Shown here: piece by piece, positions 1 through 64,000 of the stretch
How the letters are laid out: every line of letters starts with the position of its first letter
Numbering within the stretch: position 1 is the first letter of the stretch
From: an uncultured Bacilli bacterium
Lineage (GTDB): Bacteria; Bacillota_I; Bacilli_A; RFN20; CAG-826
Reading direction: 5' to 3'
Assembly (NCBI GenBank): GCA_944368975.1
Contig: CALVXI010000004.1
Span: 62,001 to 126,000, forward strand
DNA length: 64,000 nucleotides
Position numbers and translations under genes: made by a program
The notes under the pieces: generated by a model
Databases searched by the model: none
Seen by the model: only the letters and a program-made list of their open reading frames with translations
What the model was told of the DNA's origin: nothing

Positions 1-416
1 CTTGCTTCTCTAATAACTGTTAAAATAGTACCTTCAACAGGGGTTATAACACCCTTATATGCAACGCTTTTTCCATTAACAAAAGCTTCAGCTAATTCGA
101 CAGCATCGATAGTTTTTTTATCTTTTAAACCTTCAGCAATACCTCTAAAAATTTGAGAAGTAATGACACCACTATTACCTCTAGCTCCCATAAGTAAACC
201 ACGAGCAAAGGTTTTAGCGATTAAATATATATCTTGTTCACTACGATTAACGATTTCTTTAGAACCGCTTTGCATAGTTAAATTCATGTTCATTCCAGTA
301 TCACCATCTGGAACTGGGAAAACGTTAAGCGCATCAATTTCAGGATAGTGATTGTATAAGTGGTTGGCACCACTTAATAACATCATCTTAAATGTCTGAC
401 CATCAATAGTTCTCAT
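1..416 (-). CDS. fakA: Fatty acid kinase subunit FakA (DAK2/DhaL domain, YloV family), 3' part cut off by the window edge
   Basis: The first 138 residues of a DAK2-domain protein are visible. The Mg-nucleotide binding motif of DhaL/FakA proteins, VPDGDTGMN, lies at about residues 35-43, followed by the GLLMGARGNSG stretch. In the known system FakA phosphorylates exogenous fatty acids held by a DegV-type FakB partner for use in phospholipid synthesis; a DegV protein is encoded at 39617. The ATG at 416 is preceded by a TGGAG ribosome site. The gene follows gls24 (stop at 442), the same order as yloU-yloV in Bacillus. The full protein would be about 550 residues and continues beyond position 1. 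The family call is secure. Confidence 0.9.
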   Translation of the reverse strand, partial: MRTIDGQTFKMMLLSGANHLYNHYPEIDALNVFPVPDGDTGMNMNLTMQSGSKEIVNRSEQDIYLIAKTFARGLLMGARGNSGVITSQIFRGIAEGLKDKKTIDAVELAEAFVNGKSVAYKGVITPVEGTILTVIREA

Positions 417-441
417 AATATAACTCCAAAACTAAAGAGGT

Positions 442-801
442 TTATAAATCGCGAAGTTCTTCGACGTATATGTTAATTTTGCTAAAAACTGGACCGTATT
501 TTTTACTTAAATTGTAAGCAATTCCTTTACTTAATTCATTTACAACTTCGCTAATTTTAACCCCATAAATAACTAAAACATGTACATCGATGACATACTT
601 GGACCTTTCTTTTTTAATAAGTATGCCTTCGATGTAATTGTCTTTATTTAAAATTGTCGCAATTTGACTTTTTAAAGTTCTGGTTTTAGTTAAACCAAGA
701 ACACCATAGCTGGAACTACAAACTTCACCAACTATTTCTGCTATATCTTTATTACTTACTTTTATTTGAATACTATTAACACTTTTAGTTTCTTTTTTCA
801 T
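442..801 (-). CDS. Asp23/Gls24 family protein (YloU-like)
   Basis: A 119-residue Asp23/Gls24-family protein. It has the typical N-terminal segment in which two beta strands (IQIKVSNKDIAEIVGEVC) precede the GVLGLTKT loop, and a conserved VDVHVLVIYGVKI strand near residues 72-85. It lies directly upstream of fakA, the standard yloU-yloV pairing. Its biochemical role is not firmly known; family members are linked to envelope stress. There is no Shine-Dalgarno before the ATG. Instead a perfect TATAAT sits 7 nt upstream, so the mRNA is probably leaderless. The start could not be moved without losing the conserved N-terminus. Confidence 0.88.
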   Translation of the reverse strand: MKKETKSVNSIQIKVSNKDIAEIVGEVCSSSYGVLGLTKTRTLKSQIATILNKDNYIEGILIKKERSKYVIDVHVLVIYGVKISEVVNELSKGIAYNLSKKYGPVFSKINIYVEELRDL

Positions 802-808
802 ATCAAGT

Positions 809-814
809 ATTATA
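809..814 (-). promoter_or_regulatory. -10 element giving a leaderless gls24 mRNA
   Basis: Perfect TATAAT preceded by TGA (extended -10, TGn). Only 7 nt separate it from the ATG at 801, which puts transcription start at or next to the A of the start codon. No clear -35 is seen. Confidence 0.6.
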
Positions 815-913
815 TCAAGTTTTTTGTTACTTTAGTAGTTAAAACTACTAAATAATCACTAATAATAGCACTTACAATACTAAAAATTAACTAATTTGCC
901 AATTAATTGAAGA

Positions 914-1753
914 TTAATCTAAGAAAATTATATTGCAAGCGTCTTTATGTTTACTATTTTTTGTTAAAATTATTTCACTCCTTTTTTCAATTTTAATACT
1001 ACCTTTTAAAGGATTTTTTATAGAATCAATTCTTCCTAAAATATTTCCATTGACTTCACTATATTCAAAAGCAAGATCACAATTTTTAAATTCACAATCA
1101 ATTAATTTTAAATTTTTACAGTAGCATAAAGGTTGAGTACCTTCGATAATACAGTTTTTAAAAGTTAAATTATTTGAATACCAACCAAGATATTCACCTT
1201 TAATATAAGAATTTTCAACTAATACATTTTTACTATGCCAAAAGGCATCTTTAGTATTTAAATCTGAATTCTTGATAACTAAATTTTTCATATATTGAAA
1301 TGAATATTTACCACTCATCTTAATATTATTAATTTCAACATTATTAGTTTTTAAAAATAAATATTCACCATCAATTTCAGAATCAGTAACTTTAATATTA
1401 TCGCTAAACCAACCGAATTCATCAGAATTAATCGTAGAATTTTCGATTTTTACATATTTACATTCTCTAATTGCTTTAATTGACTCTATTAAAGAATCCT
1501 TAATATAAATATTTCTACAATACCACATAGGGGCACGAGTTTGGATCACCGACTTATTAATATTTAAATTATAATCATGCCATAAAGCATATCTTAATCC
1601 AAAAAATGAGTTAATAATAAATATATTCTTACATTCTTTTAATGGACTTTCTCCATCTTCAATACCTTCAAAGTGACAATTAATAATTTTTGTATCTTTA
1701 ATATTATACAATACTCTTTCTTCACTAAATTTTTGATCAATAATTTCCTTCAT
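914..1753 (-). CDS. DUF3737 family protein (predicted right-handed beta-helix)
   Basis: About 279 residues built almost wholly from short repeats of the form N-x-x-I/V-x-x-S/C, for example CKNIFIINS, CRNIYIKDS and CKNLKLIDC. This matches a right-handed parallel beta-helix and the DUF3737 family; function is unknown. Trp/Tyr-rich turns (ALWHDYN, MWYCRN, FGWFSDN, AFWHSKN, LGWYSNN) recur at regular intervals. An ATG at 1768 is in frame (MYNLN...), but it overlaps a TATAAT hexamer whose predicted start site is the ATG at 1753, so I place the start there. No ribosome site precedes either codon. The gene lies just downstream of the 5S gene. Confidence 0.8.
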   Translation of the reverse strand: MKEIIDQKFSEERVLYNIKDTKIINCHFEGIEDGESPLKECKNIFIINSFFGLRYALWHDYNLNINKSVIQTRAPMWYCRNIYIKDSLIESIKAIRECKYVKIENSTINSDEFGWFSDNIKVTDSEIDGEYLFLKTNNVEINNIKMSGKYSFQYMKNLVIKNSDLNTKDAFWHSKNVLVENSYIKGEYLGWYSNNLTFKNCIIEGTQPLCYCKNLKLIDCEFKNCDLAFEYSEVNGNILGRIDSIKNPLKGSIKIEKRSEIILTKNSKHKDACNIIFLD

Positions 1754-1759
1754 ATTTAA

Positions 1760-1765
1760 ATTATA
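1760..1765 (-). promoter_or_regulatory. -10 element for the DUF3737 gene (leaderless)
   Basis: TATAAT ends 6 nt before the ATG at 1753, giving a predicted start exactly on that ATG. A TTGACA lies upstream but with a spacer of only 7 nt, so it is not a usable -35. Confidence 0.5.
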
Positions 1766-1789
1766 CATTAGTTGTCAAGTTAGTTTTTT

Positions 1790-1811
1790 CCAAAAAAAAG
1801 AGCCCAGCAAC
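1790..1811 (-). terminator. rRNA operon terminator abutting the 5S 3' end
   Basis: The 3' strand of 5S helix I (GTTGCTGGGCT) is followed at once by C and eight T on the transcribed strand. No separate hairpin exists between the 5S gene and the U-tract, so the 5S 3' end itself seems to supply the terminator stem. Confidence 0.5.
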
Positions 1812-1911
1812 TTGCTATTCTTGCTCAAGGAGCTACCTTCGCCACTACAGTGCTTAACTTCTCTGTTCGGTATGGGAAGAGGTGTGTCCACTGCGTCATC
1901 GTCACCAGACT
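1801..1911 (-). rRNA. rrf: 5S ribosomal RNA
   Basis: Classic 5S core (CACCTCTTCCCATACCGAAC and GAAGTTAAGC) on the minus strand. The first 11 nt (AGTCTGGTGAC) pair fully with the last 11 nt (GTTGCTGGGCT) as helix I, allowing G-U pairs, which fixes both ends and a length of 111 nt. It lies about 100 nt after the 23S gene. Confidence 0.95.
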
Positions 1912-1931
1912 TCATAAGGGAATTTTACTAC

Positions 1932-1971
1932 AATTGTTCCCTGAAAACTAGATATTTTGCTATGTTCTTTC
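1932..1971 (-). other. 23S precursor processing stem, 3' arm
   Basis: In the transcript this segment pairs with 4983-5026. One 26-bp run (1932-1957 with 5001-5026, two G-U pairs) and a second 10-bp run (1962-1971 with 4983-4992) enclose the 23S rRNA, as expected for an RNase III-type processing stalk. Confidence 0.85.
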
Positions 1972-2010
1972 ATAGACCTAACAATTTTTTAGTGATTTCT
2001 TATAAATCTT

Positions 2011-4893
<2,883 letters not shown>

Positions 4894-4982
4894 GAAATTT
4901 TTAGGTCTTACAATTGTGTCTTAACGATCAATGTTTTTCGCAAGAATATAATGATTACTCAATGATATTCTTAACTTTAACA

Positions 4983-5026
4983 GAAAGAACATGTTTTATT
5001 AAATATCTAGTTTTCAAAGAACAATT
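4983..5026 (-). other. 23S precursor processing stem, 5' arm
   Basis: Pairs with 1932-1971 across the 23S gene (26 bp plus 10 bp separated by an internal loop). Confidence 0.85.
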
Positions 5027-5045
5027 TTTAAGAGAATTCTATTCC

Positions 5046-5072
5046 CTCAAAACTAAACAGATTAGAAACGTC
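5046..5072 (-). other. 16S precursor processing stem, 3' arm
   Basis: On the transcript this pairs with 6702-6737 upstream of 16S: 10 bp (GACGTTTCTA) plus 14 bp (ATCTGTTTAGTTTT), with a 7-nt bulge in the 5' arm. Confidence 0.85.
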
Positions 5073-5140
5073 TTAGAATAAATTAAACTGTTAGGTTTAA
5101 TAATTACACATCGACTTACTTCAGTCGATTTCTTTCTCCA

Positions 5141-6665
<1,525 letters not shown>

Positions 6666-6701
6666 TGTATTCTGTTCAAAATTATTCTGACTTAAAAAAT
6701 T

Positions 6702-6737
6702 GACGTTTCTATTTGTACATCTGTTTAGTTTTCAAAG
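6702..6737 (-). other. 16S precursor processing stem, 5' arm in the rRNA leader
   Basis: The leader sequence CTTTGAAAACTAAACAGAT, then a 7-nt bulge, then TAGAAACGTC, pairs with 5046-5072 downstream of 16S. Confidence 0.85.
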
Positions 6738-6794
6738 ATCTCATGCACGCTGCTCTCGCTCCGACAAAACCCTTCTTTTGTCGCGTGCTTTATA

Positions 6795-6823
6795 ATAATA
6801 CTCTTAACTAAAGACCTTGTAAA
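6795..6823 (-). promoter_or_regulatory. rRNA operon promoter
   Basis: On the minus strand TTTACA (6818-6823), a 17-nt spacer, then TATTAT (6795-6800). The predicted start is near 6788, giving a leader of about 120 nt. The stretch 6840-6970 beyond it is A/T-rich and I see no gene in it. Confidence 0.75.
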
Positions 6824-6970
6824 GAGGAAATTTTAATTTTTTTTAGAAAATTTTTAAAAGAATTTTTTTCTTTAAAAAATAGGCTTTAGTTATGAAATGT
6901 ATATATATTATATAAGGATGAGAATTTTTGTAAATAAATAATTTTGTTGGTAAAAATTAGCGTTATATAT

Positions 6971-6999
6971 AAAAAAATGAGGAGAAAATTCTCCTCATT
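6971..6999 (-). terminator. Enolase terminator
   Basis: Hairpin AATGAGGAGAA/TTCTCCTCATT with a 2-nt loop, followed by a run of seven T on the minus strand; it lies 23 nt after the eno stop. Confidence 0.9.
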
Positions 7000-7021
7000 A
7001 ATTTATAAATTTATTTTTTTA

Positions 7022-8338
<1,317 letters not shown>

Positions 8339-8344
8339 TTAAAT

Positions 8345-8378
8345 ATTATATCACTTTTCTATTTTATTAAAATAGAAA
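8345..8378 (-). promoter_or_regulatory. eno promoter with a 10-bp inverted repeat over the -35 region
   Basis: Extended -10 TGaTATAAT (8345-8350). Upstream, arms TTTCTATTTT (8356-8365) and AAAATAGAAA (8369-8378) form a perfect 10-bp inverted repeat with a 3-nt centre. It could be an operator or a weak A/T-only stop for rimO, which ends at 8384; no U-run follows it. Confidence 0.5.
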
Positions 8379-8383
8379 TGAAA

Positions 8384-9667
8384 TCAAACTTCTTTGCCAT
8401 ATAAATCATAAACAAAAGCGTCAGTAATTTTAATTTTAATGATATCTCCAAGTTTATGATTTATATTTGTTTTCATATAAACACCACCATCAATATCATC
8501 AGGTGCATTAAATAAAGTTCTTACTAAATAAGTATTGTTATTTTCTTGGCCGATAATAATTCCTTTAAAAACTTTTCCAATTAATTCCTTATTTAATTCA
8601 TAAGAAATTTTCTTTTGGAAATTCATAATTTCGTCCCTTCTTTTTTCTTTAATTTTCTCATCAATTTGAGGAAAAGAGTAAGCTTTTGCAAGGTTTTCAT
8701 TTGAATAAGTAAAACATCCAACATGATGAAAACGTGCTTTTAATAAAAATTCTTTTAAAATTTCAATATCGCTATCTTCCTCAAATGGATAACCTGTTAT
8801 AAGTGTACATCTTAAAATAGCTTCAGGTATTTCTTTTCTAATTAACAAGACAAGATTTAATAAAGAATCATAACTATCATTTCTATTCATTGCTTTAAGA
8901 ATTTTTGTTGAAGCATGTTGAATTGGTAAATCAAAATAAGGAAGTATGTGTTTACTATTTTTAATAGTACTTATTAAAGTATAGTCAACTTCATTTGGAT
9001 ATAAATAAAGTACTCTTAAAAATTCAATTCCTTCGATTGAATCAAGTTTTTTTAATAAACTACTTAATGATGTTCCATCTTTAAAATCTTTCCCATAATA
9101 TGTCGTATCTTGAGCGATTAGTGTTATTTCTTTAATACCTTTATTAACAACATTTAAAGCATAATTATAAATGTCTTCTTCATTATAAGAGTAATAAGTT
9201 CCACGTAATTTAGGAATAATGCAATAGCCACAATTATGATTACATCCTTCACTAATTTTTAAATATATTGATGCACCATTATCTTCAATTCTATTAAATA
9301 CTGTATAAGGTTTATTAATATTTTCATTAAGTAAATTTCCTAATAATTCAGGTAATCTATAAAAGTCTTTAAACCCAACAAATAAATTAACTTTAGGAAA
9401 TTTCTTTTTTAATTCATTTTTATATTTTTCAACTAAACAGCCTAGAACTACAAGCTTTTTATTTAATTTTGAAAGTTCTTCAATAGTTTCAAAAGATTCA
9501 TTTTCAGCATCAAAAATAAATGCACAGGTATTTAATATCAATACATCTGCTTCATTTTCATCAATTGTAATTTTAAAACGAGGATCTTTATCAAAAAGAG
9601 CTAAGATAGCTTCACTATCAACTAGATTCTTAGCACATCCTAAATTAATTAAGCAAACATTAATCAT
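8384..9667 (-). CDS. rimO: Ribosomal protein S12 methylthiotransferase RimO
   Basis: 427 residues, radical-SAM methylthiotransferase acting on S12. The N-terminal UPF0004 domain has the cluster cysteines in NLGCAKNLVDSE (the RimO-type signature), NTCAF and VLGCLVEKY. The radical-SAM motif is CNHNCGYC near residue 150, and a C-terminal TRAM-like part follows. The NLGCAKNLVDSE string separates it from MiaB. Its start overlaps the malQ stop by 4 nt (ATGA), so the two are translationally coupled. A copy of the dispersed AAAACCTTGC motif lies inside at 8688-8697. Confidence 0.93.
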   Translation of the reverse strand: MINVCLINLGCAKNLVDSEAILALFDKDPRFKITIDENEADVLILNTCAFIFDAENESFETIEELSKLNKKLVVLGCLVEKYKNELKKKFPKVNLFVGFKDFYRLPELLGNLLNENINKPYTVFNRIEDNGASIYLKISEGCNHNCGYCIIPKLRGTYYSYNEEDIYNYALNVVNKGIKEITLIAQDTTYYGKDFKDGTSLSSLLKKLDSIEGIEFLRVLYLYPNEVDYTLISTIKNSKHILPYFDLPIQHASTKILKAMNRNDSYDSLLNLVLLIRKEIPEAILRCTLITGYPFEEDSDIEILKEFLLKARFHHVGCFTYSNENLAKAYSFPQIDEKIKEKRRDEIMNFQKKISYELNKELIGKVFKGIIIGQENNNTYLVRTLFNAPDDIDGGVYMKTNINHKLGDIIKIKITDAFVYDLYGKEV

Positions 9668-11109
9668 CGATTATACTCTTTAATTAATTTTTTAATTTGT
9701 GGAATAATTTTCTTAAATTCTTTAAATGAAGCTAAACGGTATGACCAATTATCTTTAATTGTTCCAGGTTTATTAATACGAGATTCGTTTCCTTGACCTA
9801 AATAATCTTGAATAGGGATAATAACTAGTTTTGAAGGGTAACTAAAAGCTAAACTAATAAATTTGTAATTAATTTTTTGATTCATTTTAATATGATTATA
9901 CTTAAATTTAATGTTAATTAATTCACGATCTTCTTTCTTTAAATTTTTATAAAAGCCAACAATTGTTTCATTATCATGGCTTCCAGTATAAACAATTTGA
10001 TTTTCTTTTACTTCAAAATAATTATCAAGAATTGTAAATTGTAAAATATTCATCCCAGGTAAATTAAAATCATCTCTTAGTTTATAAACACTAGGGAAAA
10101 CATCACCTAGATCTTCAACAATTAAACGTTCAGTGATTCCTTCTTCTTTCAATTTTTCAAAGAAAGGATGTCCTAAGCCTTGTTTCCATTCACCAACTGT
10201 AGCATCTTTTGATTCACTTGGAATTTCAAAATATGTATCGAAGGCTCTAAAATGATCTAATCGAAGAATGTCATATTTATTTAAAGCCTTTTTTATACGA
10301 TTAATGAAAAATGCATAATTCGTATCTTTCATATATTCAACATCATAACAAGGGTTTCCCCAACGTTGACCATTTGGACTAAAATAATCTGGTGGAACTC
10401 CTCCAACTTTTTTAGGAGATATATCATCATTGATTAAAAATTCATCTAAATGTCCAAAATAATCACTACTATTTAAGCCAACATAAAAAGGTAAGTCTCC
10501 AATTAAGAATATATCATTTTCTTTTAAAACTCTTTTTAACCCATCAAGTTGTTGAAATAATTTATATTGTACCCAATATATATATTCAATTTTCGCTTGA
10601 TATTTATTTATTAAATCTCCTTTATGATAGAAAGCTTCTTTATCTTTTTTATTCCATTCATAAAGTACTTTACCTTTATTCTTTTTCAATAAAATTTTAA
10701 ATAATGCATACTTTTCTAACCAGGAATTTTCATTAATAAATTTTAAAAAGTCTGCAGAACCTGTATCTTTTTGATTTAAATATGCTTTTTTTAGATAATA
10801 TTCTTTATACTCTCTTACTAAATTAAAATCAACTTTATCAGTTGGAAAGTCTACTTTTTTAAATCTAGTAATTAATCCTTCTTCTTTTAATAATTCTAAC
10901 GAAATATAAATTGTATCAATTGCGCTATCGCAGCTTGAAGCATATGGCGAATTACAACTATCTATAGGATTCAAAGGAAGAATTTGCCAATATTTGATAT
11001 TTGCTTCTTTTAATAATTTTATAAACTCATACGAAGAATAACCTAAATCTCCAATACCATACTTACCAGGTAAACTAGAGATAGGACATAATATACCATT
11101 ACTACGCAT
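9664..11109 (-). CDS. malQ: 4-alpha-glucanotransferase (GH77, amylomaltase)
   Basis: 481 residues, normal for bacterial MalQ, which transfers 1,4-alpha-glucan segments in maltodextrin or glycogen metabolism. The GH77 N-terminus reads ISSLPGKYGIGDLG. Catalytic landmarks are LRLDHFRAF (nucleophile Asp), IVEDLGD (acid/base Glu) and GSHDNET (transition-state Asp). A good AAGGAG site precedes the ATG. It lies first in a two-gene unit with rimO and diverges from typA across 163 nt. No other glycogen or maltose genes are in the window. Confidence 0.95.
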   Translation of the reverse strand: MRSNGILCPISSLPGKYGIGDLGYSSYEFIKLLKEANIKYWQILPLNPIDSCNSPYASSCDSAIDTIYISLELLKEEGLITRFKKVDFPTDKVDFNLVREYKEYYLKKAYLNQKDTGSADFLKFINENSWLEKYALFKILLKKNKGKVLYEWNKKDKEAFYHKGDLINKYQAKIEYIYWVQYKLFQQLDGLKRVLKENDIFLIGDLPFYVGLNSSDYFGHLDEFLINDDISPKKVGGVPPDYFSPNGQRWGNPCYDVEYMKDTNYAFFINRIKKALNKYDILRLDHFRAFDTYFEIPSESKDATVGEWKQGLGHPFFEKLKEEGITERLIVEDLGDVFPSVYKLRDDFNLPGMNILQFTILDNYFEVKENQIVYTGSHDNETIVGFYKNLKKEDRELINIKFKYNHIKMNQKINYKFISLAFSYPSKLVIIPIQDYLGQGNESRINKPGTIKDNWSYRLASFKEFKKIIPQIKKLIKEYNR

Positions 11110-11273
11110 TTTTTATCTCCTTAACGACAAGTTAATTATACAAATATTAATTTTTATTTTAAATAAATTTATTTGAATTTTACTTACTTTTTAAAAAAAG
11201 AATAATTTTATATATATAAAATTAATTAAATTTATGATATATTTTTAAACGCTTGTTTAATGGAGGTTTTAGT

Positions 11274-13088
11274 ATGAATTTAAGAAATATCGCTATTATT
11301 GCTCACGTAGACCATGGAAAAACAACATTAGTCAATCAACTTTTAAAATATAGTGGAACATTTAGGGGTAACGAAAAATTAGAAGATCGAGCAATGGATA
11401 GTAACGATATTGAAAGAGAAAGAGGTATTACTATTCTTGCTAAAACTACTTCTGTTATTTATAAAGACACAAAAATTAATATTCTCGATACTCCAGGTCA
11501 TGCTGATTTTGGTGGTGAAGTCGAACGTATTATGCGTATGGTTGATGGATGTTTATTACTAGTTGATGCTTTTGAAGGAACAATGCCACAAACTAGATTC
11601 GTCTTAAAAAAAGCTATTGAAGCGAATGTTAAACCAATCGTTATTATTAATAAAATTGATAGACCTAATGCTAATCCACAAAAAGCTGTTGATGAAGTTT
11701 TATCTTTATTTATAGAGCTTGGAGCTCCAGATAGTTACTTAGACTTTAAAGTTGCTTATACAAGTGCACTAAATGGAACAAGTAGTCTTTCAAGTAATCC
11801 TTTAAATCAAAAAGAAGGAATGGACCCTATTTTTGATCTTATCTTAGAAGAAATACCAGCTCCAAAAGTTGAGATAAATGCTCCTTTACAAGTGCAAATG
11901 TGCTTACTTGATTATAATGATTATGTCGGAAGAATGGGCATTGGCCGCATTCAAAAAGGAACAATTCATGTAAATGATTTAGTAAGTTGTGCTCGTTTAG
12001 ATGGTTCAACAAAACAATTTAAAGTTTTAAAATTAATAGGCTATCAGGGATTAAAAAAGGTAGAAATTAATGAAGCAAGCGCAGGAGAAATTTGTGCTAT
12101 TGCCGGCTTACCTGATATCTATGTTGGAGAAACTATTTGTGATCCTAATAACATTGAAGCTTTGCCTCCACTTCATATTGATGAACCTACTTTACAAATG
12201 ACATTTGGAACTAATACTTCTCCTTTAAGTGGTAAAGATGGAAAATTATTAACTGCAAGAAAAATTGAAGAACGATTATTTAAAGAGAGAGAGAAAGATG
12301 TAAGTTTAAAAGTTGAAAGAGTTCCTAATAGCGAAACATGGATCGTTTCAGGACGTGGCGAACTCCATTTAGGTATTTTAATTGAGAATATGCGCCGAGA
12401 AGGTTTCGAACTCGAAGTTAGTCGTCCAAAAGTTATTATAAAAGAAATTGATGGAATAAAATGTGAGCCATATGAAGATTTATCAATTGAAGTCCCTAAT
12501 GATTTTGTTGGAGACATTATGACAAGTATCGGATCTCGTGAAGGTGAATTAATTGATATGAATAGTGATGATTCAAATACGAAAATTAACTATATTATTC
12601 CTTCTCGTGGATTAATTGGTTTTATCACTAACTTTTTAACTTTAACAAAAGGATATGGAATTATATCTCATACTTTTAAAGAATATAGACCTTGTAAAGA
12701 TAAAAATATCGGTGAAAGACAAATTGGTGTTCTTGTTGCTACTGAAAAAGGTAATGCTACACCTTATGCTCTTGAACATGTTGAAGACCGTGGAATTATG
12801 TTTATAGCTCCTCAAACTGAAGTTTATGAAGGAATGATTGTTGGTGAAAATAAATACGATATTGATTTAGCTGTTAATGTTTGTCAAACAAAGAATTTAA
12901 CAAACCAAAGAAGCGCTAATAAAGATCAAACAGTCGTTTTAAAAACTCCTCGAAAGATGACATTGGAAGCTTGTTTAGACTATATTAATAGCGATGAGTT
13001 AGTTGAAATTACTCCTACAACTTATCGTATGAGAAAAAAGATTTTGAATACTGCTGAAAGAAAAAAATGGGAAGCAAGAAATAAATAA
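11274..13088 (+). CDS. typA: Translational GTPase TypA/BipA
   Basis: 604 residues from the ATG at 11274, chosen over an in-frame ATG 21 nt upstream because GGAGG lies 7 nt before it and the protein then begins MNLRNIAIIAHVDHGKTTL. G motifs are AHVDHGKT (P-loop), RGITI, DTPGHADF and NKIDRP, followed by EF-G-like domains and the TypA-specific C-terminal region. It is a ribosome-associated GTPase linked to assembly and stress. The promoter has an extended -10 (TGaTATATT, 11235-11243) resembling that of the gene at 27245. Confidence 0.96.
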   Translation: MNLRNIAIIAHVDHGKTTLVNQLLKYSGTFRGNEKLEDRAMDSNDIERERGITILAKTTSVIYKDTKINILDTPGHADFGGEVERIMRMVDGCLLLVDAFEGTMPQTRFVLKKAIEANVKPIVIINKIDRPNANPQKAVDEVLSLFIELGAPDSYLDFKVAYTSALNGTSSLSSNPLNQKEGMDPIFDLILEEIPAPKVEINAPLQVQMCLLDYNDYVGRMGIGRIQKGTIHVNDLVSCARLDGSTKQFKVLKLIGYQGLKKVEINEASAGEICAIAGLPDIYVGETICDPNNIEALPPLHIDEPTLQMTFGTNTSPLSGKDGKLLTARKIEERLFKEREKDVSLKVERVPNSETWIVSGRGELHLGILIENMRREGFELEVSRPKVIIKEIDGIKCEPYEDLSIEVPNDFVGDIMTSIGSREGELIDMNSDDSNTKINYIIPSRGLIGFITNFLTLTKGYGIISHTFKEYRPCKDKNIGERQIGVLVATEKGNATPYALEHVEDRGIMFIAPQTEVYEGMIVGENKYDIDLAVNVCQTKNLTNQRSANKDQTVVLKTPRKMTLEACLDYINSDELVEITPTTYRMRKKILNTAERKKWEARNK

Positions 13089-13104
13089 ATTAAAAATTTA
13101 TTCG

Positions 13105-13133
13105 AAAAACCTGCAAAACCCAACTATTTTCTA
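13105..13133 (+). repeat. Dispersed motif copy, intergenic, 17 nt after typA
   Basis: AAAAACCTGCAAAACCCAAC followed by TATTTTCTA. One of about 12 copies (see findings); this one is largely free of coding constraint, overlapping only the last bases of the convergent gene. Confidence 0.55.
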
Positions 13134-14275
13134 TATTTTTCAACTAATACACCAATTGGTGAAATAGAAATTATCCCATAAGGATAATTTTTTATTTTCC
13201 TAAATTTGTATTTTAATACTTCTTCATCTTCGTGATTAATTATACAAATAAAATTATTATTAGCTTCAATATTCATTTCAGTTAAAGCAATTTGTTTTAA
13301 AAATGTTCCTTTATAAATATTGGCTTCAATAAAATTATTTCTCTTATTTAAGTTTAAATAAGAACCGATTTCTGTATTTGACATATTCACTGCATCAAAT
13401 AATTTTGTCGATATTTGTTTATCCTTAAAAGCTTCTAATACATTTCTAGCACGTTTTTCTTCTTCAAAATAATGAGTAATAACTAATTTCTCGTAATCTT
13501 TTAAGGCTGAATAAGGACCAAATAAGTAATTAAAGAAATATTGATAATTTATATCACTTAAATTTTCAACATGAGCATAATTTTTCACATTTTGATAAAC
13601 ATCATACAAGCTTCTTAAATATGTATTACTTTCATTAACATTACTTGGATTACCGATACGTACATCCACAAAAGTAAAACGATCTAAATTATCAAGACAT
13701 TTTTCAATAGTCAAATTGTTTTTAAATAAGCGTAAATAACTTACACCATCTTGGAAGAAACTAAGTAAATAAAGTAATGGAACAATTTTTCCATAATATT
13801 CTTTATAAATTTTTTGAATCATCTCGCAAATTAAACTATCAGAAACATTTAATTCATATAAATTAATAATTGATTTAAATAAGTTAATTAAAAAATTAAT
13901 TTCATAGCCTTCATTAGATTTAATATTTGTGATACTTGAAAAAATTAATCCATTAAAATTAACTAAAATTTTTCTGTCAATTAACTCTTTAAATAAGCCA
14001 TAAATTAATCCTTTTAAAGTACCCTTATCGTCTAAATTATAATTAAGTTCTTTTAAAGAAAAAGTTATATGAGTTTTATTTAAATATAATTTTACATAGT
14101 CTTCTTTATAATGCCCACATATCGATTTAAAATATAATTCTTTGGCATTAAAACTAACAATATTTCCTTCAATATAGTCACTATATTTTCCTAATAAAGT
14201 AACAGGAGTATGACTTTCAATTAAAATACCATCTTTTTTCTTAATTCCATGTCTTTTTAATTTAATTTCTTTCAT
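13124..14275 (-). CDS. Degenerate galactokinase-like protein (GHMP kinase superfamily), probably not a kinase
   Basis: 383 residues. The layout matches galactokinase. TLLGKYSDYIEGN (about residues 27-39) matches the substrate-site motif NLIGEHTDYNGG. The helical stretch ending KEYYGKIVPLLYLLSFFQDG matches ENVYFGKPSGLMDQ. HYFEEEKRARNVLEAFKD matches the mid-protein H-x-x-x-E-x-x-R helix, and ISISPIG near the C-terminus matches the final LSIRPxG strand. The ATP loop GLSSS and the GGGFGG motif are both missing, so kinase activity looks lost. This is inferred from pattern only. It is not operonic with sugar genes, and its mRNA seems leaderless. Confidence 0.5.
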   Translation of the reverse strand: MKEIKLKRHGIKKKDGILIESHTPVTLLGKYSDYIEGNIVSFNAKELYFKSICGHYKEDYVKLYLNKTHITFSLKELNYNLDDKGTLKGLIYGLFKELIDRKILVNFNGLIFSSITNIKSNEGYEINFLINLFKSIINLYELNVSDSLICEMIQKIYKEYYGKIVPLLYLLSFFQDGVSYLRLFKNNLTIEKCLDNLDRFTFVDVRIGNPSNVNESNTYLRSLYDVYQNVKNYAHVENLSDINYQYFFNYLFGPYSALKDYEKLVITHYFEEEKRARNVLEAFKDKQISTKLFDAVNMSNTEIGSYLNLNKRNNFIEANIYKGTFLKQIALTEMNIEANNNFICIINHEDEEVLKYKFRKIKNYPYGIISISPIGVLVEKYRK

Positions 14276-14282
14276 ATTTTTT

Positions 14283-14288
14283 ATTATA
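14283..14288 (-). promoter_or_regulatory. -10 element giving a leaderless mRNA for the galactokinase-like gene
   Basis: Perfect TATAAT, 7 nt before the ATG at 14275, no Shine-Dalgarno. Confidence 0.6.
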
Positions 14289-14304
14289 ACCCTTTCTCTT
14301 AGTT

Positions 14305-17001
14305 TTATTCAATCGACTTTAATGACTCACTCATTGATATTTTACGAATTGTTAAAGACATTAAGATATTAACAATCAATGCTGTAACCACTGAAATTAA
14401 AAACGAGATCACAAAAGTTAATGGGAATATTGTATAACTATAACTAACAATTGGTGTCATATTCGTTATCAAAACCAAAACTTCTAAAGGATAACCAATA
14501 CATAGCCCTAATAAACTACCAATTACAGTTAATATCATCGTTTCATAAATTAAACTTCTAGCAATTTCAAATAAAGAAAAACCTAAAACTTTTAAAGTTG
14601 CTAAGTCTCTTAATCTTTCTTTGAAATTTAAAATTGATAAATTAATTAAAACAATAACAGCTAAAATTATGGCAAAAATTTTAATTGTATTAGTCATTGA
14701 CCTAATACTAGTCATATATCCATCAACTTTAGCAACATTTTCATCGTATGTTAAGACACTACTAATATATTGATTATTATATCCTTCAATAATTTCTTTT
14801 GCTTCTAAATATGTAACTCCTTCTTTTAATGTCACCCAAGCATTAGATCTAGTTGAAGCTAACTCAGGCATTGCTTCCTCATAAATAAAAATTCCACTAA
14901 CAGTAAAAGTATAAAATATCTTAGCAACTTGTTTGCGGTAAACTTGATTATTGTAAGTAAATTCAACATAATCACCAACACTAATTCCTAAATCATTCGC
15001 CCTAGATTCATTCATTGCAACTGTATTAGGATCAATATCCCATTTAGGATATTTAAAATTAGTCGCTTCGTAGCTGAAATAATAAATAAATGTATTAATT
15101 TGATTATCTTCATTTTCTTTATTTGCACTTACTTGCATTATAGAAAATTCTTCCCATTTATCAATTATTGGATTACCTTCACTATCTTTAAAAGATGTGT
15201 AATCTATAGAATCTTTAGGAGTATTAACATTATAAGTAACTTGTAAATCACTACCTAAAATACTATTTAAGTCAACATCTTTTCCATAATTTAATGTGTC
15301 ATCAACACCCATTCCACAAATTAATAATCCAGTGCAACCCATTACTCCGATAATAACCATTAATGATTTTGTAAAATGGACTCTTATATTTCTTAAAGCC
15401 ATCATTAATGAAATATTTTTTGGCTTCGATTTTCTTTCTTTTAAATTTATTTTTGGAATACTTGGTCGCATTGAATTTGCAGGAGTTAAATTTAATTCAT
15501 GGCGAATAATTAAGAAAGTTAATAAGCTAACAACTAAAAATACTCCAATTATAATTATTATTGATACAATCCAAGGAAAATTATATTGAATTGGTACTAA
15601 ACTATATAAAATATCATATTTAATATTCATTACTTGAGGAATTAATATTGGTCCAATTATGAGCCCAAGTAAAACCCCAATAAATGAGATGATACCCATT
15701 AAAAAAATATAATATAAGAATATTGTTTTTTTGCTTATTCCTAATGATTTAAAAGTACCAACTTGAGTTCTTTCTTTTAATATAATTTGTGAGATAGTTG
15801 TAAGTACTACTAAAATAGCAACTAAAAAGAAAATTAATGGGAAGGCATAGGCTAATTGCTTTGATTGAATAATATCACTTTGAACTACAGCATTACTTGG
15901 CATATTAGTTAAATTAGTTAATGCAATAAGGCTCATATTTGAAGTTCCATTATTATAGTAATCATTAATTAATCGAGAAACTTCCTCAAGAGTTCTATTT
16001 TCTCCAATAGTAATTACAAATTGATTTGCTAGATTATCTAATAAATAAACAATGTTAGCATTTTGATCATTTTTAACTAAATCTTTAATTTGAGTAGTTA
16101 AATTATCAACAATTAAATTAAAAGTATTTTCATCGATATTAAATTGCCCAGAATTAGATAAAAGATAATATATATCATCTTTAAAATTATTAACTAACTC
16201 ATCTAAAATTGTACTTAAAAGTAACTTACTAGATAATAAATAGCTACTGGAATTAAAAGTTGCAGTTTGAATATTTTCTGGATGTTTCATAAAACCATTT
16301 ACTTCAAAATTTAAAGTAATAGATGGTAAGGAATTTAATTCTTCAATTAAAACATCGAATACAGGTTCTAATTCAGTTAAACCATTTTTTAAAAAATCCT
16401 TGAGTTCTGCAGGGATAAAATTAAAAAATTCATCATCTAAAATTGATGGATCGATTTGATCAATAACTCCTTCAAGCATTGAGGTAATGTAACTTGTTTC
16501 AAAACTTAAAGGGATAGTGTCACCTAATTCAAGCTCTTCTCCACGCATTATTTCAAATCTAGTTTTAAAATCTTCATCAATAAAAAAGAAATTGTTTTGT
16601 TTATCAAAATCATCACTAGTTACGTAATCATAGGGTCTATTAATATTAGGAAATTCTTTAGTTATTAAAGCGTTTGCACTTAAATTATCAATAGTACTTG
16701 GAACATATAATCTTTTTTCAACATTATGTTTATCGCCACCATTAAAACTAACAATTTCAGAATAATCTTTAGCAATGCCATCAATATTTTGAATATCGAT
16801 ATTAAAAGTAACCCATAAATCACTGACATTTCCTTTAGAATAAACTTCATCTACTCTTCTAGTAAATTCTTGTGAGTTAGCTTCTAAACCAACAAATAAT
16901 GTAACAGCAACAGCAATAATAAAAATTATGGCAATAAATTGTTTTAAATTGCGCCAAATATCTCTGAAACATTTCTTTAATAAAACTTGAATTGTTGTCA
17001 C
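14305..17001 (-). CDS. ABC transporter permease, FtsX/MacB-type, two FtsX domains
   Basis: 898 residues. One membrane segment near residues 20-38 is followed by a large extracytoplasmic domain (about 40-380), three membrane segments (about 385-500), a further segment near 545, a second external domain (about 565-755) and three final segments. This 8-segment pattern is a fused dimer of FtsX-like permeases, as in Gram-positive efflux or lipoprotein-type exporters. The conserved cytoplasmic loops KERTQVGTFKSLGIS and KERLRDLATLKVLGFS are clear. It starts at GTG, overlapping the ATPase stop as GTGA. Substrate unknown. Confidence 0.9.
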   Translation of the reverse strand: MTTIQVLLKKCFRDIWRNLKQFIAIIFIIAVAVTLFVGLEANSQEFTRRVDEVYSKGNVSDLWVTFNIDIQNIDGIAKDYSEIVSFNGGDKHNVEKRLYVPSTIDNLSANALITKEFPNINRPYDYVTSDDFDKQNNFFFIDEDFKTRFEIMRGEELELGDTIPLSFETSYITSMLEGVIDQIDPSILDDEFFNFIPAELKDFLKNGLTELEPVFDVLIEELNSLPSITLNFEVNGFMKHPENIQTATFNSSSYLLSSKLLLSTILDELVNNFKDDIYYLLSNSGQFNIDENTFNLIVDNLTTQIKDLVKNDQNANIVYLLDNLANQFVITIGENRTLEEVSRLINDYYNNGTSNMSLIALTNLTNMPSNAVVQSDIIQSKQLAYAFPLIFFLVAILVVLTTISQIILKERTQVGTFKSLGISKKTIFLYYIFLMGIISFIGVLLGLIIGPILIPQVMNIKYDILYSLVPIQYNFPWIVSIIIIIGVFLVVSLLTFLIIRHELNLTPANSMRPSIPKINLKERKSKPKNISLMMALRNIRVHFTKSLMVIIGVMGCTGLLICGMGVDDTLNYGKDVDLNSILGSDLQVTYNVNTPKDSIDYTSFKDSEGNPIIDKWEEFSIMQVSANKENEDNQINTFIYYFSYEATNFKYPKWDIDPNTVAMNESRANDLGISVGDYVEFTYNNQVYRKQVAKIFYTFTVSGIFIYEEAMPELASTRSNAWVTLKEGVTYLEAKEIIEGYNNQYISSVLTYDENVAKVDGYMTSIRSMTNTIKIFAIILAVIVLINLSILNFKERLRDLATLKVLGFSLFEIARSLIYETMILTVIGSLLGLCIGYPLEVLVLITNMTPIVSYSYTIFPLTFVISFLISVVTALIVNILMSLTIRKISMSESLKSIE

Positions 17002-17702
17002 CGTTCAATATTCTCCACATCTAATGGTTTTTCAATTTTTTCATTCGAGATTATCTTCCCATCTTGAACTTTAATAATTCTATTAGCAATAACACTAATT
17101 GCTTTATTATGAGTAACAATTATTACAGTTTTATGTTGTTCTTCACATATTGATTTAAGCAAAGAAATAATTTGCTTACTAGTTTTACTATCTAAAGCTC
17201 CAGTAGGCTCATCAGCTAAAATCAATGTTGGATTTTTAACAATTGCTCTAGCAATTGCGACACGTTGTTGTTCACCACCACTTAATTGACTAGGAAAATT
17301 ATTTAATCTATTTTCTAATCCAACTAATTTTAATACTTCCTTAGGTTCAAAATGTTCTTTTACTAAACTAGATGCTAAATAAACATTTTCATAAGCAGTT
17401 AAACTTGGCATTAAATTATAAAATTGAAAAACAAATCCAATATCATTTCGACGGAATTTTTCTAAATCTTTCTCTTTTAATTTTGTGACTTCAATATTGT
17501 TTAAATAATATTCACCACTAGTAGCATAATCCATCCCACCAAGAATATTTAATAAAGTTGTTTTTCCAGCGCCACTAGGTCCTAATATAACAACAAGTTC
17601 TCCTTGCTCAATTTCAAAATTTGCATCTTCTAAGGCAACAACACGAGCTTCATTTTTATTTCCATAAATTTTAGAAATATTCTTTACTACTAATTGTGCC
17701 AT
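16998..17702 (-). CDS. ABC transporter ATP-binding protein (LolD/MacB/YknY type)
   Basis: 234 residues with Walker A GPSGAGKTT, Q-loop QFYNLMP, signature LSGGEQQRVAIARA, Walker B LILADEPTGALD and a switch His in IVTHN. The DEPTGALDS string places it in the macrolide-export/lipoprotein-release subfamily that partners FtsX-like permeases. The permease gene overlaps its stop by 4 nt, so the pair should form one exporter. A strong AAGGAAGG ribosome site precedes the ATG. Cardiolipin synthase lies 15 nt upstream in the same direction, so all three may be co-transcribed. Confidence 0.94.
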   Translation of the reverse strand: MAQLVVKNISKIYGNKNEARVVALEDANFEIEQGELVVILGPSGAGKTTLLNILGGMDYATSGEYYLNNIEVTKLKEKDLEKFRRNDIGFVFQFYNLMPSLTAYENVYLASSLVKEHFEPKEVLKLVGLENRLNNFPSQLSGGEQQRVAIARAIVKNPTLILADEPTGALDSKTSKQIISLLKSICEEQHKTVIIVTHNKAISVIANRIIKVQDGKIISNEKIEKPLDVENIER

Positions 17703-17717
17703 AATTTACCTTCCTTA

Positions 17718-19286
17718 TTATAATAATGGTGCAAAGACTCGTAATATGCTCCATAATAGCTTTCTATACCATGGAGCTTTTAAATATTTATCCTTGTCAA
17801 TTAATTTAGATTCACTAATCATTTTGATTAAGTCTTCTTTCATTATTTTAATTTTAGAATTATTAAAAATAAAGAGGTCATTTTCAAAATGTAAATAAAA
17901 TGATCTATAATCAAAATTAACGGTCCCAGTCAAACAAAAATCATCGTCAACAACCATCATCTTTAAATGATTAAAACCGGGTGTATATTCATAAATTTTA
18001 ACGCCATAAAAACAAAGTTTATTATAAAAACTTCTTGTAGCAGCATAAATCATTTTTTTATCAGGAATTCCTGGTGTAATGATATTAACATCAATACCAC
18101 TTTCACTAGCAACACAAAGTGCTTGTAATAATTCTTCATCAGGTATTAAGTATGGCGTTGATAAATAAATGCTTTTTTTTGCCTTCAATATTAATTGTAA
18201 ATGAGCATTTCTTGCTGTTTCTTCATTATCAAAAGGTATATCACCAAAAGGTTGAATATAACCATCACTTTTAATTTTTTGAGTTAATAAATATTTATTA
18301 GTTTCAAAAGAGTAAGAAATATGATCTAACGGGGTCTTTTTATCGACTAAATTCCAATTTGCAATAAACAAATTAGTTAGTCCATTGACTGCTTCACCAG
18401 TAATTTTTAAACAATTATCTTTCCGTAAGCCAAATCTTTGTTCTTTATTAATATATTCATCAGCAATATTAATCCCACCTGTAAATCCAACAATACCATC
18501 AATAACAATAATTTTGCGATGATCACGATTATTTTGCCTAATATCAACAGTAGGTCGACATCTATTAAAAGCAAAACATTTTATTCCATCTTTAATCGCA
18601 TCTTTATAAAAATAAGCTTTAACTTTAAAAACACTCCCGAAATCATCATAAAGTAATCTAACATCTACACCTTCTTTAGCTTTTCTTTTTAATATTTCAT
18701 ACACAGAATCAAAAAATATTCCTGGATCAATAATAAAATATTCGATAAAAATAAATTTTGTTGCTTTATTTAGTGCTTCTAATATTGGCTGAAAAGCATA
18801 ATCTCCTAATGAATAATAGTCTAAACTTGTGTTCTTATAGATACATGATTTTGAGTTTTTATAAATGTTATTTGCGACTAAGTAAGCATCACTATTTTGA
18901 TTTTTAATTTCATTTAAAACTAAAGAATTATCCATTTTTCCTTTCTCAAGTTCTTCAGTGATTGGATTAATCTTTAGTTTTCTCATTTTACTTGTAGTCA
19001 TTTTATCTGCATACATCAAGTAAAGAATAAAACCACCTAAAGGCAAGCAAATTAAAGCAATAAGCCAAGAAATTTTATAGCCCGAATTTACATTCGTATT
19101 AATAATAAATATCGAAGCAAAACAGTTTAAAAGGAAAATAAAAACGATTGGTACCCAAATATAATTAACAAAAGGTATTAAAATAAAACAAGAAAGTAAC
19201 CCTATTAAAAATAGTGTTTCAAGAGTAAACATTAATAATACTAAGTAAAATCTAATATGAGGACGTACTTTCTTTTTTCGTTCCAT
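17718..19286 (-). CDS. cls: Cardiolipin synthase (phospholipase D superfamily)
   Basis: 522 residues. Two or three N-terminal membrane segments (about 10-90) are followed by two HKD motifs: HRKIIVIDGIVGFTGG and HLKMMVVDDDFCLTG. This is the usual Cls architecture, joining two phosphatidylglycerol molecules at the membrane. A TATAAT lies 9 nt before the ATG, so the leader would be only 2-3 nt; no Shine-Dalgarno is present. A role in membrane lipid supply together with the ABC exporter downstream is only inferred from location. Confidence 0.93.
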   Translation of the reverse strand: MERKKKVRPHIRFYLVLLMFTLETLFLIGLLSCFILIPFVNYIWVPIVFIFLLNCFASIFIINTNVNSGYKISWLIALICLPLGGFILYLMYADKMTTSKMRKLKINPITEELEKGKMDNSLVLNEIKNQNSDAYLVANNIYKNSKSCIYKNTSLDYYSLGDYAFQPILEALNKATKFIFIEYFIIDPGIFFDSVYEILKRKAKEGVDVRLLYDDFGSVFKVKAYFYKDAIKDGIKCFAFNRCRPTVDIRQNNRDHRKIIVIDGIVGFTGGINIADEYINKEQRFGLRKDNCLKITGEAVNGLTNLFIANWNLVDKKTPLDHISYSFETNKYLLTQKIKSDGYIQPFGDIPFDNEETARNAHLQLILKAKKSIYLSTPYLIPDEELLQALCVASESGIDVNIITPGIPDKKMIYAATRSFYNKLCFYGVKIYEYTPGFNHLKMMVVDDDFCLTGTVNFDYRSFYLHFENDLFIFNNSKIKIMKEDLIKMISESKLIDKDKYLKAPWYRKLLWSILRVFAPLL

Positions 19287-19324
19287 AAGAACTTTATTAT
19301 ATCTTATTTAAAAGTAAAAAAATA

Positions 19325-19969
19325 TTATTTTAAATGGCTAAAATAGTCGTAAATGTCTATGTAAGAGTCAACTGTTTTACCAATTTTGCTTAAATTTTCT
19401 TTAGTATTATGACCTTTTGTAAATAATAAACACTCCATACCAATTTCTTTACTTACTTCATAATCATGTACGGTGTCACCTATCATAATGCTTTTAGATA
19501 AATCAATATTATGTTCCTTAATATAAAGCTTTCCATAATCAATTTTACCCATCGCTAGATTATTTTTTGCTGCAATTAAACCATCAAAATAATTATAAAT
19601 TCCAAGATGATTAAGTTGTTTAACAAGAAGGCTATATTCAGTTGCTGTTAAAATATATAAGTGAAATCCTTTATTTTTTAATTTTTCTAAAGTTTCCTTA
19701 CAATTTTCAAATAATCTAGTTTCTTTTTCTTGACGTATTGAATATTGGTTAATGAAATTCGTTGCAAGTTCATTAAAATTTATTTTGTTAAAATCAAATC
19801 CAACGTTTTCGTAATACTTTTTAACAGGAAAACAAAATAAATTACGATATTGTTCTAAACTAACAAAGGGTAAATTATATTTTTCTAAACTTTCAAGTAA
19901 AAGTTTATAAGTTAGCTCTAGATCATCTAAAATAGTTCCATTAAAATCAAAAAATATATTGTCAATCAT
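19325..19969 (-). CDS. HAD-family hydrolase, phosphoglycolate-phosphatase-like
   Basis: 214 residues with HAD motif I as FDFNGTILDD, motif II in YILTATE, a Lys in the KIDYGK region and motif IV MIGDTVHDYE. The helical cap lies at about residues 15-85. Motif I has Asn at the Asp+2 position (DFN rather than DxD); this is seen in some HAD groups and may change substrate or activity. Substrate unknown. It lies 5 nt after the zinc-ribbon gene in a run of minus-strand genes. Confidence 0.82.
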   Translation of the reverse strand: MIDNIFFDFNGTILDDLELTYKLLLESLEKYNLPFVSLEQYRNLFCFPVKKYYENVGFDFNKINFNELATNFINQYSIRQEKETRLFENCKETLEKLKNKGFHLYILTATEYSLLVKQLNHLGIYNYFDGLIAAKNNLAMGKIDYGKLYIKEHNIDLSKSIMIGDTVHDYEVSKEIGMECLLFTKGHNTKENLSKIGKTVDSYIDIYDYFSHLK

Positions 19970-19974
19970 AAAGT

Positions 19975-20550
19975 TTATTTACTCGTAAATTGTTTCAAAA
20001 CTTTTTTTAATTTTTCATCATCAACCAAAGAAATAAGTTCTTCAATAGATAAATCTGAATCAAAGTTTGTAACTATATAATTACTAAGAATATACTGAAA
20101 ATCAACTAACGACTTAATGTTATTGTTATATATGTTTACAAAAATTTCAGCTAAATATTTGAGATTTGCAAGGTTTTTATCAATTTTTGATGAATTAATC
20201 TCAACCTCTTCATTATTTTTAGCTTCATTTGTAAAATAATTATCCTCTTTAGTCTTTTCATCTTTTTCAATTAATTTATCTTCAAGAATATTATTTTCTT
20301 CCTCTTGAGTTTCATCATGTAACTCACTATTTTCTTCTTTTAATTCATCATTAAAATTTGAAATATTCTCGTTAGATAAATCACTTTGCTTATTTTCTTC
20401 TTCAAGGAAATCGTTTTCTAATTCTTCATCTAAATTAGATTCATCAATATCTTCTATAAGAGGTTCAATGTATTTATTATCACTCCCACAATAAGGACAC
20501 ATTGAATCGTTATCTATAATTTGACCACAAATTTTACATTTATAATTCAT
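19975..20550 (-). CDS. Zinc-ribbon protein with an acidic linker, function unknown
   Basis: 191 residues. The N-terminal zinc ribbon has CKIC and CPYC (CxxC...CxxC, residues 5-21). A long Glu/Asp/Asn-rich, probably disordered stretch spans about 30-120, and a small helical domain (about 125-190) ends it. No family recognised beyond the zinc ribbon. It lies between the Xaa-Pro peptidase gene (1 nt apart) and the HAD gene, so it is likely co-expressed. A copy of the dispersed motif (20168-20177) encodes KNLANLKYL in the helical domain. Confidence 0.72.
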   Translation of the reverse strand: MNYKCKICGQIIDNDSMCPYCGSDNKYIEPLIEDIDESNLDEELENDFLEEENKQSDLSNENISNFNDELKEENSELHDETQEEENNILEDKLIEKDEKTKEDNYFTNEAKNNEEVEINSSKIDKNLANLKYLAEIFVNIYNNNIKSLVDFQYILSNYIVTNFDSDLSIEELISLVDDEKLKKVLKQFTSK

Positions 20551-20551
20551 A

Positions 20552-21814
20552 TTAATTTTTAAAACTCATAAATCTTTCAATATCATTAATTTCCTTAATG
20601 ATTTTCCCAGATAAATTATAAGAACCATCACTTGTAACTAAAATATCGTCTTCGATTCTTATACCAATTCCTAATTCTTTAAAATATAAACCAGGCTCAT
20701 CACTAATAATATTTCCTTCTTCAAGAGGTAAATTTCTAAAGCTTGGATCATGAGTATCAAGTCCAATATGGTGAGAAATATTATGGAAATAATATTTACT
20801 AATATCACTTTCTTTTTCAATCAATTTAGCCTCTACACACTTACTAGCTAAATAATTAATCGCAGCTTGTTGAAGTTCAGCGATTGTAATTCCAGGTTTA
20901 ACTAATTTAATGATTAACTTATTACAACCTAAAACTATTTCATAAATTTTTCTTTGTAAATCATTAAACTTTCCATTAACAGGATAAGTTCTAGAAATAT
21001 CAGCGCAATACATATTATTTTGAGCACCTAAATCAAATAAACATAACTCATTATCGTTTAATTTCGAAATAGGAGTTGGATAATGTAAACAAGTAGCATT
21101 TACTCCTCCAGCAGCAATCGTAGGAAATGATAATTCGCTATAATCATAATCTTGGATTGTATAATAAAATAAACTGCTTAATTGATACTCATATAATCCA
21201 GGCTTAATATTTTTCATAATATTTTGTAAGCCAATATTAGTTTTACTAATGGCTTCTTTAAATTCTTCTATTTCGCCTTGAGATTTAATCATTCGTAAGC
21301 GAATGATTTTTTCATAAACATCAATTACTTCAAGATTGTCATAATTTAAACTTAAACCATTAGCGATGTCTTTAGTTTCTAAGTCATCACCAATTTTATT
21401 TTCTTTCTCTAAATCAAGATATAAATGATTAATTCTTTCTAATTCAGTTTCATTATCTAAAATTAATTTTAATTTTGCATTAAAAGTAGGTGTATATAAA
21501 ATATTATCGATACCACTAAATTCTTTTGCTTCATTAACAGTTAATCTTTTGCCAGTCCATTTTTCTTTTAATTCATCATATTCACTAACAAACAAATATT
21601 CGTGAATTACACCGTTTAATTTAACTGCTAAAAAAATACTATCTTCTTGCTTAATATTTGTTAAATAGTAAAAATTACGATTTACAGTAAAAGGGAAACA
21701 CTCATCAGCGCTTCTTTTTACACTAACTCCACTATAAAGAACTAAAACTGAATTTTCTTCTAATAAATCATATAATTTATTTCTTCTTTCCTTAAATTCT
21801 TCAACTTTAATCAT
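20552..21814 (-). CDS. pepP: Xaa-Pro aminopeptidase (M24B)
   Basis: 420 residues: an AMP_N domain (about 1-140) and a pita-bread metallopeptidase domain. Metal ligands are visible as Asp in LFDLGAQ and ADISRTYP, His in HHIGLDTHD, and Glu in SDEPGLYF and GIRIEDD. It removes N-terminal residues before proline, in the cytoplasm. It follows mrp closely (gap of 2 nt) and is the middle of a minus-strand run from yigZ to the HAD gene. No odd features. Confidence 0.93.
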   Translation of the reverse strand: MIKVEEFKERRNKLYDLLEENSVLVLYSGVSVKRSADECFPFTVNRNFYYLTNIKQEDSIFLAVKLNGVIHEYLFVSEYDELKEKWTGKRLTVNEAKEFSGIDNILYTPTFNAKLKLILDNETELERINHLYLDLEKENKIGDDLETKDIANGLSLNYDNLEVIDVYEKIIRLRMIKSQGEIEEFKEAISKTNIGLQNIMKNIKPGLYEYQLSSLFYYTIQDYDYSELSFPTIAAGGVNATCLHYPTPISKLNDNELCLFDLGAQNNMYCADISRTYPVNGKFNDLQRKIYEIVLGCNKLIIKLVKPGITIAELQQAAINYLASKCVEAKLIEKESDISKYYFHNISHHIGLDTHDPSFRNLPLEEGNIISDEPGLYFKELGIGIRIEDDILVTSDGSYNLSGKIIKEINDIERFMSFKN

Positions 21815-21816
21815 AT

Positions 21817-22641
21817 TTATTTACCTTCAATAATTGCTTCAATAATTGAATTAACTTCTTCCATTTTAATTAATTCAACATCTCCTTTATCAATATATTC
21901 TGAATCACCTACTACTAATGGTAATCTACCTAAAACTTTCACATTATGTTTTTTAGCTAAATCATTAATTCTACTTTCACCATAAAGATTAATCTTTTCA
22001 TGACAATGAGGACACTTTAAATAAGACATATTTTCAACTAATCCTAAAACATTAATATTCATTTTATGTGCCATATTAATCATTTTAGAAACAACCATAC
22101 TTACTAAATCTTGTGGGGTTGTAACACAAATTACAGATTCTAAAGGAAATTGCTGAAAGGCAGTTAGAGTAATATCACCAGTTCCTGGAGGCATATCAAT
22201 TAATAAATAATCTAATTCTTCCCATAAGACATCAGTAAAAAATTGACTTAAGAGACTTGATAGTAAACTTCCTCTCCATATAATTGGTTCATCTTCTCTT
22301 TCTAAAAGTAAGTTTGAACTGATGATTTTAATTCCTGATTTAGTTAAAGCAGGAAAAATAAAACTATGTCCATCACCTGTAGCTTGTTCATAAATATTAA
22401 ATGATTTTGGAATCGATGGACCAGTAATATCGCCATCTAAAATTCCTACGCGATATCCTCTTTTATTTAATTCGCTTGCAATTAAACTTGTAACAAAAGA
22501 TTTACCAACTCCACCTTTACCACTAACAATACCAATAACATGTTTGATATTACTGCGTTCATTAGTTTTTAATTTTTGAATTGCAGTTCGTTCGTTACAA
22601 TTTTGACTACAATTTTCACAATTATGATCACAATTTGCCAT
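21817..22641 (-). CDS. mrp: Mrp/NBP35-family iron-sulfur carrier ATPase
   Basis: 274 residues with a deviant Walker A GKGGVGKSF, Walker B-like LLIDMPPGTGD and the CPHC pair near residue 205 that binds a bridging Fe-S cluster in the dimer. The N-terminus carries an additional Cys cluster (CDHNCENCSQNC, residues 4-15), reminiscent of Nbp35-type proteins and of some clostridial Mrp proteins. The likely role is delivering Fe-S clusters; RimO in this window is one possible kind of client. Gap of 3 nt to yigZ. Confidence 0.9.
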   Translation of the reverse strand: MANCDHNCENCSQNCNERTAIQKLKTNERSNIKHVIGIVSGKGGVGKSFVTSLIASELNKRGYRVGILDGDITGPSIPKSFNIYEQATGDGHSFIFPALTKSGIKIISSNLLLEREDEPIIWRGSLLSSLLSQFFTDVLWEELDYLLIDMPPGTGDITLTAFQQFPLESVICVTTPQDLVSMVVSKMINMAHKMNINVLGLVENMSYLKCPHCHEKINLYGESRINDLAKKHNVKVLGRLPLVVGDSEYIDKGDVELIKMEEVNSIIEAIIEGK

Positions 22642-22644
22642 ACA

Positions 22645-23247
22645 TTACTCCTTTAATCTCTCAACTTCATAACTTTCCACTAAACTAACCGTATCAATAA
22701 ATCGTTCTTTTATGTTCTTAAAATCAAAATCAATCGGAACATAAAACTCGATAAATATTTTATCATTAAAAACTTCATTAAGAATATCAAAATGCAATGA
22801 AACTAAAAAATATTTAAAAGTATTATAAACATTATAGTCTACAGAAACTTTTAATAGCTTTTCCTTAATTAATGGAATTAATTTTATATTCTCAATTAAT
22901 TTTTTACTAACTTCGCTATATGTCCTTAAAAGTTTACCACTCCCAAGAAGTTGCCCACCAAAATACCTAATAACAAAAATTGCAACATTTTTTAAATTAT
23001 TAAAATAAATTACATTGTAAATTGGTTTTCCAGCCGTTCCACTTGGTTCACCATTATCGCACATTTTAATCTCTCCATTAATATTATAAGCATAACAAAT
23101 ATGACGTGCTTTTGGATGATTTTTATGAAGATTTTCCAAAAAATCATTGAATTCTGCAAGGTTTTTAAAATTTTTAATAATTCCTATAAATTTTGATTTA
23201 TCTACTTCGATAGTAACAGTTTCTTCTTTATTGATTGAATAATTCAT
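22645..23247 (-). CDS. YigZ/IMPACT family protein (UPF0029)
   Basis: 200 residues. The N-terminal UPF0029 domain shows DKSKFIGIIKNF, HPKARHICYAYN, DNGEPSGTAGKPI and FVIRYFGGQLLGSGKLLRTY, followed by a ferredoxin-like C-terminal domain. Related to YvyE/YigZ; biochemical role unclear. It is first in the minus-strand run and diverges from the CPBP gene, with overlapping promoter regions in 38 nt. It contains a dispersed-motif copy at 23156-23165 (encoding KNLAEF). Confidence 0.9.
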   Translation of the reverse strand: MNYSINKEETVTIEVDKSKFIGIIKNFKNLAEFNDFLENLHKNHPKARHICYAYNINGEIKMCDNGEPSGTAGKPIYNVIYFNNLKNVAIFVIRYFGGQLLGSGKLLRTYSEVSKKLIENIKLIPLIKEKLLKVSVDYNVYNTFKYFLVSLHFDILNEVFNDKIFIEFYVPIDFDFKNIKERFIDTVSLVESYEVERLKE

Positions 23248-23272
23248 AATTTAAACTTTCTATATTCTAGTA

Positions 23273-23278
23273 TATAAT
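23273..23278 (+). promoter_or_regulatory. -10 element giving a leaderless CPBP-protease mRNA
   Basis: Perfect TATAAT, 7 nt before the ATG at 23286; TTTAAA lies 17 nt upstream as a possible -35. No Shine-Dalgarno. Confidence 0.6.
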
Positions 23279-23285
23279 AAACTTC

Positions 23286-24041
23286 ATGGAAAACTTAATG
23301 AAAAAAGAAAATAAATATAAAATTCCATATATACTTAATAGTCGTTGTATTGGTTTAAAAAATTATAAACATTTAGTTTTATTCCTAATTGGCTTTTTAG
23401 GTTTAACAGTTATTTCATTAATAGTAACTACAATAATTGGTGCTATTAATGGATTAGATTATCTAAATACAACCGATGGATATACTCTTATCACTTTAAT
23501 AAGCTATTTCATTTTATTTTGTATTTTACTTTTAATTTTATTCAAAGATAATTTATACATATTAAAATCTCTCATTAATCCAAAAGAAATATTCCTAGGA
23601 TTAGTTTTTGCTGGATTATTAATATCCATTACTTCAATATATAATGCCTTTATATTTAATCTTGGAATTACAAGTAATTTAAATCAGGTTACTGTTGAAG
23701 AGGTCGCTTTAAATTCTCCATTTTTTTCTTTTATAATATTAGGAATTATTGGCCCTATTTGTGAAGAATTAACTTATCGTGTCGGACTATTTGGTATTAT
23801 TAGAAAATATAATCGTTTAGCTAGTTATATCGCTAGTAGTGTCATTTTTGGTTTATTACATTTTAGTTTAGTTGATTTCACTTTAAGCTCATTTATTAAT
23901 GAACTATTAAATCTTCCTAGTTATATTATATCTGGTTTAATTTTAACTATTGCTTATGAAAAAGGTGGATTTACAAGTTGTATTGTTGCTCATATGTTCA
24001 ATAACATATTAAGTATGTATTACATATTATTTTTAGGTTAA
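23286..24041 (+). CDS. CPBP-family intramembrane metalloprotease (Abi/CAAX-like)
   Basis: 251 residues, about seven membrane segments. The three CPBP motifs are present: EELTYR (about residues 159-164), FGLLHFS (about 194) and HMFNN (about 238), which hold the catalytic Glu and His residues. It is the first gene of a plus-strand unit with the TraX-like gene (2 nt apart) and trxA. A second in-frame ATG lies at residue 5, but neither has a ribosome site; the TATAAT placement favours the first. Substrate unknown. Confidence 0.88.
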   Translation: MENLMKKENKYKIPYILNSRCIGLKNYKHLVLFLIGFLGLTVISLIVTTIIGAINGLDYLNTTDGYTLITLISYFILFCILLLILFKDNLYILKSLINPKEIFLGLVFAGLLISITSIYNAFIFNLGITSNLNQVTVEEVALNSPFFSFIILGIIGPICEELTYRVGLFGIIRKYNRLASYIASSVIFGLLHFSLVDFTLSSFINELLNLPSYIISGLILTIAYEKGGFTSCIVAHMFNNILSMYYILFLG

Positions 24042-24043
24042 TT

Positions 24044-24961
24044 ATGGAAGACAATAAAAAGAAAATATATTTATCAAATTTTGTTTTAAAAATAATAGCT
24101 ATTATTTCGATGACAATCGATCATTTAGCAGTTTTTCTATATTCATTTAATTATATAAATGATGGGGGGTTATATGATTTTTTAAGAGTCATTGGGCGAA
24201 TTGCCCTTCCAATTTTTATTTTCTTATTAATTGAAGGTTTAAGAAATACAAAAAATATTCATAAATATATGCTTAGGCTTGGAATAATGGCCGCGTTAAT
24301 TTATATAGCAATTTTATTTATTAATTCTCCTTTATTTAATATTGGAATAAATGCTCCTTTAGATCGATTTGGTAATATTTTTATTGATCTTTTTATGCTT
24401 GCTTTAACTTATTATTTATTTACAAGAAAAAATAAAATTATTAAAACATTAAGTATTTTGCCAATACTATATATAATTGGAATGAGTTTAGTTAAATATT
24501 TTTCAATTTCTCTTATACCTTTTAATCAATTTCATTATTTATATGATGGTCTTTATCCTCAATATGATTTTATTAGTTTAACAATTTTCCTTGGTATATT
24601 TTTAGGGTATTTTCTTACTGATAAATATGTAAATTATGTTTTAAAAAATGATAAAACAATAATTGAAAATTATAAGAAAACTAGTTCTTATCAATTTAAT
24701 AAAAATGCTAGTGTTTTATTAGTTTTTATAATCTTAAGTGTCATTTATTACTTAATTGGTAAATATAGTGGGATCCCTAATTTAAACGCTTATATGAATT
24801 ATGAAATTGAAACATATATTGTTTTAGGTGGATTATTTATTTTATTCTATAGTGGAAAATTAGGTTTAAATAACAAATATATTCAAGGTGCATTTTATTT
24901 GTATTATCCACTACATATTGTAATAATATTTTTAATCTTTTTAGTAATAAGTTATATATAA
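24044..24961 (+). CDS. TraX-family membrane protein
   Basis: 305 residues with about eight membrane segments. The TraX signature appears at the N-terminus: KIIAIISMTIDHLAVFLY, then LRVIGRIALPIFIFLLIEGL. TraX of the F plasmid N-acetylates pilin; chromosomal homologues in Firmicutes are of unknown substrate and resemble acyltransferase-3 membrane enzymes. It starts 2 nt after the CPBP stop, so coupling is likely. No pilin gene is in the window. Confidence 0.85.
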   Translation: MEDNKKKIYLSNFVLKIIAIISMTIDHLAVFLYSFNYINDGGLYDFLRVIGRIALPIFIFLLIEGLRNTKNIHKYMLRLGIMAALIYIAILFINSPLFNIGINAPLDRFGNIFIDLFMLALTYYLFTRKNKIIKTLSILPILYIIGMSLVKYFSISLIPFNQFHYLYDGLYPQYDFISLTIFLGIFLGYFLTDKYVNYVLKNDKTIIENYKKTSSYQFNKNASVLLVFIILSVIYYLIGKYSGIPNLNAYMNYEIETYIVLGGLFILFYSGKLGLNNKYIQGAFYLYYPLHIVIIFLIFLVISYI

Positions 24962-24973
24962 GGAGGATTAAAA

Positions 24974-25285
24974 ATGTTTATTGAATTAAAAAAAGAAAAT
25001 GATTTTGAAGAATTAATTAAAGAAGGTGTCACTTTAGTAGACATTAATGCAACATGGTGTGGACCTTGTAGAATGTTAAAACCAGTAATCGAGGAATTAG
25101 CTTTAGAAATGACTAATGTTAAATTTCTTGGTGTTGACGTTGATGAATTTTCACAAATTGCTGCTAAGTTCGGTGTTAGAGCAGTTCCAACATTATTGTT
25201 ATTTAAAGATGGTACTTTAATAACTACTACTTCTGGTTATCGACCAAAAGAAAGTTTAAAAGAATTTATTAATAGTCATATCTAA
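24974..25285 (+). CDS. trxA: Thioredoxin
   Basis: 103 residues with the active site WCGPCR (about residues 27-32), the buried DVDEF strand and the cis-proline in VRAVPTLLLF. It acts as cytoplasmic disulfide reductase. A strong AAGGAGG ribosome site lies 7 nt before the ATG. Third gene of the CPBP-TraX-trxA unit, followed by a terminator at 25291. Ordinary in length and motifs. Confidence 0.96.
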   Translation: MFIELKKENDFEELIKEGVTLVDINATWCGPCRMLKPVIEELALEMTNVKFLGVDVDEFSQIAAKFGVRAVPTLLLFKDGTLITTTSGYRPKESLKEFINSHI

Positions 25286-25290
25286 TAATG

Positions 25291-25333
25291 AAAAAGTAAA
25301 TTCTTCTTATATTAAGTAAGAATTTACTTTTTT
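25291..25333 (+). terminator. trxA operon terminator
   Basis: Stem AAAAAGTAAATTCTT (25291-25305) with AAGAATTTACTTTTT (25318-25332), ending in a T-run. Confidence 0.85.
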
Positions 25334-25395
25334 CTTTATTATCCTTAATCAATAAATTATATAGAATTTAAAACACGGTAAGAGAAAAAAAGTTA

Positions 25396-25424
25396 TTGCT
25401 TTAATTTCTACTATTTACTATAAT
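25396..25424 (+). promoter_or_regulatory. tRNA-Gly promoter
   Basis: TTGCTT, 17-nt spacer, TATAAT; predicted start near 25431, a few bases before the mature tRNA at 25435. Confidence 0.75.
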
Positions 25425-25434
25425 TATTGAGCAC

Positions 25435-25508
25435 GCAGATGTAGTTCAATGGTAGAACTTTAGCCTTCCAAGCTAACTACGCGAGTTCGATTCTCGTCAT
25501 CTGCTCCA
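25435..25508 (+). tRNA. tRNA-Gly (anticodon TCC)
   Basis: Acceptor GCAGATG/CATCTGC, D loop GTTCAATGGTAGAAC, anticodon stem TTAGC-CTTCCAA-GCTAA, T arm with GTTCGATTC, encoded CCA. 74 nt. Confidence 0.96.
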
Positions 25509-25541
25509 GTTTAGAAAATTATCTCGTATTAATATAAATAG

Positions 25542-25568
25542 ATGTTCTCAAATAGAGAACATTTTTTA
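25542..25568 (+). terminator. tRNA-Gly terminator
   Basis: ATGTTCTC (25542-25549) pairs with GAGAACAT (25555-25562), followed by TTTTTT. Confidence 0.9.
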
Positions 25569-25643
25569 TTATTTATCGAAGTAAATTTTTCTAAGCAATT
25601 ATTACTATAATTAAATATGCATTTAAGATAAAATATTAATTAC

Positions 25644-25732
25644 GGAGAAATACCCAAGTGGCTTAAGGGGATGGTCTCGAAAACCATTAGGAGCTAAAAC
25701 TCGCAGGGGTTCAAATCCCCTTTTCTCCGCCA
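25644..25732 (+). tRNA. tRNA-Ser (anticodon CGA)
   Basis: 89 nt with acceptor GGAGAAA/TTTCTCC, anticodon arm ATGGT-CTCGAAA-ACCAT (anticodon CGA), a variable arm of serine type, T arm GGGGTTCAAATCCCC and encoded CCA. It reads UCG codons. Confidence 0.95.
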
Positions 25733-25760
25733 GTTCGCAAAAAAAGTCTTTAAATCTCAA

Positions 25761-26840
25761 TTATTTTATTGGTTTTTTAAAGAATTTCCCATATACCTGT
25801 GACATTGGAAATACATTTATAAACGCCTTATTATCAATCTCTTTAACAATTTTAATTACTCTTTTTACTTCTGCTTTTCTAACAGAAACATGTATTACGA
25901 ATAGATCTTTCCCACTATATCCACCTTTACCATTAATAATAGTACAACCATGAGGAATTGCCGCTATAATTGATTGAGATAAATTATAATTTGGTGTAAT
26001 AATTTGTAATTCATATTTTTTATTTGTAGTATTAATCGTGTCAACAACAATGCTTATAACAATCATATAAAGTAATGTGAATAAGAAAATTATTACAGCA
26101 GTTTGAGGTGCAACACTCCCCATATCATCCTTAAATATTTCAGTATTTAAAGGTAATGTTGATAAAATACTATAAGTTCCTACTACCAATAAATTAAAAA
26201 ATGTTGAATATTTTCCAATTTGAACTGATTTTCTTTCACTTATATAAAAAGCAATAATATCCGTTCCTCCAGCTGTTGAGCCAATAACATAAGCTAAAGC
26301 ACTTGCTATTCCAGTACACATTCCAGCAAATAAAACTCTAGCTACGGTCTCTTTAGCTAAAGCACTAGAAATTAGATTTAAAATATTATTTGGATCATTG
26401 CTTTTTAACAAAATACCAAATGAACTTGCAAAGGCAACATTAATTAAAGAGTATATCGCAAACTTTTTTCCAACTTTGAAAAAGCCAATAAAAAATAATG
26501 GAATATTAATTAATAAATAAAAAACCCAATACATAATATTGTAATTAATGTCATTTGCGACAAATTCAACATTGCATAATTTTAAAATTGTACATAAAGA
26601 TTGAGAAATACCACTAGCTCCACAACTTGCTAAATGGTAAATAGTAACTTCAGCACTAATAGCTGAATCAATTGCTTCAAAATTAGGTTGAATAAAACAA
26701 TTAAATCCTAAAGCAAATATTAATCCACTAATTGCAGTTATAATGAGCATTAAACCATTCTCTAGAATAGCTCTAAATATAGGATGGTCATATAAATAAT
26801 TTTTAATTTTCTTTTTAGTTCTTACAAAGGCGTAATTCAT
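25761..26840 (-). CDS. YitT family membrane protein (first of two in the window)
   Basis: 359 residues: about five or six membrane segments (about 25-265) followed by a soluble DUF2179 domain (about 270-355) with the typical GCTIINGKGGYSGKD and PMSQVYG strings. The family role is unknown. A second member lies at 46276. A TATAAT at 26852-26857 sits 11 nt before the ATG, so the leader would be about 4-5 nt with no Shine-Dalgarno. Convergent with tRNA-Ser. Confidence 0.9.
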   Translation of the reverse strand: MNYAFVRTKKKIKNYLYDHPIFRAILENGLMLIITAISGLIFALGFNCFIQPNFEAIDSAISAEVTIYHLASCGASGISQSLCTILKLCNVEFVANDINYNIMYWVFYLLINIPLFFIGFFKVGKKFAIYSLINVAFASSFGILLKSNDPNNILNLISSALAKETVARVLFAGMCTGIASALAYVIGSTAGGTDIIAFYISERKSVQIGKYSTFFNLLVVGTYSILSTLPLNTEIFKDDMGSVAPQTAVIIFLFTLLYMIVISIVVDTINTTNKKYELQIITPNYNLSQSIIAAIPHGCTIINGKGGYSGKDLFVIHVSVRKAEVKRVIKIVKEIDNKAFINVFPMSQVYGKFFKKPIK

Positions 26841-27013
26841 AAATCGAGAATATTATATTTTATTAAAATATAACTTTAAATAATTATTTTAAAAACCTTC
26901 AAATTAATAAATGTGTTTTATTTAGAAAGATTGATATTAAATATTAAAATATATTATCATTAGAAAATTAATAATCACTTACTAAAAATAACTTTTAATT
27001 TATGAAAAATATG

Positions 27014-27042
27014 AAAAACCATGCAAAACTCAAATATTTTTC
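27014..27042 (+). repeat. Dispersed motif copy, intergenic
   Basis: AAAAACCATGCAAAACTC followed by AAATATTTTTC; matches the consensus over its full length outside any gene, about 200 nt upstream of the gene at 27245. Confidence 0.6.
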
Positions 27043-27183
27043 TTCTTTTTACAAATATTTTGATATATTAATTTTATAAAAACAAATAAAATTTCTATAA
27101 ATATAATTATATTTAATGCAAATTTTGAAACTCTAATTATCATTTTTTTATATACATAGTATATAAAGAAAGTAAATTAATTC

Positions 27184-27212
27184 TTGATAGAATTTAAATG
27201 TCGTGATATATT
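27184..27212 (+). promoter_or_regulatory. Promoter of the thioredoxin-like membrane protein gene
   Basis: TTGATA (27184-27189), 17-nt spacer, TATATT (27207-27212) with TGa before it. The element TGATATATTTTAAA then CGCTT is shared with the typA promoter. Confidence 0.75.
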
Positions 27213-27244
27213 TTAAATCGCTTATGGAAAATGAGGTATTTTAA

Positions 27245-28147
27245 ATGAAGTTTTTAAAAATTATTGCTACACCATTTATTAGAATAGGTAGATGGATAAA
27301 AGAAACAGCTTGGGTTCAACCATTATTAATCGTTGGATGTATTTTTGCTGTTATCTTCTCAATCCCATATATTGTCCGTGGTATTCAAAATTTATCTTCT
27401 GGCGAAGATGACAATATGGCTTACTATAATGATCGTAAAATTTCCATGCTTGGAGCTTACGATCGTAAAGGTGATGCCTATGATTTCTTAACAAGTTTTG
27501 AAGAAGTTTCAATTGCTTTTACAAGTTATCAAATGAATCATGAAAATGAAGAATATAATTCAAGCGAAGATATGGCAGTAATTGATGATTTCGTTGACAC
27601 ATATGGTGAAAAGTTCTTCTTTGTCTTAAGTAAAGATGGCTGTGATGCTTGCGATGCATTAAGTAGTGCTTTCCAATATCTCGAAGATAATGCCTCAACT
27701 TATAATGTTACAGGTTTAGATGTTAAAACTATAATTACTGATGAAGATATGGGCGATGAAGCTGATGAATATAAAAATACTTCTGCTTTTGAAGAACTAT
27801 ATAACTCTACTTCTGGAGCATTTGACCAATTTTATAGTGCTGGTTATTATGGTAGTTATTATTCAGCAAATATTTCAGATGTTTCTGGTTATAGAACAAA
27901 TTTAGATACACTTCATGCTGAAGATATTAATAATATGCAAGTTCCTCTTCTTGTTTTAATTGATTTAAGTAAAAATTATGACGAAGCAAATAATTTTGTC
28001 GAATTTAATAACCAATCCTTATATGCCGCTAGTCAAGTATTATTCTCAGTTGATGGAGACACCGATGGTGAAAAATCAATTCAATTAGCAAATTGTTGGA
28101 ATTATACTGGGAATTTATTTAGTTATAGAAACACTTCTAATAATTAA
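27245..28147 (+). CDS. Membrane-anchored thioredoxin-like protein, family not recognised
   Basis: 300 residues. One membrane segment (about 24-44, PLLIVGCIFAVIFSIPYIV) anchors an outside-facing domain. A CxxC pair occurs as KDGCDACDAL (about residues 135-144) at the end of the strand FFFVLS, and a later strand reads NMQVPLLVLIDLS, placed like the cis-Pro strand of thioredoxins. An insert rich in Asp, Tyr and Ser (about 165-220) lies between them. I infer a surface thiol-redox or disulfide role; I know no named family. Well expressed by its promoter and the GAGG site. It stands alone, with a terminator after it. Confidence 0.6.
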   Translation: MKFLKIIATPFIRIGRWIKETAWVQPLLIVGCIFAVIFSIPYIVRGIQNLSSGEDDNMAYYNDRKISMLGAYDRKGDAYDFLTSFEEVSIAFTSYQMNHENEEYNSSEDMAVIDDFVDTYGEKFFFVLSKDGCDACDALSSAFQYLEDNASTYNVTGLDVKTIITDEDMGDEADEYKNTSAFEELYNSTSGAFDQFYSAGYYGSYYSANISDVSGYRTNLDTLHAEDINNMQVPLLVLIDLSKNYDEANNFVEFNNQSLYAASQVLFSVDGDTDGEKSIQLANCWNYTGNLFSYRNTSNN

Positions 28148-28172
28148 TAATTAACAATACTTTAAAAATAAT

Positions 28173-28198
28173 GCCAAGCTCCTTAAGCTTGGCTTTTT
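28173..28198. terminator. Bidirectional terminator between the thioredoxin-like gene and coaD
   Basis: GCCAAGCT...AGCTTGGC with TTTTT on the plus side and an A/T-rich tail on the minus side; the two genes converge here. Confidence 0.85.
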
Positions 28199-28199
28199 C

Positions 28200-28679
28200 T
28201 TATTTATTAATCTTTTTATAAAATTCTAAAACTACTTTTGGAACTAAAGGAGATATATCAACACCATTAAAATATAATTCATCAATTGTAGAACTAGAAA
28301 TAAAAGTTGTTTCTTGATGAGACATTAAAAAAACCATTTCAATATTAGGATCGACATACTCATTTGCAGCTGCAAGTTGCCATTCATATTCGAAGTCGCT
28401 AACAACTCTAATTCCTCGAATTAATGCGATTGCGCCTTTATTTTTTGCATATTCCATAGTTAAGCCAGAGTAACTATCAACTGAAACATTCTTAAATTTA
28501 GAAATACTTTCTTTAATCATACTAACTCGATCTTCAGCAGAAAATCTTGCTTTCTTTTCTTTATTATAAGCAACTAAAATTATAACCTCGTCAAATAATT
28601 TACTTGCTCTATTAATGATGTCTAAATGACCATTTGTAATTGGATCAAAACTACCTGGATAAATTGCAATTCTTTTCAT
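28200..28679 (-). CDS. coaD: Phosphopantetheine adenylyltransferase
   Basis: 159 residues, standard length. The nucleotidyltransferase motif is YPGSFDPITNGHLDII with the HIGH-type TNGH, followed by LIRGIR and the C-terminal TTFISSSTI. It makes dephospho-CoA in CoA synthesis. Its ATG overlaps the end of rsmD by 4 nt, the conserved ylbF-rsmD-coaD order. Confidence 0.97.
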   Translation of the reverse strand: MKRIAIYPGSFDPITNGHLDIINRASKLFDEVIILVAYNKEKKARFSAEDRVSMIKESISKFKNVSVDSYSGLTMEYAKNKGAIALIRGIRVVSDFEYEWQLAAANEYVDPNIEMVFLMSHQETTFISSSTIDELYFNGVDISPLVPKVVLEFYKKINK

Positions 28680-29215
28680 ACCTTACTCCTTAAAATGTAC
28701 ATAAAAGTTCTTCCATATTTCAAAGTTTTAACAGCAAAATTATTTAATAATTCATCATCTAGTGAATTTTCTCTTTCAATGATAATAATTGACTCATTAT
28801 CGATTACATTATTATTAAATAATTCATTAATTAGCTGAAAATTTATCACCTCTTTATAAGGTGGATCTAAAAATATAATGTCATATTTTTTATTGAATTT
28901 ATTAATATAATTAAAGAAATTTCCTTTTATAACTTCAGCTTCTTCTTTAATTCCTAAAGCATTTAAATTAGTAATAATAGTTTGAATAGCATCTTTATTG
29001 ATATCAACAAAAGTTACGAATTTAGCTCCTCTTGAAAGTGCTTCAATTCCAATATTTCCACTTCCACTAAAAGCATCTAAAAAAGTTAAGTTTGTTAAAT
29101 CACCTAGAGAATTAAATAGCCCTTCTTTAGCAACATCTTTTGTTGCTCTAGTAATTTCTTTTGGTGGCTGAATTAATTTACGATTTTTATATTTTCCACT
29201 AACGATTCTTAACAT
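28676..29215 (-). CDS. rsmD: 16S rRNA (guanine-966-N2)-methyltransferase RsmD
   Basis: 179 residues. SAM-binding motif LDAFSGSGNIGIEALSRG and the catalytic DPPY in IIFLDPPYKE. The ATG at 29215 is chosen because GGAG lies 6 nt before it and the protein begins MLRIVSGKYKNRKL; an in-frame TTG 12 nt upstream overlaps this ribosome site. It modifies 16S during 30S assembly. It overlaps both neighbours, so the three genes are tightly coupled. Confidence 0.95.
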   Translation of the reverse strand: MLRIVSGKYKNRKLIQPPKEITRATKDVAKEGLFNSLGDLTNLTFLDAFSGSGNIGIEALSRGAKFVTFVDINKDAIQTIITNLNALGIKEEAEVIKGNFFNYINKFNKKYDIIFLDPPYKEVINFQLINELFNNNVIDNESIIIIERENSLDDELLNNFAVKTLKYGRTFMYILRSKV

Positions 29216-29549
29216 TAAATTCTCCAAAAATTAAATCATCAATTTCTTTATAAAGATTATTTAAATTTTCTAATTTATGTTTATAATCAACTACTAAAGG
29301 ATGATTATTTAATTTATAAATAGCCTTACTAAGTTTCTTTTTACTTACAATTGCGATAGAAGAAAATTCCTTTCCTAATTTCAAACTATCTTCATATTCC
29401 ATTATCGCTATATCTTTATGATAACTTAAAACTTTAACTTCATCAGAATTAGACATTTTTTCTTCACTTACAATTAATTCTTTATATTCATTCGTTTCAT
29501 GTATTAAATCTTTTAATAAAAAACATTTTTCAAGAAGAGTAATTTCCAT
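29199..29549 (-). CDS. ylbF: YlbF/RicF family regulator
   Basis: 116 residues, all-helical, of the YlbF/YmcA family, with the characteristic C-terminal HPLVVDYKHKLENLNNLYKEIDDLIF helices. In Bacillus YlbF (RicF), YmcA (RicA) and YaaT (RicT) form an Fe-S complex that steers RNase Y-dependent mRNA processing; a RicT is encoded at 60352. It heads the ylbF-rsmD-coaD unit. A TATTAT lies 6 nt before the ATG with no Shine-Dalgarno, suggesting a leaderless mRNA. Confidence 0.85.
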   Translation of the reverse strand: MEITLLEKCFLLKDLIHETNEYKELIVSEEKMSNSDEVKVLSYHKDIAIMEYEDSLKLGKEFSSIAIVSKKKLSKAIYKLNNHPLVVDYKHKLENLNNLYKEIDDLIFGEFNVKNR

Positions 29550-29555
29550 AAAAAA

Positions 29556-29561
29556 ATAATA
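29556..29561 (-). promoter_or_regulatory. -10 element giving a leaderless ylbF mRNA
   Basis: TATTAT, 6 nt before the ATG. It is back-to-back with the def promoter; only 56 nt separate the two start codons. Confidence 0.5.
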
Positions 29562-29593
29562 GCATAAATCTTATCTTTTTATATAAATAAAGC

Positions 29594-29599
29594 TATAAT
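29594..29599 (+). promoter_or_regulatory. -10 element giving a leaderless def mRNA
   Basis: Perfect TATAAT, 6 nt before the ATG at 29606; possible weak -35 TTATCT at 29571. No Shine-Dalgarno. Confidence 0.6.
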
Positions 29600-29605
29600 A
29601 TTTTC

Positions 29606-30151
29606 ATGAAAATTTTTAAGATTGTAAAAGATAGTGACAAGAATTTAAGAAAGAAATGTTTAGAAGTTAGTTTACCTCTTGATGAAGAAACTAAAAATAC
29701 TTTATTAGAAATGATTGAATATTTAAAAATTTCTCAAGATGAAGAAAAAGCTAAAAAATATAATCTTCGAAGCGGAGTTGGATTAGCTGCTCCGCAAATT
29801 GGAATTCAAAAAAGAATGCTGGCTATTTATGTTCAATTAGAAGATAAAGTTTATGAATATGCTTTAGTTAATCCAAAAATTATAAGCGAATCTTTTAGAA
29901 TGGCTTATATTGAATCTGGTGAAGGATGCTTATCTGTTGATAAAGATCATAAAGGCTATGTTTATCGCCATTATAAAATAAAAGTTAATGCTTTTAATGC
30001 CTTAACAAATAAAGAGGAAACAATTGAATTTAAAGGTTATTTAGCAATTGTTGCTCAACATGAAATTGATCATTTAGACGGGATTTTATACTACGATCGT
30101 ATAAATAAATTAAATCCTTTTGAACGTCGAAATTCTGCAATATCTATCTAA
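29606..30151 (+). CDS. def: Peptide deformylase
   Basis: 181 residues. The three PDF motifs are present: GVGLAAPQIG, EGCLSV and QHEIDHLDG, which hold the metal Cys and two His. The extra loop before motif 1 is as in type 2 (Gram-positive) deformylases. It removes formyl groups from nascent proteins. Divergent from ylbF; start fixed by the -10 element 6 nt upstream. Confidence 0.96.
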   Translation: MKIFKIVKDSDKNLRKKCLEVSLPLDEETKNTLLEMIEYLKISQDEEKAKKYNLRSGVGLAAPQIGIQKRMLAIYVQLEDKVYEYALVNPKIISESFRMAYIESGEGCLSVDKDHKGYVYRHYKIKVNAFNALTNKEETIEFKGYLAIVAQHEIDHLDGILYYDRINKLNPFERRNSAISI

Positions 30152-30160
30152 TAAAAATGC

Positions 30161-30189
30161 TTGTATAACTAACAACTTTTTTATATAAT
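30161..30189 (+). promoter_or_regulatory. RNase J promoter
   Basis: TTGTAT, 17-nt spacer, TATAAT; start near 30196. AAAAATGC (30153-30160) and GCATTTTT (30196-30203) could also close a long hairpin that ends the def mRNA, so promoter and terminator overlap here. Confidence 0.6.
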
Positions 30190-30239
30190 CTAGTTGCATT
30201 TTTTAAGATAGAATTTTTATTAAAGGAGGTTTATTAATA

Positions 30240-31922
30240 ATGGGAATTAAAATAACTAATAATCCAATTAAAATCTATGCTCTTGGTGGTTTAGGTGAAG
30301 TTGGTAAAAATACTTATTGCATTGAGAGTGAAAGACATTTAATTATCATTGATGCTGGCGTTAAATTCCCTGAGGATGATTTAGTCGGAGTTGACTATGT
30401 TATTCCTAATTATCAACACCTCAAAAATAATCAAGGAAAAATAAGAGCTTTATTTATTACTCATGGTCATGAAGATCATATTGGAGCAATACCTTTTTTA
30501 GTTAAAGCAATTAAAGTTCCTGTAATTTATGCCCCAAAGTTAGCAGCTGCATTAATCAGACAAAAATTAGAAGAAAAAAGAGTTCGTGAAAAAGTTAATA
30601 TTGTTGAATATGACGAAAATAGTGAAATTACTGCAGGCGAATTTAATGTAACTTTCTTTAGAGTTACACACTCAATTCCTGATTCATTTGGTATTTGTGT
30701 AGATACAAGTGAAGGTCGCATTGTAACAACAGGAGATTTTAAAATTGATTTAACTCCAGTTGGTCCAGATATTCAATTAGCTAAAATCGCCGATATTGGA
30801 GAAAGTGGCGTTGATTTATTACTAGCAGATTCAACTAACGCTGAAAAAGAAGGTTGGACTCCTAGCGAAAAAAATGTTATAAATTCAATTAATGACATTT
30901 TTGATAAAGCACCTGGAAGATTAATTATTTCTACATTTAGTAGTAATGTTTCTCGTATTCAACAAATTATTCAAGCGACTATTTCTCATAATAGAAAAAT
31001 TGTTATTGTTGGACGTAGTATGGTTAATACAATTGAATATGCAAGAAAGTTTGGTTATATAAAAATTCCATCAAGTATTATAAGAACTGTCGACAATATG
31101 CAAGATGTTAAAGATAGCGAAATGGTTGTTCTTTGTACGGGTAGTCAAGGAGAACCAATGGCTGCATTAAGTAGAATTGCTAACGGAACTTTCAAAAATT
31201 TACATATTATACCAGGAGACACAGTTGTTTTTAGTAGCTCACCAATTCCTGGAAATGGAAATAGCATTAATAAGGTCGTAAATTTATTAACAAGATATGG
31301 TGCAGATGTTATTACAAATAGTATCTTTAGTGAAATTCACTCCAGTGGTCACCCATCAAGAAAAGAGCTTCAACTTAATCTTAAATTATTTAATCCAAAA
31401 TATTTTATGCCAGTCCATGGTGAATATCATATGTTAAAATTACATGCTGATATAGCTAAAACAATCGGAATTCCTGATGAAAATATTTTTGTATTAGGAA
31501 ATGGCGATACTTTAATTTTAGAAAATCATCGAATTAGAGATGGTGAAAGACTCCCAGCTGAAGATGTTTATATTGATGGTAATGATATTAATGGCGTTTC
31601 AACCGCTGTAATTAGAGACCGTAAAATTCTTCAAGATGATGGAATGGTTAGTGTTTTACTTTGCTTAGATAGTAAACAAAATAAATTAACAATTCCTCCA
31701 AAAGTTATTACTGTCGGTTTTGTAAGTTACGGAGCTAATGAAGATCACTTAACAAGACATGCCTCTAGTCAAGTTTTAGAAGCTGTTAATGAATTACTTA
31801 ACAATAACCGTGTTACATTTGGTGATATTAAAAATACTGTTAGAAGTGTAGTATCGAAATATTATTACCGTAAAACACAAAGAAACCCAATGATTATTCC
31901 ACTTATAATGAATATTAACTAA
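30240..31922 (+). CDS. rnjA: Ribonuclease J
   Basis: 560 residues, metallo-beta-lactamase/beta-CASP ribonuclease. Metal site THGHEDHIGA near residue 78, further ligands in TTGDFKID, and the beta-CASP motifs including SGHPSRKEL and MPVHGEYHML. It acts as 5'-3' exonuclease and endonuclease in mRNA decay and rRNA maturation. A strong AAAGGAGG site precedes the ATG. Its stop overlaps the maf start by 1 nt (TAATG). Only one RNase J is in the window. Confidence 0.96.
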   Translation: MGIKITNNPIKIYALGGLGEVGKNTYCIESERHLIIIDAGVKFPEDDLVGVDYVIPNYQHLKNNQGKIRALFITHGHEDHIGAIPFLVKAIKVPVIYAPKLAAALIRQKLEEKRVREKVNIVEYDENSEITAGEFNVTFFRVTHSIPDSFGICVDTSEGRIVTTGDFKIDLTPVGPDIQLAKIADIGESGVDLLLADSTNAEKEGWTPSEKNVINSINDIFDKAPGRLIISTFSSNVSRIQQIIQATISHNRKIVIVGRSMVNTIEYARKFGYIKIPSSIIRTVDNMQDVKDSEMVVLCTGSQGEPMAALSRIANGTFKNLHIIPGDTVVFSSSPIPGNGNSINKVVNLLTRYGADVITNSIFSEIHSSGHPSRKELQLNLKLFNPKYFMPVHGEYHMLKLHADIAKTIGIPDENIFVLGNGDTLILENHRIRDGERLPAEDVYIDGNDINGVSTAVIRDRKILQDDGMVSVLLCLDSKQNKLTIPPKVITVGFVSYGANEDHLTRHASSQVLEAVNELLNNNRVTFGDIKNTVRSVVSKYYYRKTQRNPMIIPLIMNIN

Positions 31923-32485
31923 TGATTATTTTAGGTAGCTCTTCTCCTCGAAGAATTGAATTATTAAAAACATTAATTACAGATTTCAAAATTATAAAAC
32001 CATCATTTGATGAAAAAAGTTTAAAGAAATCAAATTTTCATTATGCTTTAAAAGAATCTTATTTTAAAGCAATTTCTATTAAAAACCTTGCAAAACCCGA
32101 AGATTTTTTAATTTCTTGCGATACTATTGTTAAATATAAAAATAAAATTTTAGGTAAACCTTCTTCAATAAGTGAAGCAACAAATTATTTAAAAATGCTT
32201 TCAAATAAAACTCATAAAGTAATTTCTGGTGTAACAATTATCTATCAAAATAAAATATATAAAAAAGAAATTACTACAAAGGTTTACTTTAATAATTTAA
32301 CAATAAATGATATAGAACAATATTTAAAAGAAGAGTATGTCCTTGATAAAGCTGGGGCATATGCAATTCAATCAACTAGTAAAATAAAACTTGTTAAAAA
32401 AATTAAAGGTAGTTATACAAATGTAATGGGATTTCCAGTTGAATATATAAAAAGGATGTTATTAAAATTCAATTTGATTAATTAA
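31922..32485 (+). CDS. maf: Maf-family nucleotide pyrophosphatase
   Basis: 187 residues with the Maf signature LGSSSPRRIELL at the N-terminus, SCDTIVKYKNKILGKP and the KAGAYAIQ string. It is a house-cleaning dNTP/UTP pyrophosphatase. The motif places it with YhdE-like (dTTP/UTP) enzymes, though that is not certain. It is translationally coupled to rnjA. It contains the most complete coding copy of the dispersed motif (32081-32108, encoding KNLAKPEDFL). It overlaps the convergent nadK end by 8 nt. Confidence 0.93.
   Translation: MIILGSSSPRRIELLKTLITDFKIIKPSFDEKSLKKSNFHYALKESYFKAISIKNLAKPEDFLISCDTIVKYKNKILGKPSSISEATNYLKMLSNKTHKVISGVTIIYQNKIYKKEITTKVYFNNLTINDIEQYLKEEYVLDKAGAYAIQSTSKIKLVKKIKGSYTNVMGFPVEYIKRMLLKFNLIN
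32081..32108 (+). repeat. Dispersed motif copy inside maf
   Basis: AAAAACCTTGCAAAACCC followed by GAAGATTTTTTAA; exact decamer AAAACCTTGC on the sense strand. Confidence 0.6.
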
Positions 32486-33260
32486 TAAATGAATCATTAA
32501 GTTTATTTACATAGGACATTTCTTTATTTTTTAAAATCTTCACTCGATATTTGCTATAAGAAATAACAATATTTTTATTATTAAAATTATTTATCTCATT
32601 AAAACTATTATCATAATAAATATTAAAACGATTATAAGAAAATCCACTTAAATTAATTATGGCATCTTTATTTAGAATTAATGAATTTCTTAAACTTGAG
32701 TAATAACGATTATTAATTGGAGTTTTTTCACTTAATTCGATGACTTCTAAATCAGGGCTAACTAAAGATCCTCCTAAACCTTTATTAATACCACTACTCC
32801 CAATTGCTGTTGAAAAACATATTCCATCGGCATTAAGTCTTTCAAGAAAATCATTATTTATCTCAATATCAAACATTAAAGAATTTCCATTAATTCCTTC
32901 GATTCTTATTTCATTTAAAGCATATAGTATATTTTCGTCATTAATGTTAACTTGAAGTAATGGATAGCTTATTATATTTGCTTCACTTAAATTATCTATA
33001 GAGTTAATTACTTCATTAATGTCTTCCATCAAAAATTCACATAAAAAACCTAAATTTCCTTCATTAATTCCAATAAATAAAGGATCTATTTTAAAATAAT
33101 TCTTCACTGCTCTTAAGAAAGTCCCATCGCCTCCTAAGATAAAAACCAAATCGGGATTATTTTCATCGAAAGTATAGCCTTTATTAGTTAAAACATTAAT
33201 TATTAATTCTTTAAGTTTATTACATTTTTCATTGAGCTTAGTTACTATACAAAATCTCAT
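32478..33260 (-). CDS. nadK: NAD kinase
   Basis: 260 residues with the GGDGT motif (FILGGDGTFLRAV, about residues 41-53), the NxGNLGFLCEF stretch and the SPDLEVIELSEKTPINNR region of the substrate site. It phosphorylates NAD to NADP. An AAAGG site lies 8 nt before the ATG. It diverges from the CYTH gene and converges with maf. No odd features. Confidence 0.95.
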   Translation of the reverse strand: MRFCIVTKLNEKCNKLKELIINVLTNKGYTFDENNPDLVFILGGDGTFLRAVKNYFKIDPLFIGINEGNLGFLCEFLMEDINEVINSIDNLSEANIISYPLLQVNINDENILYALNEIRIEGINGNSLMFDIEINNDFLERLNADGICFSTAIGSSGINKGLGGSLVSPDLEVIELSEKTPINNRYYSSLRNSLILNKDAIINLSGFSYNRFNIYYDNSFNEINNFNNKNIVISYSKYRVKILKNKEMSYVNKLNDSFIN

Positions 33261-33323
33261 AGTGATAACCTTTTAAAAATACTTTAAATATTGTATCATA
33301 ATAAACAAGAGGTTTTAATAAAA

Positions 33324-33920
33324 ATGGCAACTAATATTGAGATTGAAGCTAAGGTATTAATTAGCAAAGATGATTATGAAAGAGTCATCAAACTATATAA
33401 CAAAGAAAACGCTACAAAGATTACCCAAACAAATTATTATATCGATACTGATAGTTTATATTTAAAAAGATATGGAATCGGATTAAGAATTCGTGAAAAG
33501 GGTTATTATACTTTAACATTGAAAGCTCCAATGGCTGAAGGTTTACTAGAAAAGAAAGAATCTATCACCAAAGAACAATATGAAGCTTTAAAGAATAAAC
33601 AAATCTTTCCATCAGGAAATATTAAAAATTTCTTATTAATGCTTGGGGTAGATATCTCAAAATTAAAAATATTAACTGAACTCGTCACTGAAAGAACTGA
33701 AATAGAAAACTTTAGCGGAGGAGAAATATTCTCTATCGATAAAAATTCCTATAATGGCTTAATTGATTATGAGCTTGAAATGGAAGGTGAATCGTTAGAA
33801 AGAGCTAAGGCTGCTTTAAAAGAAATTTGTAATGAACTTGGTATAACTTATAAAGAAAATAGTAAATCCAAACAAGTCCGTGCAATGGACACTATAAATG
33901 TAAAAAAGTTTAAAAAATAA
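33324..33920 (+). CDS. CYTH-domain protein (YjbK-like, inorganic triphosphatase family)
   Basis: 198 residues from the ATG at 33324, chosen over an in-frame ATG 33 nt upstream because AGAGG precedes it and the CYTH signature EIEAKV then starts at residue 5. Alternating charged strands (GIGLRIREK, LTLKAPM, ERTEI, IDYELEMEGE) give the triphosphate tunnel. Firmicute members hydrolyse triphosphate or act on thiamine triphosphate; the substrate here is unknown. Stands alone with a terminator. Confidence 0.88.
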   Translation: MATNIEIEAKVLISKDDYERVIKLYNKENATKITQTNYYIDTDSLYLKRYGIGLRIREKGYYTLTLKAPMAEGLLEKKESITKEQYEALKNKQIFPSGNIKNFLLMLGVDISKLKILTELVTERTEIENFSGGEIFSIDKNSYNGLIDYELEMEGESLERAKAALKEICNELGITYKENSKSKQVRAMDTINVKKFKK

Positions 33921-33941
33921 AAAAAGCGGTTTCCGCTTTTT
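33921..33941. terminator. Bidirectional terminator between the CYTH and spx genes
   Basis: AAAAAGCGG-TTT-CCGCTTTTT: perfect stem with U-runs available on both strands for the convergent genes. Confidence 0.92.
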
Positions 33942-34397
33942 TTATTTGTTGTTTTGAGTCTTTAGAAATTCTTCAAAGTCTTTTACACAATCAGGACATC
34001 CTTCACAAGAATCATAATGTAAACAATTTCTTTGAGCTACTCTTCTTGCTGCTGGTATAAATGATCTAATTTCTTCTTCATTATATCCAACTTGGATTTT
34101 CTTATCATCGACCATAATTGGTCTTTTTAAACATGAAGGGTTTTTTTGAATAAATTTTATTAATTCATTAACGCTCATTGAATCAATATCAATTTTTCCT
34201 TCTTTAATTATATTACTTCTTGTTGAAATAATATCTTCAGTCCCATTTTCACTTTTTGCCAAAATTTCTTTTAATTCATCAGGATTTAGAACCGAAGAGA
34301 AAATATTTTTTTCAACATATGGAATCTTTTGTTCTTCAAACCATTTTTTAACTTTTCTACAACTGCTGCAGCTTGGCGATGTATAAATCTTAATCAT
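33942..34397 (-). CDS. spx: Spx/ArsC-family regulator with an extra Cys-rich C-terminal tail
   Basis: 151 residues from the ATG at 34397 (AAAGGAGG upstream). ArsC/Spx fold: CSSC at residues 10-13, RSNIIKEG, and KRPIMVDDKKIQVGYNEEEIRSFIP. Spx binds the RNA polymerase alpha subunit and senses thiol stress through the CxxC. Usual Spx proteins are about 130 residues; here some 25 more include CLHYDSCEGCPDC, four cysteines that could bind metal or a cluster. Which Spx-type role it has (Spx or MgsR-like) is not decidable here. Confidence 0.82.
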   Translation of the reverse strand: MIKIYTSPSCSSCRKVKKWFEEQKIPYVEKNIFSSVLNPDELKEILAKSENGTEDIISTRSNIIKEGKIDIDSMSVNELIKFIQKNPSCLKRPIMVDDKKIQVGYNEEEIRSFIPAARRVAQRNCLHYDSCEGCPDCVKDFEEFLKTQNNK

Positions 34398-34466
34398 CTT
34401 CGTTCCTCCTTTCAAGGTATTATATTATATCTTATTTTAAATTAAATTCTTACTATTTTTTTAAAA

Positions 34467-34490
34467 AAGGAGGGACTTTCATCCCTCCTT
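34467..34490 (-). terminator. Alcohol dehydrogenase terminator
   Basis: AAGGAGGGA/TCCCTCCTT stem with a loop of about 6 nt and a T-run on the minus strand. Confidence 0.9.
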
Positions 34491-34516
34491 TAAGCTTATA
34501 ATTTTAGATAACTAAC

Positions 34517-35701
34517 TTAGAATTTCCAAGGTGTATCGTAATAGCAGCATTTAAATAATTCTGCCATTTTTTCATCATCAATTGGGTTTGGGTTAGTTCC
34601 TGTACAAGCATCTAAAACTGCATTATGAGCAATTTCAGGTAATTTTTCTAAGAATTCTTTTTCATCAACACCGAATTCTTTTAATCCGTGTGGGATGTTT
34701 AATGTAACGTTCATTCTTCTAATGAAATTAATTAATGATTGAGTTAATTCTTTTGAATCAGCTCCTTCTAATCCGAGTTCACTAGCGATTTGAGCATATC
34801 TTGCTAAAGCTCTTGGATTATTTGCGTTATATTCGATAACGTGTGGTAAATACATTGCATTTGCACATCCGTGTGGTACGTGTCCTGTTGAGAAAGCAGC
34901 ACCAGTTTTGTGAGCCATTGAGTGGACAATACCAAGTAAAGCATTTGAGAATGCCATACCAGCTAAACATTGAGCATAATGCATTTCTTCTCTTGCTTTT
35001 CCGTTTGGATCAACATAGCTTTCTTCAAGATAATTAGCAACCATTCTGATTGCTTTAATGGCAAGTGGATCTGTGAAATCAGTTGCCATAGTTGAAACAT
35101 AAGCTTCAATTGCATGTGTTAAAGCATCCATACCAGTGTATGCAACTTGTTTTGCAGGTAAACTTCTAACGATATCTGGATCAACAATAGCAATATCTGG
35201 TGTAATTTCGAAGTCTGCTAAAGGATATTTAATACCTTTATGATAATCAGTAATGACAGAGAAAGCAGTAACTTCAGTAGCTGTACCACTAGTTGAAGGA
35301 ATAGCAACGAATCTTGCTTTTTCTCTTAAATGTGGGAAATTAAATGGTGTACATAAAGTTTCAAATGTGGTTTCTGGATGTTCATAGAAAGCCCACATAG
35401 CTTTAGCAGCATCAATTGGTGAACCTCCGCCAATAGCAACAATAAGATCTGGTCCGAACTTTCTCATTGCTTCAGCACCTCTCATAACGGTTTCAACACT
35501 TGGATCTGGCTCAACACCATCAAAAATTTGAACTTTAAATCCAGCTTCTTTTAAATAAGCTTCAGTTTTATCTAAAAAACCGGAAGCTTTCATAGAATGA
35601 CCACCAGTAACGATGATAGCTTTTTTACCTTTTAAACTCTTTAATTCGGCTAAGCTACCAGCACCATAATAGACATCTCTTGGTAATGTAAATCTTGACA
35701 T
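34517..35701 (-). CDS. Iron-containing alcohol dehydrogenase (butanol dehydrogenase-like)
   Basis: 394 residues from the ATG at 35701, which has GGAGG 6 nt before it. Group III ADH motifs: VTGGHSMKASG, GGGSPIDAAKAMW, STSGTATEVTAFSVIT, and metal ligands in DALTHAIEAY, HSMAHKTGA and GHVPHGCAN. It reduces aldehydes or ketones with NAD(P)H during fermentation. Its codons look richer in G/C than the neighbours, as expected for high expression. A 26-bp palindrome covers its promoter (35741-35766). Confidence 0.93.
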   Translation of the reverse strand: MSRFTLPRDVYYGAGSLAELKSLKGKKAIIVTGGHSMKASGFLDKTEAYLKEAGFKVQIFDGVEPDPSVETVMRGAEAMRKFGPDLIVAIGGGSPIDAAKAMWAFYEHPETTFETLCTPFNFPHLREKARFVAIPSTSGTATEVTAFSVITDYHKGIKYPLADFEITPDIAIVDPDIVRSLPAKQVAYTGMDALTHAIEAYVSTMATDFTDPLAIKAIRMVANYLEESYVDPNGKAREEMHYAQCLAGMAFSNALLGIVHSMAHKTGAAFSTGHVPHGCANAMYLPHVIEYNANNPRALARYAQIASELGLEGADSKELTQSLINFIRRMNVTLNIPHGLKEFGVDEKEFLEKLPEIAHNAVLDACTGTNPNPIDDEKMAELFKCCYYDTPWKF

Positions 35702-35734
35702 AATATCCTCCAAAATATTAGGCTTTTGCCATTA

Positions 35735-35766
35735 ATTATATTAACAAATATATATCTATTTGTTAA
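35735..35766 (-). promoter_or_regulatory. Alcohol dehydrogenase promoter with a 26-bp palindrome
   Basis: TATAAT at 35735-35740. Immediately upstream, TTAACAAATA (35741-35750) and TATTTGTTAA (35757-35766) form a perfect 10-bp inverted repeat with a 6-nt centre, covering the spacer and -35. It contains TTGTTAA/TTAACAA half-sites like those of Rex, but in the opposite order. Confidence 0.6.
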
Positions 35767-35890
35767 TACTTGATTTAGTATAATTTTACCGAATTAAACT
35801 TCTCTAGTGTCACTTAAAATGTAAAAAAATTAAAATTTAATCCTTTATATCGTTATTTTTTTGACAATAGAAAGTTTATTAATAATACCT

Positions 35891-35968
35891 TTGAAAAATC
35901 AAAAATATTTGTTCTATAATATTTAAAAGAAAGGAAACAAAATTTAATTTTGTTTATTGTGAAAAATT
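35891..35968 (+). promoter_or_regulatory. Promoter and structured leader of the GNAT-like gene
   Basis: TTGAAA (35891-35896), 18-nt spacer, TATAAT (35915-35920). In the leader, AAAGG (35930-35934) is followed at once by a 9-bp hairpin (AAACAAAAT, TTA, ATTTTGTTT, 35935-35955), then 13 nt to the ATG. No other ribosome site is present. Confidence 0.6.
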
Positions 35969-37090
35969 ATGATTGAAATAAGAGAATGCAAAACACCTAA
36001 AGAACAAAGAAGATTTTTAAATTTTGCGTTGAATTTATATAAAAATAATCCTTACTTTGTACCACCTTTATATATGGATGAGAAAAAATTATTTTCTCCA
36101 CTTTATCATTATCATAAAACCTGTGAAGCCATTTTCTTTAATGCATATAAAGATGGAAAACATGTAGGAAGAATCCAAGGAATTATAAGTCATCCATCAA
36201 ATGAAAAATGGAATCAAAAAAGAGTTCGTTTTACGCGTATCGACTTTATTGATGATGAAGAAGTCGCACATGCATTATTAAAAGCAGTTGAAGATTGGGG
36301 AAAATCAAAAGGTATGACTGAAATTAATGGGCCACTTGGTTATAGCGATTTAGAAAGAGAAGGTTTGTTAATTGAAGGATTTGATCAATTAAATACTTTT
36401 GAAGAACAATATAATTATCCATATTATCAAAAATACATTGAAAGTTATGGTTTAAAGAAGGAAGTTGATTGGGTTGAAAGAAGGCTATTTCCACCAGATC
36501 ACATCGAACCTAAATTAATTACAGTTACAAATCATGTTTTAAAGCAAAATAATTTACAAGTTCTAGAATTTAAAACTATTGATGAGCTTATTAGAAAATA
36601 TAGTACACAAATTTTTGATTTAATTGATGAAACATACAATCACTTATATCAAACAGTGCCTCTTACTAAAGAACAAATTAGAGAATTAGTCGCAAGTTTT
36701 CGTCTTATTTGCTCACCAAAATATACTAGACTTATTGTTGATGAGAATAATAAACTTATCGCTTTTGGTGTTTGCTTCCCTGCAATCGGTAAATCATTAC
36801 AAAGATCAGGAGGTAAATTAACTATTCCAACTATAATAAAATTATTAAAAACAATTAAATATCCAAAACATTTAGATTTAGGATTAATTGGGGTCAGTCA
36901 AAAATATCAGAATTCTGGCGCAGCGTGGGTTATATTACTAGAATTAACAAAAATTATGCATTCAGGAAAAATATTATCTTGTGAAACTAACTTAACATTA
37001 GAATATAATCTTCCAATTCAAAATTGTTTTAAACGTTTTCCTAATATTGTTCATAAACGCCGTAGAGCTTATATAAAATCGATTAATTAA
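35969..37090 (+). CDS. GNAT-like N-acetyltransferase, YghO-type
   Basis: 373 residues. Conserved strings of this family include NPYFVPPLYMDEKKLF, HVGRIQGII, GPLGYSDLEREGLLIEGFD and the EEQYNYPYYQKYIE motif, followed by a second acyltransferase-like half with LGLIGVSQKYQNSGAAWVIL, an acetyl-CoA loop-like segment. It resembles a duplicated GNAT fold. The substrate is unknown. It stands alone, converging with the small membrane protein gene. Its leader hairpin (35935-35955) may affect translation. Confidence 0.75.
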   Translation: MIEIRECKTPKEQRRFLNFALNLYKNNPYFVPPLYMDEKKLFSPLYHYHKTCEAIFFNAYKDGKHVGRIQGIISHPSNEKWNQKRVRFTRIDFIDDEEVAHALLKAVEDWGKSKGMTEINGPLGYSDLEREGLLIEGFDQLNTFEEQYNYPYYQKYIESYGLKKEVDWVERRLFPPDHIEPKLITVTNHVLKQNNLQVLEFKTIDELIRKYSTQIFDLIDETYNHLYQTVPLTKEQIRELVASFRLICSPKYTRLIVDENNKLIAFGVCFPAIGKSLQRSGGKLTIPTIIKLLKTIKYPKHLDLGLIGVSQKYQNSGAAWVILLELTKIMHSGKILSCETNLTLEYNLPIQNCFKRFPNIVHKRRRAYIKSIN

Positions 37091-37091
37091 T

Positions 37092-37120
37092 AAAAAAAGC
37101 CTGCAAATCTTAACTTATTT
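37092..37120 (+). repeat. Dispersed motif copy, intergenic, directly after the GNAT-like stop
   Basis: AAAAAAAGCCTGCAAATCTT followed by AACTTATTTTTTAA; variant core, but the whole A/T-tail pattern is retained. Confidence 0.45.
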
Positions 37121-37585
37121 TTTAATTTCACTAATAAAAGTATTAGGATAAACTAATAAATCTATTTCTTTATTAAGATATTTATAAACATCATCATTTT
37201 TAATATACATGCTTAATACAAGATTTTGATCTAATGATGTAAATATTATTCTTGTTCCATTTTTATCATTACTTATTTTTTCAGCAGTTCCTTTTATTAA
37301 ATAAACAGTTTTTCTTTTTAAATCTTTAAATACTTTTATACTAATTAAAATATAAAAAATTATCCCAATAAACATAGTTGAAAAAATTGTAGTTAAAATT
37401 GCCCAAAGTTCAAAAAAATGCGCAGTCGAAAAAATGATAAAAGTAATTCCAAATAAAATAATAAAAAGTCCTAACGATATTAAGAAGTTTTTGAATAAAA
37501 AGAGTCCTAAAGTTGTTTTTAAAGTCTCAGGAATTTCAACTTCTTCATAATTTGTAAATTTAATTTTACTATCTGATTTTTGCAT
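37115..37585 (-). CDS. Small membrane protein, function unknown
   Basis: 156 residues from the ATG at 37585, which overlaps the psuG end by 17 nt. Two membrane segments (about 32-58 and 65-88, FLISLGLFIILFGITFIIF and ILTTIFSTMFIGIIFYIL) are followed by a soluble domain of about 65 residues with beta-strand character (VYLIKGTAEKI, GTRIIFTS). I do not recognise the family. Last gene of a macro-psuG-membrane run. An in-frame TTG 12 nt upstream is a less likely start. Confidence 0.65.
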   Translation of the reverse strand: MQKSDSKIKFTNYEEVEIPETLKTTLGLFLFKNFLISLGLFIILFGITFIIFSTAHFFELWAILTTIFSTMFIGIIFYILISIKVFKDLKRKTVYLIKGTAEKISNDKNGTRIIFTSLDQNLVLSMYIKNDDVYKYLNKEIDLLVYPNTFISEIKK

Positions 37586-38471
37586 ATTCTTTAGCAATTA
37601 AAGATCCTAATTTAGCATTATTTAAAATTAATTTTATATTAGCTTCTAATGATTCACCATTAGATAACTCAGCAATTTTACTTAATAAATATGGGGTTTC
37701 TTCTTTACCTTTTATTCCTAAATTGTTCATTTCAATAATGGATTTATCGATAATATCATTAATAGTTTTTTCATCTAAACTATCTTTTTCATTTATAGGA
37801 TTAGTAATTAAGACTCCGCCATCAATCTTAAAATCTCTTTTAGCTTTTATAATCTTTGCAATTTCTAAAGGCGTTTTAGCATTATAATCAACTTTGTATT
37901 TACTTTTTGAGGTATAAAAAGCAGGTAAATAATCAGTATTATAGCCAATTACCGGTACTCCTTTTGTTTCTAAAATTTCCAAAGTAATCCCTAGATCTAA
38001 AATAGCTTTTGGTCCTGCACAAATTACACTAACATTAGTTTTACCAAGTTCATCAAGATCTGCACTTATATCAAAATTATTATTGCATCCTCGATGAGCT
38101 CCACCTATACCTCCAGTAACAAAAAATTCTATGCCAGCTAAACTTGCTAATATCATAGTTCCACTTACAGTAGTGGCTCCATCTAATTTAGTTCCTATAG
38201 CAATAGGTAGGTCTCTTCTACTACATTTAATGACTTTTTTACTTTTTGCTAAATATTCGATCTCATCTTTAGTTAATCCAATAACAGGTTCGCCATTTAA
38301 AATCGCTATAGTCGCAGGAACACAATTATTCTCTCGTATAATTTTTTCAACTTCTAAAGCTGCTTCAACATTTGTTGGATAAGGCATTCCAAAAGAAATG
38401 ATAGTAGATTCTAAAGCAATAACAGGTTTATTATCTTTTAAAGCAGTTTGTACTTCTTCAGAAATTCTCAT
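37569..38471 (-). CDS. psuG: Pseudouridine-5'-phosphate glycosidase
   Basis: 300 residues. Family strings are PVIALESTIIS, GMPYPTNVEAA, CVPATIAILNGEPVIGL, CSRRDLPIAIG, ATTVSGTM and GGIGGAHRG. It splits pseudouridine 5'-phosphate into uracil and ribose 5-phosphate. The residue before GMPYP is Phe, where family members I recall have His (ISHGMP). No PsuK kinase is adjacent, so the phosphorylated substrate must come from elsewhere. It starts 1 nt after the macro-domain gene. Confidence 0.93.
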   Translation of the reverse strand: MRISEEVQTALKDNKPVIALESTIISFGMPYPTNVEAALEVEKIIRENNCVPATIAILNGEPVIGLTKDEIEYLAKSKKVIKCSRRDLPIAIGTKLDGATTVSGTMILASLAGIEFFVTGGIGGAHRGCNNNFDISADLDELGKTNVSVICAGPKAILDLGITLEILETKGVPVIGYNTDYLPAFYTSKSKYKVDYNAKTPLEIAKIIKAKRDFKIDGGVLITNPINEKDSLDEKTINDIIDKSIIEMNNLGIKGKEETPYLLSKIAELSNGESLEANIKLILNNAKLGSLIAKEYAKIR

Positions 38472-38472
38472 C

Positions 38473-39372
38473 TTATTTTTCTCCTAATGAAGGTCGGTAA
38501 TTATATTTAAATAACGCATCGTTTATTTTATAAACATCGAATATATTATTATCAATAAAAAATAAAATTAATAAATCAAAAACATCGGCTCTATTTAAAC
38601 TATACCCGGCATAATTTAAGAATTCACTAAGTTCAACTGAATTTAATTTAAAAGCAATACCTAAAGACAATGCTAAATTCTTACTTGGTATATAGGTATC
38701 GTCTTCTAAAATACGTTTAAATGTTTTTTCATTACAATTTGCTAAGTAGGCTAATTTCTTAGTTGTTAAATTACTATTTTTAAAAAGAAGGTTTACTTCA
38801 TCAATAAAGCGAATATTTTCTTCTTTTTTATTGCTTTCTTCAATTTTAAATCCAGAAGTTATGTAGTGAAATAACTTTTCATGTAATTGGTCATCAATTG
38901 TATTTGGAATATTTTTATAAAAAACCATATAAACGTCAAAATCATGATTTTTTAAGAAGTTCAAAATAGTTCTTTTCGCTACTTGATAACAATCAGATAA
39001 TGGCCAATTAAATTCACCACCAAGTAAAGGGAATGCTATTGAAGTATAATTTTTTGAAATAGCAAGATTTAAACAATTATTATAAGCATCTTCTAATAAA
39101 TTATATTCATTATGTTTCCCGTTAATATATATAGGAGCAACAGCATGAAAAATCGATTTAGTATTTAGAATTTTAAAACTTGGTGTTTCTACTACTTTTC
39201 CGACTTCACATCTTCCAATAGCTTTACACGCATTTGTCATCTCTAAATCCCCAGCATTATGAAAAATTGCTCTCCCAACGCCTTCAACCATCTTTAAACT
39301 AACATTGGCTGCATTTACAATTGCATCAACATTCATCGAAACTAGATCACCGTTAACTAAATAAAATGGCAT
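38473..39372 (-). CDS. Macro-domain protein (ADP-ribose hydrolase-like) with a C-terminal HTH-like domain
   Basis: 299 residues from the ATG at 39372 (GAGGG site). The macro domain (about 1-170) has GDLVSMNVDAIVNAAN, GVGRAIFHNAG and FPLLGGEFNWP, the ADP-ribose pocket. A second domain (about 185-295) is helical and XRE-like: LTTKKLAYLANCNEKTFKRI, PSKNLALSLGIAFKL, LNYAGYSLNRADVFDLLILF. I recall the same pairing in other Firmicutes. It probably removes ADP-ribose from a target or reads it out. It is coupled to psuG. Confidence 0.85.
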   Translation of the reverse strand: MPFYLVNGDLVSMNVDAIVNAANVSLKMVEGVGRAIFHNAGDLEMTNACKAIGRCEVGKVVETPSFKILNTKSIFHAVAPIYINGKHNEYNLLEDAYNNCLNLAISKNYTSIAFPLLGGEFNWPLSDCYQVAKRTILNFLKNHDFDVYMVFYKNIPNTIDDQLHEKLFHYITSGFKIEESNKKEENIRFIDEVNLLFKNSNLTTKKLAYLANCNEKTFKRILEDDTYIPSKNLALSLGIAFKLNSVELSEFLNYAGYSLNRADVFDLLILFFIDNNIFDVYKINDALFKYNYRPSLGEK

Positions 39373-39509
39373 AATATTTCCCTCACGCAAATATTTTAAT
39401 CAAAAATGATGCAATTTTCTATATTTATAAGTACCAAAAATATACTGAATTAAATTAAAATCTTAACTTTATTACTAACGAATAATTCTATGACTAAAAT
39501 CAAAAAAAT

Positions 39510-39524
39510 AACGATATAATCGTT
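39510..39524 (+). promoter_or_regulatory. fakB/degV promoter with a palindrome centred on the -10
   Basis: AACGAT-ATA-ATCGTT (6-bp arms) contains TATAAT (39515-39520). Predicted leader about 90 nt to the ATG at 39617. A DNA-binding regulator could occlude the -10. Confidence 0.5.
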
Positions 39525-39616
39525 TAGTTTTAAGTAACTATTTATCTAGTAATTAATACTACATTTACAAGTAAAACATATTCTTTTAAAATTTTAGAGT
39601 TAAGGAAGGAATATTT

Positions 39617-40483
39617 ATGAGAATTTGTGTAATTACTGACGATAATTCTGGTTTTACTAAAAAAGAAGCTGCAGAAATCGGAATTAAAGTCTTAAGAATG
39701 CCAATAATAGTTGACGGCGAGGTATTTTTTCAAGACGAAAATCTTAGCTATGATCAATTTTTTAAATTTTTAGAAGAAGACAAAGATATAAAAACATCTC
39801 AACCATCCCCTGGAGATGTTTTAAAAATATGGGATGAAGCATTGAAAGAATATGATGCAATTATTCATATTCCAATGACAAGTGGATTAAGTGAATCTTG
39901 TCATTCTGCCCAATTGTTAGCCGAGCAGGAAGAATATAAAGGAAAGGTTTTTGTAGTCGATAATCATCGTATAAGTATAACTTTAAAAAGAAGTGTTTAT
40001 GACGCTTTAAATTTAATAAAACAAGGTAAAAACCCTGCAGAAATCAAACAAATTTTAGAAGAAACAAAAGCTGATTCTTCAATTTTTATTATGGTTGATA
40101 CATTAAAATATCTTAAAAAAGGTGGGAGAGTAACTCCTGCTGGTGCTGCTTTAGGTGCAACTTTACATGTAAAACCAGTTTTACAAATTATGGGTGGAAA
40201 ACTTGATGCTTATGCAAAAGTTATGGGTGTTAAAAAAGCAAAACGAACAATGCTTGATGCTATTCAACATGAATTAGAAAATAAATTTAAAAATTATTCC
40301 AAAGATGAATTAGATTTTGCAGTCGCTTACACCTATGACGAAGAAGCATCCATTGAATGGCAAAAAGAGGTTGAAGAAAAATTTGGAGTAACAAATATAA
40401 TTAGAAACCCATTAAGTCTTTCTGTCAGCACTCATATTGGTCCTGGAGCTTTAGCTATTGCTGTTAGTAGAAAAATTAATTAA
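39617..40483 (+). CDS. DegV family fatty-acid-binding protein (FakB-type)
   Basis: 288 residues. N-terminal DegV domain with ITDDNSGFT, PMTSGLSESCHSA and VVDNHRISITL; C-terminal domain with LKYLKKGGRVTPAGAALG and KPVLQI. In the known system FakB proteins hold a fatty acid while FakA (window start) phosphorylates it. The sequence DDNSGF replaces the more usual DSxxD start, typical of variation inside the family. Good AAGGAAGGA ribosome site; its promoter has a palindromic -10. Single-gene unit with a terminator. Confidence 0.92.
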   Translation: MRICVITDDNSGFTKKEAAEIGIKVLRMPIIVDGEVFFQDENLSYDQFFKFLEEDKDIKTSQPSPGDVLKIWDEALKEYDAIIHIPMTSGLSESCHSAQLLAEQEEYKGKVFVVDNHRISITLKRSVYDALNLIKQGKNPAEIKQILEETKADSSIFIMVDTLKYLKKGGRVTPAGAALGATLHVKPVLQIMGGKLDAYAKVMGVKKAKRTMLDAIQHELENKFKNYSKDELDFAVAYTYDEEASIEWQKEVEEKFGVTNIIRNPLSLSVSTHIGPGALAIAVSRKIN

Positions 40484-40500
40484 TAAATATTAAACAAAAT

Positions 40501-40546
40501 AACTGCCATTGAACTAAAACCTTAAAATTCATAGGCAGTTTTTATT
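40501..40546 (+). terminator. degV terminator
   Basis: AACTGCC (40501-40507) with GGCAGTT (40534-40540) plus inner TGAA/TTCA, followed by TTTTATTTT. Confidence 0.85.
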
Positions 40547-40569
40547 TTAGATAAATCTTTAAAAATTGA

Positions 40570-41352
40570 TTAATAATTTAAGATATTCTTAATGGCGTAA
40601 CTTACACCATCTTCATATACACTTTTAGTAATAAATTTACTTACTTTTTTGACTTCGTCGGTTGCATTCTCCATAGCAACGCCATTGAAATTCTTAATCA
40701 TTAAGTAATCATTTTGATTATCACCAAAAGTAAAGATATTTTCATCTTTTAAATTTAAAATTCTTTTTAATTCACTTACACCAAATGATTTATCACACTT
40801 TTTGTTAATTATCTCTAAAAATACTGGACTACTTCTAACAACATTATATTTTTCATAAATCTCTTTAGGCAAAATGATTTCTTTACTAGTATCTATCGGT
40901 GCAGCAAGCATTATTTTTTGAATACTTTCAGGCTTATACTTGTTTAAGTTAATTGCCTTAATATTATTTGATCTAATTTCATTAGCAATCCACTTGTCAT
41001 ATTTTATATAACCAACAGAATTATCAATATAACAATAAATGCTTAGTCCTTTATTTTTCAAATAATTATATTTTTCATTTAAAAAGAGAAATAAATCATA
41101 AGAAATTTTTAAATCATAAATTACATTTCCATAGTAATCTAATAGTGCCGAACCATTCGAACAAATTGCATATTTCTTTCCATCATGAAGTTTAGATAAA
41201 TAACGAAAAATACCATTAAATGGTCTACCACTTGCAATACAAACAGCATCACCTTTATCAATAATTCTATTTAACGTATTAATTGTTTCTTTTCTTAATT
41301 TTTTAGATCTCGTAACTAGTGTTCCATCAACATCAAAAACAAATAAATTCAT
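40570..41352 (-). CDS. Cof-type HAD hydrolase
   Basis: 260 residues from the ATG at 41352, so that motif I FVFDVDGTLV begins at residue 4; the in-frame upstream extension would be lysine/isoleucine-rich and unlike the family. Motif II ICSNGSALLD, cap domain about 85-185, motif III Lys in CDKSFGV, motif IV FGDNQNDYLMI. This is the Cof/YidA group of sugar-phosphate or FMN/PLP phosphatases; substrate unknown. TAAAAT with TGa lies 10 nt before the ATG, and no ribosome site is seen. Confidence 0.88.
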   Translation of the reverse strand: MNLFVFDVDGTLVTRSKKLRKETINTLNRIIDKGDAVCIASGRPFNGIFRYLSKLHDGKKYAICSNGSALLDYYGNVIYDLKISYDLFLFLNEKYNYLKNKGLSIYCYIDNSVGYIKYDKWIANEIRSNNIKAINLNKYKPESIQKIMLAAPIDTSKEIILPKEIYEKYNVVRSSPVFLEIINKKCDKSFGVSELKRILNLKDENIFTFGDNQNDYLMIKNFNGVAMENATDEVKKVSKFITKSVYEDGVSYAIKNILNY

Positions 41353-41421
41353 AACATTAATTATTTTATCAATTATCAATTTTAAATAAATAAATTTAAT
41401 TATTTTTCTAAACAAAAATGT

Positions 41422-41427
41422 TAAACT
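41422..41427 (+). promoter_or_regulatory. -10 element giving a leaderless mRNA for the YolD-like gene
   Basis: TAAACT preceded by TGt (extended -10), 6 nt before the ATG at 41434. Weak hexamer. Confidence 0.4.
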
Positions 41428-41433
41428 TTAGAT

Positions 41434-41760
41434 ATGGAAAATCAAGGAATGAAAAAATTTTTACCTTTTGCAAGTTTAACTGAACACGAGGTATATATAA
41501 AAGAGATGTTGAAGAAAAGATCCTATATTTCAAAACCTCAAATTTCTCTCGAACAAGCTAATAAAATAAATAGAATTTTAAATAATTACAAAAATGATGA
41601 ATTAGATATGAAAATCTATATTAATGGTAAAATTTATAATTATCACGGAATTATTTCTTTAAATTTAATAAAAAAATCTTTTTTTATTAAGCATTATCAA
41701 ATTCCAATTAAAAATATAATTGATATCGAAACTACCGAAGACTTAATGGAGACTTTTTAA
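41434..41760 (+). CDS. YolD-like family protein
   Basis: 108 residues resembling YolD-like proteins: an N-terminal MKKFLPFASLTEHE segment, a helical region with LEQANKINRILNNYK, then a beta part with KIYINGKIYNYHGII and IPIKNIIDIE ending the domain. In Bacillus YolD proteins are often next to UV-damage polymerases, but none is here. It is 1 nt upstream of an HdeD-like membrane gene. The second ATG (residue 6) has AAGGA directly against it, too close to be a ribosome site, so I keep the first. Confidence 0.6.
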   Translation: MENQGMKKFLPFASLTEHEVYIKEMLKKRSYISKPQISLEQANKINRILNNYKNDELDMKIYINGKIYNYHGIISLNLIKKSFFIKHYQIPIKNIIDIETTEDLMETF

Positions 41761-41761
41761 T

Positions 41762-42526
41762 ATGAAAAATGCAACTATTCTTTATCGAATTATTAAATCG
41801 ATTCAAGGTTTTATTCTTTTAGCTTTAGGAATTGTGCTATCAATATTCTTTAATAATGAAAACTTATTTGGGGCTCTTGGCTATACTGTCGGAAGTGTCT
41901 TACTTGTCTATGGTATATTAACTATTGCTTTTAGTTATTTATTTCAAAGAGGTATAGCAAGTTTTGATATGCTAAGTGGAGTAATAATAAGCGCTATTTC
42001 AATTTTCATATTTATTAATCCTCATATAATTACTGAATTTCTTCCATTATTTTTCTCTACTACTTTATTAATTTATTCAATCATACTTATAATTGAGTTA
42101 ATAATTCATATTCTAAAGAAAAATACAAAAAAGATTATTATTTATACTTTTTCGACAATAATATGTCTTACAAGTGGAATCTTAACTCTTATTTTTAGTC
42201 TTAACAATCAAACCACAAATTATATAGTTTTAATCATTGGACTAATATTAATTATTATCGGTTTATTCATCATCTTTTATAGTTTATGTGCACCTAAAAA
42301 GGACGTTTTAGTTACTTCAAATTCCATTATTAATTCACCTAAAGAAGTCGAAAATAAAAATGAATTAAGCACTGAAATTTCAAAAAAACCTGTAAAACCT
42401 AATCAAAATAAGAAAAAACATAAAAAAGCACAAAAAACTACGACAACCGAAAATACGTCTGAAACTTTATCAATCGAGAATAAAAATATTAAAGAAATCG
42501 AATATTTCGATAATGAAAATAACTAA
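41762..42526 (+). CDS. DUF308/HdeD-like membrane protein with a basic tail
   Basis: 254 residues. Six membrane segments in three hairpins (about 12-180) with short loops, typical of HdeD/DUF308, then GLFIIFYSLCAPKK and a cytoplasmic tail of about 70 residues rich in Lys, Asn and Thr (KKHKKAQKTTTTENTS). Function is unknown; HdeD proteins are linked to acid stress in enterobacteria. It is coupled to the YolD-like gene. A weak copy of the dispersed motif lies in the tail (42382-42399). It overlaps the convergent ThyX-like gene end by 4 nt. Confidence 0.7.
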   Translation: MKNATILYRIIKSIQGFILLALGIVLSIFFNNENLFGALGYTVGSVLLVYGILTIAFSYLFQRGIASFDMLSGVIISAISIFIFINPHIITEFLPLFFSTTLLIYSIILIIELIIHILKKNTKKIIIYTFSTIICLTSGILTLIFSLNNQTTNYIVLIIGLILIIIGLFIIFYSLCAPKKDVLVTSNSIINSPKEVENKNELSTEISKKPVKPNQNKKKHKKAQKTTTTENTSETLSIENKNIKEIEYFDNENN

Positions 42527-43119
42527 AATTTATCAACACCAGTTAATTCGATAAAGTGTGGTAAAGTCTCACACCATTTACAAAACTTATGCCATTCTTC
42601 AAGCTTATGATATTTTCTTTGTCGATACATAGTTTTAAGCTGCTGATAGTTTGTGGTCATTGATGCTCCAAGAATAAAACCACAAGGCGTTGAAGCAACT
42701 AATTCTCTCCATTTTTTAACTTTTTCTTCTTTATTTTCTTCGGGTATTAAAAAATATTCCTTTTTAATTTCTTCGACAATTTCTAATATCTTTTTATTTG
42801 TATCGCTTACACATTGATTAGATATATCAAATTTTAATAAACAATGCATTGTAGATTGACTAGAAATATAATCAAACCAATGATACCTCTGAGCTTGTTT
42901 CCACCAATATAATGGAGCCATTACATCCATTTGAACCAAAATACCTTTTAAAAAATTATCGTGGCCTTCTCCATTTCTTGTTGAACCTAACTTAATACCA
43001 CGTATTAAATCCTTTTCATTAGTTTCGCTACGATCTAAAACAGTTCTCATTGGATTTCCACTTGCCTTTAAAGCAAAATCGAGACCATAAACTTTCGTAT
43101 TTTTAATTTCAAATTCCAT
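42523..43119 (-). CDS. ThyX-superfamily-like protein, diverged, next to folD
   Basis: 198 residues. GEGHDNFLKGILVQMDV aligns with the ThyX GH-x-S-x-x-EH strand, YWWKQAQRYHWFDYISSQST aligns with the RHR-x7-S motif region, and TTNYQQLKTMYRQRKYHKLEEW aligns with the ThyX NxRxLxxFLxLR...AQxEIR helix. The classic RHRxxSxNxxS residues are mostly replaced, so thymidylate synthase activity is doubtful. It overlaps folD by 11 nt with GGAGG upstream; FolD makes methylene-THF, the ThyX methyl donor. Similar proteins occur, from memory, in gut Firmicutes and phages without a function. Confidence 0.5.
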   Translation of the reverse strand: MEFEIKNTKVYGLDFALKASGNPMRTVLDRSETNEKDLIRGIKLGSTRNGEGHDNFLKGILVQMDVMAPLYWWKQAQRYHWFDYISSQSTMHCLLKFDISNQCVSDTNKKILEIVEEIKKEYFLIPEENKEEKVKKWRELVASTPCGFILGASMTTNYQQLKTMYRQRKYHKLEEWHKFCKWCETLPHFIELTGVDKF

Positions 43120-43906
43120 TATTATAAACCTCCAATAAATTTAATATTAAACTTAGTCTTGTTAATAAACCAACACCTCCTGGAACAGGTGATTGAAATT
43201 TAACATTTAAGTTTTCATCGCAATCTCCAACTAATTTTCCATTAATTCTATTAATTCCAACATCAAAAATAATTGTATCTTCATTAAATTTAAAATCATT
43301 AGTTAAAAAATGGGGTTTTCCAACTGCTACAATAATTAAATTAGCATGCTCAACATAAAATTTTAAATCTTCTTTTTTAGTATATGAATGTAAAATAGTA
43401 ACATTCATATTTTCTTTTAATAACATCTCTGCCATTGGTCTACCAACAATATTGCTTCTTCCAATCACTAATGCGTTTTTGCTTTCGAAGTGATAGTTAT
43501 TGTCTTTTAAATAAGTCACGATTCCATTTGGAGTAGCTGGATTAAATTTACTTAAAACATTAAATCCATCTACATCTTTATCTGGAGAGATACTTCTTTT
43601 TATTAGCTCTTCATCAATATGTTTAGGTAAAGGCATTTGAACAATAAAGCCAGTAACAGTTGAATCATTATTGAGTTTATTAATTAATTTTAAAAGTTCA
43701 TCTTGTGTTGTGTTTACTTCTAATTTAATTAATTCACCTTTAATGCCAACTTCATTCAAATCTTTTAATTTTCCTCTTATATAAGCATCACTTGCTGGAT
43801 CATTATTTACCTGAATAATAACAAGCTTTATTTCAATATCTAAATTTTTAACTAAATTAAAAATCTCTTCTTTTTTATTTTTTACATACTCTTTAATAAT
43901 TTTCAT
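43109..43906 (-). CDS. folD: Bifunctional methylene-THF dehydrogenase/cyclohydrolase FolD
   Basis: 265 residues from the ATG at 43906. FolD motifs: SDAYIRGKLKDLNEVGI with the catalytic Lys, GFIVQMPLPKHID, DKDVDGFN, VIGRSNIVGRPMAEML (NADP loop), DVGINR and PVPGGVG. The usual PVPGGVGPMT ends LLT here. It interconverts one-carbon folates. TATACT lies 6 nt before the ATG without a ribosome site (leaderless). An in-frame ATG 18 nt upstream overlaps that -10 region, so I reject it. Confidence 0.93.
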   Translation of the reverse strand: MKIIKEYVKNKKEEIFNLVKNLDIEIKLVIIQVNNDPASDAYIRGKLKDLNEVGIKGELIKLEVNTTQDELLKLINKLNNDSTVTGFIVQMPLPKHIDEELIKRSISPDKDVDGFNVLSKFNPATPNGIVTYLKDNNYHFESKNALVIGRSNIVGRPMAEMLLKENMNVTILHSYTKKEDLKFYVEHANLIIVAVGKPHFLTNDFKFNEDTIIFDVGINRINGKLVGDCDENLNVKFQSPVPGGVGLLTRLSLILNLLEVYNNGI

Positions 43907-43912
43907 GTAATT

Positions 43913-43918
43913 AGTATA
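43913..43918 (-). promoter_or_regulatory. -10 element giving a leaderless folD mRNA
   Basis: TATACT, 6 nt before the ATG at 43906. Confidence 0.55.
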
Positions 43919-43950
43919 AACCAAATTAAAATTTCTTTACACTTAAAAAA

Positions 43951-43979
43951 GAAAAAAAATAAAAGGTCTTACGACCTTT
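43951..43979 (-). terminator. secG operon terminator
   Basis: AAAGGTC-GTAA-GACCTTT stem on the minus strand followed by an A/T tract containing eight T. Confidence 0.9.
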
Positions 43980-44004
43980 AATTATTATTTAGATTTTAAT
44001 TACT

Positions 44005-44247
44005 TTAAGCAGCAACATTTGCTCCAAGTGCTTGTGACAATAATGCTAAGAATAAGAATATAATTCCAAATCCTAATGTGAGATAAGAAACAATTAATTC
44101 ACTACCTCTTTCTTTAGTTTTAACAAAAACATTTAATCCGCCACCAGTAATTGCACCAGAAGCACCTTCACTTTTACCACCTTGAAGTAAACTTAAAATA
44201 ATTATAATAACAGCAATAACCCAGAAAACATAATCATACCATTGCAT
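44005..44247 (-). CDS. secG: Preprotein translocase subunit SecG
   Basis: 80 residues with two membrane segments (about 5-22 and 55-75), the LQGGKSEGASGAITGGG loop between them and a Phe-rich linker. It assists SecYEG export. AGGAGG lies 8 nt before the ATG. It lies near uvrB and secA on the same strand; the terminator follows. Confidence 0.92.
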   Translation of the reverse strand: MQWYDYVFWVIAVIIIILSLLQGGKSEGASGAITGGGLNVFVKTKERGSELIVSYLTLGFGIIFLFLALLSQALGANVAA

Positions 44248-44309
44248 AAGTTTACCTCCTAAATGCTTAATAATGATATATCATTATTACATTTTTTACA
44301 ATTATAACT

Positions 44310-46286
44310 TTATTTACCATTTCTTTGGTCTTTTAATTCAAAAAGAATATCACGTAATTCAATAGCTCTTTCAAAATCAAATTCATTTGCAGCTTTATGC
44401 ATTTCTTTTTCAACTTCTTTAATTTTCTTCTCTAATTCTTTTTTAGTTAATTTACCTTTATAAACAGTCTCTTTTTCAGTTTCGATATTATGTAATGGAG
44501 GTTTAATTTCTTTAATAATTGTCATTGGAACGATACCATTCTCCTCATTATATCTTTCTTGAATTTCTCTTCTTCTATTTGTTTCATCAATACAATATTT
44601 CATCGAATCTGTTATTCGATCGGCATACATTATTGCCTTACCATCCTTATTTCTAGCAGCTCTACCTACGACTTGAATAAGACTTCTAGAACTTCTTAAA
44701 AAGCCCTCTTTATCAGCATCCAATATGCAAATCAAACTGACTTCTGGAATATCTAAACCTTCTCTTAATAAATTAATTCCAACTAAAACATCGTATTTAC
44801 CCTTACGTAATTGATATATTATTTCACTTCTTTCTAAAGTTTTACATTCATTATGCAAATAAACAGTCTTAATACCTTTATCTATCAAGAAACTAGTTAA
44901 ATCTTCGGCCATTTTGATTGTTAAAGTTACAATCATCACTCTTTCATTTTTATTAATGCGATCATTGATTTCGCTAATAATATCATCAACCTGTCCTAAT
45001 GTTGGTCTAACTTCTATAATAGGATCTAATAAACCAGTTGGTCTAATAATTTGTTCAATTACTTCGCCATTAGTTTTACTAAGCTCATAATCTCCTGGTG
45101 TCGCACTAGTACAAATTACTTGATTTATTTCATTTTCAAATTCCTGAAAATTTAAAGGTCTATTATCTAATGCACTAGGTAAACGAAAACCATATTCAAC
45201 TAAAGTAGTTTTTCTAGATCTGTCTCCATTAAACATGCCTCTAACTTGTGGAAAAGTAACATGTGATTCATCAACAATTAATAAATAATCTTTTGGAAAA
45301 TAATCCATTAAACAGAAAGGTTTCTCACCAGGCTTTCTCTTATCTATATGCCTTGCATAATTTTCAATACCGGGACACATTCCAAATTCAGCTAATGTTT
45401 CACAATCTTGTCTAGTTCTAAACTCAATTCTTTCTGCTTCTAATAATTTACCTTCGCTTTTAAAGAAAGCAATTCGATCTTCAAGTTCTTTCAAAATTGA
45501 TGAAATGGCTTCAAGTATTCTTTCATGTGTTGAGGCATGATCGTAAGCAGGAAATAAATTATAAGTATGATATTTTTCAATTATTTCGCCGGTGACATAA
45601 TCAACTTTAGCTATAGTTTCTATTGTATCTCCAAAGCAATCTAATCTAATATAAAATTCATCTGTATGAATAGGCATTATGTCAATTATATCGCCATGGA
45701 CCCTAAATCTACCTGGTGCTAAATCAATATCATTTCTTTTATATTGAGAATCAATTAATTTTTTAAAAAAGACCTTTCGATCAATATCTTCATTTTCACG
45801 AACTTCAAATATTAATTTTTTATATTCTTCAGGATCAGTTAAACCATAAATTGAAGCAACACTCGCAACCACAATAGTATCTCTTCTATCCAAAATACTA
45901 TTAATTGCACTAGTTCTCATCATTTCAATTTCTTCATTCATAAGAGCTGTTTTATCAATGTATGTATCACTTGAAGGAATATATGCTTCAGGTTGATAAA
46001 AATCGAAGTTACTAACAAAATATTCAACCCTATTATTTGGAAATAAATCTTTAAATTCACTATAAAGTTGTCCGGCCAAAGTTTTATTATGAACAATTAC
46101 TAAAGTTGGTATATTTACTTTAGCTATAACATTAGCCATAGTAAAAGTTTTACCAGTTCCAGTCGCACCTAAAAGAACTTGAAATTTTTTTCCTTCATTA
46201 AGTCCCTCTACAAGTTTACTTATAGCTTCAGGTTGATCTCCTGTAGGCTTAAATTTGCTAATTAAATCAAATTGTTTACTTATCAT
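44310..46286 (-). CDS. uvrB: Excinuclease ABC subunit B
   Basis: 658 residues, full length. Walker A GATGTGKTFT near residue 39, the beta-hairpin region (FDFYQPEAYIPSSDTYIDK), DEAD-like VDESHVT, helicase motif VGINLLREGLD and a C-terminal UVR domain (MHKAANEFDFERAIELRDIL) for UvrC contact. Nucleotide excision repair. UvrA and UvrC are not in this window. It overlaps the YitT gene by 11 nt and has no ribosome site, so it depends on coupling. Confidence 0.97.
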   Translation of the reverse strand: MISKQFDLISKFKPTGDQPEAISKLVEGLNEGKKFQVLLGATGTGKTFTMANVIAKVNIPTLVIVHNKTLAGQLYSEFKDLFPNNRVEYFVSNFDFYQPEAYIPSSDTYIDKTALMNEEIEMMRTSAINSILDRRDTIVVASVASIYGLTDPEEYKKLIFEVRENEDIDRKVFFKKLIDSQYKRNDIDLAPGRFRVHGDIIDIMPIHTDEFYIRLDCFGDTIETIAKVDYVTGEIIEKYHTYNLFPAYDHASTHERILEAISSILKELEDRIAFFKSEGKLLEAERIEFRTRQDCETLAEFGMCPGIENYARHIDKRKPGEKPFCLMDYFPKDYLLIVDESHVTFPQVRGMFNGDRSRKTTLVEYGFRLPSALDNRPLNFQEFENEINQVICTSATPGDYELSKTNGEVIEQIIRPTGLLDPIIEVRPTLGQVDDIISEINDRINKNERVMIVTLTIKMAEDLTSFLIDKGIKTVYLHNECKTLERSEIIYQLRKGKYDVLVGINLLREGLDIPEVSLICILDADKEGFLRSSRSLIQVVGRAARNKDGKAIMYADRITDSMKYCIDETNRRREIQERYNEENGIVPMTIIKEIKPPLHNIETEKETVYKGKLTKKELEKKIKEVEKEMHKAANEFDFERAIELRDILFELKDQRNGK

Positions 46287-47319
46287 TTTTATGTTTTTTA
46301 ATTGACTTTTGCAAGGTTTTTATTGCATTTGATCGGCTTTCTTGCAATTTTGAAAAGCCTTCACCACCAACTAACATAGTTTGAGTAAATGTAACAAAAG
46401 CTTTAGAATCAATCTTTGCTATTGCATCCTTTACTTTTGTTAATTCTCTTCTATTAAAAACGATTCTAACGATTTTTTTAGGTTCGTTTGTATAACCACC
46501 AGTTCCTTCAAAAATTGTACATCCTCTATTTAATTCTTTATTACTATAATTAATAAATGCTTCATAATTATCGCTTATAATATCAACCATATAAGCTCCT
46601 TGACTAGAAACATAGACAAGATCGACCATAAAACTGCAAATAAACGCACTAACGATTCCTACTAGTCCTGCAAGAAATCTAAAAGAACTTCCGTGAACTA
46701 TATCAACAATTAATCCAGCACCAACAATACTTGCATCGAATAGGAAAAATAATAAAGATTGCTTAATTCCGAAAAACTTATTAAATATAAAGCTTAAAAT
46801 GTCAACTCCTCCAGTAGATCCACCGCCTAAAAATGTCAAAGAGCATCCTATGCCGACACAAGCCCCACCAACAATACCACAGATAAGTAATGTTCCATTA
46901 ATATCTTCAATAGAAAAAATATTAGTAATTTCACCAGTAGCAGATAATATAGCCTCAGGTTCAATTAATTGAACAATTGAAGAAGCGATGTTAGTTCGTA
47001 ACAATATAGAAAGCATTACAGGATAAATAATAGTAGATAATAACGTAGTTAAGCTAAACTTAACTCCAAGAAAAATTAACCCTAAGAGAAATAAACCCCA
47101 GCTAAATATATAAGCACTAATATCAACAGGAATAAAATCACTTAATAATATTCCAATTCCTGTGACACCTCCACTAACAATAGAAAAAGGAACAAGAAAA
47201 ACACCACTACCAAAGCTTAAAATAAACGTGCCAAGAACTACTAAAAATATATGCCATAAAAATTTAAGCACTTGTTCTTTAGTTAAACCATTAAACCAGT
47301 TTCTAACTTTTTCAACCAT
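46276..47319 (-). CDS. YitT family membrane protein (second of two)
   Basis: 347 residues: membrane part (about 15-250, about six segments, [28 protein letters not shown]) and a DUF2179 domain (about 255-340) with [16 protein letters not shown] and [15 protein letters not shown]. Function unknown. It overlaps prfB by 8 nt and uvrB by 11 nt in a tight unit. It contains an exact dispersed-motif decamer near its C-terminus (46311-46320), read in a different frame from the other coding copies. Confidence 0.9.
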
Positions 47320-48422
47320 TTTTTCTAGCTTCCATTTCTAAATAAGCATCGATGAATCCATCAATATACCCATCCATAACACTATCGATTTGTGTGTCTT
47401 CGTAACCCGTTCTATTATCCTTAACTAAAGTATAAGGACAAAAGACATAGGATCTAATTTGTGAACCCCATTCAATATTTTTTTGTTCACCAACTATACC
47501 TTTAATTTTAGCTTCTTTCTTTTCCATTTCAAGTTGATAAAGTTGAGACTTAAGCATATTTAAAGCAATCTCTCTATTCCTTAATTGAGTTCTTTCAACT
47601 TGGCAACTTACAACAATACCAGTAGGTATGTGCGTGATTCTAACAGCGGTTTCTACTTTATTTACATTTTGCCCACCAGCTCCACCACTTCTATAAGTAT
47701 CAACTTTTAAATCAGCATCGTTAATATCAACTTTAACATCATTATCAAATTGTGGAATTACATTTACGCTTGCAAATGAAGTATGTCTTCTTTTATTTGC
47801 ATCAAAAGGAGAAATTCTTACAAGACGATGAACTCCTTTTTCACTTTTAAGCATGCCATAAGCATTTTTTCCTTCAATTAATAATGTAACAGATTTGATA
47901 CCAGCTTCATCACCAACTAAATAATCTAATACTTGATAGCGAAAATGATGTATTTCGCAAAATCTTTGATACATTCTTAATAACATATTAGCCCAATCAC
48001 AAGCTTCAGTGCCTCCAGCTCCTGGATGAATATCAAGTGTACAATTTAAATTATCAAATTCACCACTAAAAAGAATAATTTTTCTTAATTCATCTAGCTT
48101 CTTTTTAAGTGTTTTATAATTTTCTTCAACTAAAGAGAGCATCTCTTCATCGTTTTCACTTAAATCATTAATTAAAAAGAATAAATCATCGATTTCTTTA
48201 ATTAAATCCAAATATAAATCTTTTTTATAAGCTAAATCATTTTTATGTTCAATTAATTTTGAAGCTTCTCGTTGATTAGACCAAAAATTATCACTTAAAG
48301 ATTGCTCATCTATATTTTTTATTTCAAGATCAATCTTAGCAAGGTCAAAGAGAGTCACCGAGCTTATGAATTAACTCGTGTGCCTCCGTAATATTATTTT
48401 TTAAAACAAATAAGTCCATCAT
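47312..48422 (-). CDS. prfB: Peptide chain release factor 2, with programmed +1 frameshift
   Basis: About 369 residues in two frames. The first 25 codons (from the ATG at 48422) end CTT TGA C at 48350-48344, the canonical RF2 shift site; slipping +1 continues as [11 protein letters not shown]. The upstream GGTGAC matches the anti-SD and could stimulate the shift. The RF2 codon-recognition motif SPF is in [16 protein letters not shown], and GGQ in [18 protein letters not shown]. It terminates at UAA and UGA. It starts 1 nt after the secA stop without a ribosome site, so it relies on coupling. A GTG start at 48358 is not needed once the shift is recognised. Confidence 0.93.
48344..48359 (-). 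promoter_or_regulatory. RF2 autoregulatory frameshift site
   Basis: GGT GAC TCT CTT TGA C: in-frame UGA after a CUU slippery codon, with an SD-like GGTGAC 3 nt upstream of CTT. RF2 shortage favours the shift. Confidence 0.9.
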
Positions 48423-48423
48423 A

Positions 48424-51021
48424 TTAGTTCGTATGAATGTCGTCTTGAGAAAATTCTCTTGCGGCTTCCTTTCCTTCATCAATATGTGAAATATTTAAAT
48501 TAGGTTTAGTTAAATCCACTTCTTCATTTGCTGTTGATTCAACTTTAATATTTTCTTTAGCAGCATCACCTTCAACAATAGGTTTAGCATTTTCCATTGT
48601 AGGAGCAACGCTTTCTTTATTTTCTTGAGTAGGTTGAACATTAATAGTAAATTCATTCTTTTTAACTTCAGTCTTAGGTTGAACTTTAACATTTAATAAA
48701 TTTAAAACTGCTTCAAGAGAAATAGTTTCAAGCATTTCTCTAAACATTCCCCAACCTTCATTAACATAATCTTGAAGAGGATTAATTTGTCCATAGCTTC
48801 TTAATGAAACTGATTCTCTAAAACGATTCATATTATCGATTTGTTGTGTCCAGTTTTTGTCAATAATACGTAAAATCATATTTCTTTCGATTGTATCAGC
48901 TAATTCTGGATTCCATTCCTTTTTCTTTTGTGCATAAAAGCTTAATAAAACTTCGCTTAAATCATCGGCAATTTCTTCTGGGGTAGTTTCATCATAGGAA
49001 GGGGCATTAATTATTCCTTCAGGTAAAAATCTAGGGCACAAAATTTTAACAAGTTTTTCGCCACTTACTAATTTATTTTCACTATTTTCATCGACCGCTC
49101 TTTTTGCTAAAGCTAAACCACAATCGTTAAATGTATCAAGTAATAAATCAGTTATATCATCTGCATAGATAATAGAATCTCTTTTCTTGTACATGATGTG
49201 TCTTTGTTTAGATAAAACATCATCGTAATCAAGTAAATTTTTACGAATATCGAAATTTTGTCCTTCAATTCTTTTTTGAGCACTTGTTATAGCATTAGTT
49301 AACATTTTTGATTCTATTGGATTACCATCGTCATTTTTTTCAAAAATTGCCATTAATTTATCGCTAGCAAAACGTACCATAAGTTCATCTTCAAGTGAAA
49401 CATAAAATCTAGAAAATCCAGGATCTCCTTGACGACCACTTCTACCACGTAATTGGTTATCAATACGCCTTGATTCATGTCTTTCTAAACCGAAAACACA
49501 TAAGCCACCAAGAGCTCTTGTTTCTTCAGTAAGTTTAATATCTGTTCCTCTACCAGCCATATTAGTTGCTAGAGTAATTTGTCCTTTTTCACCGGCTTTT
49601 GCTACGATTTCAGCTTCTTTTGCGTGATTTTTAGCATTTAACATTTCAAAAGTAAGTCCAGCTTGAGTTAAATATTTTGCAACTTCTTCACTAGCTTCAA
49701 CACTTGGGGTACCAATTAAAACTGGTTGTCCTTTTTCATGTCTTTCTTTAACTTCTTTGACTAATGCAATAATTTTTTCTTTTTTGTGTACAAAAACATA
49801 ATCGGTTGCGTCGATTCTTTGAATAGGTTTATTGGTAGGAATGACAACAACTTTCATGTTATAAATTTTTCTAAATTCTTCTTCTTCAGTTTTAGCAGTT
49901 CCAGTCATACCACCAATTTTTTTAAATAATCTAAAGAAATTTTGGTAAGTTATTGTTGCCATTGTAACTGTTTCTTCTTTAATTTTAACACCTTCTTTGG
50001 CTTGAATTGCTTGTTGTAAACCATCACTATATTCACGACCTTTTAAAACACGTCCTGTAAATTGATCGATCAATTGTATTTCGTGATCTTTATCGACAAG
50101 ATACTCGATATCTCTTGTCATAATATAATTTGCTTTTAAAGCTTGGTGAATTCTATGAACTAAATCAGCATATTCTGGATTATATAAATTTTTAATTCCA
50201 AATAATTTTTCAGCTTTGTCATTACCACTATCAGTCAAATTAACACTTTTAGTCTTAACATCGATTTCAAAATCTTTATCTTTTTTAAGCATTTTAACAA
50301 ATCTATCAGCAACTGTATATTGACTTGCGCTAGCTTTAGCTCCACCAGAAATAATAAGTGGTGTTCTTGATTCATCAATTAAAATACTATCAGCTTCATC
50401 GACAACAGCAAAATTTAAAAATCTACGTAAAACTCTTTGTGAAGCAGTTGTGGCCATATTATCTCTAAGATAATCAAAACCTAATTCACTATTAATGGTA
50501 TAGGTAATATCACATAAATGTGCTTTTCTTTTTTCATCATTGGTTAAACTATGTAAATTAACACCAACCGTTAACCCTAAGAATCGATATATTTGTCCCA
50601 TCCATTCAGCATCACGTTGAGCTAAATATTCATTTACTGTAACAACATGAACACCCTTTCCTTCAAGTGCATTTAAATAAACTGCCATAGTACAAGTTAA
50701 GGTTTTACCTTCACCAGTTTTCATTTCAGCGACATCACCATCATTTAAAACTAATGAACCGATAATTTGAACTTTAAAAGGGAATTGATGCAAAACACGT
50801 CTTGCTGTTTCTCTACATACAGCAAAAGCTTCAATTTTAATATCTTCTAATGTTTCACCTTTTGCTAATCTATCTTTAAAATAAGGAGTTTTCGCTCTAA
50901 GTTCATCATCACTTAAAGCCTTCATTTGGTCTTCAAGTGCCATTACTTGTTCGGCTTGTTTGATGTATTTTTTTAATATACGTTGATCTAATCTAAATAT
51001 TTTTTCAATAAAATTGCTCAT
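48424..51021 (-). CDS. secA: Preprotein translocase ATPase SecA
   Basis: 865 residues. Walker A MKTGEGKTLT near residue 105, DEAD-type VVDEADSILID, the second helicase domain with TNMAGRGTDIKL and HESRRIDNQLRGRSGRQGDPG, and the C-terminal helical wing. The final 60 residues are Glu/Asn/Thr-rich and lack the zinc-binding CxC...CH/CC tail of most SecA proteins; it ends FSQDDIHTN. It drives protein export at the membrane. Followed at once by prfB. AGGAG lies 11 nt before the ATG. Confidence 0.97.
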   Translation of the reverse strand: MSNFIEKIFRLDQRILKKYIKQAEQVMALEDQMKALSDDELRAKTPYFKDRLAKGETLEDIKIEAFAVCRETARRVLHQFPFKVQIIGSLVLNDGDVAEMKTGEGKTLTCTMAVYLNALEGKGVHVVTVNEYLAQRDAEWMGQIYRFLGLTVGVNLHSLTNDEKRKAHLCDITYTINSELGFDYLRDNMATTASQRVLRRFLNFAVVDEADSILIDESRTPLIISGGAKASASQYTVADRFVKMLKKDKDFEIDVKTKSVNLTDSGNDKAEKLFGIKNLYNPEYADLVHRIHQALKANYIMTRDIEYLVDKDHEIQLIDQFTGRVLKGREYSDGLQQAIQAKEGVKIKEETVTMATITYQNFFRLFKKIGGMTGTAKTEEEEFRKIYNMKVVVIPTNKPIQRIDATDYVFVHKKEKIIALVKEVKERHEKGQPVLIGTPSVEASEEVAKYLTQAGLTFEMLNAKNHAKEAEIVAKAGEKGQITLATNMAGRGTDIKLTEETRALGGLCVFGLERHESRRIDNQLRGRSGRQGDPGFSRFYVSLEDELMVRFASDKLMAIFEKNDDGNPIESKMLTNAITSAQKRIEGQNFDIRKNLLDYDDVLSKQRHIMYKKRDSIIYADDITDLLLDTFNDCGLALAKRAVDENSENKLVSGEKLVKILCPRFLPEGIINAPSYDETTPEEIADDLSEVLLSFYAQKKKEWNPELADTIERNMILRIIDKNWTQQIDNMNRFRESVSLRSYGQINPLQDYVNEGWGMFREMLETISLEAVLNLLNVKVQPKTEVKKNEFTINVQPTQENKESVAPTMENAKPIVEGDAAKENIKVESTANEEVDLTKPNLNISHIDEGKEAAREFSQDDIHTN

Positions 51022-51079
51022 ATAACAGTTACTCCTAAACGCTTTTATAATTTTAGCATTAATACTAAAGTATTAAAAC

Positions 51080-51802
51080 TTAATTTTTAATTTTATTGTT
51101 TTTACCTTTAAAATTCATAATTCTCTGAAAATAACTTATTTTTGAAGGCTTTTCGTTACTATTTTTTAGTTTTGACGAATCAAATTTTCTTTTTGATAGT
51201 ACTAATATACGTATTTCTTTTGGCTTTAATGGTCTTAATAAATTAATACAAGCCTTTAAAGTTGCACCAGTAGTTAAAATATCATCGACTAAAAGTATCT
51301 TTTTATTTTCAATGTTTGCATTATTTTTTAAATAAATTATGTCTTTAATTTTTTGCCTTTCTATGTAATTTAAATTATGTTGACTTACATCTTTATTTTT
51401 ACTAAACATATCTAAGATTTTCATATCTAAACATCTAAACATTTCAATTACATGATTAAATCCTCGTTCAATATTTTTACTTTCATGAGATGGTGCAGGA
51501 ACTATCAAAAAATTATGAAATAATAATTTTAATTCCCATTTATATGGTCGAATAAAGACATCCTTAAGTTCATAATCGAAACATCCTTTATAGGTAAAAA
51601 TAACTTTCTTTAATTCATCGTCATAATAATAAATCGATAAACCTTTTATATTGTCAATTTTAAACTCTTCAAAAATAGGAATAAAATTGTTTATGCAATT
51701 TGAACATAAAAATCTCTCTGTATCAAAAAAATCATGTGTACTAAAAACATTAATTTCATTAAAGCAATTTTTGCAAATGTATGTTTGCTTGAATTGTGAC
51801 AT
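51080..51802 (-). CDS. comFC: ComFC-type amidophosphoribosyltransferase-like protein
   Basis: 240 residues from the ATG at 51802; this overlaps the comFA stop by 44 nt. A zinc-finger-like N-terminus has CKNC and CSNC, and the C-terminal phosphoribosyltransferase-type motif is ILLVDDILTTGATLKAC. ComFC takes part in uptake of transforming DNA in competent Bacilli. A longer GTG start at 51838 is possible but has no better site. Coupled to comFA; the other competence genes are not in this window. Confidence 0.88.
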   Translation of the reverse strand: MSQFKQTYICKNCFNEINVFSTHDFFDTERFLCSNCINNFIPIFEEFKIDNIKGLSIYYYDDELKKVIFTYKGCFDYELKDVFIRPYKWELKLLFHNFLIVPAPSHESKNIERGFNHVIEMFRCLDMKILDMFSKNKDVSQHNLNYIERQKIKDIIYLKNNANIENKKILLVDDILTTGATLKACINLLRPLKPKEIRILVLSKRKFDSSKLKNSNEKPSKISYFQRIMNFKGKNNKIKN

Positions 51803-52925
51803 TAATCGCTCTAACCATTTCTTTAGTTTTTTTATCACTTAAAAATATCACCTCCCCACATGGTGCATCCATTTTTCTACCAACTCTTCCAGATATTTGA
51901 ATTAAACTAGATGAATTATAAATTTCATGATCAGCTTTAAATATAATTACTTGTAAATTTTTTAATGTAACCCCTCTTTCTAAAACCGCTGTTGTCACTA
52001 AATATTTAAATTTATGTTCTCTAAATTTATCTATTATTTCATTTCTATTTTCACATTTAGAATGAACATAATATCCGCCTTTTGCAAGGTTTTTTAATAA
52101 ATTATACAAGAATTCGCAATAATAAATAGTCGGAGCAAATATCAAAGCAGGCTTATTTTCTTGACTATAAATTTTCAATTTTTTTGCTATATAAATTACC
52201 TTCCATATTAATCCAATAGCAATTTTAATCTTTGGTACAGGTATAGGTTTCATGTGATATCTAGTATATAAAGAAAGTATTTTACAATTTTTATTTTCCA
52301 TAAATTCTTTAATAATTTTGTTACTAGGTGTTGCTGACATCAAAACATAGTTTCCTTTTATTGAATTTTTAAAAATATGTTCTAATACTTCATTTCCTTG
52401 ATATGGAAAAGCGTCAATTTCATCAAGAATTAATAAATCAAAATAGCCCTTATAACGATATAGTTGATGAGTAGTTAAGCACAGTATGTCACCTTCAATT
52501 AATTTCGTATTTCCACCATAAACAGGTGTGACAATTGCATTTTTAAAACTCGCTTGGAATCTTCTTGCTAGTTCTATTACTACATCTTTTCTTGGAATAG
52601 CAAAACCAACATGTAATTTATTTTTTAATGCATATTCCATTACTTTAAAAACAAGTTCTGTTTTTCCTGCACCACAAACAGCATATATTAATTGATTAAA
52701 ACCATTTATGTAGTTTTTTAAAATTTGATTTGAAATTCTTTCTTGTTCTTTAGTTAAACTATAACTAATCCCTAATTCTATGTTCTCACTAAATTTAATC
52801 TCATTTGAAATTTCCCTCCCTTTAAAGCTAATACAGCGTCGACAATATACTTTCCCATTTTTAATACCTATATATTTCGGATCTTTATTTCCACAAATCT
52901 CACAAATAAAAACATCACTACCCAT
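51759..52925 (-). CDS. comFA: ComFA DNA-uptake helicase
   Basis: 388 residues. Zinc finger CEIC...CRRC (residues 9-34), helicase Walker A YAVCGAGKTE near residue 88, DEID box LLILDEIDAFP, SATP motif and QISGRVGRK at the C-terminal side. It powers single-stranded DNA import during transformation. The zinc finger begins at residue 9, so the start cannot be later. No ribosome site is seen, and the ATG lies inside a terminator-like inverted repeat (52913-52944). It contains an exact dispersed-motif decamer at 52084-52093. Confidence 0.93.
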   Translation of the reverse strand: MGSDVFICEICGNKDPKYIGIKNGKVYCRRCISFKGREISNEIKFSENIELGISYSLTKEQERISNQILKNYINGFNQLIYAVCGAGKTELVFKVMEYALKNKLHVGFAIPRKDVVIELARRFQASFKNAIVTPVYGGNTKLIEGDILCLTTHQLYRYKGYFDLLILDEIDAFPYQGNEVLEHIFKNSIKGNYVLMSATPSNKIIKEFMENKNCKILSLYTRYHMKPIPVPKIKIAIGLIWKVIYIAKKLKIYSQENKPALIFAPTIYYCEFLYNLLKNLAKGGYYVHSKCENRNEIIDKFREHKFKYLVTTAVLERGVTLKNLQVIIFKADHEIYNSSSLIQISGRVGRKMDAPCGEVIFLSDKKTKEMVRAINVTIQANIHLQKLL

Positions 52926-52944
52926 TTATATACAAGTAGTGATG
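52906..52944 (-). terminator. Terminator-like hairpin overlapping the comFA start codon
   Basis: On the transcript CATCACTAC (52944-52936), a 14-nt loop containing the comFA ATG (52925), GTAGTGATG (52921-52913), then TTTTTAT. Perfect 9-bp arms plus a U-run: an intrinsic terminator or attenuator whose 3' half is comFA codons 3-5. Confidence 0.65.
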
Positions 52945-52970
52945 AAATTAATTTTTTAGGGGGATAAAAA

Positions 52971-53408
52971 TTATTTTTCGTAATTTTTTATCGTATTAAC
53001 TCGCTCAATATGTCTATCGCCCTCAAATTGCGAATTTAAGAAAATAATAATTCTTCTTTTAATATCTTCAATGTCCATAAAATTAGCGCCAAAAGCAATC
53101 ATATTAGCATCATTATGTTCACGTAATAAGTGACTTACTTCGTCATTATAACCAATTCCGCATCGAATACCTTTAACTTTATTAGCAGCTATACATACAC
53201 CTTCTCCAGAACTACAAATTAAAATTCCAAAAGTTGCATAACCATTTTTTATATCTTCTGCTGCTTTAATTGCATATTGAGCATAATTTGCTCTTTCTTT
53301 TGAATAGCAACCTTTATCGATAACTTCATATCCTTTACTTATTAAAAATTTAATAACTTCAGATTTTGCATAAAAACCACCATGATCACTTGCAATTACA
53401 ATTTTCAT
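52971..53408 (-). CDS. rpiB: Ribose-5-phosphate isomerase B
   Basis: 145 residues. Family strings are IASDHGGFYAK at the N-terminus, GILICSSGEGVCIAANKVKGIR with the catalytic Cys, and HNDANMIAFGANF. It interconverts ribose 5-phosphate and ribulose 5-phosphate; PsuG (37569) produces ribose 5-phosphate. It overlaps the tsaC-type gene by 23 nt in the prfA-prmC-tsaC-rpiB unit. Ordinary length; no frameshift. Confidence 0.94.
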   Translation of the reverse strand: MKIVIASDHGGFYAKSEVIKFLISKGYEVIDKGCYSKERANYAQYAIKAAEDIKNGYATFGILICSSGEGVCIAANKVKGIRCGIGYNDEVSHLLREHNDANMIAFGANFMDIEDIKRRIIIFLNSQFEGDRHIERVNTIKNYEK

Positions 53409-54009
53409 AATCTTTAATCTCCTTTAATATTGTTTCTAAACTTAATTCTCCTTGACGAATTAAAGTAATTTCATTATCAATTTTAATAATTGTCGAAGGT
53501 ATATTAGAAGTTGATTCACCTTCTACAACAGCCTTGATTTTTCCTTCAAAATATTTTTTTACTTCATCAACATTTTTTGCTGGCTTTAAATCACTTGGAT
53601 TTGCACTAGGAACTAATAAAGGAAAATTTACTTTATCTATTAAAGATAAAATAAAATCATCTTTTGGAATTCTAATCCCAATAAATCCACTTCCTAAATC
53701 AAGATAGTAAGGAATATTTTTTTTCGCCTTTAAGATTAAAGTTAAAGGTCCAGGCATGAATTTGTTAATAATTATTTTAGCTATATCATTTATTTCAATT
53801 AAATCTTTTACCTGAGTAATATTTGAAATCATCAAGGTAAATGGTTTATTAGGCTTTCTATTTTTAACTTCTACTAATTTATTAAAGTTTTCTAATGAAT
53901 CTGCTTTTATTGCTAACCCAAAAACAGTTTCAGTAGGAAAAGCAAGAATTTCATTATTGTTTAAAATTTTAACTGCCTCATCAATATTTTTTTTACTTAG
54001 AATTTTCAC
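53386..54009 (-). CDS. tsaC: Threonylcarbamoyl-AMP synthase (Sua5/YrdC domain)
   Basis: 207 residues from a GTG at 54009, chosen because a strong AAAGGTGAT site lies 4 nt before it; the longer ATG (54048) would embed that site in coding sequence. The YrdC motif is LAFPTETVFGLAIKA with KNRKPNKPFTLMIS, followed by MPGPLTLIL and LLVPSANPSDLKPA. It makes the t6A precursor on tRNAs reading ANN codons. It overlaps prmC by 17 nt, the conserved order with prfA. It lacks the long Sua5 C-terminal domain, so it is TsaC-type. Confidence 0.92.
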   Translation of the reverse strand: MKILSKKNIDEAVKILNNNEILAFPTETVFGLAIKADSLENFNKLVEVKNRKPNKPFTLMISNITQVKDLIEINDIAKIIINKFMPGPLTLILKAKKNIPYYLDLGSGFIGIRIPKDDFILSLIDKVNFPLLVPSANPSDLKPAKNVDEVKKYFEGKIKAVVEGESTSNIPSTIIKIDNEITLIRQGELSLETILKEIKDYENCNCK

Positions 54010-54868
54010 TGTAATCACCTTTAATGAATAAATAACGCGTTTTATCAAAAATATCTTTTACAAATTTATATTGTATTTTATTTAAATCAAAATAATTTCT
54101 AATAAGGAATGTTAATTTTTCCTCTTGATCATAATTTATTTCAAAAGCCATAAAAAATTTATCTTTCATAACTTCTTTATGATGTTTAAAGTAAGATTCA
54201 TAAAACTTTGTCCCATCTTGAATATAAATAGCATTTAATGGCTCATATTTTTTGACTTTATCTTCAATATCTTCCATTTTTTCTACATAAGGTGGGTTAG
54301 AAATTAGTACATCTAGTCTTATATGTCTAGAAATAAGTGGCTCTAATCTATTTCCTTCTAGAGTTATTATATTTGCTTGATATTTTTCAAAATTTGATTT
54401 AGCAACTTCTAAAACATCTTTATATTTATCGGTAGCATATATGTCACTATCAGGAAAATGTTTTTTTAAATAAATTGCAATACAACCAGAGCCTGTACAA
54501 ACATCAGCAATTACTTTATGTGGTATGTTTTCTTTTTTAATATAATCTATAGTAAATTTTGTCAAGCCTTCTGTTTCAGGTCTAGGAATTAAAACATTGC
54601 TATTAACTTTAATATCTAAATCAAAAAATGGAGCTTCTCCTGTTACATATTGAATAGGTTCGCCTTCCTTAATTCTTTGTATATTTCTAAAAAAATATTC
54701 AGGATTTACAAGGTTTTCGTCAAAATGTTTAATTAATTCGGTAAAATTTAAATAATTGTTAGCCTTAATTAACAATAAGTAAATCTCACTATCATAAAAT
54801 TCTAAATCTTTAAATTGTGATAAAAATTTTTTTGCTTTTATAAATGCGTCTCTATTAGTTTGTGCCAT
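53993..54868 (-). CDS. prmC: Release factor N5-glutamine methyltransferase
   Basis: 291 residues: helical N-terminal domain (about 1-85), GEPIQYVTGEAPFFDL, SAM motif VIADVCTGSGCIAIYL and the catalytic NPPY in VLISNPPYVEK. It methylates the GGQ glutamine of RF1 and RF2, both encoded here (54855, 47312). Its start overlaps the prfA end by 14 nt. A variant dispersed-motif copy at 54691-54719 encodes ENLVNPEYFF in the variable linker. Confidence 0.96.
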   Translation of the reverse strand: MAQTNRDAFIKAKKFLSQFKDLEFYDSEIYLLLIKANNYLNFTELIKHFDENLVNPEYFFRNIQRIKEGEPIQYVTGEAPFFDLDIKVNSNVLIPRPETEGLTKFTIDYIKKENIPHKVIADVCTGSGCIAIYLKKHFPDSDIYATDKYKDVLEVAKSNFEKYQANIITLEGNRLEPLISRHIRLDVLISNPPYVEKMEDIEDKVKKYEPLNAIYIQDGTKFYESYFKHHKEVMKDKFFMAFEINYDQEEKLTFLIRNYFDLNKIQYKFVKDIFDKTRYLFIKGDYSENSK

Positions 54869-55940
54869 TTGAATTACCTGCTATTTTTTGTTGTTGATCG
54901 TAATTTATTAAAGCATCAATAATTGAATCTAAATCACCTTCCATCACTCGATCTAATTGTTGAATAGTAAAACCTATTCGATGATCAGTGACTCTATTTT
55001 GAGGATAATTATAAGTTCTTATCTTTTCATTACGGTCTCCACTACCAATTTTACTACGATATTCAGCTTCAGTTTTTGATTTCTTTTCTTCTTCAAGTTG
55101 AGCTAATTTACTAGCGAGCATTTGCATACAAATTTCATGATTTTGAATTTGAGACTTTTCAGTTTGACAACTAACGACAATCCCTGTAGGAATGTGGGTA
55201 ATTCTAACAGCAGATTCAGTTTTATTAACATTTTGTCCTCCTGCTCCTTGTGAACGATATCTATCGACTCGAAGATCAGCAGTATCAATTTGAATTTCAT
55301 TAACTTCAACTTGTGGCATAACAACTACCGTTGCAGTAGAAGTATGAATTCTTCCATTAGCTTCAGTCTTTGGAACTCTTTGAACACGATGGACACCACT
55401 TTCATATTTTAATCTTGAATAAGCATTATCTCCACTTACAACAAATTGAATATAAGAATATCCACCAACTCCACAAGGTGACTCATCAATAATTTTCACT
55501 TTCCAACGCATTTTTTCACAGTATTTAAAATACATTCTAAATAAGTCGCCGGCAAAAATATTAGCTTCATCGCCACCTACTGCCCCTTTAATCTCAAAAA
55601 TTATATCTTTTCCATCATTTGGATCTCTAGGAATAAGTAAAATTTTAATTTCGTCAATAATTTTATCAACTAATTCACTATTTAACTTATATTCTTCTTT
55701 TCCCATTAAGGCAATTTCAGGATCTTTATCATTTGACATAATTAAAGCATCTTCTTTATTTTGATTAGCAATTTTAAATTCGTTAAATTTATCGACAATT
55801 GGTTCTAAAAAAGATCTTTCTTTAGATAAACTTTTGAATTTATTCATATCACTAGTAACTTCGTTTGTTAATAATAATTCATCAATTTCTTTTAATCTTT
55901 TTTCACTAGTTACTAATCTTTCATACATATTCTTTTCCAT
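54855..55940 (-). CDS. prfA: Peptide chain release factor 1
   Basis: 361 residues with the tripeptide anticodon in RVPKTEANGRIHTS (PxT type) and the catalytic GGQ in [17 protein letters not shown]. It ends translation at UAA and UAG. GAGG lies 7 nt before the ATG. First gene of prfA-prmC-tsaC-rpiB. Together with RF2 this shows UGA is read as stop by the usual factors. Confidence 0.97.
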   Translation of the reverse strand: MEKNMYERLVTSEKRLKEIDELLLTNEVTSDMNKFKSLSKERSFLEPIVDKFNEFKIANQNKEDALIMSNDKDPEIALMGKEEYKLNSELVDKIIDEIKILLIPRDPNDGKDIIFEIKGAVGGDEANIFAGDLFRMYFKYCEKMRWKVKIIDESPCGVGGYSYIQFVVSGDNAYSRLKYESGVHRVQRVPKTEANGRIHTSTATVVVMPQVEVNEIQIDTADLRVDRYRSQGAGGQNVNKTESAVRITHIPTGIVVSCQTEKSQIQNHEICMQMLASKLAQLEEEKKSKTEAEYRSKIGSGDRNEKIRTYNYPQNRVTDHRIGFTIQQLDRVMEGDLDSIIDALINYDQQQKIAGNSNGTN

Positions 55941-56033
55941 AAAATTACCTCGTGCTTAAAAAGTATATCAAATTAATAAAATTAATTAAATAAACATAAC
56001 TTATAGATAATAGATTTAAAAAGCCTTTTATTA

Positions 56034-56039
56034 TATAAT
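56034..56039 (+). promoter_or_regulatory. -10 element giving a leaderless dnaX operon mRNA
   Basis: Perfect TATAAT, 6 nt before the ATG at 56046; no ribosome site and no good -35. Confidence 0.6.
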
Positions 56040-56045
56040 TTTACT

Positions 56046-57848
56046 ATGGCATATTTAGCACTTTATAGAAAATATCGTTCTAAAACTTTTGAAGAAATTG
56101 TTGGTCAAGAGCCTATCGTTAAAACTTTAAAAAATGCGTTACTACAAAATAAAGTGGCGCATGCTTATTTATTTAGTGGACCTAGAGGTACTGGTAAAAC
56201 TTCAATAGCCCGTCTTTTTGCAAAAGCTCTTAATTGTGAGCAAGGATTAGGACATCAATGTAATGTGTGTGAAAACTGTAAGGCAATGAATAATAATTCA
56301 CATCCTGATGTAATAGAAATTGATGCTGCAAGTAATAATAGTGTCGATGATGCACGTTCTTTAATAGAAAAAGTTCGTTATTCTCCAATGTTAGGAAAAT
56401 ATAAAGTTTATATTATTGACGAAGTTCATATGATGTCTAGTAGCGCTTTTAATGCATTATTAAAAACTTTAGAGGAACCACCAAGTTATGTAGTTTTCAT
56501 CTTATGTACGACTGAACCACATAAAGTGCTTCCAACTATTGTTTCAAGATGTCAACATTACGAATTTAAAAAAATCGATGATAAAGATTTAATAAAACTA
56601 ATTAAAAAGGTCTTATTAAATGAAGGAGTAAGTGCATCTGATGAAGCAATTCATTTGATTACAGAATTAGCTAATGGCGGGGCAAGAGATGCTTTAAGTT
56701 TATTAGATCAAATTATTGCCTATTCTGATAAAAAAATCGAAGTTAGTGATATTGAACAAATTTTTGGCTTAACTTCTATTGCTGATAAAATTACATTATT
56801 GAAATTTATCTCAAAAGGCGACACCTTAAATGTCTTAAATAAGTTTAATCAGTTTATTAGTAGAAACGTAGATGTTGAAAGACTTGTTAGCGAGCTATTA
56901 GTTATTCTTAAAGATATTTTAATTTATCAAAAAACTAAAAATATTGATTTACTTGTATCACTTAATGAAATCAGTGTTAAAGAATTATCTGATATCTTTT
57001 TAAATACGGAATTAAACAATTTAATCAGTTTGTTTATGGATTGCCAAAAAGAATTTAAGATAACAAATAATCCAACATTTACTTTTGAGATATATTTACT
57101 TAAATCATTAGAGGTGTTTAATAGTGTTAATGAAATAGAAATATCTACTAATTCAGATAAAAATATTGAATTTGTTCCTCCAAAAGAGCCAGAAAATAAT
57201 AAAATCAATCCTTCAATAGAGGAACTAAATAAAACTAAAAAAGAAGAAAATTTGATTGTTCCTCAAGAAACTATAATTCAAAATTCGAAAGAGGAAGCAA
57301 AAGAAATTGATATTTTTAATCCAGCACTCGAAATTGAAAATGAAGAAAAAGAAAAGCTTGAAAATATCAAAAAAGTCTTCAAAACTTCCATTAAAATTGA
57401 AAAATTATCTAACGAAGGTGAAATTTATAGTATTAATGATGATAGTATAATCAAGATTTTAGTTAATGCTAATAAAGAAGAAAGATTAGCTTTATTTAAT
57501 AATTGGAAATTATTTGAAAACTATCTAGAAGATGAAAATACAAAGGAATTAAGTGAGATACTTTTAGATGAATGTAATATTTATGCTCGAAGTGAAGATT
57601 ATACGATTCTAGTTTGCAACAAAGAGTCTTTAGCAATTAAACTAAACCGTGTTCAAAATCAAGATATCATTTCTAATTTTATTAAAGATGTCACTAAAAC
57701 TAAAAAAACTTTTGTTTATGTTTTAGATAGAATAAGAAAGGTTAACATTTCTAATAAGTTTTATAACTTAGATCGAATTAATAAACTTCCATCGAAAGAT
57801 GAGATTGCAAATGTAAAAATTGAAAAGGAGAATTTAATAAATGAATAA
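56046..57848 (+). CDS. dnaX: DNA polymerase III subunits gamma/tau
   Basis: 600 residues. N-terminal ALYRKYRSKTFEEIVGQ, Walker A GPRGTGKTSIARLFAK near residue 45, the four-Cys zinc site in CEQGLGHQCNVCENC, Walker B YIIDEVHMMS and sensor NALLKTLEEPP. A Glu/Asn-rich linker (about 375-445) leads to a tau-like C-terminal domain. It loads the sliding clamp. It heads the operon dnaX-ybaB-recR-tmk-holB-ricT-rsmI, whose first mRNA seems leaderless. Confidence 0.95.
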   Translation: MAYLALYRKYRSKTFEEIVGQEPIVKTLKNALLQNKVAHAYLFSGPRGTGKTSIARLFAKALNCEQGLGHQCNVCENCKAMNNNSHPDVIEIDAASNNSVDDARSLIEKVRYSPMLGKYKVYIIDEVHMMSSSAFNALLKTLEEPPSYVVFILCTTEPHKVLPTIVSRCQHYEFKKIDDKDLIKLIKKVLLNEGVSASDEAIHLITELANGGARDALSLLDQIIAYSDKKIEVSDIEQIFGLTSIADKITLLKFISKGDTLNVLNKFNQFISRNVDVERLVSELLVILKDILIYQKTKNIDLLVSLNEISVKELSDIFLNTELNNLISLFMDCQKEFKITNNPTFTFEIYLLKSLEVFNSVNEIEISTNSDKNIEFVPPKEPENNKINPSIEELNKTKKEENLIVPQETIIQNSKEEAKEIDIFNPALEIENEEKEKLENIKKVFKTSIKIEKLSNEGEIYSINDDSIIKILVNANKEERLALFNNWKLFENYLEDENTKELSEILLDECNIYARSEDYTILVCNKESLAIKLNRVQNQDIISNFIKDVTKTKKTFVYVLDRIRKVNISNKFYNLDRINKLPSKDEIANVKIEKENLINE

Positions 57849-58149
57849 CATGCAAGCAATGATTCAAAATGTTCAAAAACTTCAAAGACAATATGAAAAA
57901 GAACATCAGGCCATCGAAGAAAAAGAATATAGTTATACTTCTGGTGCTATTAAAATGGTAATGAAGGGAAATTTAGATTTAGTCTCAATTACTTTTGTTG
58001 ATGAAGAAATTCTTGAAAAAGATAATGCAGAAATGATTAGTGAAATGATTAAATTAGCTTTTGATCACATTAAAGAAGAAATTAATGCTGACGAGGAGGC
58101 TTTAACTAGTAAATTTAATAAAGGTCTTCCAGGGGGCTTTAAATTTTAA
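57841..58149 (+). CDS. YbaB/EbfC nucleoid-associated protein
   Basis: 102 residues of the YbaB family with NMQAMIQNVQKLQ, YTSGAIKMVMKGNLDLVSITF and the glycine-rich end KGLPGGFKF. It binds DNA as a dimer. AAAAGGAG lies inside the dnaX 3' end and the gene overlaps dnaX by 8 nt. The position between dnaX and recR is strongly conserved in Firmicutes. Confidence 0.94.
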   Translation: MNNMQAMIQNVQKLQRQYEKEHQAIEEKEYSYTSGAIKMVMKGNLDLVSITFVDEEILEKDNAEMISEMIKLAFDHIKEEINADEEALTSKFNKGLPGGFKF

Positions 58150-58760
58150 TGAAAGAGCTTAAATCCATTACAGATTTAACTTATGCTTTAAGCAAATTTC
58201 CTTCAATTGGTAATAAAACCGCAGAAAGAATGTCTTATGCTCTTTTAGATATGAAAAAAGAGGATATTGATGACTTAATAAAAGCAATTGAAGATGTGAC
58301 AAGTAAAATTCATAATTGTCCAATTTGTGGGATTCTTACTGAAGATGAAATTTGTCCTATTTGTGCTAGTAAAACACGTGATCATTCTATTTGTATAGTT
58401 GTTAGTTATCCTAAAGACGTACTTTCTTTTGAAGAAATAAATAATTTTAATGGAATATATCATTGTTTAATGGGCGAATTATCCTCATATCATGGGGTAA
58501 ACCCTGATGATTTAAAGATTAATGAATTAATCGAACGAATTAAAAAAGAAGGTATAAAAGAAATTGTTATTGCAACAAATCCTAGCATCGAAGGAGAAAC
58601 AACTGCTTTATATCTTTCAGAAGTATTAAAAGATATGAATATTACAATAAGTCGAATTGGTTTTGGATTACCTATTGGAGGTCAACTCGATTATGCAGAT
58701 AGTCTAACACTTAAAAGATCTTTCGAAAATCGTACAAGATTTAAAAAGGAGGAAAACTAA
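58149..58760 (+). CDS. recR: Recombination protein RecR
   Basis: 203 residues: helix-hairpin-helix ALSKFPSIGNKTAERM, a four-Cys zinc finger (CPIC...CPIC), a Toprim domain with ICIVVSYPKDVLSFEEI and a Walker-like C-terminus FGLPIGGQLDYADSLTL. It acts in RecFOR gap repair. Stop and start overlaps of 1 nt with both neighbours make this fully coupled. Confidence 0.96.
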   Translation: MKELKSITDLTYALSKFPSIGNKTAERMSYALLDMKKEDIDDLIKAIEDVTSKIHNCPICGILTEDEICPICASKTRDHSICIVVSYPKDVLSFEEINNFNGIYHCLMGELSSYHGVNPDDLKINELIERIKKEGIKEIVIATNPSIEGETTALYLSEVLKDMNITISRIGFGLPIGGQLDYADSLTLKRSFENRTRFKKEEN

Positions 58761-59386
58761 TGTTTATTACAGCTGAAGGTGTCGAAGGTTGTGGAAAAAC
58801 AACAATATTAAAAATGGTTTATGAAAAATTAGTTAATGATGGCTATAACTGTTTATTAACTAGGGAACCAGGTGGTGTAAAAATTAGCGAACAAATTCGA
58901 CAAATTATATTAAATAAAGAAAATACCGAGTTAGATGATCGTAGTGAAGCTCTTCTTTTTGCAGCTAGTAGGCGTCAGCTTCTTGTTCAAAAAATTTATC
59001 CTGCTTTAAAAGAAAACAAAATTGTTTTATGTGACCGTTATGTTGATAGTTCATTAGCTTATCAAGGTGGTGGAAAGAAATTGGGTGTTCAAAATGTATT
59101 AAATATTAATTTATTTGCGACTGATCATACTTTACCTGATTTAACCTTATTATTTGATATTGATCCTCGACTTGGACTTGAAAGAATTAACGACAATAAA
59201 AATAGAGAAGTTAATCGTCTTGATTTAGAAAAAATTGATTTTTATAATCGCGTTAGAGAAACTTTTTTAGATTTAGCAAAAAAATATACTGAACGTTATG
59301 TAATTATAGATGCTTCAAAAAATATTGAAGAAGTATTTAATAATACTTACAAAATTGTAAAAGATAGAATTGATGGAAATCGTTGA
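58760..59386 (+). CDS. tmk: Thymidylate kinase
   Basis: 208 residues. P-loop GVEGCGKTTILKM, LTREPGGVKISEQIR, and DRYVDSSLAYQGGGKKLG of the lid/base region. It converts dTMP to dTDP. It starts right at the recR stop with AAAGGAGG upstream. No thymidylate synthase of the usual kinds is in the window except the diverged ThyX-like protein at 42523. Confidence 0.96.
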   Translation: MFITAEGVEGCGKTTILKMVYEKLVNDGYNCLLTREPGGVKISEQIRQIILNKENTELDDRSEALLFAASRRQLLVQKIYPALKENKIVLCDRYVDSSLAYQGGGKKLGVQNVLNINLFATDHTLPDLTLLFDIDPRLGLERINDNKNREVNRLDLEKIDFYNRVRETFLDLAKKYTERYVIIDASKNIEEVFNNTYKIVKDRIDGNR

Positions 59387-60347
59387 ATATTTAGAAAAAA
59401 ACCAGCAAATCCCATTTCAAATTTTTAAAAACGCTCTTCTTAAAAAGAAATTTTTTCATGCTTATTTATTAAGTGGAACTACTGGTACACCATTATTAGA
59501 TATAGCAAAATTTTTAGCTAAATCGATGCTTTGTCAAAATGGAAATCCGTTTTGCTGTAACAAGTGTAATATTTGTAAAAGAGTAGATTCTAATCATTAT
59601 GGCGATTTAGAAATAATTGATGGTTCTAAAGGAAGCATTTTAAAAGAAGAAATTACTAATTTAATTGAAACATTCTCTTTAACTTCCACTGAAAAACAAG
59701 GATACAAAATATATATAATTAACTTAATTGAAAATATGAATGTTGAATCTACTAATGCTTTATTAAAATTTCTTGAGGAACCACCTGAAAATACATATGC
59801 AATTTTAACAACTTTAAATAAATTTCGCATATTGCCTACAATTTTATCTCGTTGTGAGATTATAAATTTTTCATTATTAAATCAAAAAAAATTAATAGAA
59901 GATTCTTTAAAAGAAAAAGTTCCTCTTGATGATGCTGAACTTTTGTCTTTTTTCTATAATGACCCTCAATATATTAAAGATATTTCAATTAGTGAAGAAT
60001 ATAAAGAAAGTAAAGAAGATTTACTTCTTCTATTAAATAATGCTTCAAATAAAAAAGAGATTCGTTTCATTACAGAATCTCAAATTATTCCTAAATTAAA
60101 AAAGAAAGAAGAAATACGTTATTTTTTAGATAATATGGTCATTTTCTTTAAAGAATCATTAAAATTTAAAGTTAATAAAAATACAATTTTAACAAGTTAT
60201 GTTAATATATTAAAAGACATTATTAAGAATGTTTCAAACTTAGATAGTGTGATTCTTTCTTTAATGAATGCTCGAAATGAATTAAATTACAATGTTAATG
60301 TTTCGCTACTTTTACTTGAAACTTTAACATCTATATTTGAGGTATAA
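59373..60347 (+). CDS. holB: DNA polymerase III delta-prime subunit
   Basis: 324 residues from the ATG at 59373, 14 nt inside tmk. Related to DnaX: KFFHAYLLSGTTGTPLLDIAKFL is the P-loop position without a good Walker A (as in delta-prime), CNKCNICK supplies the zinc site, and NALLKFLEEPPENTYAILTT is the sensor region. Clamp-loader stator. A variant dispersed-motif copy lies at its 5' end (59395-59423, encoding EKNQQIPFQIFK). Confidence 0.92.
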   Translation: MEIVEYLEKNQQIPFQIFKNALLKKKFFHAYLLSGTTGTPLLDIAKFLAKSMLCQNGNPFCCNKCNICKRVDSNHYGDLEIIDGSKGSILKEEITNLIETFSLTSTEKQGYKIYIINLIENMNVESTNALLKFLEEPPENTYAILTTLNKFRILPTILSRCEIINFSLLNQKKLIEDSLKEKVPLDDAELLSFFYNDPQYIKDISISEEYKESKEDLLLLLNNASNKKEIRFITESQIIPKLKKKEEIRYFLDNMVIFFKESLKFKVNKNTILTSYVNILKDIIKNVSNLDSVILSLMNARNELNYNVNVSLLLLETLTSIFEV

Positions 60348-60351
60348 CATT

Positions 60352-61176
60352 ATGAATGATTATTATATTGTTGTAAGTTTTTTAAATAATCCTAAAGGCT
60401 ATTATTTCTCCGTTGATAATCCTTCTCTTAAGATTGGTGATAAAGTAATCGTTGAAACAGCTATCGGTAAAGAAGTAGGAATAATCAAAGAAGATCCAAA
60501 GCCAATTAATGAGTTAAATTTCGATAAAGAAATTAAGCCTATATTAAGAAAAGCTATTAAAAATGATTTAAAACTTGAAGAAGAAAATAAAAAATTAGCT
60601 ATTAGTGCTGGAAATATTTTTGTTCAAGAAGTTAGTAATCTTAAACTTGATATGCGTTTAATATCTACAGAATATACTTTAGATCGAGCAAAAATACTTT
60701 TTACTTATGCAAGCGAAGAACGAATTGATTTTAGAGATTTATTAAAAGTTTTAGCTGCAAAATTACATTGTAGAATAGAATTAAAACAAATTTCTTCACG
60801 TGAAAGAGCTTCTTTAATTGGAGGAATTGGAGTTTGTGGACTTCCTTTATGTTGCACTTTCTTCACTTCTTCTGAAGGAGTAAGTTTAAATCGAGCAAAA
60901 AATCAAATGTTAGCGATTAATATTCCTAAATTAAGTGGGCAATGTGGAAAACTAATGTGTTGCTTGAAATATGAAGATGACCAATACACACAAATAAAAA
61001 AAGAATTTCCACAATTGAATTCTTTTGTTACATACGAAAACGAAAAATATAAAGTTACTGGATATAATATTTTTACAAAGATAGTAAAACTTGAAAATGA
61101 AGAAACTGTTGAATTTGTTCCTTTAAAACAAATAAAGTTTCAAAAGAATATAGAGCGTAAAAATGACTCTAAATAA
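60352..61176 (+). CDS. ricT: RicT/YaaT (PSP1-domain) subunit of the RNA-processing regulator
   Basis: 274 residues from the ATG at 60352, chosen because GAGG precedes it. PSP1 domain with GYYFSVDNPSLKIGDKVIVET near the N-terminus and two Cys-rich strings, CGLPLCCTFF and GQCGKLMCCLKYE, that in the Bacillus complex bind Fe-S clusters. With YlbF (29199) and YmcA it promotes RNase Y-dependent mRNA processing. It lies in the dnaX operon; the yabA gene that separates ricT and rsmI in Bacillus is missing. Confidence 0.95.
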   Translation: MNDYYIVVSFLNNPKGYYFSVDNPSLKIGDKVIVETAIGKEVGIIKEDPKPINELNFDKEIKPILRKAIKNDLKLEEENKKLAISAGNIFVQEVSNLKLDMRLISTEYTLDRAKILFTYASEERIDFRDLLKVLAAKLHCRIELKQISSRERASLIGGIGVCGLPLCCTFFTSSEGVSLNRAKNQMLAINIPKLSGQCGKLMCCLKYEDDQYTQIKKEFPQLNSFVTYENEKYKVTGYNIFTKIVKLENEETVEFVPLKQIKFQKNIERKNDSK

Positions 61177-61972
61177 AGGCACATTATATTTAGTTCCTAC
61201 ACCAATAGGTAATATTGAAGATATTTCAGAACGAGCAAAAAAGGTTTTGTCTTCAGTTGATTATATTGCGTGTGAGGATACAAGGGTAACTTCAAAGCTT
61301 TTATCTTTATTAAATATAAAGAATAAAACTTTTTCCTGCCATGAACATAATGAAATAATGGCTTCAAAGAAAATTATCGAAGATTTAAAGATGGGTTTAA
61401 ATATTGCTTATTCAAGTGACGCTGGTAGCCCATGCATAAGTGATCCAGGAGAAATTTTAGTCAAAAAAGCAATTGAAAATAATATTAAAATTGTTCCTCT
61501 TCCTGGCCCTAATGCAGGTTTAACCGCTTTAATTGCAAGTGGACTAGATATTTCACATTTTTATTTTTATGGCTTTTTAGATTCTAAAATTTCAAAAAAA
61601 GAGGCGGAAATTGCAGGGTTTTTAAAAATTAATGTACCAATTATAATTTATGAATCGCCACATAGAGTAAGTGAAACATTAAAATCACTATTTAAAATAT
61701 TAGGGAATAGAAAAATTATAATAGCTCGTGAATTAACAAAATTTTATGAAGAATTTATTTATACGACTTTAGAAGAAATTTTAAAAAATGAAATCAAGCT
61801 AATAGGAGAAATTGTTATTATTATTGAAGGAAATTCATTAAAAGAGGATATTGATTTAGATTCAAAAATTACAAAATTAAAAGAATTAAAATATTCAAAT
61901 AGAGATATAGTTAACATTATTAACAGTCTTTATGATGCAAATAAAAATGAAATTAAAAAGAAGCTTATTTAA
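61163..61972 (+). CDS. rsmI: 16S rRNA (cytidine-1402-2'-O)-methyltransferase
   Basis: 269 residues. Tetrapyrrole-methylase fold: LYLVPTPIGNIEDISERA, CEDTRVT, AYSSDAGSPCISDPGEIL and PLPGPNAGLTALIASGL. It modifies C1402 of the 16S decoding centre. It overlaps ricT by 14 nt and is last in the dnaX operon, converging with the PII-like gene. Confidence 0.95.
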   Translation: MTLNKGTLYLVPTPIGNIEDISERAKKVLSSVDYIACEDTRVTSKLLSLLNIKNKTFSCHEHNEIMASKKIIEDLKMGLNIAYSSDAGSPCISDPGEILVKKAIENNIKIVPLPGPNAGLTALIASGLDISHFYFYGFLDSKISKKEAEIAGFLKINVPIIIYESPHRVSETLKSLFKILGNRKIIIARELTKFYEEFIYTTLEEILKNEIKLIGEIVIIIEGNSLKEDIDLDSKITKLKELKYSNRDIVNIINSLYDANKNEIKKKLI

Positions 61973-62323
61973 TTAATTTTCTTCAATATTTTCTTTTGTT
62001 AAATCTATAGCACTTAAGCCAATAACATTATCGATTTTTTGACTAAATACAATACCATGACCAGGAGTCTCTAATCCTGCTGCTTTATATATACTTTCCA
62101 TTACTTTTTCAGTTATATCGTCATTAACGATAATTAAAACCATTTCTTTTTCACTTTGAATAGGAATACCATAAAATTTTTCTAATTCAATATTACCTGT
62201 TCCTCTTGCTCTAAGTGTTGTGCCACCTCTAGCTCCAGCATTTCTAGCTCCTTCCATAACTAAATCGGTATTTCCACTATTAACTATTGCAATAACTAAA
62301 CTATATTCGACTTTTGCATCCAT
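61973..62323 (-). CDS. PII-like protein, GlnB superfamily (second in DUF1538 cassette)
   Basis: 116 residues. The GlnB-type fold is clear: YSLVIAIVNSGNTDLVMEGARNAGARGGTTLRARGTG, EKEMVLIIVNDDITEKVMESI and PGHGIVFSQKIDNVIGLS. The T-loop between strands 2 and 3 is short, without the uridylylated Tyr context of GlnB. It is probably a nucleotide- or metabolite-sensing trimer that acts on the adjacent DUF1538 membrane protein. It starts 2 nt after the other PII-like gene. Confidence 0.82.
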   Translation of the reverse strand: MDAKVEYSLVIAIVNSGNTDLVMEGARNAGARGGTTLRARGTGNIELEKFYGIPIQSEKEMVLIIVNDDITEKVMESIYKAAGLETPGHGIVFSQKIDNVIGLSAIDLTKENIEEN

Positions 62324-62325
62324 AA

Positions 62326-62778
62326 TTATTTACCATCCTTTTTAATATTAATTTTTGTATCAGTTAAAAATCTATAAATTAAAACTCCAATTATTGAATT
62401 AACTCCTAAAGTAAATGCGACTCCATTTGAATTACGACTTATTGAAAATCTTTCGTTTATCATTTTATAAATTTCGCTTAATAAACTTTCTTTAACTAAA
62501 ACAAATAAAACATCTTTAATAGGTTCTCCAATACCTAATAAATCATAGACCTCTCTAGTTGCCGTTCCTTGACCATGACAAGAAAATATACTTGAAACAT
62601 TAAATTCATTTATTAACTTTTTAATAAAGAATTCTCCTTGGCCGTGATTAACAATAATAATTAAAAATTTTAAAGGCTCAACTTTGTAAGTATCTTCATA
62701 TTTCTTAATCGCCTCTATTCGATTTTTATTTTTTTCTTTTATTCTTTTATTTCTTTGAATTAATTTTTTATTTTTCAT
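62326..62778 (-). CDS. PII-like protein with a basic N-terminal extension (first in DUF1538 cassette)
   Basis: 150 residues. A Lys/Arg-rich extension (about 1-34) precedes a PII-like core: LKFLIIIVNHGQGEFFIKKL, CHGQGTATREVYDLLGIGEPIKDVLFVLV, GVAFTLGVNSIIGV. The GxGTA...LLGIGEPxKD loop differs from the second PII-like protein, so the two probably bind different effectors. AGGTGAT precedes the ATG. It lies 8 nt after the DUF1538 gene. Confidence 0.75.
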   Translation of the reverse strand: MKNKKLIQRNKRIKEKNKNRIEAIKKYEDTYKVEPLKFLIIIVNHGQGEFFIKKLINEFNVSSIFSCHGQGTATREVYDLLGIGEPIKDVLFVLVKESLLSEIYKMINERFSISRNSNGVAFTLGVNSIIGVLIYRFLTDTKINIKKDGK

Positions 62779-62786
62779 AAGATCAC

Positions 62787-64000
62787 CTAAAAATGAATAA
62801 TTTGACCATCATTTGATTCTTTAAGAGAAGTCTTAATAACTCTATTAAGTCTCTTTTCTTTAATTAATCCAATCAAGCCTAATATTTCTATCAAAATTGT
62901 TGGGGTAATTTGAATAAGTCCTAATACTCCAAAACCACTTCCATCACTACTATTTCCACTCGCATAAATTCCCATAACTAATGGTAAAACAAAGCAGCTT
63001 GACATAGGTCCACTAGCCACTCCACCACTATCAAAGCCAATTGCAACATAAATATCAGGCACGAATAGAGCTAATAATAACGCTAATCCATAAAGAGGAA
63101 CATAATAATACATAATAGGAAAATTATTTCCCCAAATAGCTCTAACTAAAGCAAGTACGATAGCTAAACTTACTGCGATAGCTAATGCAATATAAATATT
63201 TTTTCTTTTAATCGCCCCACCGCTAACATCTTCGACTTGTTTAGATAATACACCGATTCCAGGTTCAACTAATACAATACAAGTTCCTATTACTAAACCT
63301 ATTATTATAAATAAGTAAGCATATTGATAACCACCATCCATAATTCCTAACCCAAGGCTATAACCTATTGGGATCAAGCCAATGTTAGCTGCAATTAAGA
63401 AAATCGTAATGCCAACATAAGTAATAATAAAACCGATATAAATTTGAACTAATTCTTTTATTTTAATTCTAATAAAAATAAGTTCGTATATTGTAAAGAA
63501 TATAGCAATTGGTGCAATTGCAATTAATGACTCTAAACAAGTACTTCCTAAAACCTCTATAAATTCTGGTGTAACATCAATTTCGTTTCTAATATTTTCA
63601 AAAATACCACTATTTTGTAATGGTAAAAATAAAATCATTACAAAAATAATTGGTCCAATCGAACAAAAGCCAGTTACACCAAATGAATCGTTTGCTGAAT
63701 TTTTACCACCTCTAACAGTAGCAATACTTGCTCCAAACGTTAATAAAAATGGAACTGAAATAGGTCCTGCTGTAACGCCGCTTGCATCGAAACTTATCTC
63801 AAAAATTGCATTCCCATTTGAACCAAATAAACAAGCTAATGCAAAAATTACTAAGTGGAAAAATATTATCCAAAGCTTAATTGATTTTTGAAAAATAATT
63901 CTTAATAATCCAAATGAAATAAATACACCAACACCTACGCCAACTACAATCTTAAAAATCCATGAATTAAAATGTTCCCCAACTAAATCACTTAAAACTG
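62787..64000 (-). CDS. DUF1538 membrane protein, two repeats, 5' end beyond the window
   Basis: At least 403 residues, open to the window edge; an internal ATG at 63638 is not the real start. About ten or more membrane segments in two homologous halves. Each half has a signature loop: FDASGVTAGPISVPFLLTFG...NDSFGVTGFCSIGP in the first, FDSGGVASGPMSSCFVLPLV...GSGFGVLGLIQITP in the second. The family's transport function is not established. Two PII-like genes follow within 8 and 2 nt, which suggests PII-type control of a transporter. Confidence 0.82.
   Translation of the reverse strand, partial: VLSDLVGEHFNSWIFKIVVGVGVGVFISFGLLRIIFQKSIKLWIIFFHLVIFALACLFGSNGNAIFEISFDASGVTAGPISVPFLLTFGASIATVRGGKNSANDSFGVTGFCSIGPIIFVMILFLPLQNSGIFENIRNEIDVTPEFIEVLGSTCLESLIAIAPIAIFFTIYELIFIRIKIKELVQIYIGFIITYVGITIFLIAANIGLIPIGYSLGLGIMDGGYQYAYLFIIIGLVIGTCIVLVEPGIGVLSKQVEDVSGGAIKRKNIYIALAIAVSLAIVLALVRAIWGNNFPIMYYYVPLYGLALLLALFVPDIYVAIGFDSGGVASGPMSSCFVLPLVMGIYASGNSSDGSGFGVLGLIQITPTILIEILGLIGLIKEKRLNRVIKTSLKESNDGQIIHF

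What the first reader, a model, noticed from the sequence alone, without database searches (positions are those of the whole stretch)
8688..59423. Dispersed ~28-bp motif (core AAAACCTTGC) in about 12 copies, always on the sense strand, inside unrelated genes and between genes
Exact AAAACCTTGC occurs at 8688, 20168, 23156, 46311, 52084 (minus) and inside 32081-32108 (plus): six copies. From base composition I would expect about 0.1 in 64 kb on both strands (a rough estimate). Variants lie at 13105, 27014, 37092, 42382, 59395 (plus) and 54708 (minus). Aligned, the better copies share AAAAACC, then T or A, then TGCAAA, then WCYC, then A/T-rich ATATTTTTT. The intergenic copies at 13105 and 27014 keep the whole pattern outside reading frames. 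Every coding copy is on the coding strand, and three intergenic copies are co-oriented with the adjacent plus-strand gene. Several coding copies share a frame (K-N-L-A-x), but the one at 46311 uses another frame. No known repeat explains it for me. Options: an RNA-level signal, a Chi-like or DNA-uptake site (comFA and comFC are present), or worn copies of a small element.
Basis: partly seen in the sequence, partly recalled or inferred. Interest (0 to 1): 0.72.

Follow-up and report, generated by a model that had tools for sequence, protein, structure and literature searches.

The report
DNA-uptake-like sequences in gut Bacilli
Some uncultured gut bacteria of the Bacilli scatter hundreds of copies of a short DNA tag through their genomes that looks and evolves like the tags Haemophilus and Neisseria use to recognise and take up DNA of their own kind, which has been described so far only in two Gram-negative families.

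Summary
The motif is real. All 12 reported copies are recovered in the window by a matrix trained on two sister genomes, plus 7 more. The exact 10-mer occurs 33 times in the 1.3 Mb genome, against 0 for the reversed control. A degenerate ~45-bp motif (core AAAAACCYTGCAAAWCY plus A/T tracts about one helical turn apart) occurs about 300 times per Mb in the part sampled. It is enriched between genes and exceeds codon-aware shuffles. 'Always sense strand' fails: 34 sense, 32 antisense.

Within the genus, 15 of 26 genomes carry 10-69 core copies and 11 carry 0-1. Dialects differ between species, and two other genera of the family carry related versions. Copies arose in place by substitution, not insertion. 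Among carriers the core is conserved at third codon positions; towards non-carriers it is not.

Best explanation: an uptake signal sequence, convergent with the USS/DUS of Pasteurellaceae and Neisseriaceae, in a Bacilli lineage that encodes ComEC, DprA, ComEA, a ComF-family protein and mostly a Tad-like ATPase. Uptake is untested, no receptor is known, and the machinery genes do not separate carriers from non-carriers.

The parts
8666..8699 (-). motif copy, sense inside ORF 8384-9667 (radical SAM / UPF0004 protein)
   Evidence: held-out PWM 25.1 bits; Pfam
   Evidence: held-out PWM 22.4 bits; Pfam
13103..13136 (+). motif copy, core between genes
   Evidence: held-out PWM 32.0 bits
   Evidence: held-out PWM 20.3 bits; Pfam
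20146..20179 (-). motif copy, sense inside ORF 19975-20550
   Evidence: held-out PWM 30.4 bits
23134..23167 (-). motif copy, sense inside ORF 22645-23247 (UPF0029)
   Evidence: held-out PWM 29.8 bits; Pfam
   Evidence: held-out PWM 14.3 bits; tRNA
27013..27046 (+). motif copy between genes
   Evidence: held-out PWM 27.9 bits
32080..32113 (+). motif copy, sense inside ORF 31922-32485 (Maf-like)
   Evidence: held-out PWM 34.6 bits, best in window; Pfam
37093..37126 (+). motif copy, core between genes
   Evidence: held-out PWM 30.2 bits
   Evidence: held-out PWM 28.2 bits
42382..42415 (+). motif copy, sense inside ORF 41762-42526
   Evidence: held-out PWM 17.4 bits
46289..46322 (-). motif copy, sense inside ORF 46276-47319 (YitT family)
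   Evidence: held-out PWM 21.5 bits; Pfam
   Evidence: held-out PWM 18.3 bits; ORF
52062..52095 (-). motif copy, sense inside the probable comFA gene
   Evidence: held-out PWM 22.9 bits
54686..54719 (-). motif copy, sense inside ORF 53993-54868 (PrmC-like methyltransferase)
   Evidence: held-out PWM 29.5 bits; Pfam
   Evidence: held-out PWM 16.6 bits
59395..59428 (+). motif copy, sense inside ORF 59370-60347
   Evidence: held-out PWM 18.2 bits
   Evidence: held-out PWM 27.9 bits
51759..52925 (-). probable comFA (DEAD-box helicase beside comFC)
   Evidence: Pfam DEAD/Helicase_C/ResIII; none of the 25 listed NCBIfam matches is ComFA, so named by neighbourhood
51080..51838 (-). comFC-like phosphoribosyltransferase
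   Evidence: NCBIfam TIGR00201 comF 3.8e-21, below its curated cut-off; Pfam PF00156

Best explanation
The dispersed motif is an uptake signal sequence: a DNA tag that the cell's own DNA-import machinery prefers, so that competent cells mostly take up DNA of their own kind. Shown here: a ~45-bp asymmetric, degenerate motif, about 300 copies per Mb in the sample, both orientations, inside and between genes, with species dialects, arising by substitution in place and conserved at the DNA level among carriers. Inferred: a surface DNA receptor, possibly a pilin of the Tad-like pilus, binds the CCYTGC core while the phased A/T tracts help the DNA bend or kink. The DNA is pulled in, passed to ComEA and ComEC as a single strand and recombined through DprA/RecA. 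Repeated import of tagged fragments over the cell's own sequence makes tags accumulate, and lets them erode when the receptor's specificity changes.
For: Over-representation: 33 exact 10-mers against 0 for the reversed control. A matrix trained on G004 scores 56 sites in G000 at 13 bits against 4 reversed and 4.3 Markov. The motif is the top 12-mer of the G000 sample, and a variant is the top 12-mer of sister G018. Excess over codon-shuffled genes (34 sense and 32 antisense against 11.0 and 15.9) and between genes (39 against 0.95). Orientation near balance: 38/38 in G000, 15 same/11 opposite in G004, 16/26 in G019, 10/15 in G018. Dialects: CCYTGCAAA in G000 and G004, partly CCTTGCTAA in G019, AAAATCCCCTGCAAATCCC in G018. 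Related versions in genera g30 and g50. Distribution: 15 of 26 genomes with 10-69 copies, 11 with 0-1; on the UvrB+ComEC tree nine non-carriers lie on one side of a fully supported branch, and the nested pair G009/G015 has weakened copies (20 against 2 and 15 against 0). Origin in place: 102 of 109 orthologous pairs ungapped at the core; of 47 pairs to non-carriers 2 have gaps and 0 of 45 homologues score as motif. DNA-level conservation: third codon positions of identical residues match in 412 of 597 core against 5139 of 8905 flank positions among carriers, and in 96 of 210 against 2054 of 3313 towards non-carriers (three identity bands summed). A/T tracts spaced about 10-12 bp, an arrangement like that of the H. 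influenzae USS (PMC7811141, passages). Machinery: ComEA-ComEC operon in G000, ComEC in 26 of 26, DprA in 26 of 26, comF-family gene in the window, Tad-like ATPase in 21 of 26 (two of them named).
Against: No uptake assay exists; these bacteria are known here only from assemblies. The machinery does not track the motif: non-carriers also have ComEC, DprA and the Tad-like ATPase, and that ATPase was not found above cut-off in four carriers, G018, G019, G024 and G008 (the last two under 75% complete). The PF00437 search showed no full-length PilB/ComGA-type match in carriers. Density (about 0.3 per kb) is below the roughly 1 per kb of H. influenzae (PMC7811141). Spacing is random or clustered (coefficient of variation 0.92 and 1.37). 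The split is not perfectly clean: some non-carriers show a weak excess of motif-like sites, G010 5 against 0 reversed and 0.3 Markov at 13 bits, G010 15 against 3 and G003 11 against 3 at 10 bits. Intergenic copies fold somewhat better than shuffles (mean z about -1). No receptor was identified. No comparable replacement motif was seen in the 60-210 kb read from each of six non-carriers.
Confidence: 0.74

Rival explanations
1. Binding sites of a chromosome-organising or nucleoid protein spread along the chromosome, kept by selection for DNA architecture.
For: A/T tracts phased at about 10-12 bp suggest bent DNA; dispersed, enriched between genes; maintained at DNA level among carriers.
Against: Asymmetric motif (best correlation with its own reverse complement 0.43), whereas the organising sites I recall (parS, matS, Noc sites) are palindromic. 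Degenerate copies with high turnover between species (6 of 34 carrier homologues score as motif). Absent or nearly so from a clade of the same genus and weakened in one nested pair. Ori-ter distribution could not be tested on draft contigs.
Confidence: 0.14
2. A recombination or replication orienting signal (Chi-like or KOPS-like).
For: Over-represented and also inside genes; nothing more specific.
Against: No bias relative to genes (34 sense, 32 antisense) or contig strand (55 plus, 56 minus); 30-45 bp with phased tracts rather than the 5-8 bp I recall for Chi; patchy inside one genus. Contig strand says little about replication direction, so this is not excluded outright.
Confidence: 0.05
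3. Remains of a small mobile element or inserted repeat.
For: Dispersed copies; a few intergenic copies form inverted pairs (seen).
Against: Orthologous positions in non-carriers align without gaps in 45 of 47 pairs; 14 of 297 pairs with gaps in a second, overlapping set; little conserved sequence beyond the motif; the long pattern is in 2 stretches of 2.9 million viral contigs. The ordinary gap rate of these genes was not measured as a control.
Confidence: 0.03
4. An RNA-level signal such as a transcription terminator, pause or processing site.
For: Intergenic copies are densest between convergent genes (1.84 per kb against 0.84-1.20), fold better than shuffles on average (mean z about -1) and 15 of 83 fold below -8 kcal/mol, so some may double as terminators, as USS and DUS do (PMC1852404, passages).
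Against: Antisense and sense copies in genes are equally frequent (32 and 34); only 15 of 83 intergenic copies fold strongly.
Confidence: 0.04

Closest known systems
Uptake signal sequence (USS) of Pasteurellaceae
   Same: Asymmetric core plus A/T-rich tracts, many copies genome-wide, evolution by point mutation, sub-clade variants, some copies in terminators (PMC7811141, PMC1852404, passages; PMC2346458, abstract and Findings).
   Different: Unrelated core (AAGTGCGGT occurs 0 times in the G000 sample), lower density, orientation in genes balanced in G000 whereas one orientation is commoner in those families (PMC2346458), Bacilli host, no full-length PilB/ComGA-type ATPase match in carriers.
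DNA uptake sequence (DUS) of Neisseriaceae
   Same: Species dialects of one core inside a family and dispersed copies (PMC5031613, passages; PMC3630211 and PMC3868556 seen only as listings with the start of the abstract).
   Different: DUS is a 12-mer (PMC5031613), as far as I recall without A/T tracts; GCCGTCTGAA occurs 0 times in the G000 sample; its receptor ComP is a type IV minor pilin, for which no counterpart was identified here.
Tad (Tfpc) pilus-dependent transformation of Micrococcus luteus
   Same: A monoderm using a Tad-class pilus for DNA uptake (PMC6916266, passages); 11 of 15 carriers here have a Tad/VirB11-class ATPase.
   Different: No sequence-specific uptake is described in the passages seen; the link to the motif here is inference.
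Uptake bias of Veillonella parvula
   Same: A member of the Firmicutes that transforms genomic DNA better than PCR product, an uptake bias (PMC5397411, passages).
   Different: The passages seen name methylation and uptake sequences as usual causes and give no motif.

Membership tests
Uptake sequences in general (USS/DUS kind) | Genome-wide over-representation of one short motif | tested here: met
   33 against 0; 111 held-out hits in 392 kb with codon and intergenic controls
Uptake sequences in general (USS/DUS kind) | Present in both orientations, in and between genes | tested here: met
   34 sense, 32 antisense, 39 intergenic, 6 edge
Uptake sequences in general (USS/DUS kind) | Evolves by point mutation, not insertion | tested here: met
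   7 gaps in 109 pairs; 14 in 297; no background gap rate measured
Uptake sequences in general (USS/DUS kind) | Lineage-specific variants (dialects) | tested here: met
   G000/G004, G019 and G018 variants; g50 flank
Uptake sequences in general (USS/DUS kind) | DNA with the motif is preferentially taken up | not testable with these tools
   needs a competent culture
Uptake sequences in general (USS/DUS kind) | Host is naturally competent (import machinery) | tested here: inconclusive
   ComEA/ComEC, DprA, a ComF-family protein and a Tad-like ATPase present, but ComEC, DprA and the ATPase also in non-carriers, and no full-length PilB/ComGA-type match in carriers
Pasteurellaceae USS | Core AAGTGCGGT or ACAAGCGGT | tested here: not met
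   0 and 1 in the G000 sample, reversed controls 0 and 1
Pasteurellaceae USS | Core with A/T tracts spaced by about a helical turn | tested here: met
   flank profile
Neisseriaceae DUS | Core GCCGTCTGAA | tested here: not met
   0 in the G000 sample
Chi/KOPS-type orienting signals | Strand bias relative to replication or genes | tested here: inconclusive
   none relative to genes or contig strand; replication direction and ori-ter position not testable on draft contigs
Palindromic nucleoid-protein sites | Palindromic site | tested here: not met
   matrix correlates at most 0.43 with its reverse complement

The most novel reading that the evidence does not exclude
A third, independently evolved self-DNA recognition system, the first in a monoderm Bacilli lineage, in which a Tad-class pilus carries the receptor. 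Its specificity has changed within one family: gained or lost wholesale inside a genus, drifted into dialects, and eroding now in one species pair (G009/G015).
Probability: 0.4. Interest if true: 0.92.

Novelty: new variant of a known kind. Interest (0 to 1): 0.8.

Why it matters
In the passages read here, sequence-specific DNA uptake is described only for Pasteurellaceae and Neisseriaceae (PMC7811141, PMC5031613). A convergent case in uncultured gut Bacilli would show that self-recognition in transformation is not tied to Gram-negative type IV pili. It would give a third replicate for asking why uptake sequences evolve, with carriers, non-carriers and an apparently eroding pair inside one genus. 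It would also imply that these gut bacteria transform in nature.

Tried and rejected
RNA-level signal, Chi/KOPS and inserted-element readings were tested and set aside. A different dominant motif was sought in six non-carrier genomes (G003, G010, G002, G014, G023, G021; 60-210 kb each). None comparable was found except an 11-bp-period repeat in G010 that is mainly intergenic and array-like. Refinements from short seeds drifted to unrelated or low-count matrices and were discarded: seed CCCTGCAAA in G003, G010, G019 and G002 and seed AAAACTACTA in G003, G002, G023 and G014. A first UvrB tree was wrong because loci on the minus strand were read on the wrong strand; it was replaced by the oriented UvrB+ComEC tree. 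T2SSE, ComEC and DprA were searched as genes that might track the motif; none does. The site counts (130 in G000) include overlapping neighbouring hits; the deduplicated held-out count (111) is the one to use. Structure prediction and fold search were not used.
Full report
OBSERVATION. The window is G000:C4:62001-126000 of a 1.3 Mb genome in 21 contigs; the window is 28% G+C. AAAACCTTGC occurs six times exactly where the dinucleotide model gives 0.23. In the whole genome it occurs 33 times, 15 forward and 18 reverse, against 0 for the pattern read backwards. Contexts of 30 of the 33 copies show a common extended form, AAAAACCTTGCAAAACTCAATTATTTTT, and several copies lie antisense to long ORFs.

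MOTIF. The G000 sample is 464 kb (window included), of which 392 kb are readable and the rest reads N. In it the motif is the strongest 12-mer signal, with variants AAACCCTGCAAA and AAAGCCTGCAAA. Matrices trained on the exact sites of one genome find the motif in others at 13 bits: trained on G004, 56 sites in G000 against 4 reversed and 4.3 Markov; trained on G000, 29 in G004 against 1 and 2.3, and 25 in G019 against 2 and 1.3; 1 in G003 (controls 1 and 1.7) and 1 in G002 (controls 0 and 1.0), but 5 in non-carrier G010 (controls 0 and 0.3). With a matrix from G004 and G019 only, G000 has 111 sites at 12 bits: 39 intergenic, 34 sense, 32 antisense, 6 at gene edges. Synonymous-codon shuffling leaves 11.0 sense and 15.9 antisense on average (maxima 13 and 21 in 20 shuffles); an order-2 intergenic model gives 0.95 (maximum 2). 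Intergenic sequence is about 9% of the readable sample and holds 35% of the sites. Genes were called by a simple longest-ORF script that drops ORFs overlapping a longer one by more than 60 bases, so some 'intergenic' sites are genic, as at window 51122.

ANATOMY. Most information lies between about -8 and +37 from the matrix start, with weak columns near -17 and, in two of three sets, +45. Mean information outside is low (for G000 0.039 and 0.050 bits per column, small-sample expectation 0.021). A/T-rich segments lie near -5, +3, +13, +25 and +35, about every 10-12 bp, around a CCYTGC core. The motif is not palindromic. Spacing between sites is random or clustered (coefficient of variation 0.92 in G004, 1.37 in G019). 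In four genomes, 83 intergenic copies are densest between convergent genes (1.84 per kb against 0.84-1.20), fold somewhat better than shuffles (mean z about -1), and 15 fold below -8 kcal/mol, so a minority may double as terminators.

DISTRIBUTION. With AAANNCCYTGCAAAWYY, 15 of 26 genomes of the genus have 10-69 copies, ten have 0 and G009 has 1; the reversed control gives 0 or 1 per genome. In 279 genomes of the order, 224 belong to the same family. There the signal recurs in two other genera: G109 of g30 has 27 copies (a few others 3-6, among 31 genomes), and 11 of 37 genomes of g50 have 7-18. Other genera of the family have 0-4. The 55 genomes outside the family give 5 matches and 4 control matches. 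Thirty loci from six of these genomes (5 of g30, 25 of g50), about 46% G+C in the stretches held, contain the core by construction; the independent part is the flank, which in g50 continues to a T.TTTT tract at the expected place, less clearly in the five g30 loci. Of the 80 listed, 51 are from MAGs titled Bacilli, Mollicutes, Erysipelotrichaceae, Anaeroplasmataceae, Bacillales or Candidatus Onthovivens merdipullorum, 21 from MAGs with no taxon in the title, and 8 are single hits elsewhere. Contig lengths equate G004 with RGIG4434 (JAFUEZ01, 311,791) and G019 with BRZ_KR__bin95 (CALVHN01, 403,922); for G019 the sequence also matches. The genus name of G000 is not established; kinship with Candidatus Onthovivens is an inference from the shared motif and partial DNA similarity. 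In 2.9 million viral contigs the long pattern occurs in 2 stretches.

EVOLUTION. On a FastTree of UvrB plus ComEC (26 genomes, unrooted; UvrB missing for G008, ComEC shortened in four), nine non-carriers form one side of a fully supported branch. The other 17 are carriers except the sister pair G009/G015, nested within them. That pair is not blank: with the pooled matrix (trained on G000, G004 and G019) it scores 20 against 2 (G009) and 15 against 0 (G015) at 12 bits, with a weaker core (C frequencies 0.45-0.55), which reads as erosion or drift. Some non-carriers of the other clade also show a weak excess at 10 bits (G010 15 against 3, G003 11 against 3; G002 7 against 6, G014 3 against 3, G021 1 against 4, G023 7 against 3), so faint remnants or chance cannot be told apart there. 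G018 keeps a different dialect, AAAATCCCCTGCAAATCCC. For coding sites, 109 site-homologue pairs (51 of 116 sites; pairs under 45% identity dropped, best match per genome kept) have 7 gaps in the core. Of 47 pairs to non-carriers 2 have gaps and none of the other 45 homologues scores as motif; 6 of 34 ungapped carrier homologues and 2 of 23 in the weakened pair do. The ordinary gap rate of these genes was not measured. In a wider set (210 query sites, including loci chosen because they hold the motif and the few unrelated loci among the 109 stretches), third positions of identical residues match in 412 of 597 core positions against 5139 of 8905 flank positions among carriers (209 pairs), and in 96 of 210 against 2054 of 3313 towards non-carriers (88 pairs). 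Part of the low value towards non-carriers is expected, because the query sites were chosen for carrying the motif's codons. Homologues score as motif in 45 of 209 and 0 of 88 pairs. Residue identity in the core is below that of the flanks at 45-60% identity among carriers (0.38 against 0.50), so coding copies tend to sit in less conserved protein segments; it is close at 60-75% (0.58 against 0.61) and reversed at 75-96% (0.87 against 0.84). Pairs are not independent, and no significance is claimed beyond these counts.

MACHINERY. G000 has ComEA and ComEC side by side. ComEC is found in 26 of 26 genomes by protein search (17 of 26 by Pfam model) and DprA in 26 of 26. The window holds a comF-family gene (below the model's cut-off) beside a DEAD-box helicase read as ComFA by neighbourhood. 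An ATPase of about 350-390 aa scores above 65 bits with PF00437 in 21 of 26 genomes, 11 of 15 carriers and 10 of 11 non-carriers. Two of these (G000, G010) were named: best NCBIfam matches VirB11 and TadA, then others including ComGA, all below cut-off; for G000 the PDB matches include CpaF, FlaI and VirB11. It lies next to two membrane-protein-like ORFs that match no family above cut-off and to small ORFs that may be pilins, so 'Tad-like' rests on the ATPase and gene order. A PilB-like full-length match occurs in two non-carriers. So import genes are present, but none of those tested separates carriers from non-carriers.

INTERPRETATION. A long, asymmetric, degenerate motif in both orientations, arising by substitution, with dialects, DNA-level conservation among carriers and near-absence from viral contigs matches what is written of uptake sequences: two families with preferred motifs, lineages with slightly different motifs, evolution by point mutation, A/T tracts that affect uptake (PMC7811141, PMC5031613, passages). 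PMC2346458 (abstract and Findings read) reports that one orientation is commoner inside genes in those families; here G000 is balanced, G019 and G018 lean to antisense and G004 to sense. Tad-class pili mediate transformation in Micrococcus luteus (PMC6916266, passages). Veillonella parvula shows an uptake bias, with no motif given in the passages seen (PMC5397411). I found no report of uptake sequences in Bacilli in the listings, which cover open-licence PMC papers only. Uptake preference and the receptor are inferred, not shown.

Noticed in passing
L071-L079 and L229 (G010): Non-carrier G010 holds clusters of an 11-bp-period repeat (AAAACTACTAG and its complement); 51 of 73 classified sites are intergenic. 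It looks like an operator or iteron array; unexplained.
   Followed up: partly
L083 (G019:C1), about 67.4-68.7 kb of the contig: CRISPR-like array of 21 repeats containing CTACGGTCGG.
   Followed up: no
L231 (G022:C4) and G005:C23: A full-length PilB-like ATPase (open frames 588 and 591 aa) in two non-carriers, in addition to the Tad-like ATPase.
   Followed up: no
window 1802-6664: rRNA operon (16S, 23S, 5S) on the minus strand; a 105-aa ORF at 2154-2471 is listed on the opposite strand inside the 23S gene.
   Followed up: no
L229:8001-9092 and L228:3991-5043: Proteins of 363 and 350 aa without family matches beside the Tad-like ATPase locus; possibly pilus-associated. The neighbouring L229:9207-10337 was not searched.
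   Followed up: no
G000, G018, G004, G003 samples: The E. coli Chi word GCTGGTGG exceeds its reversed control in small numbers (5/0, 8/0, 4/2, 2/0; G019 1/2).
   Followed up: no
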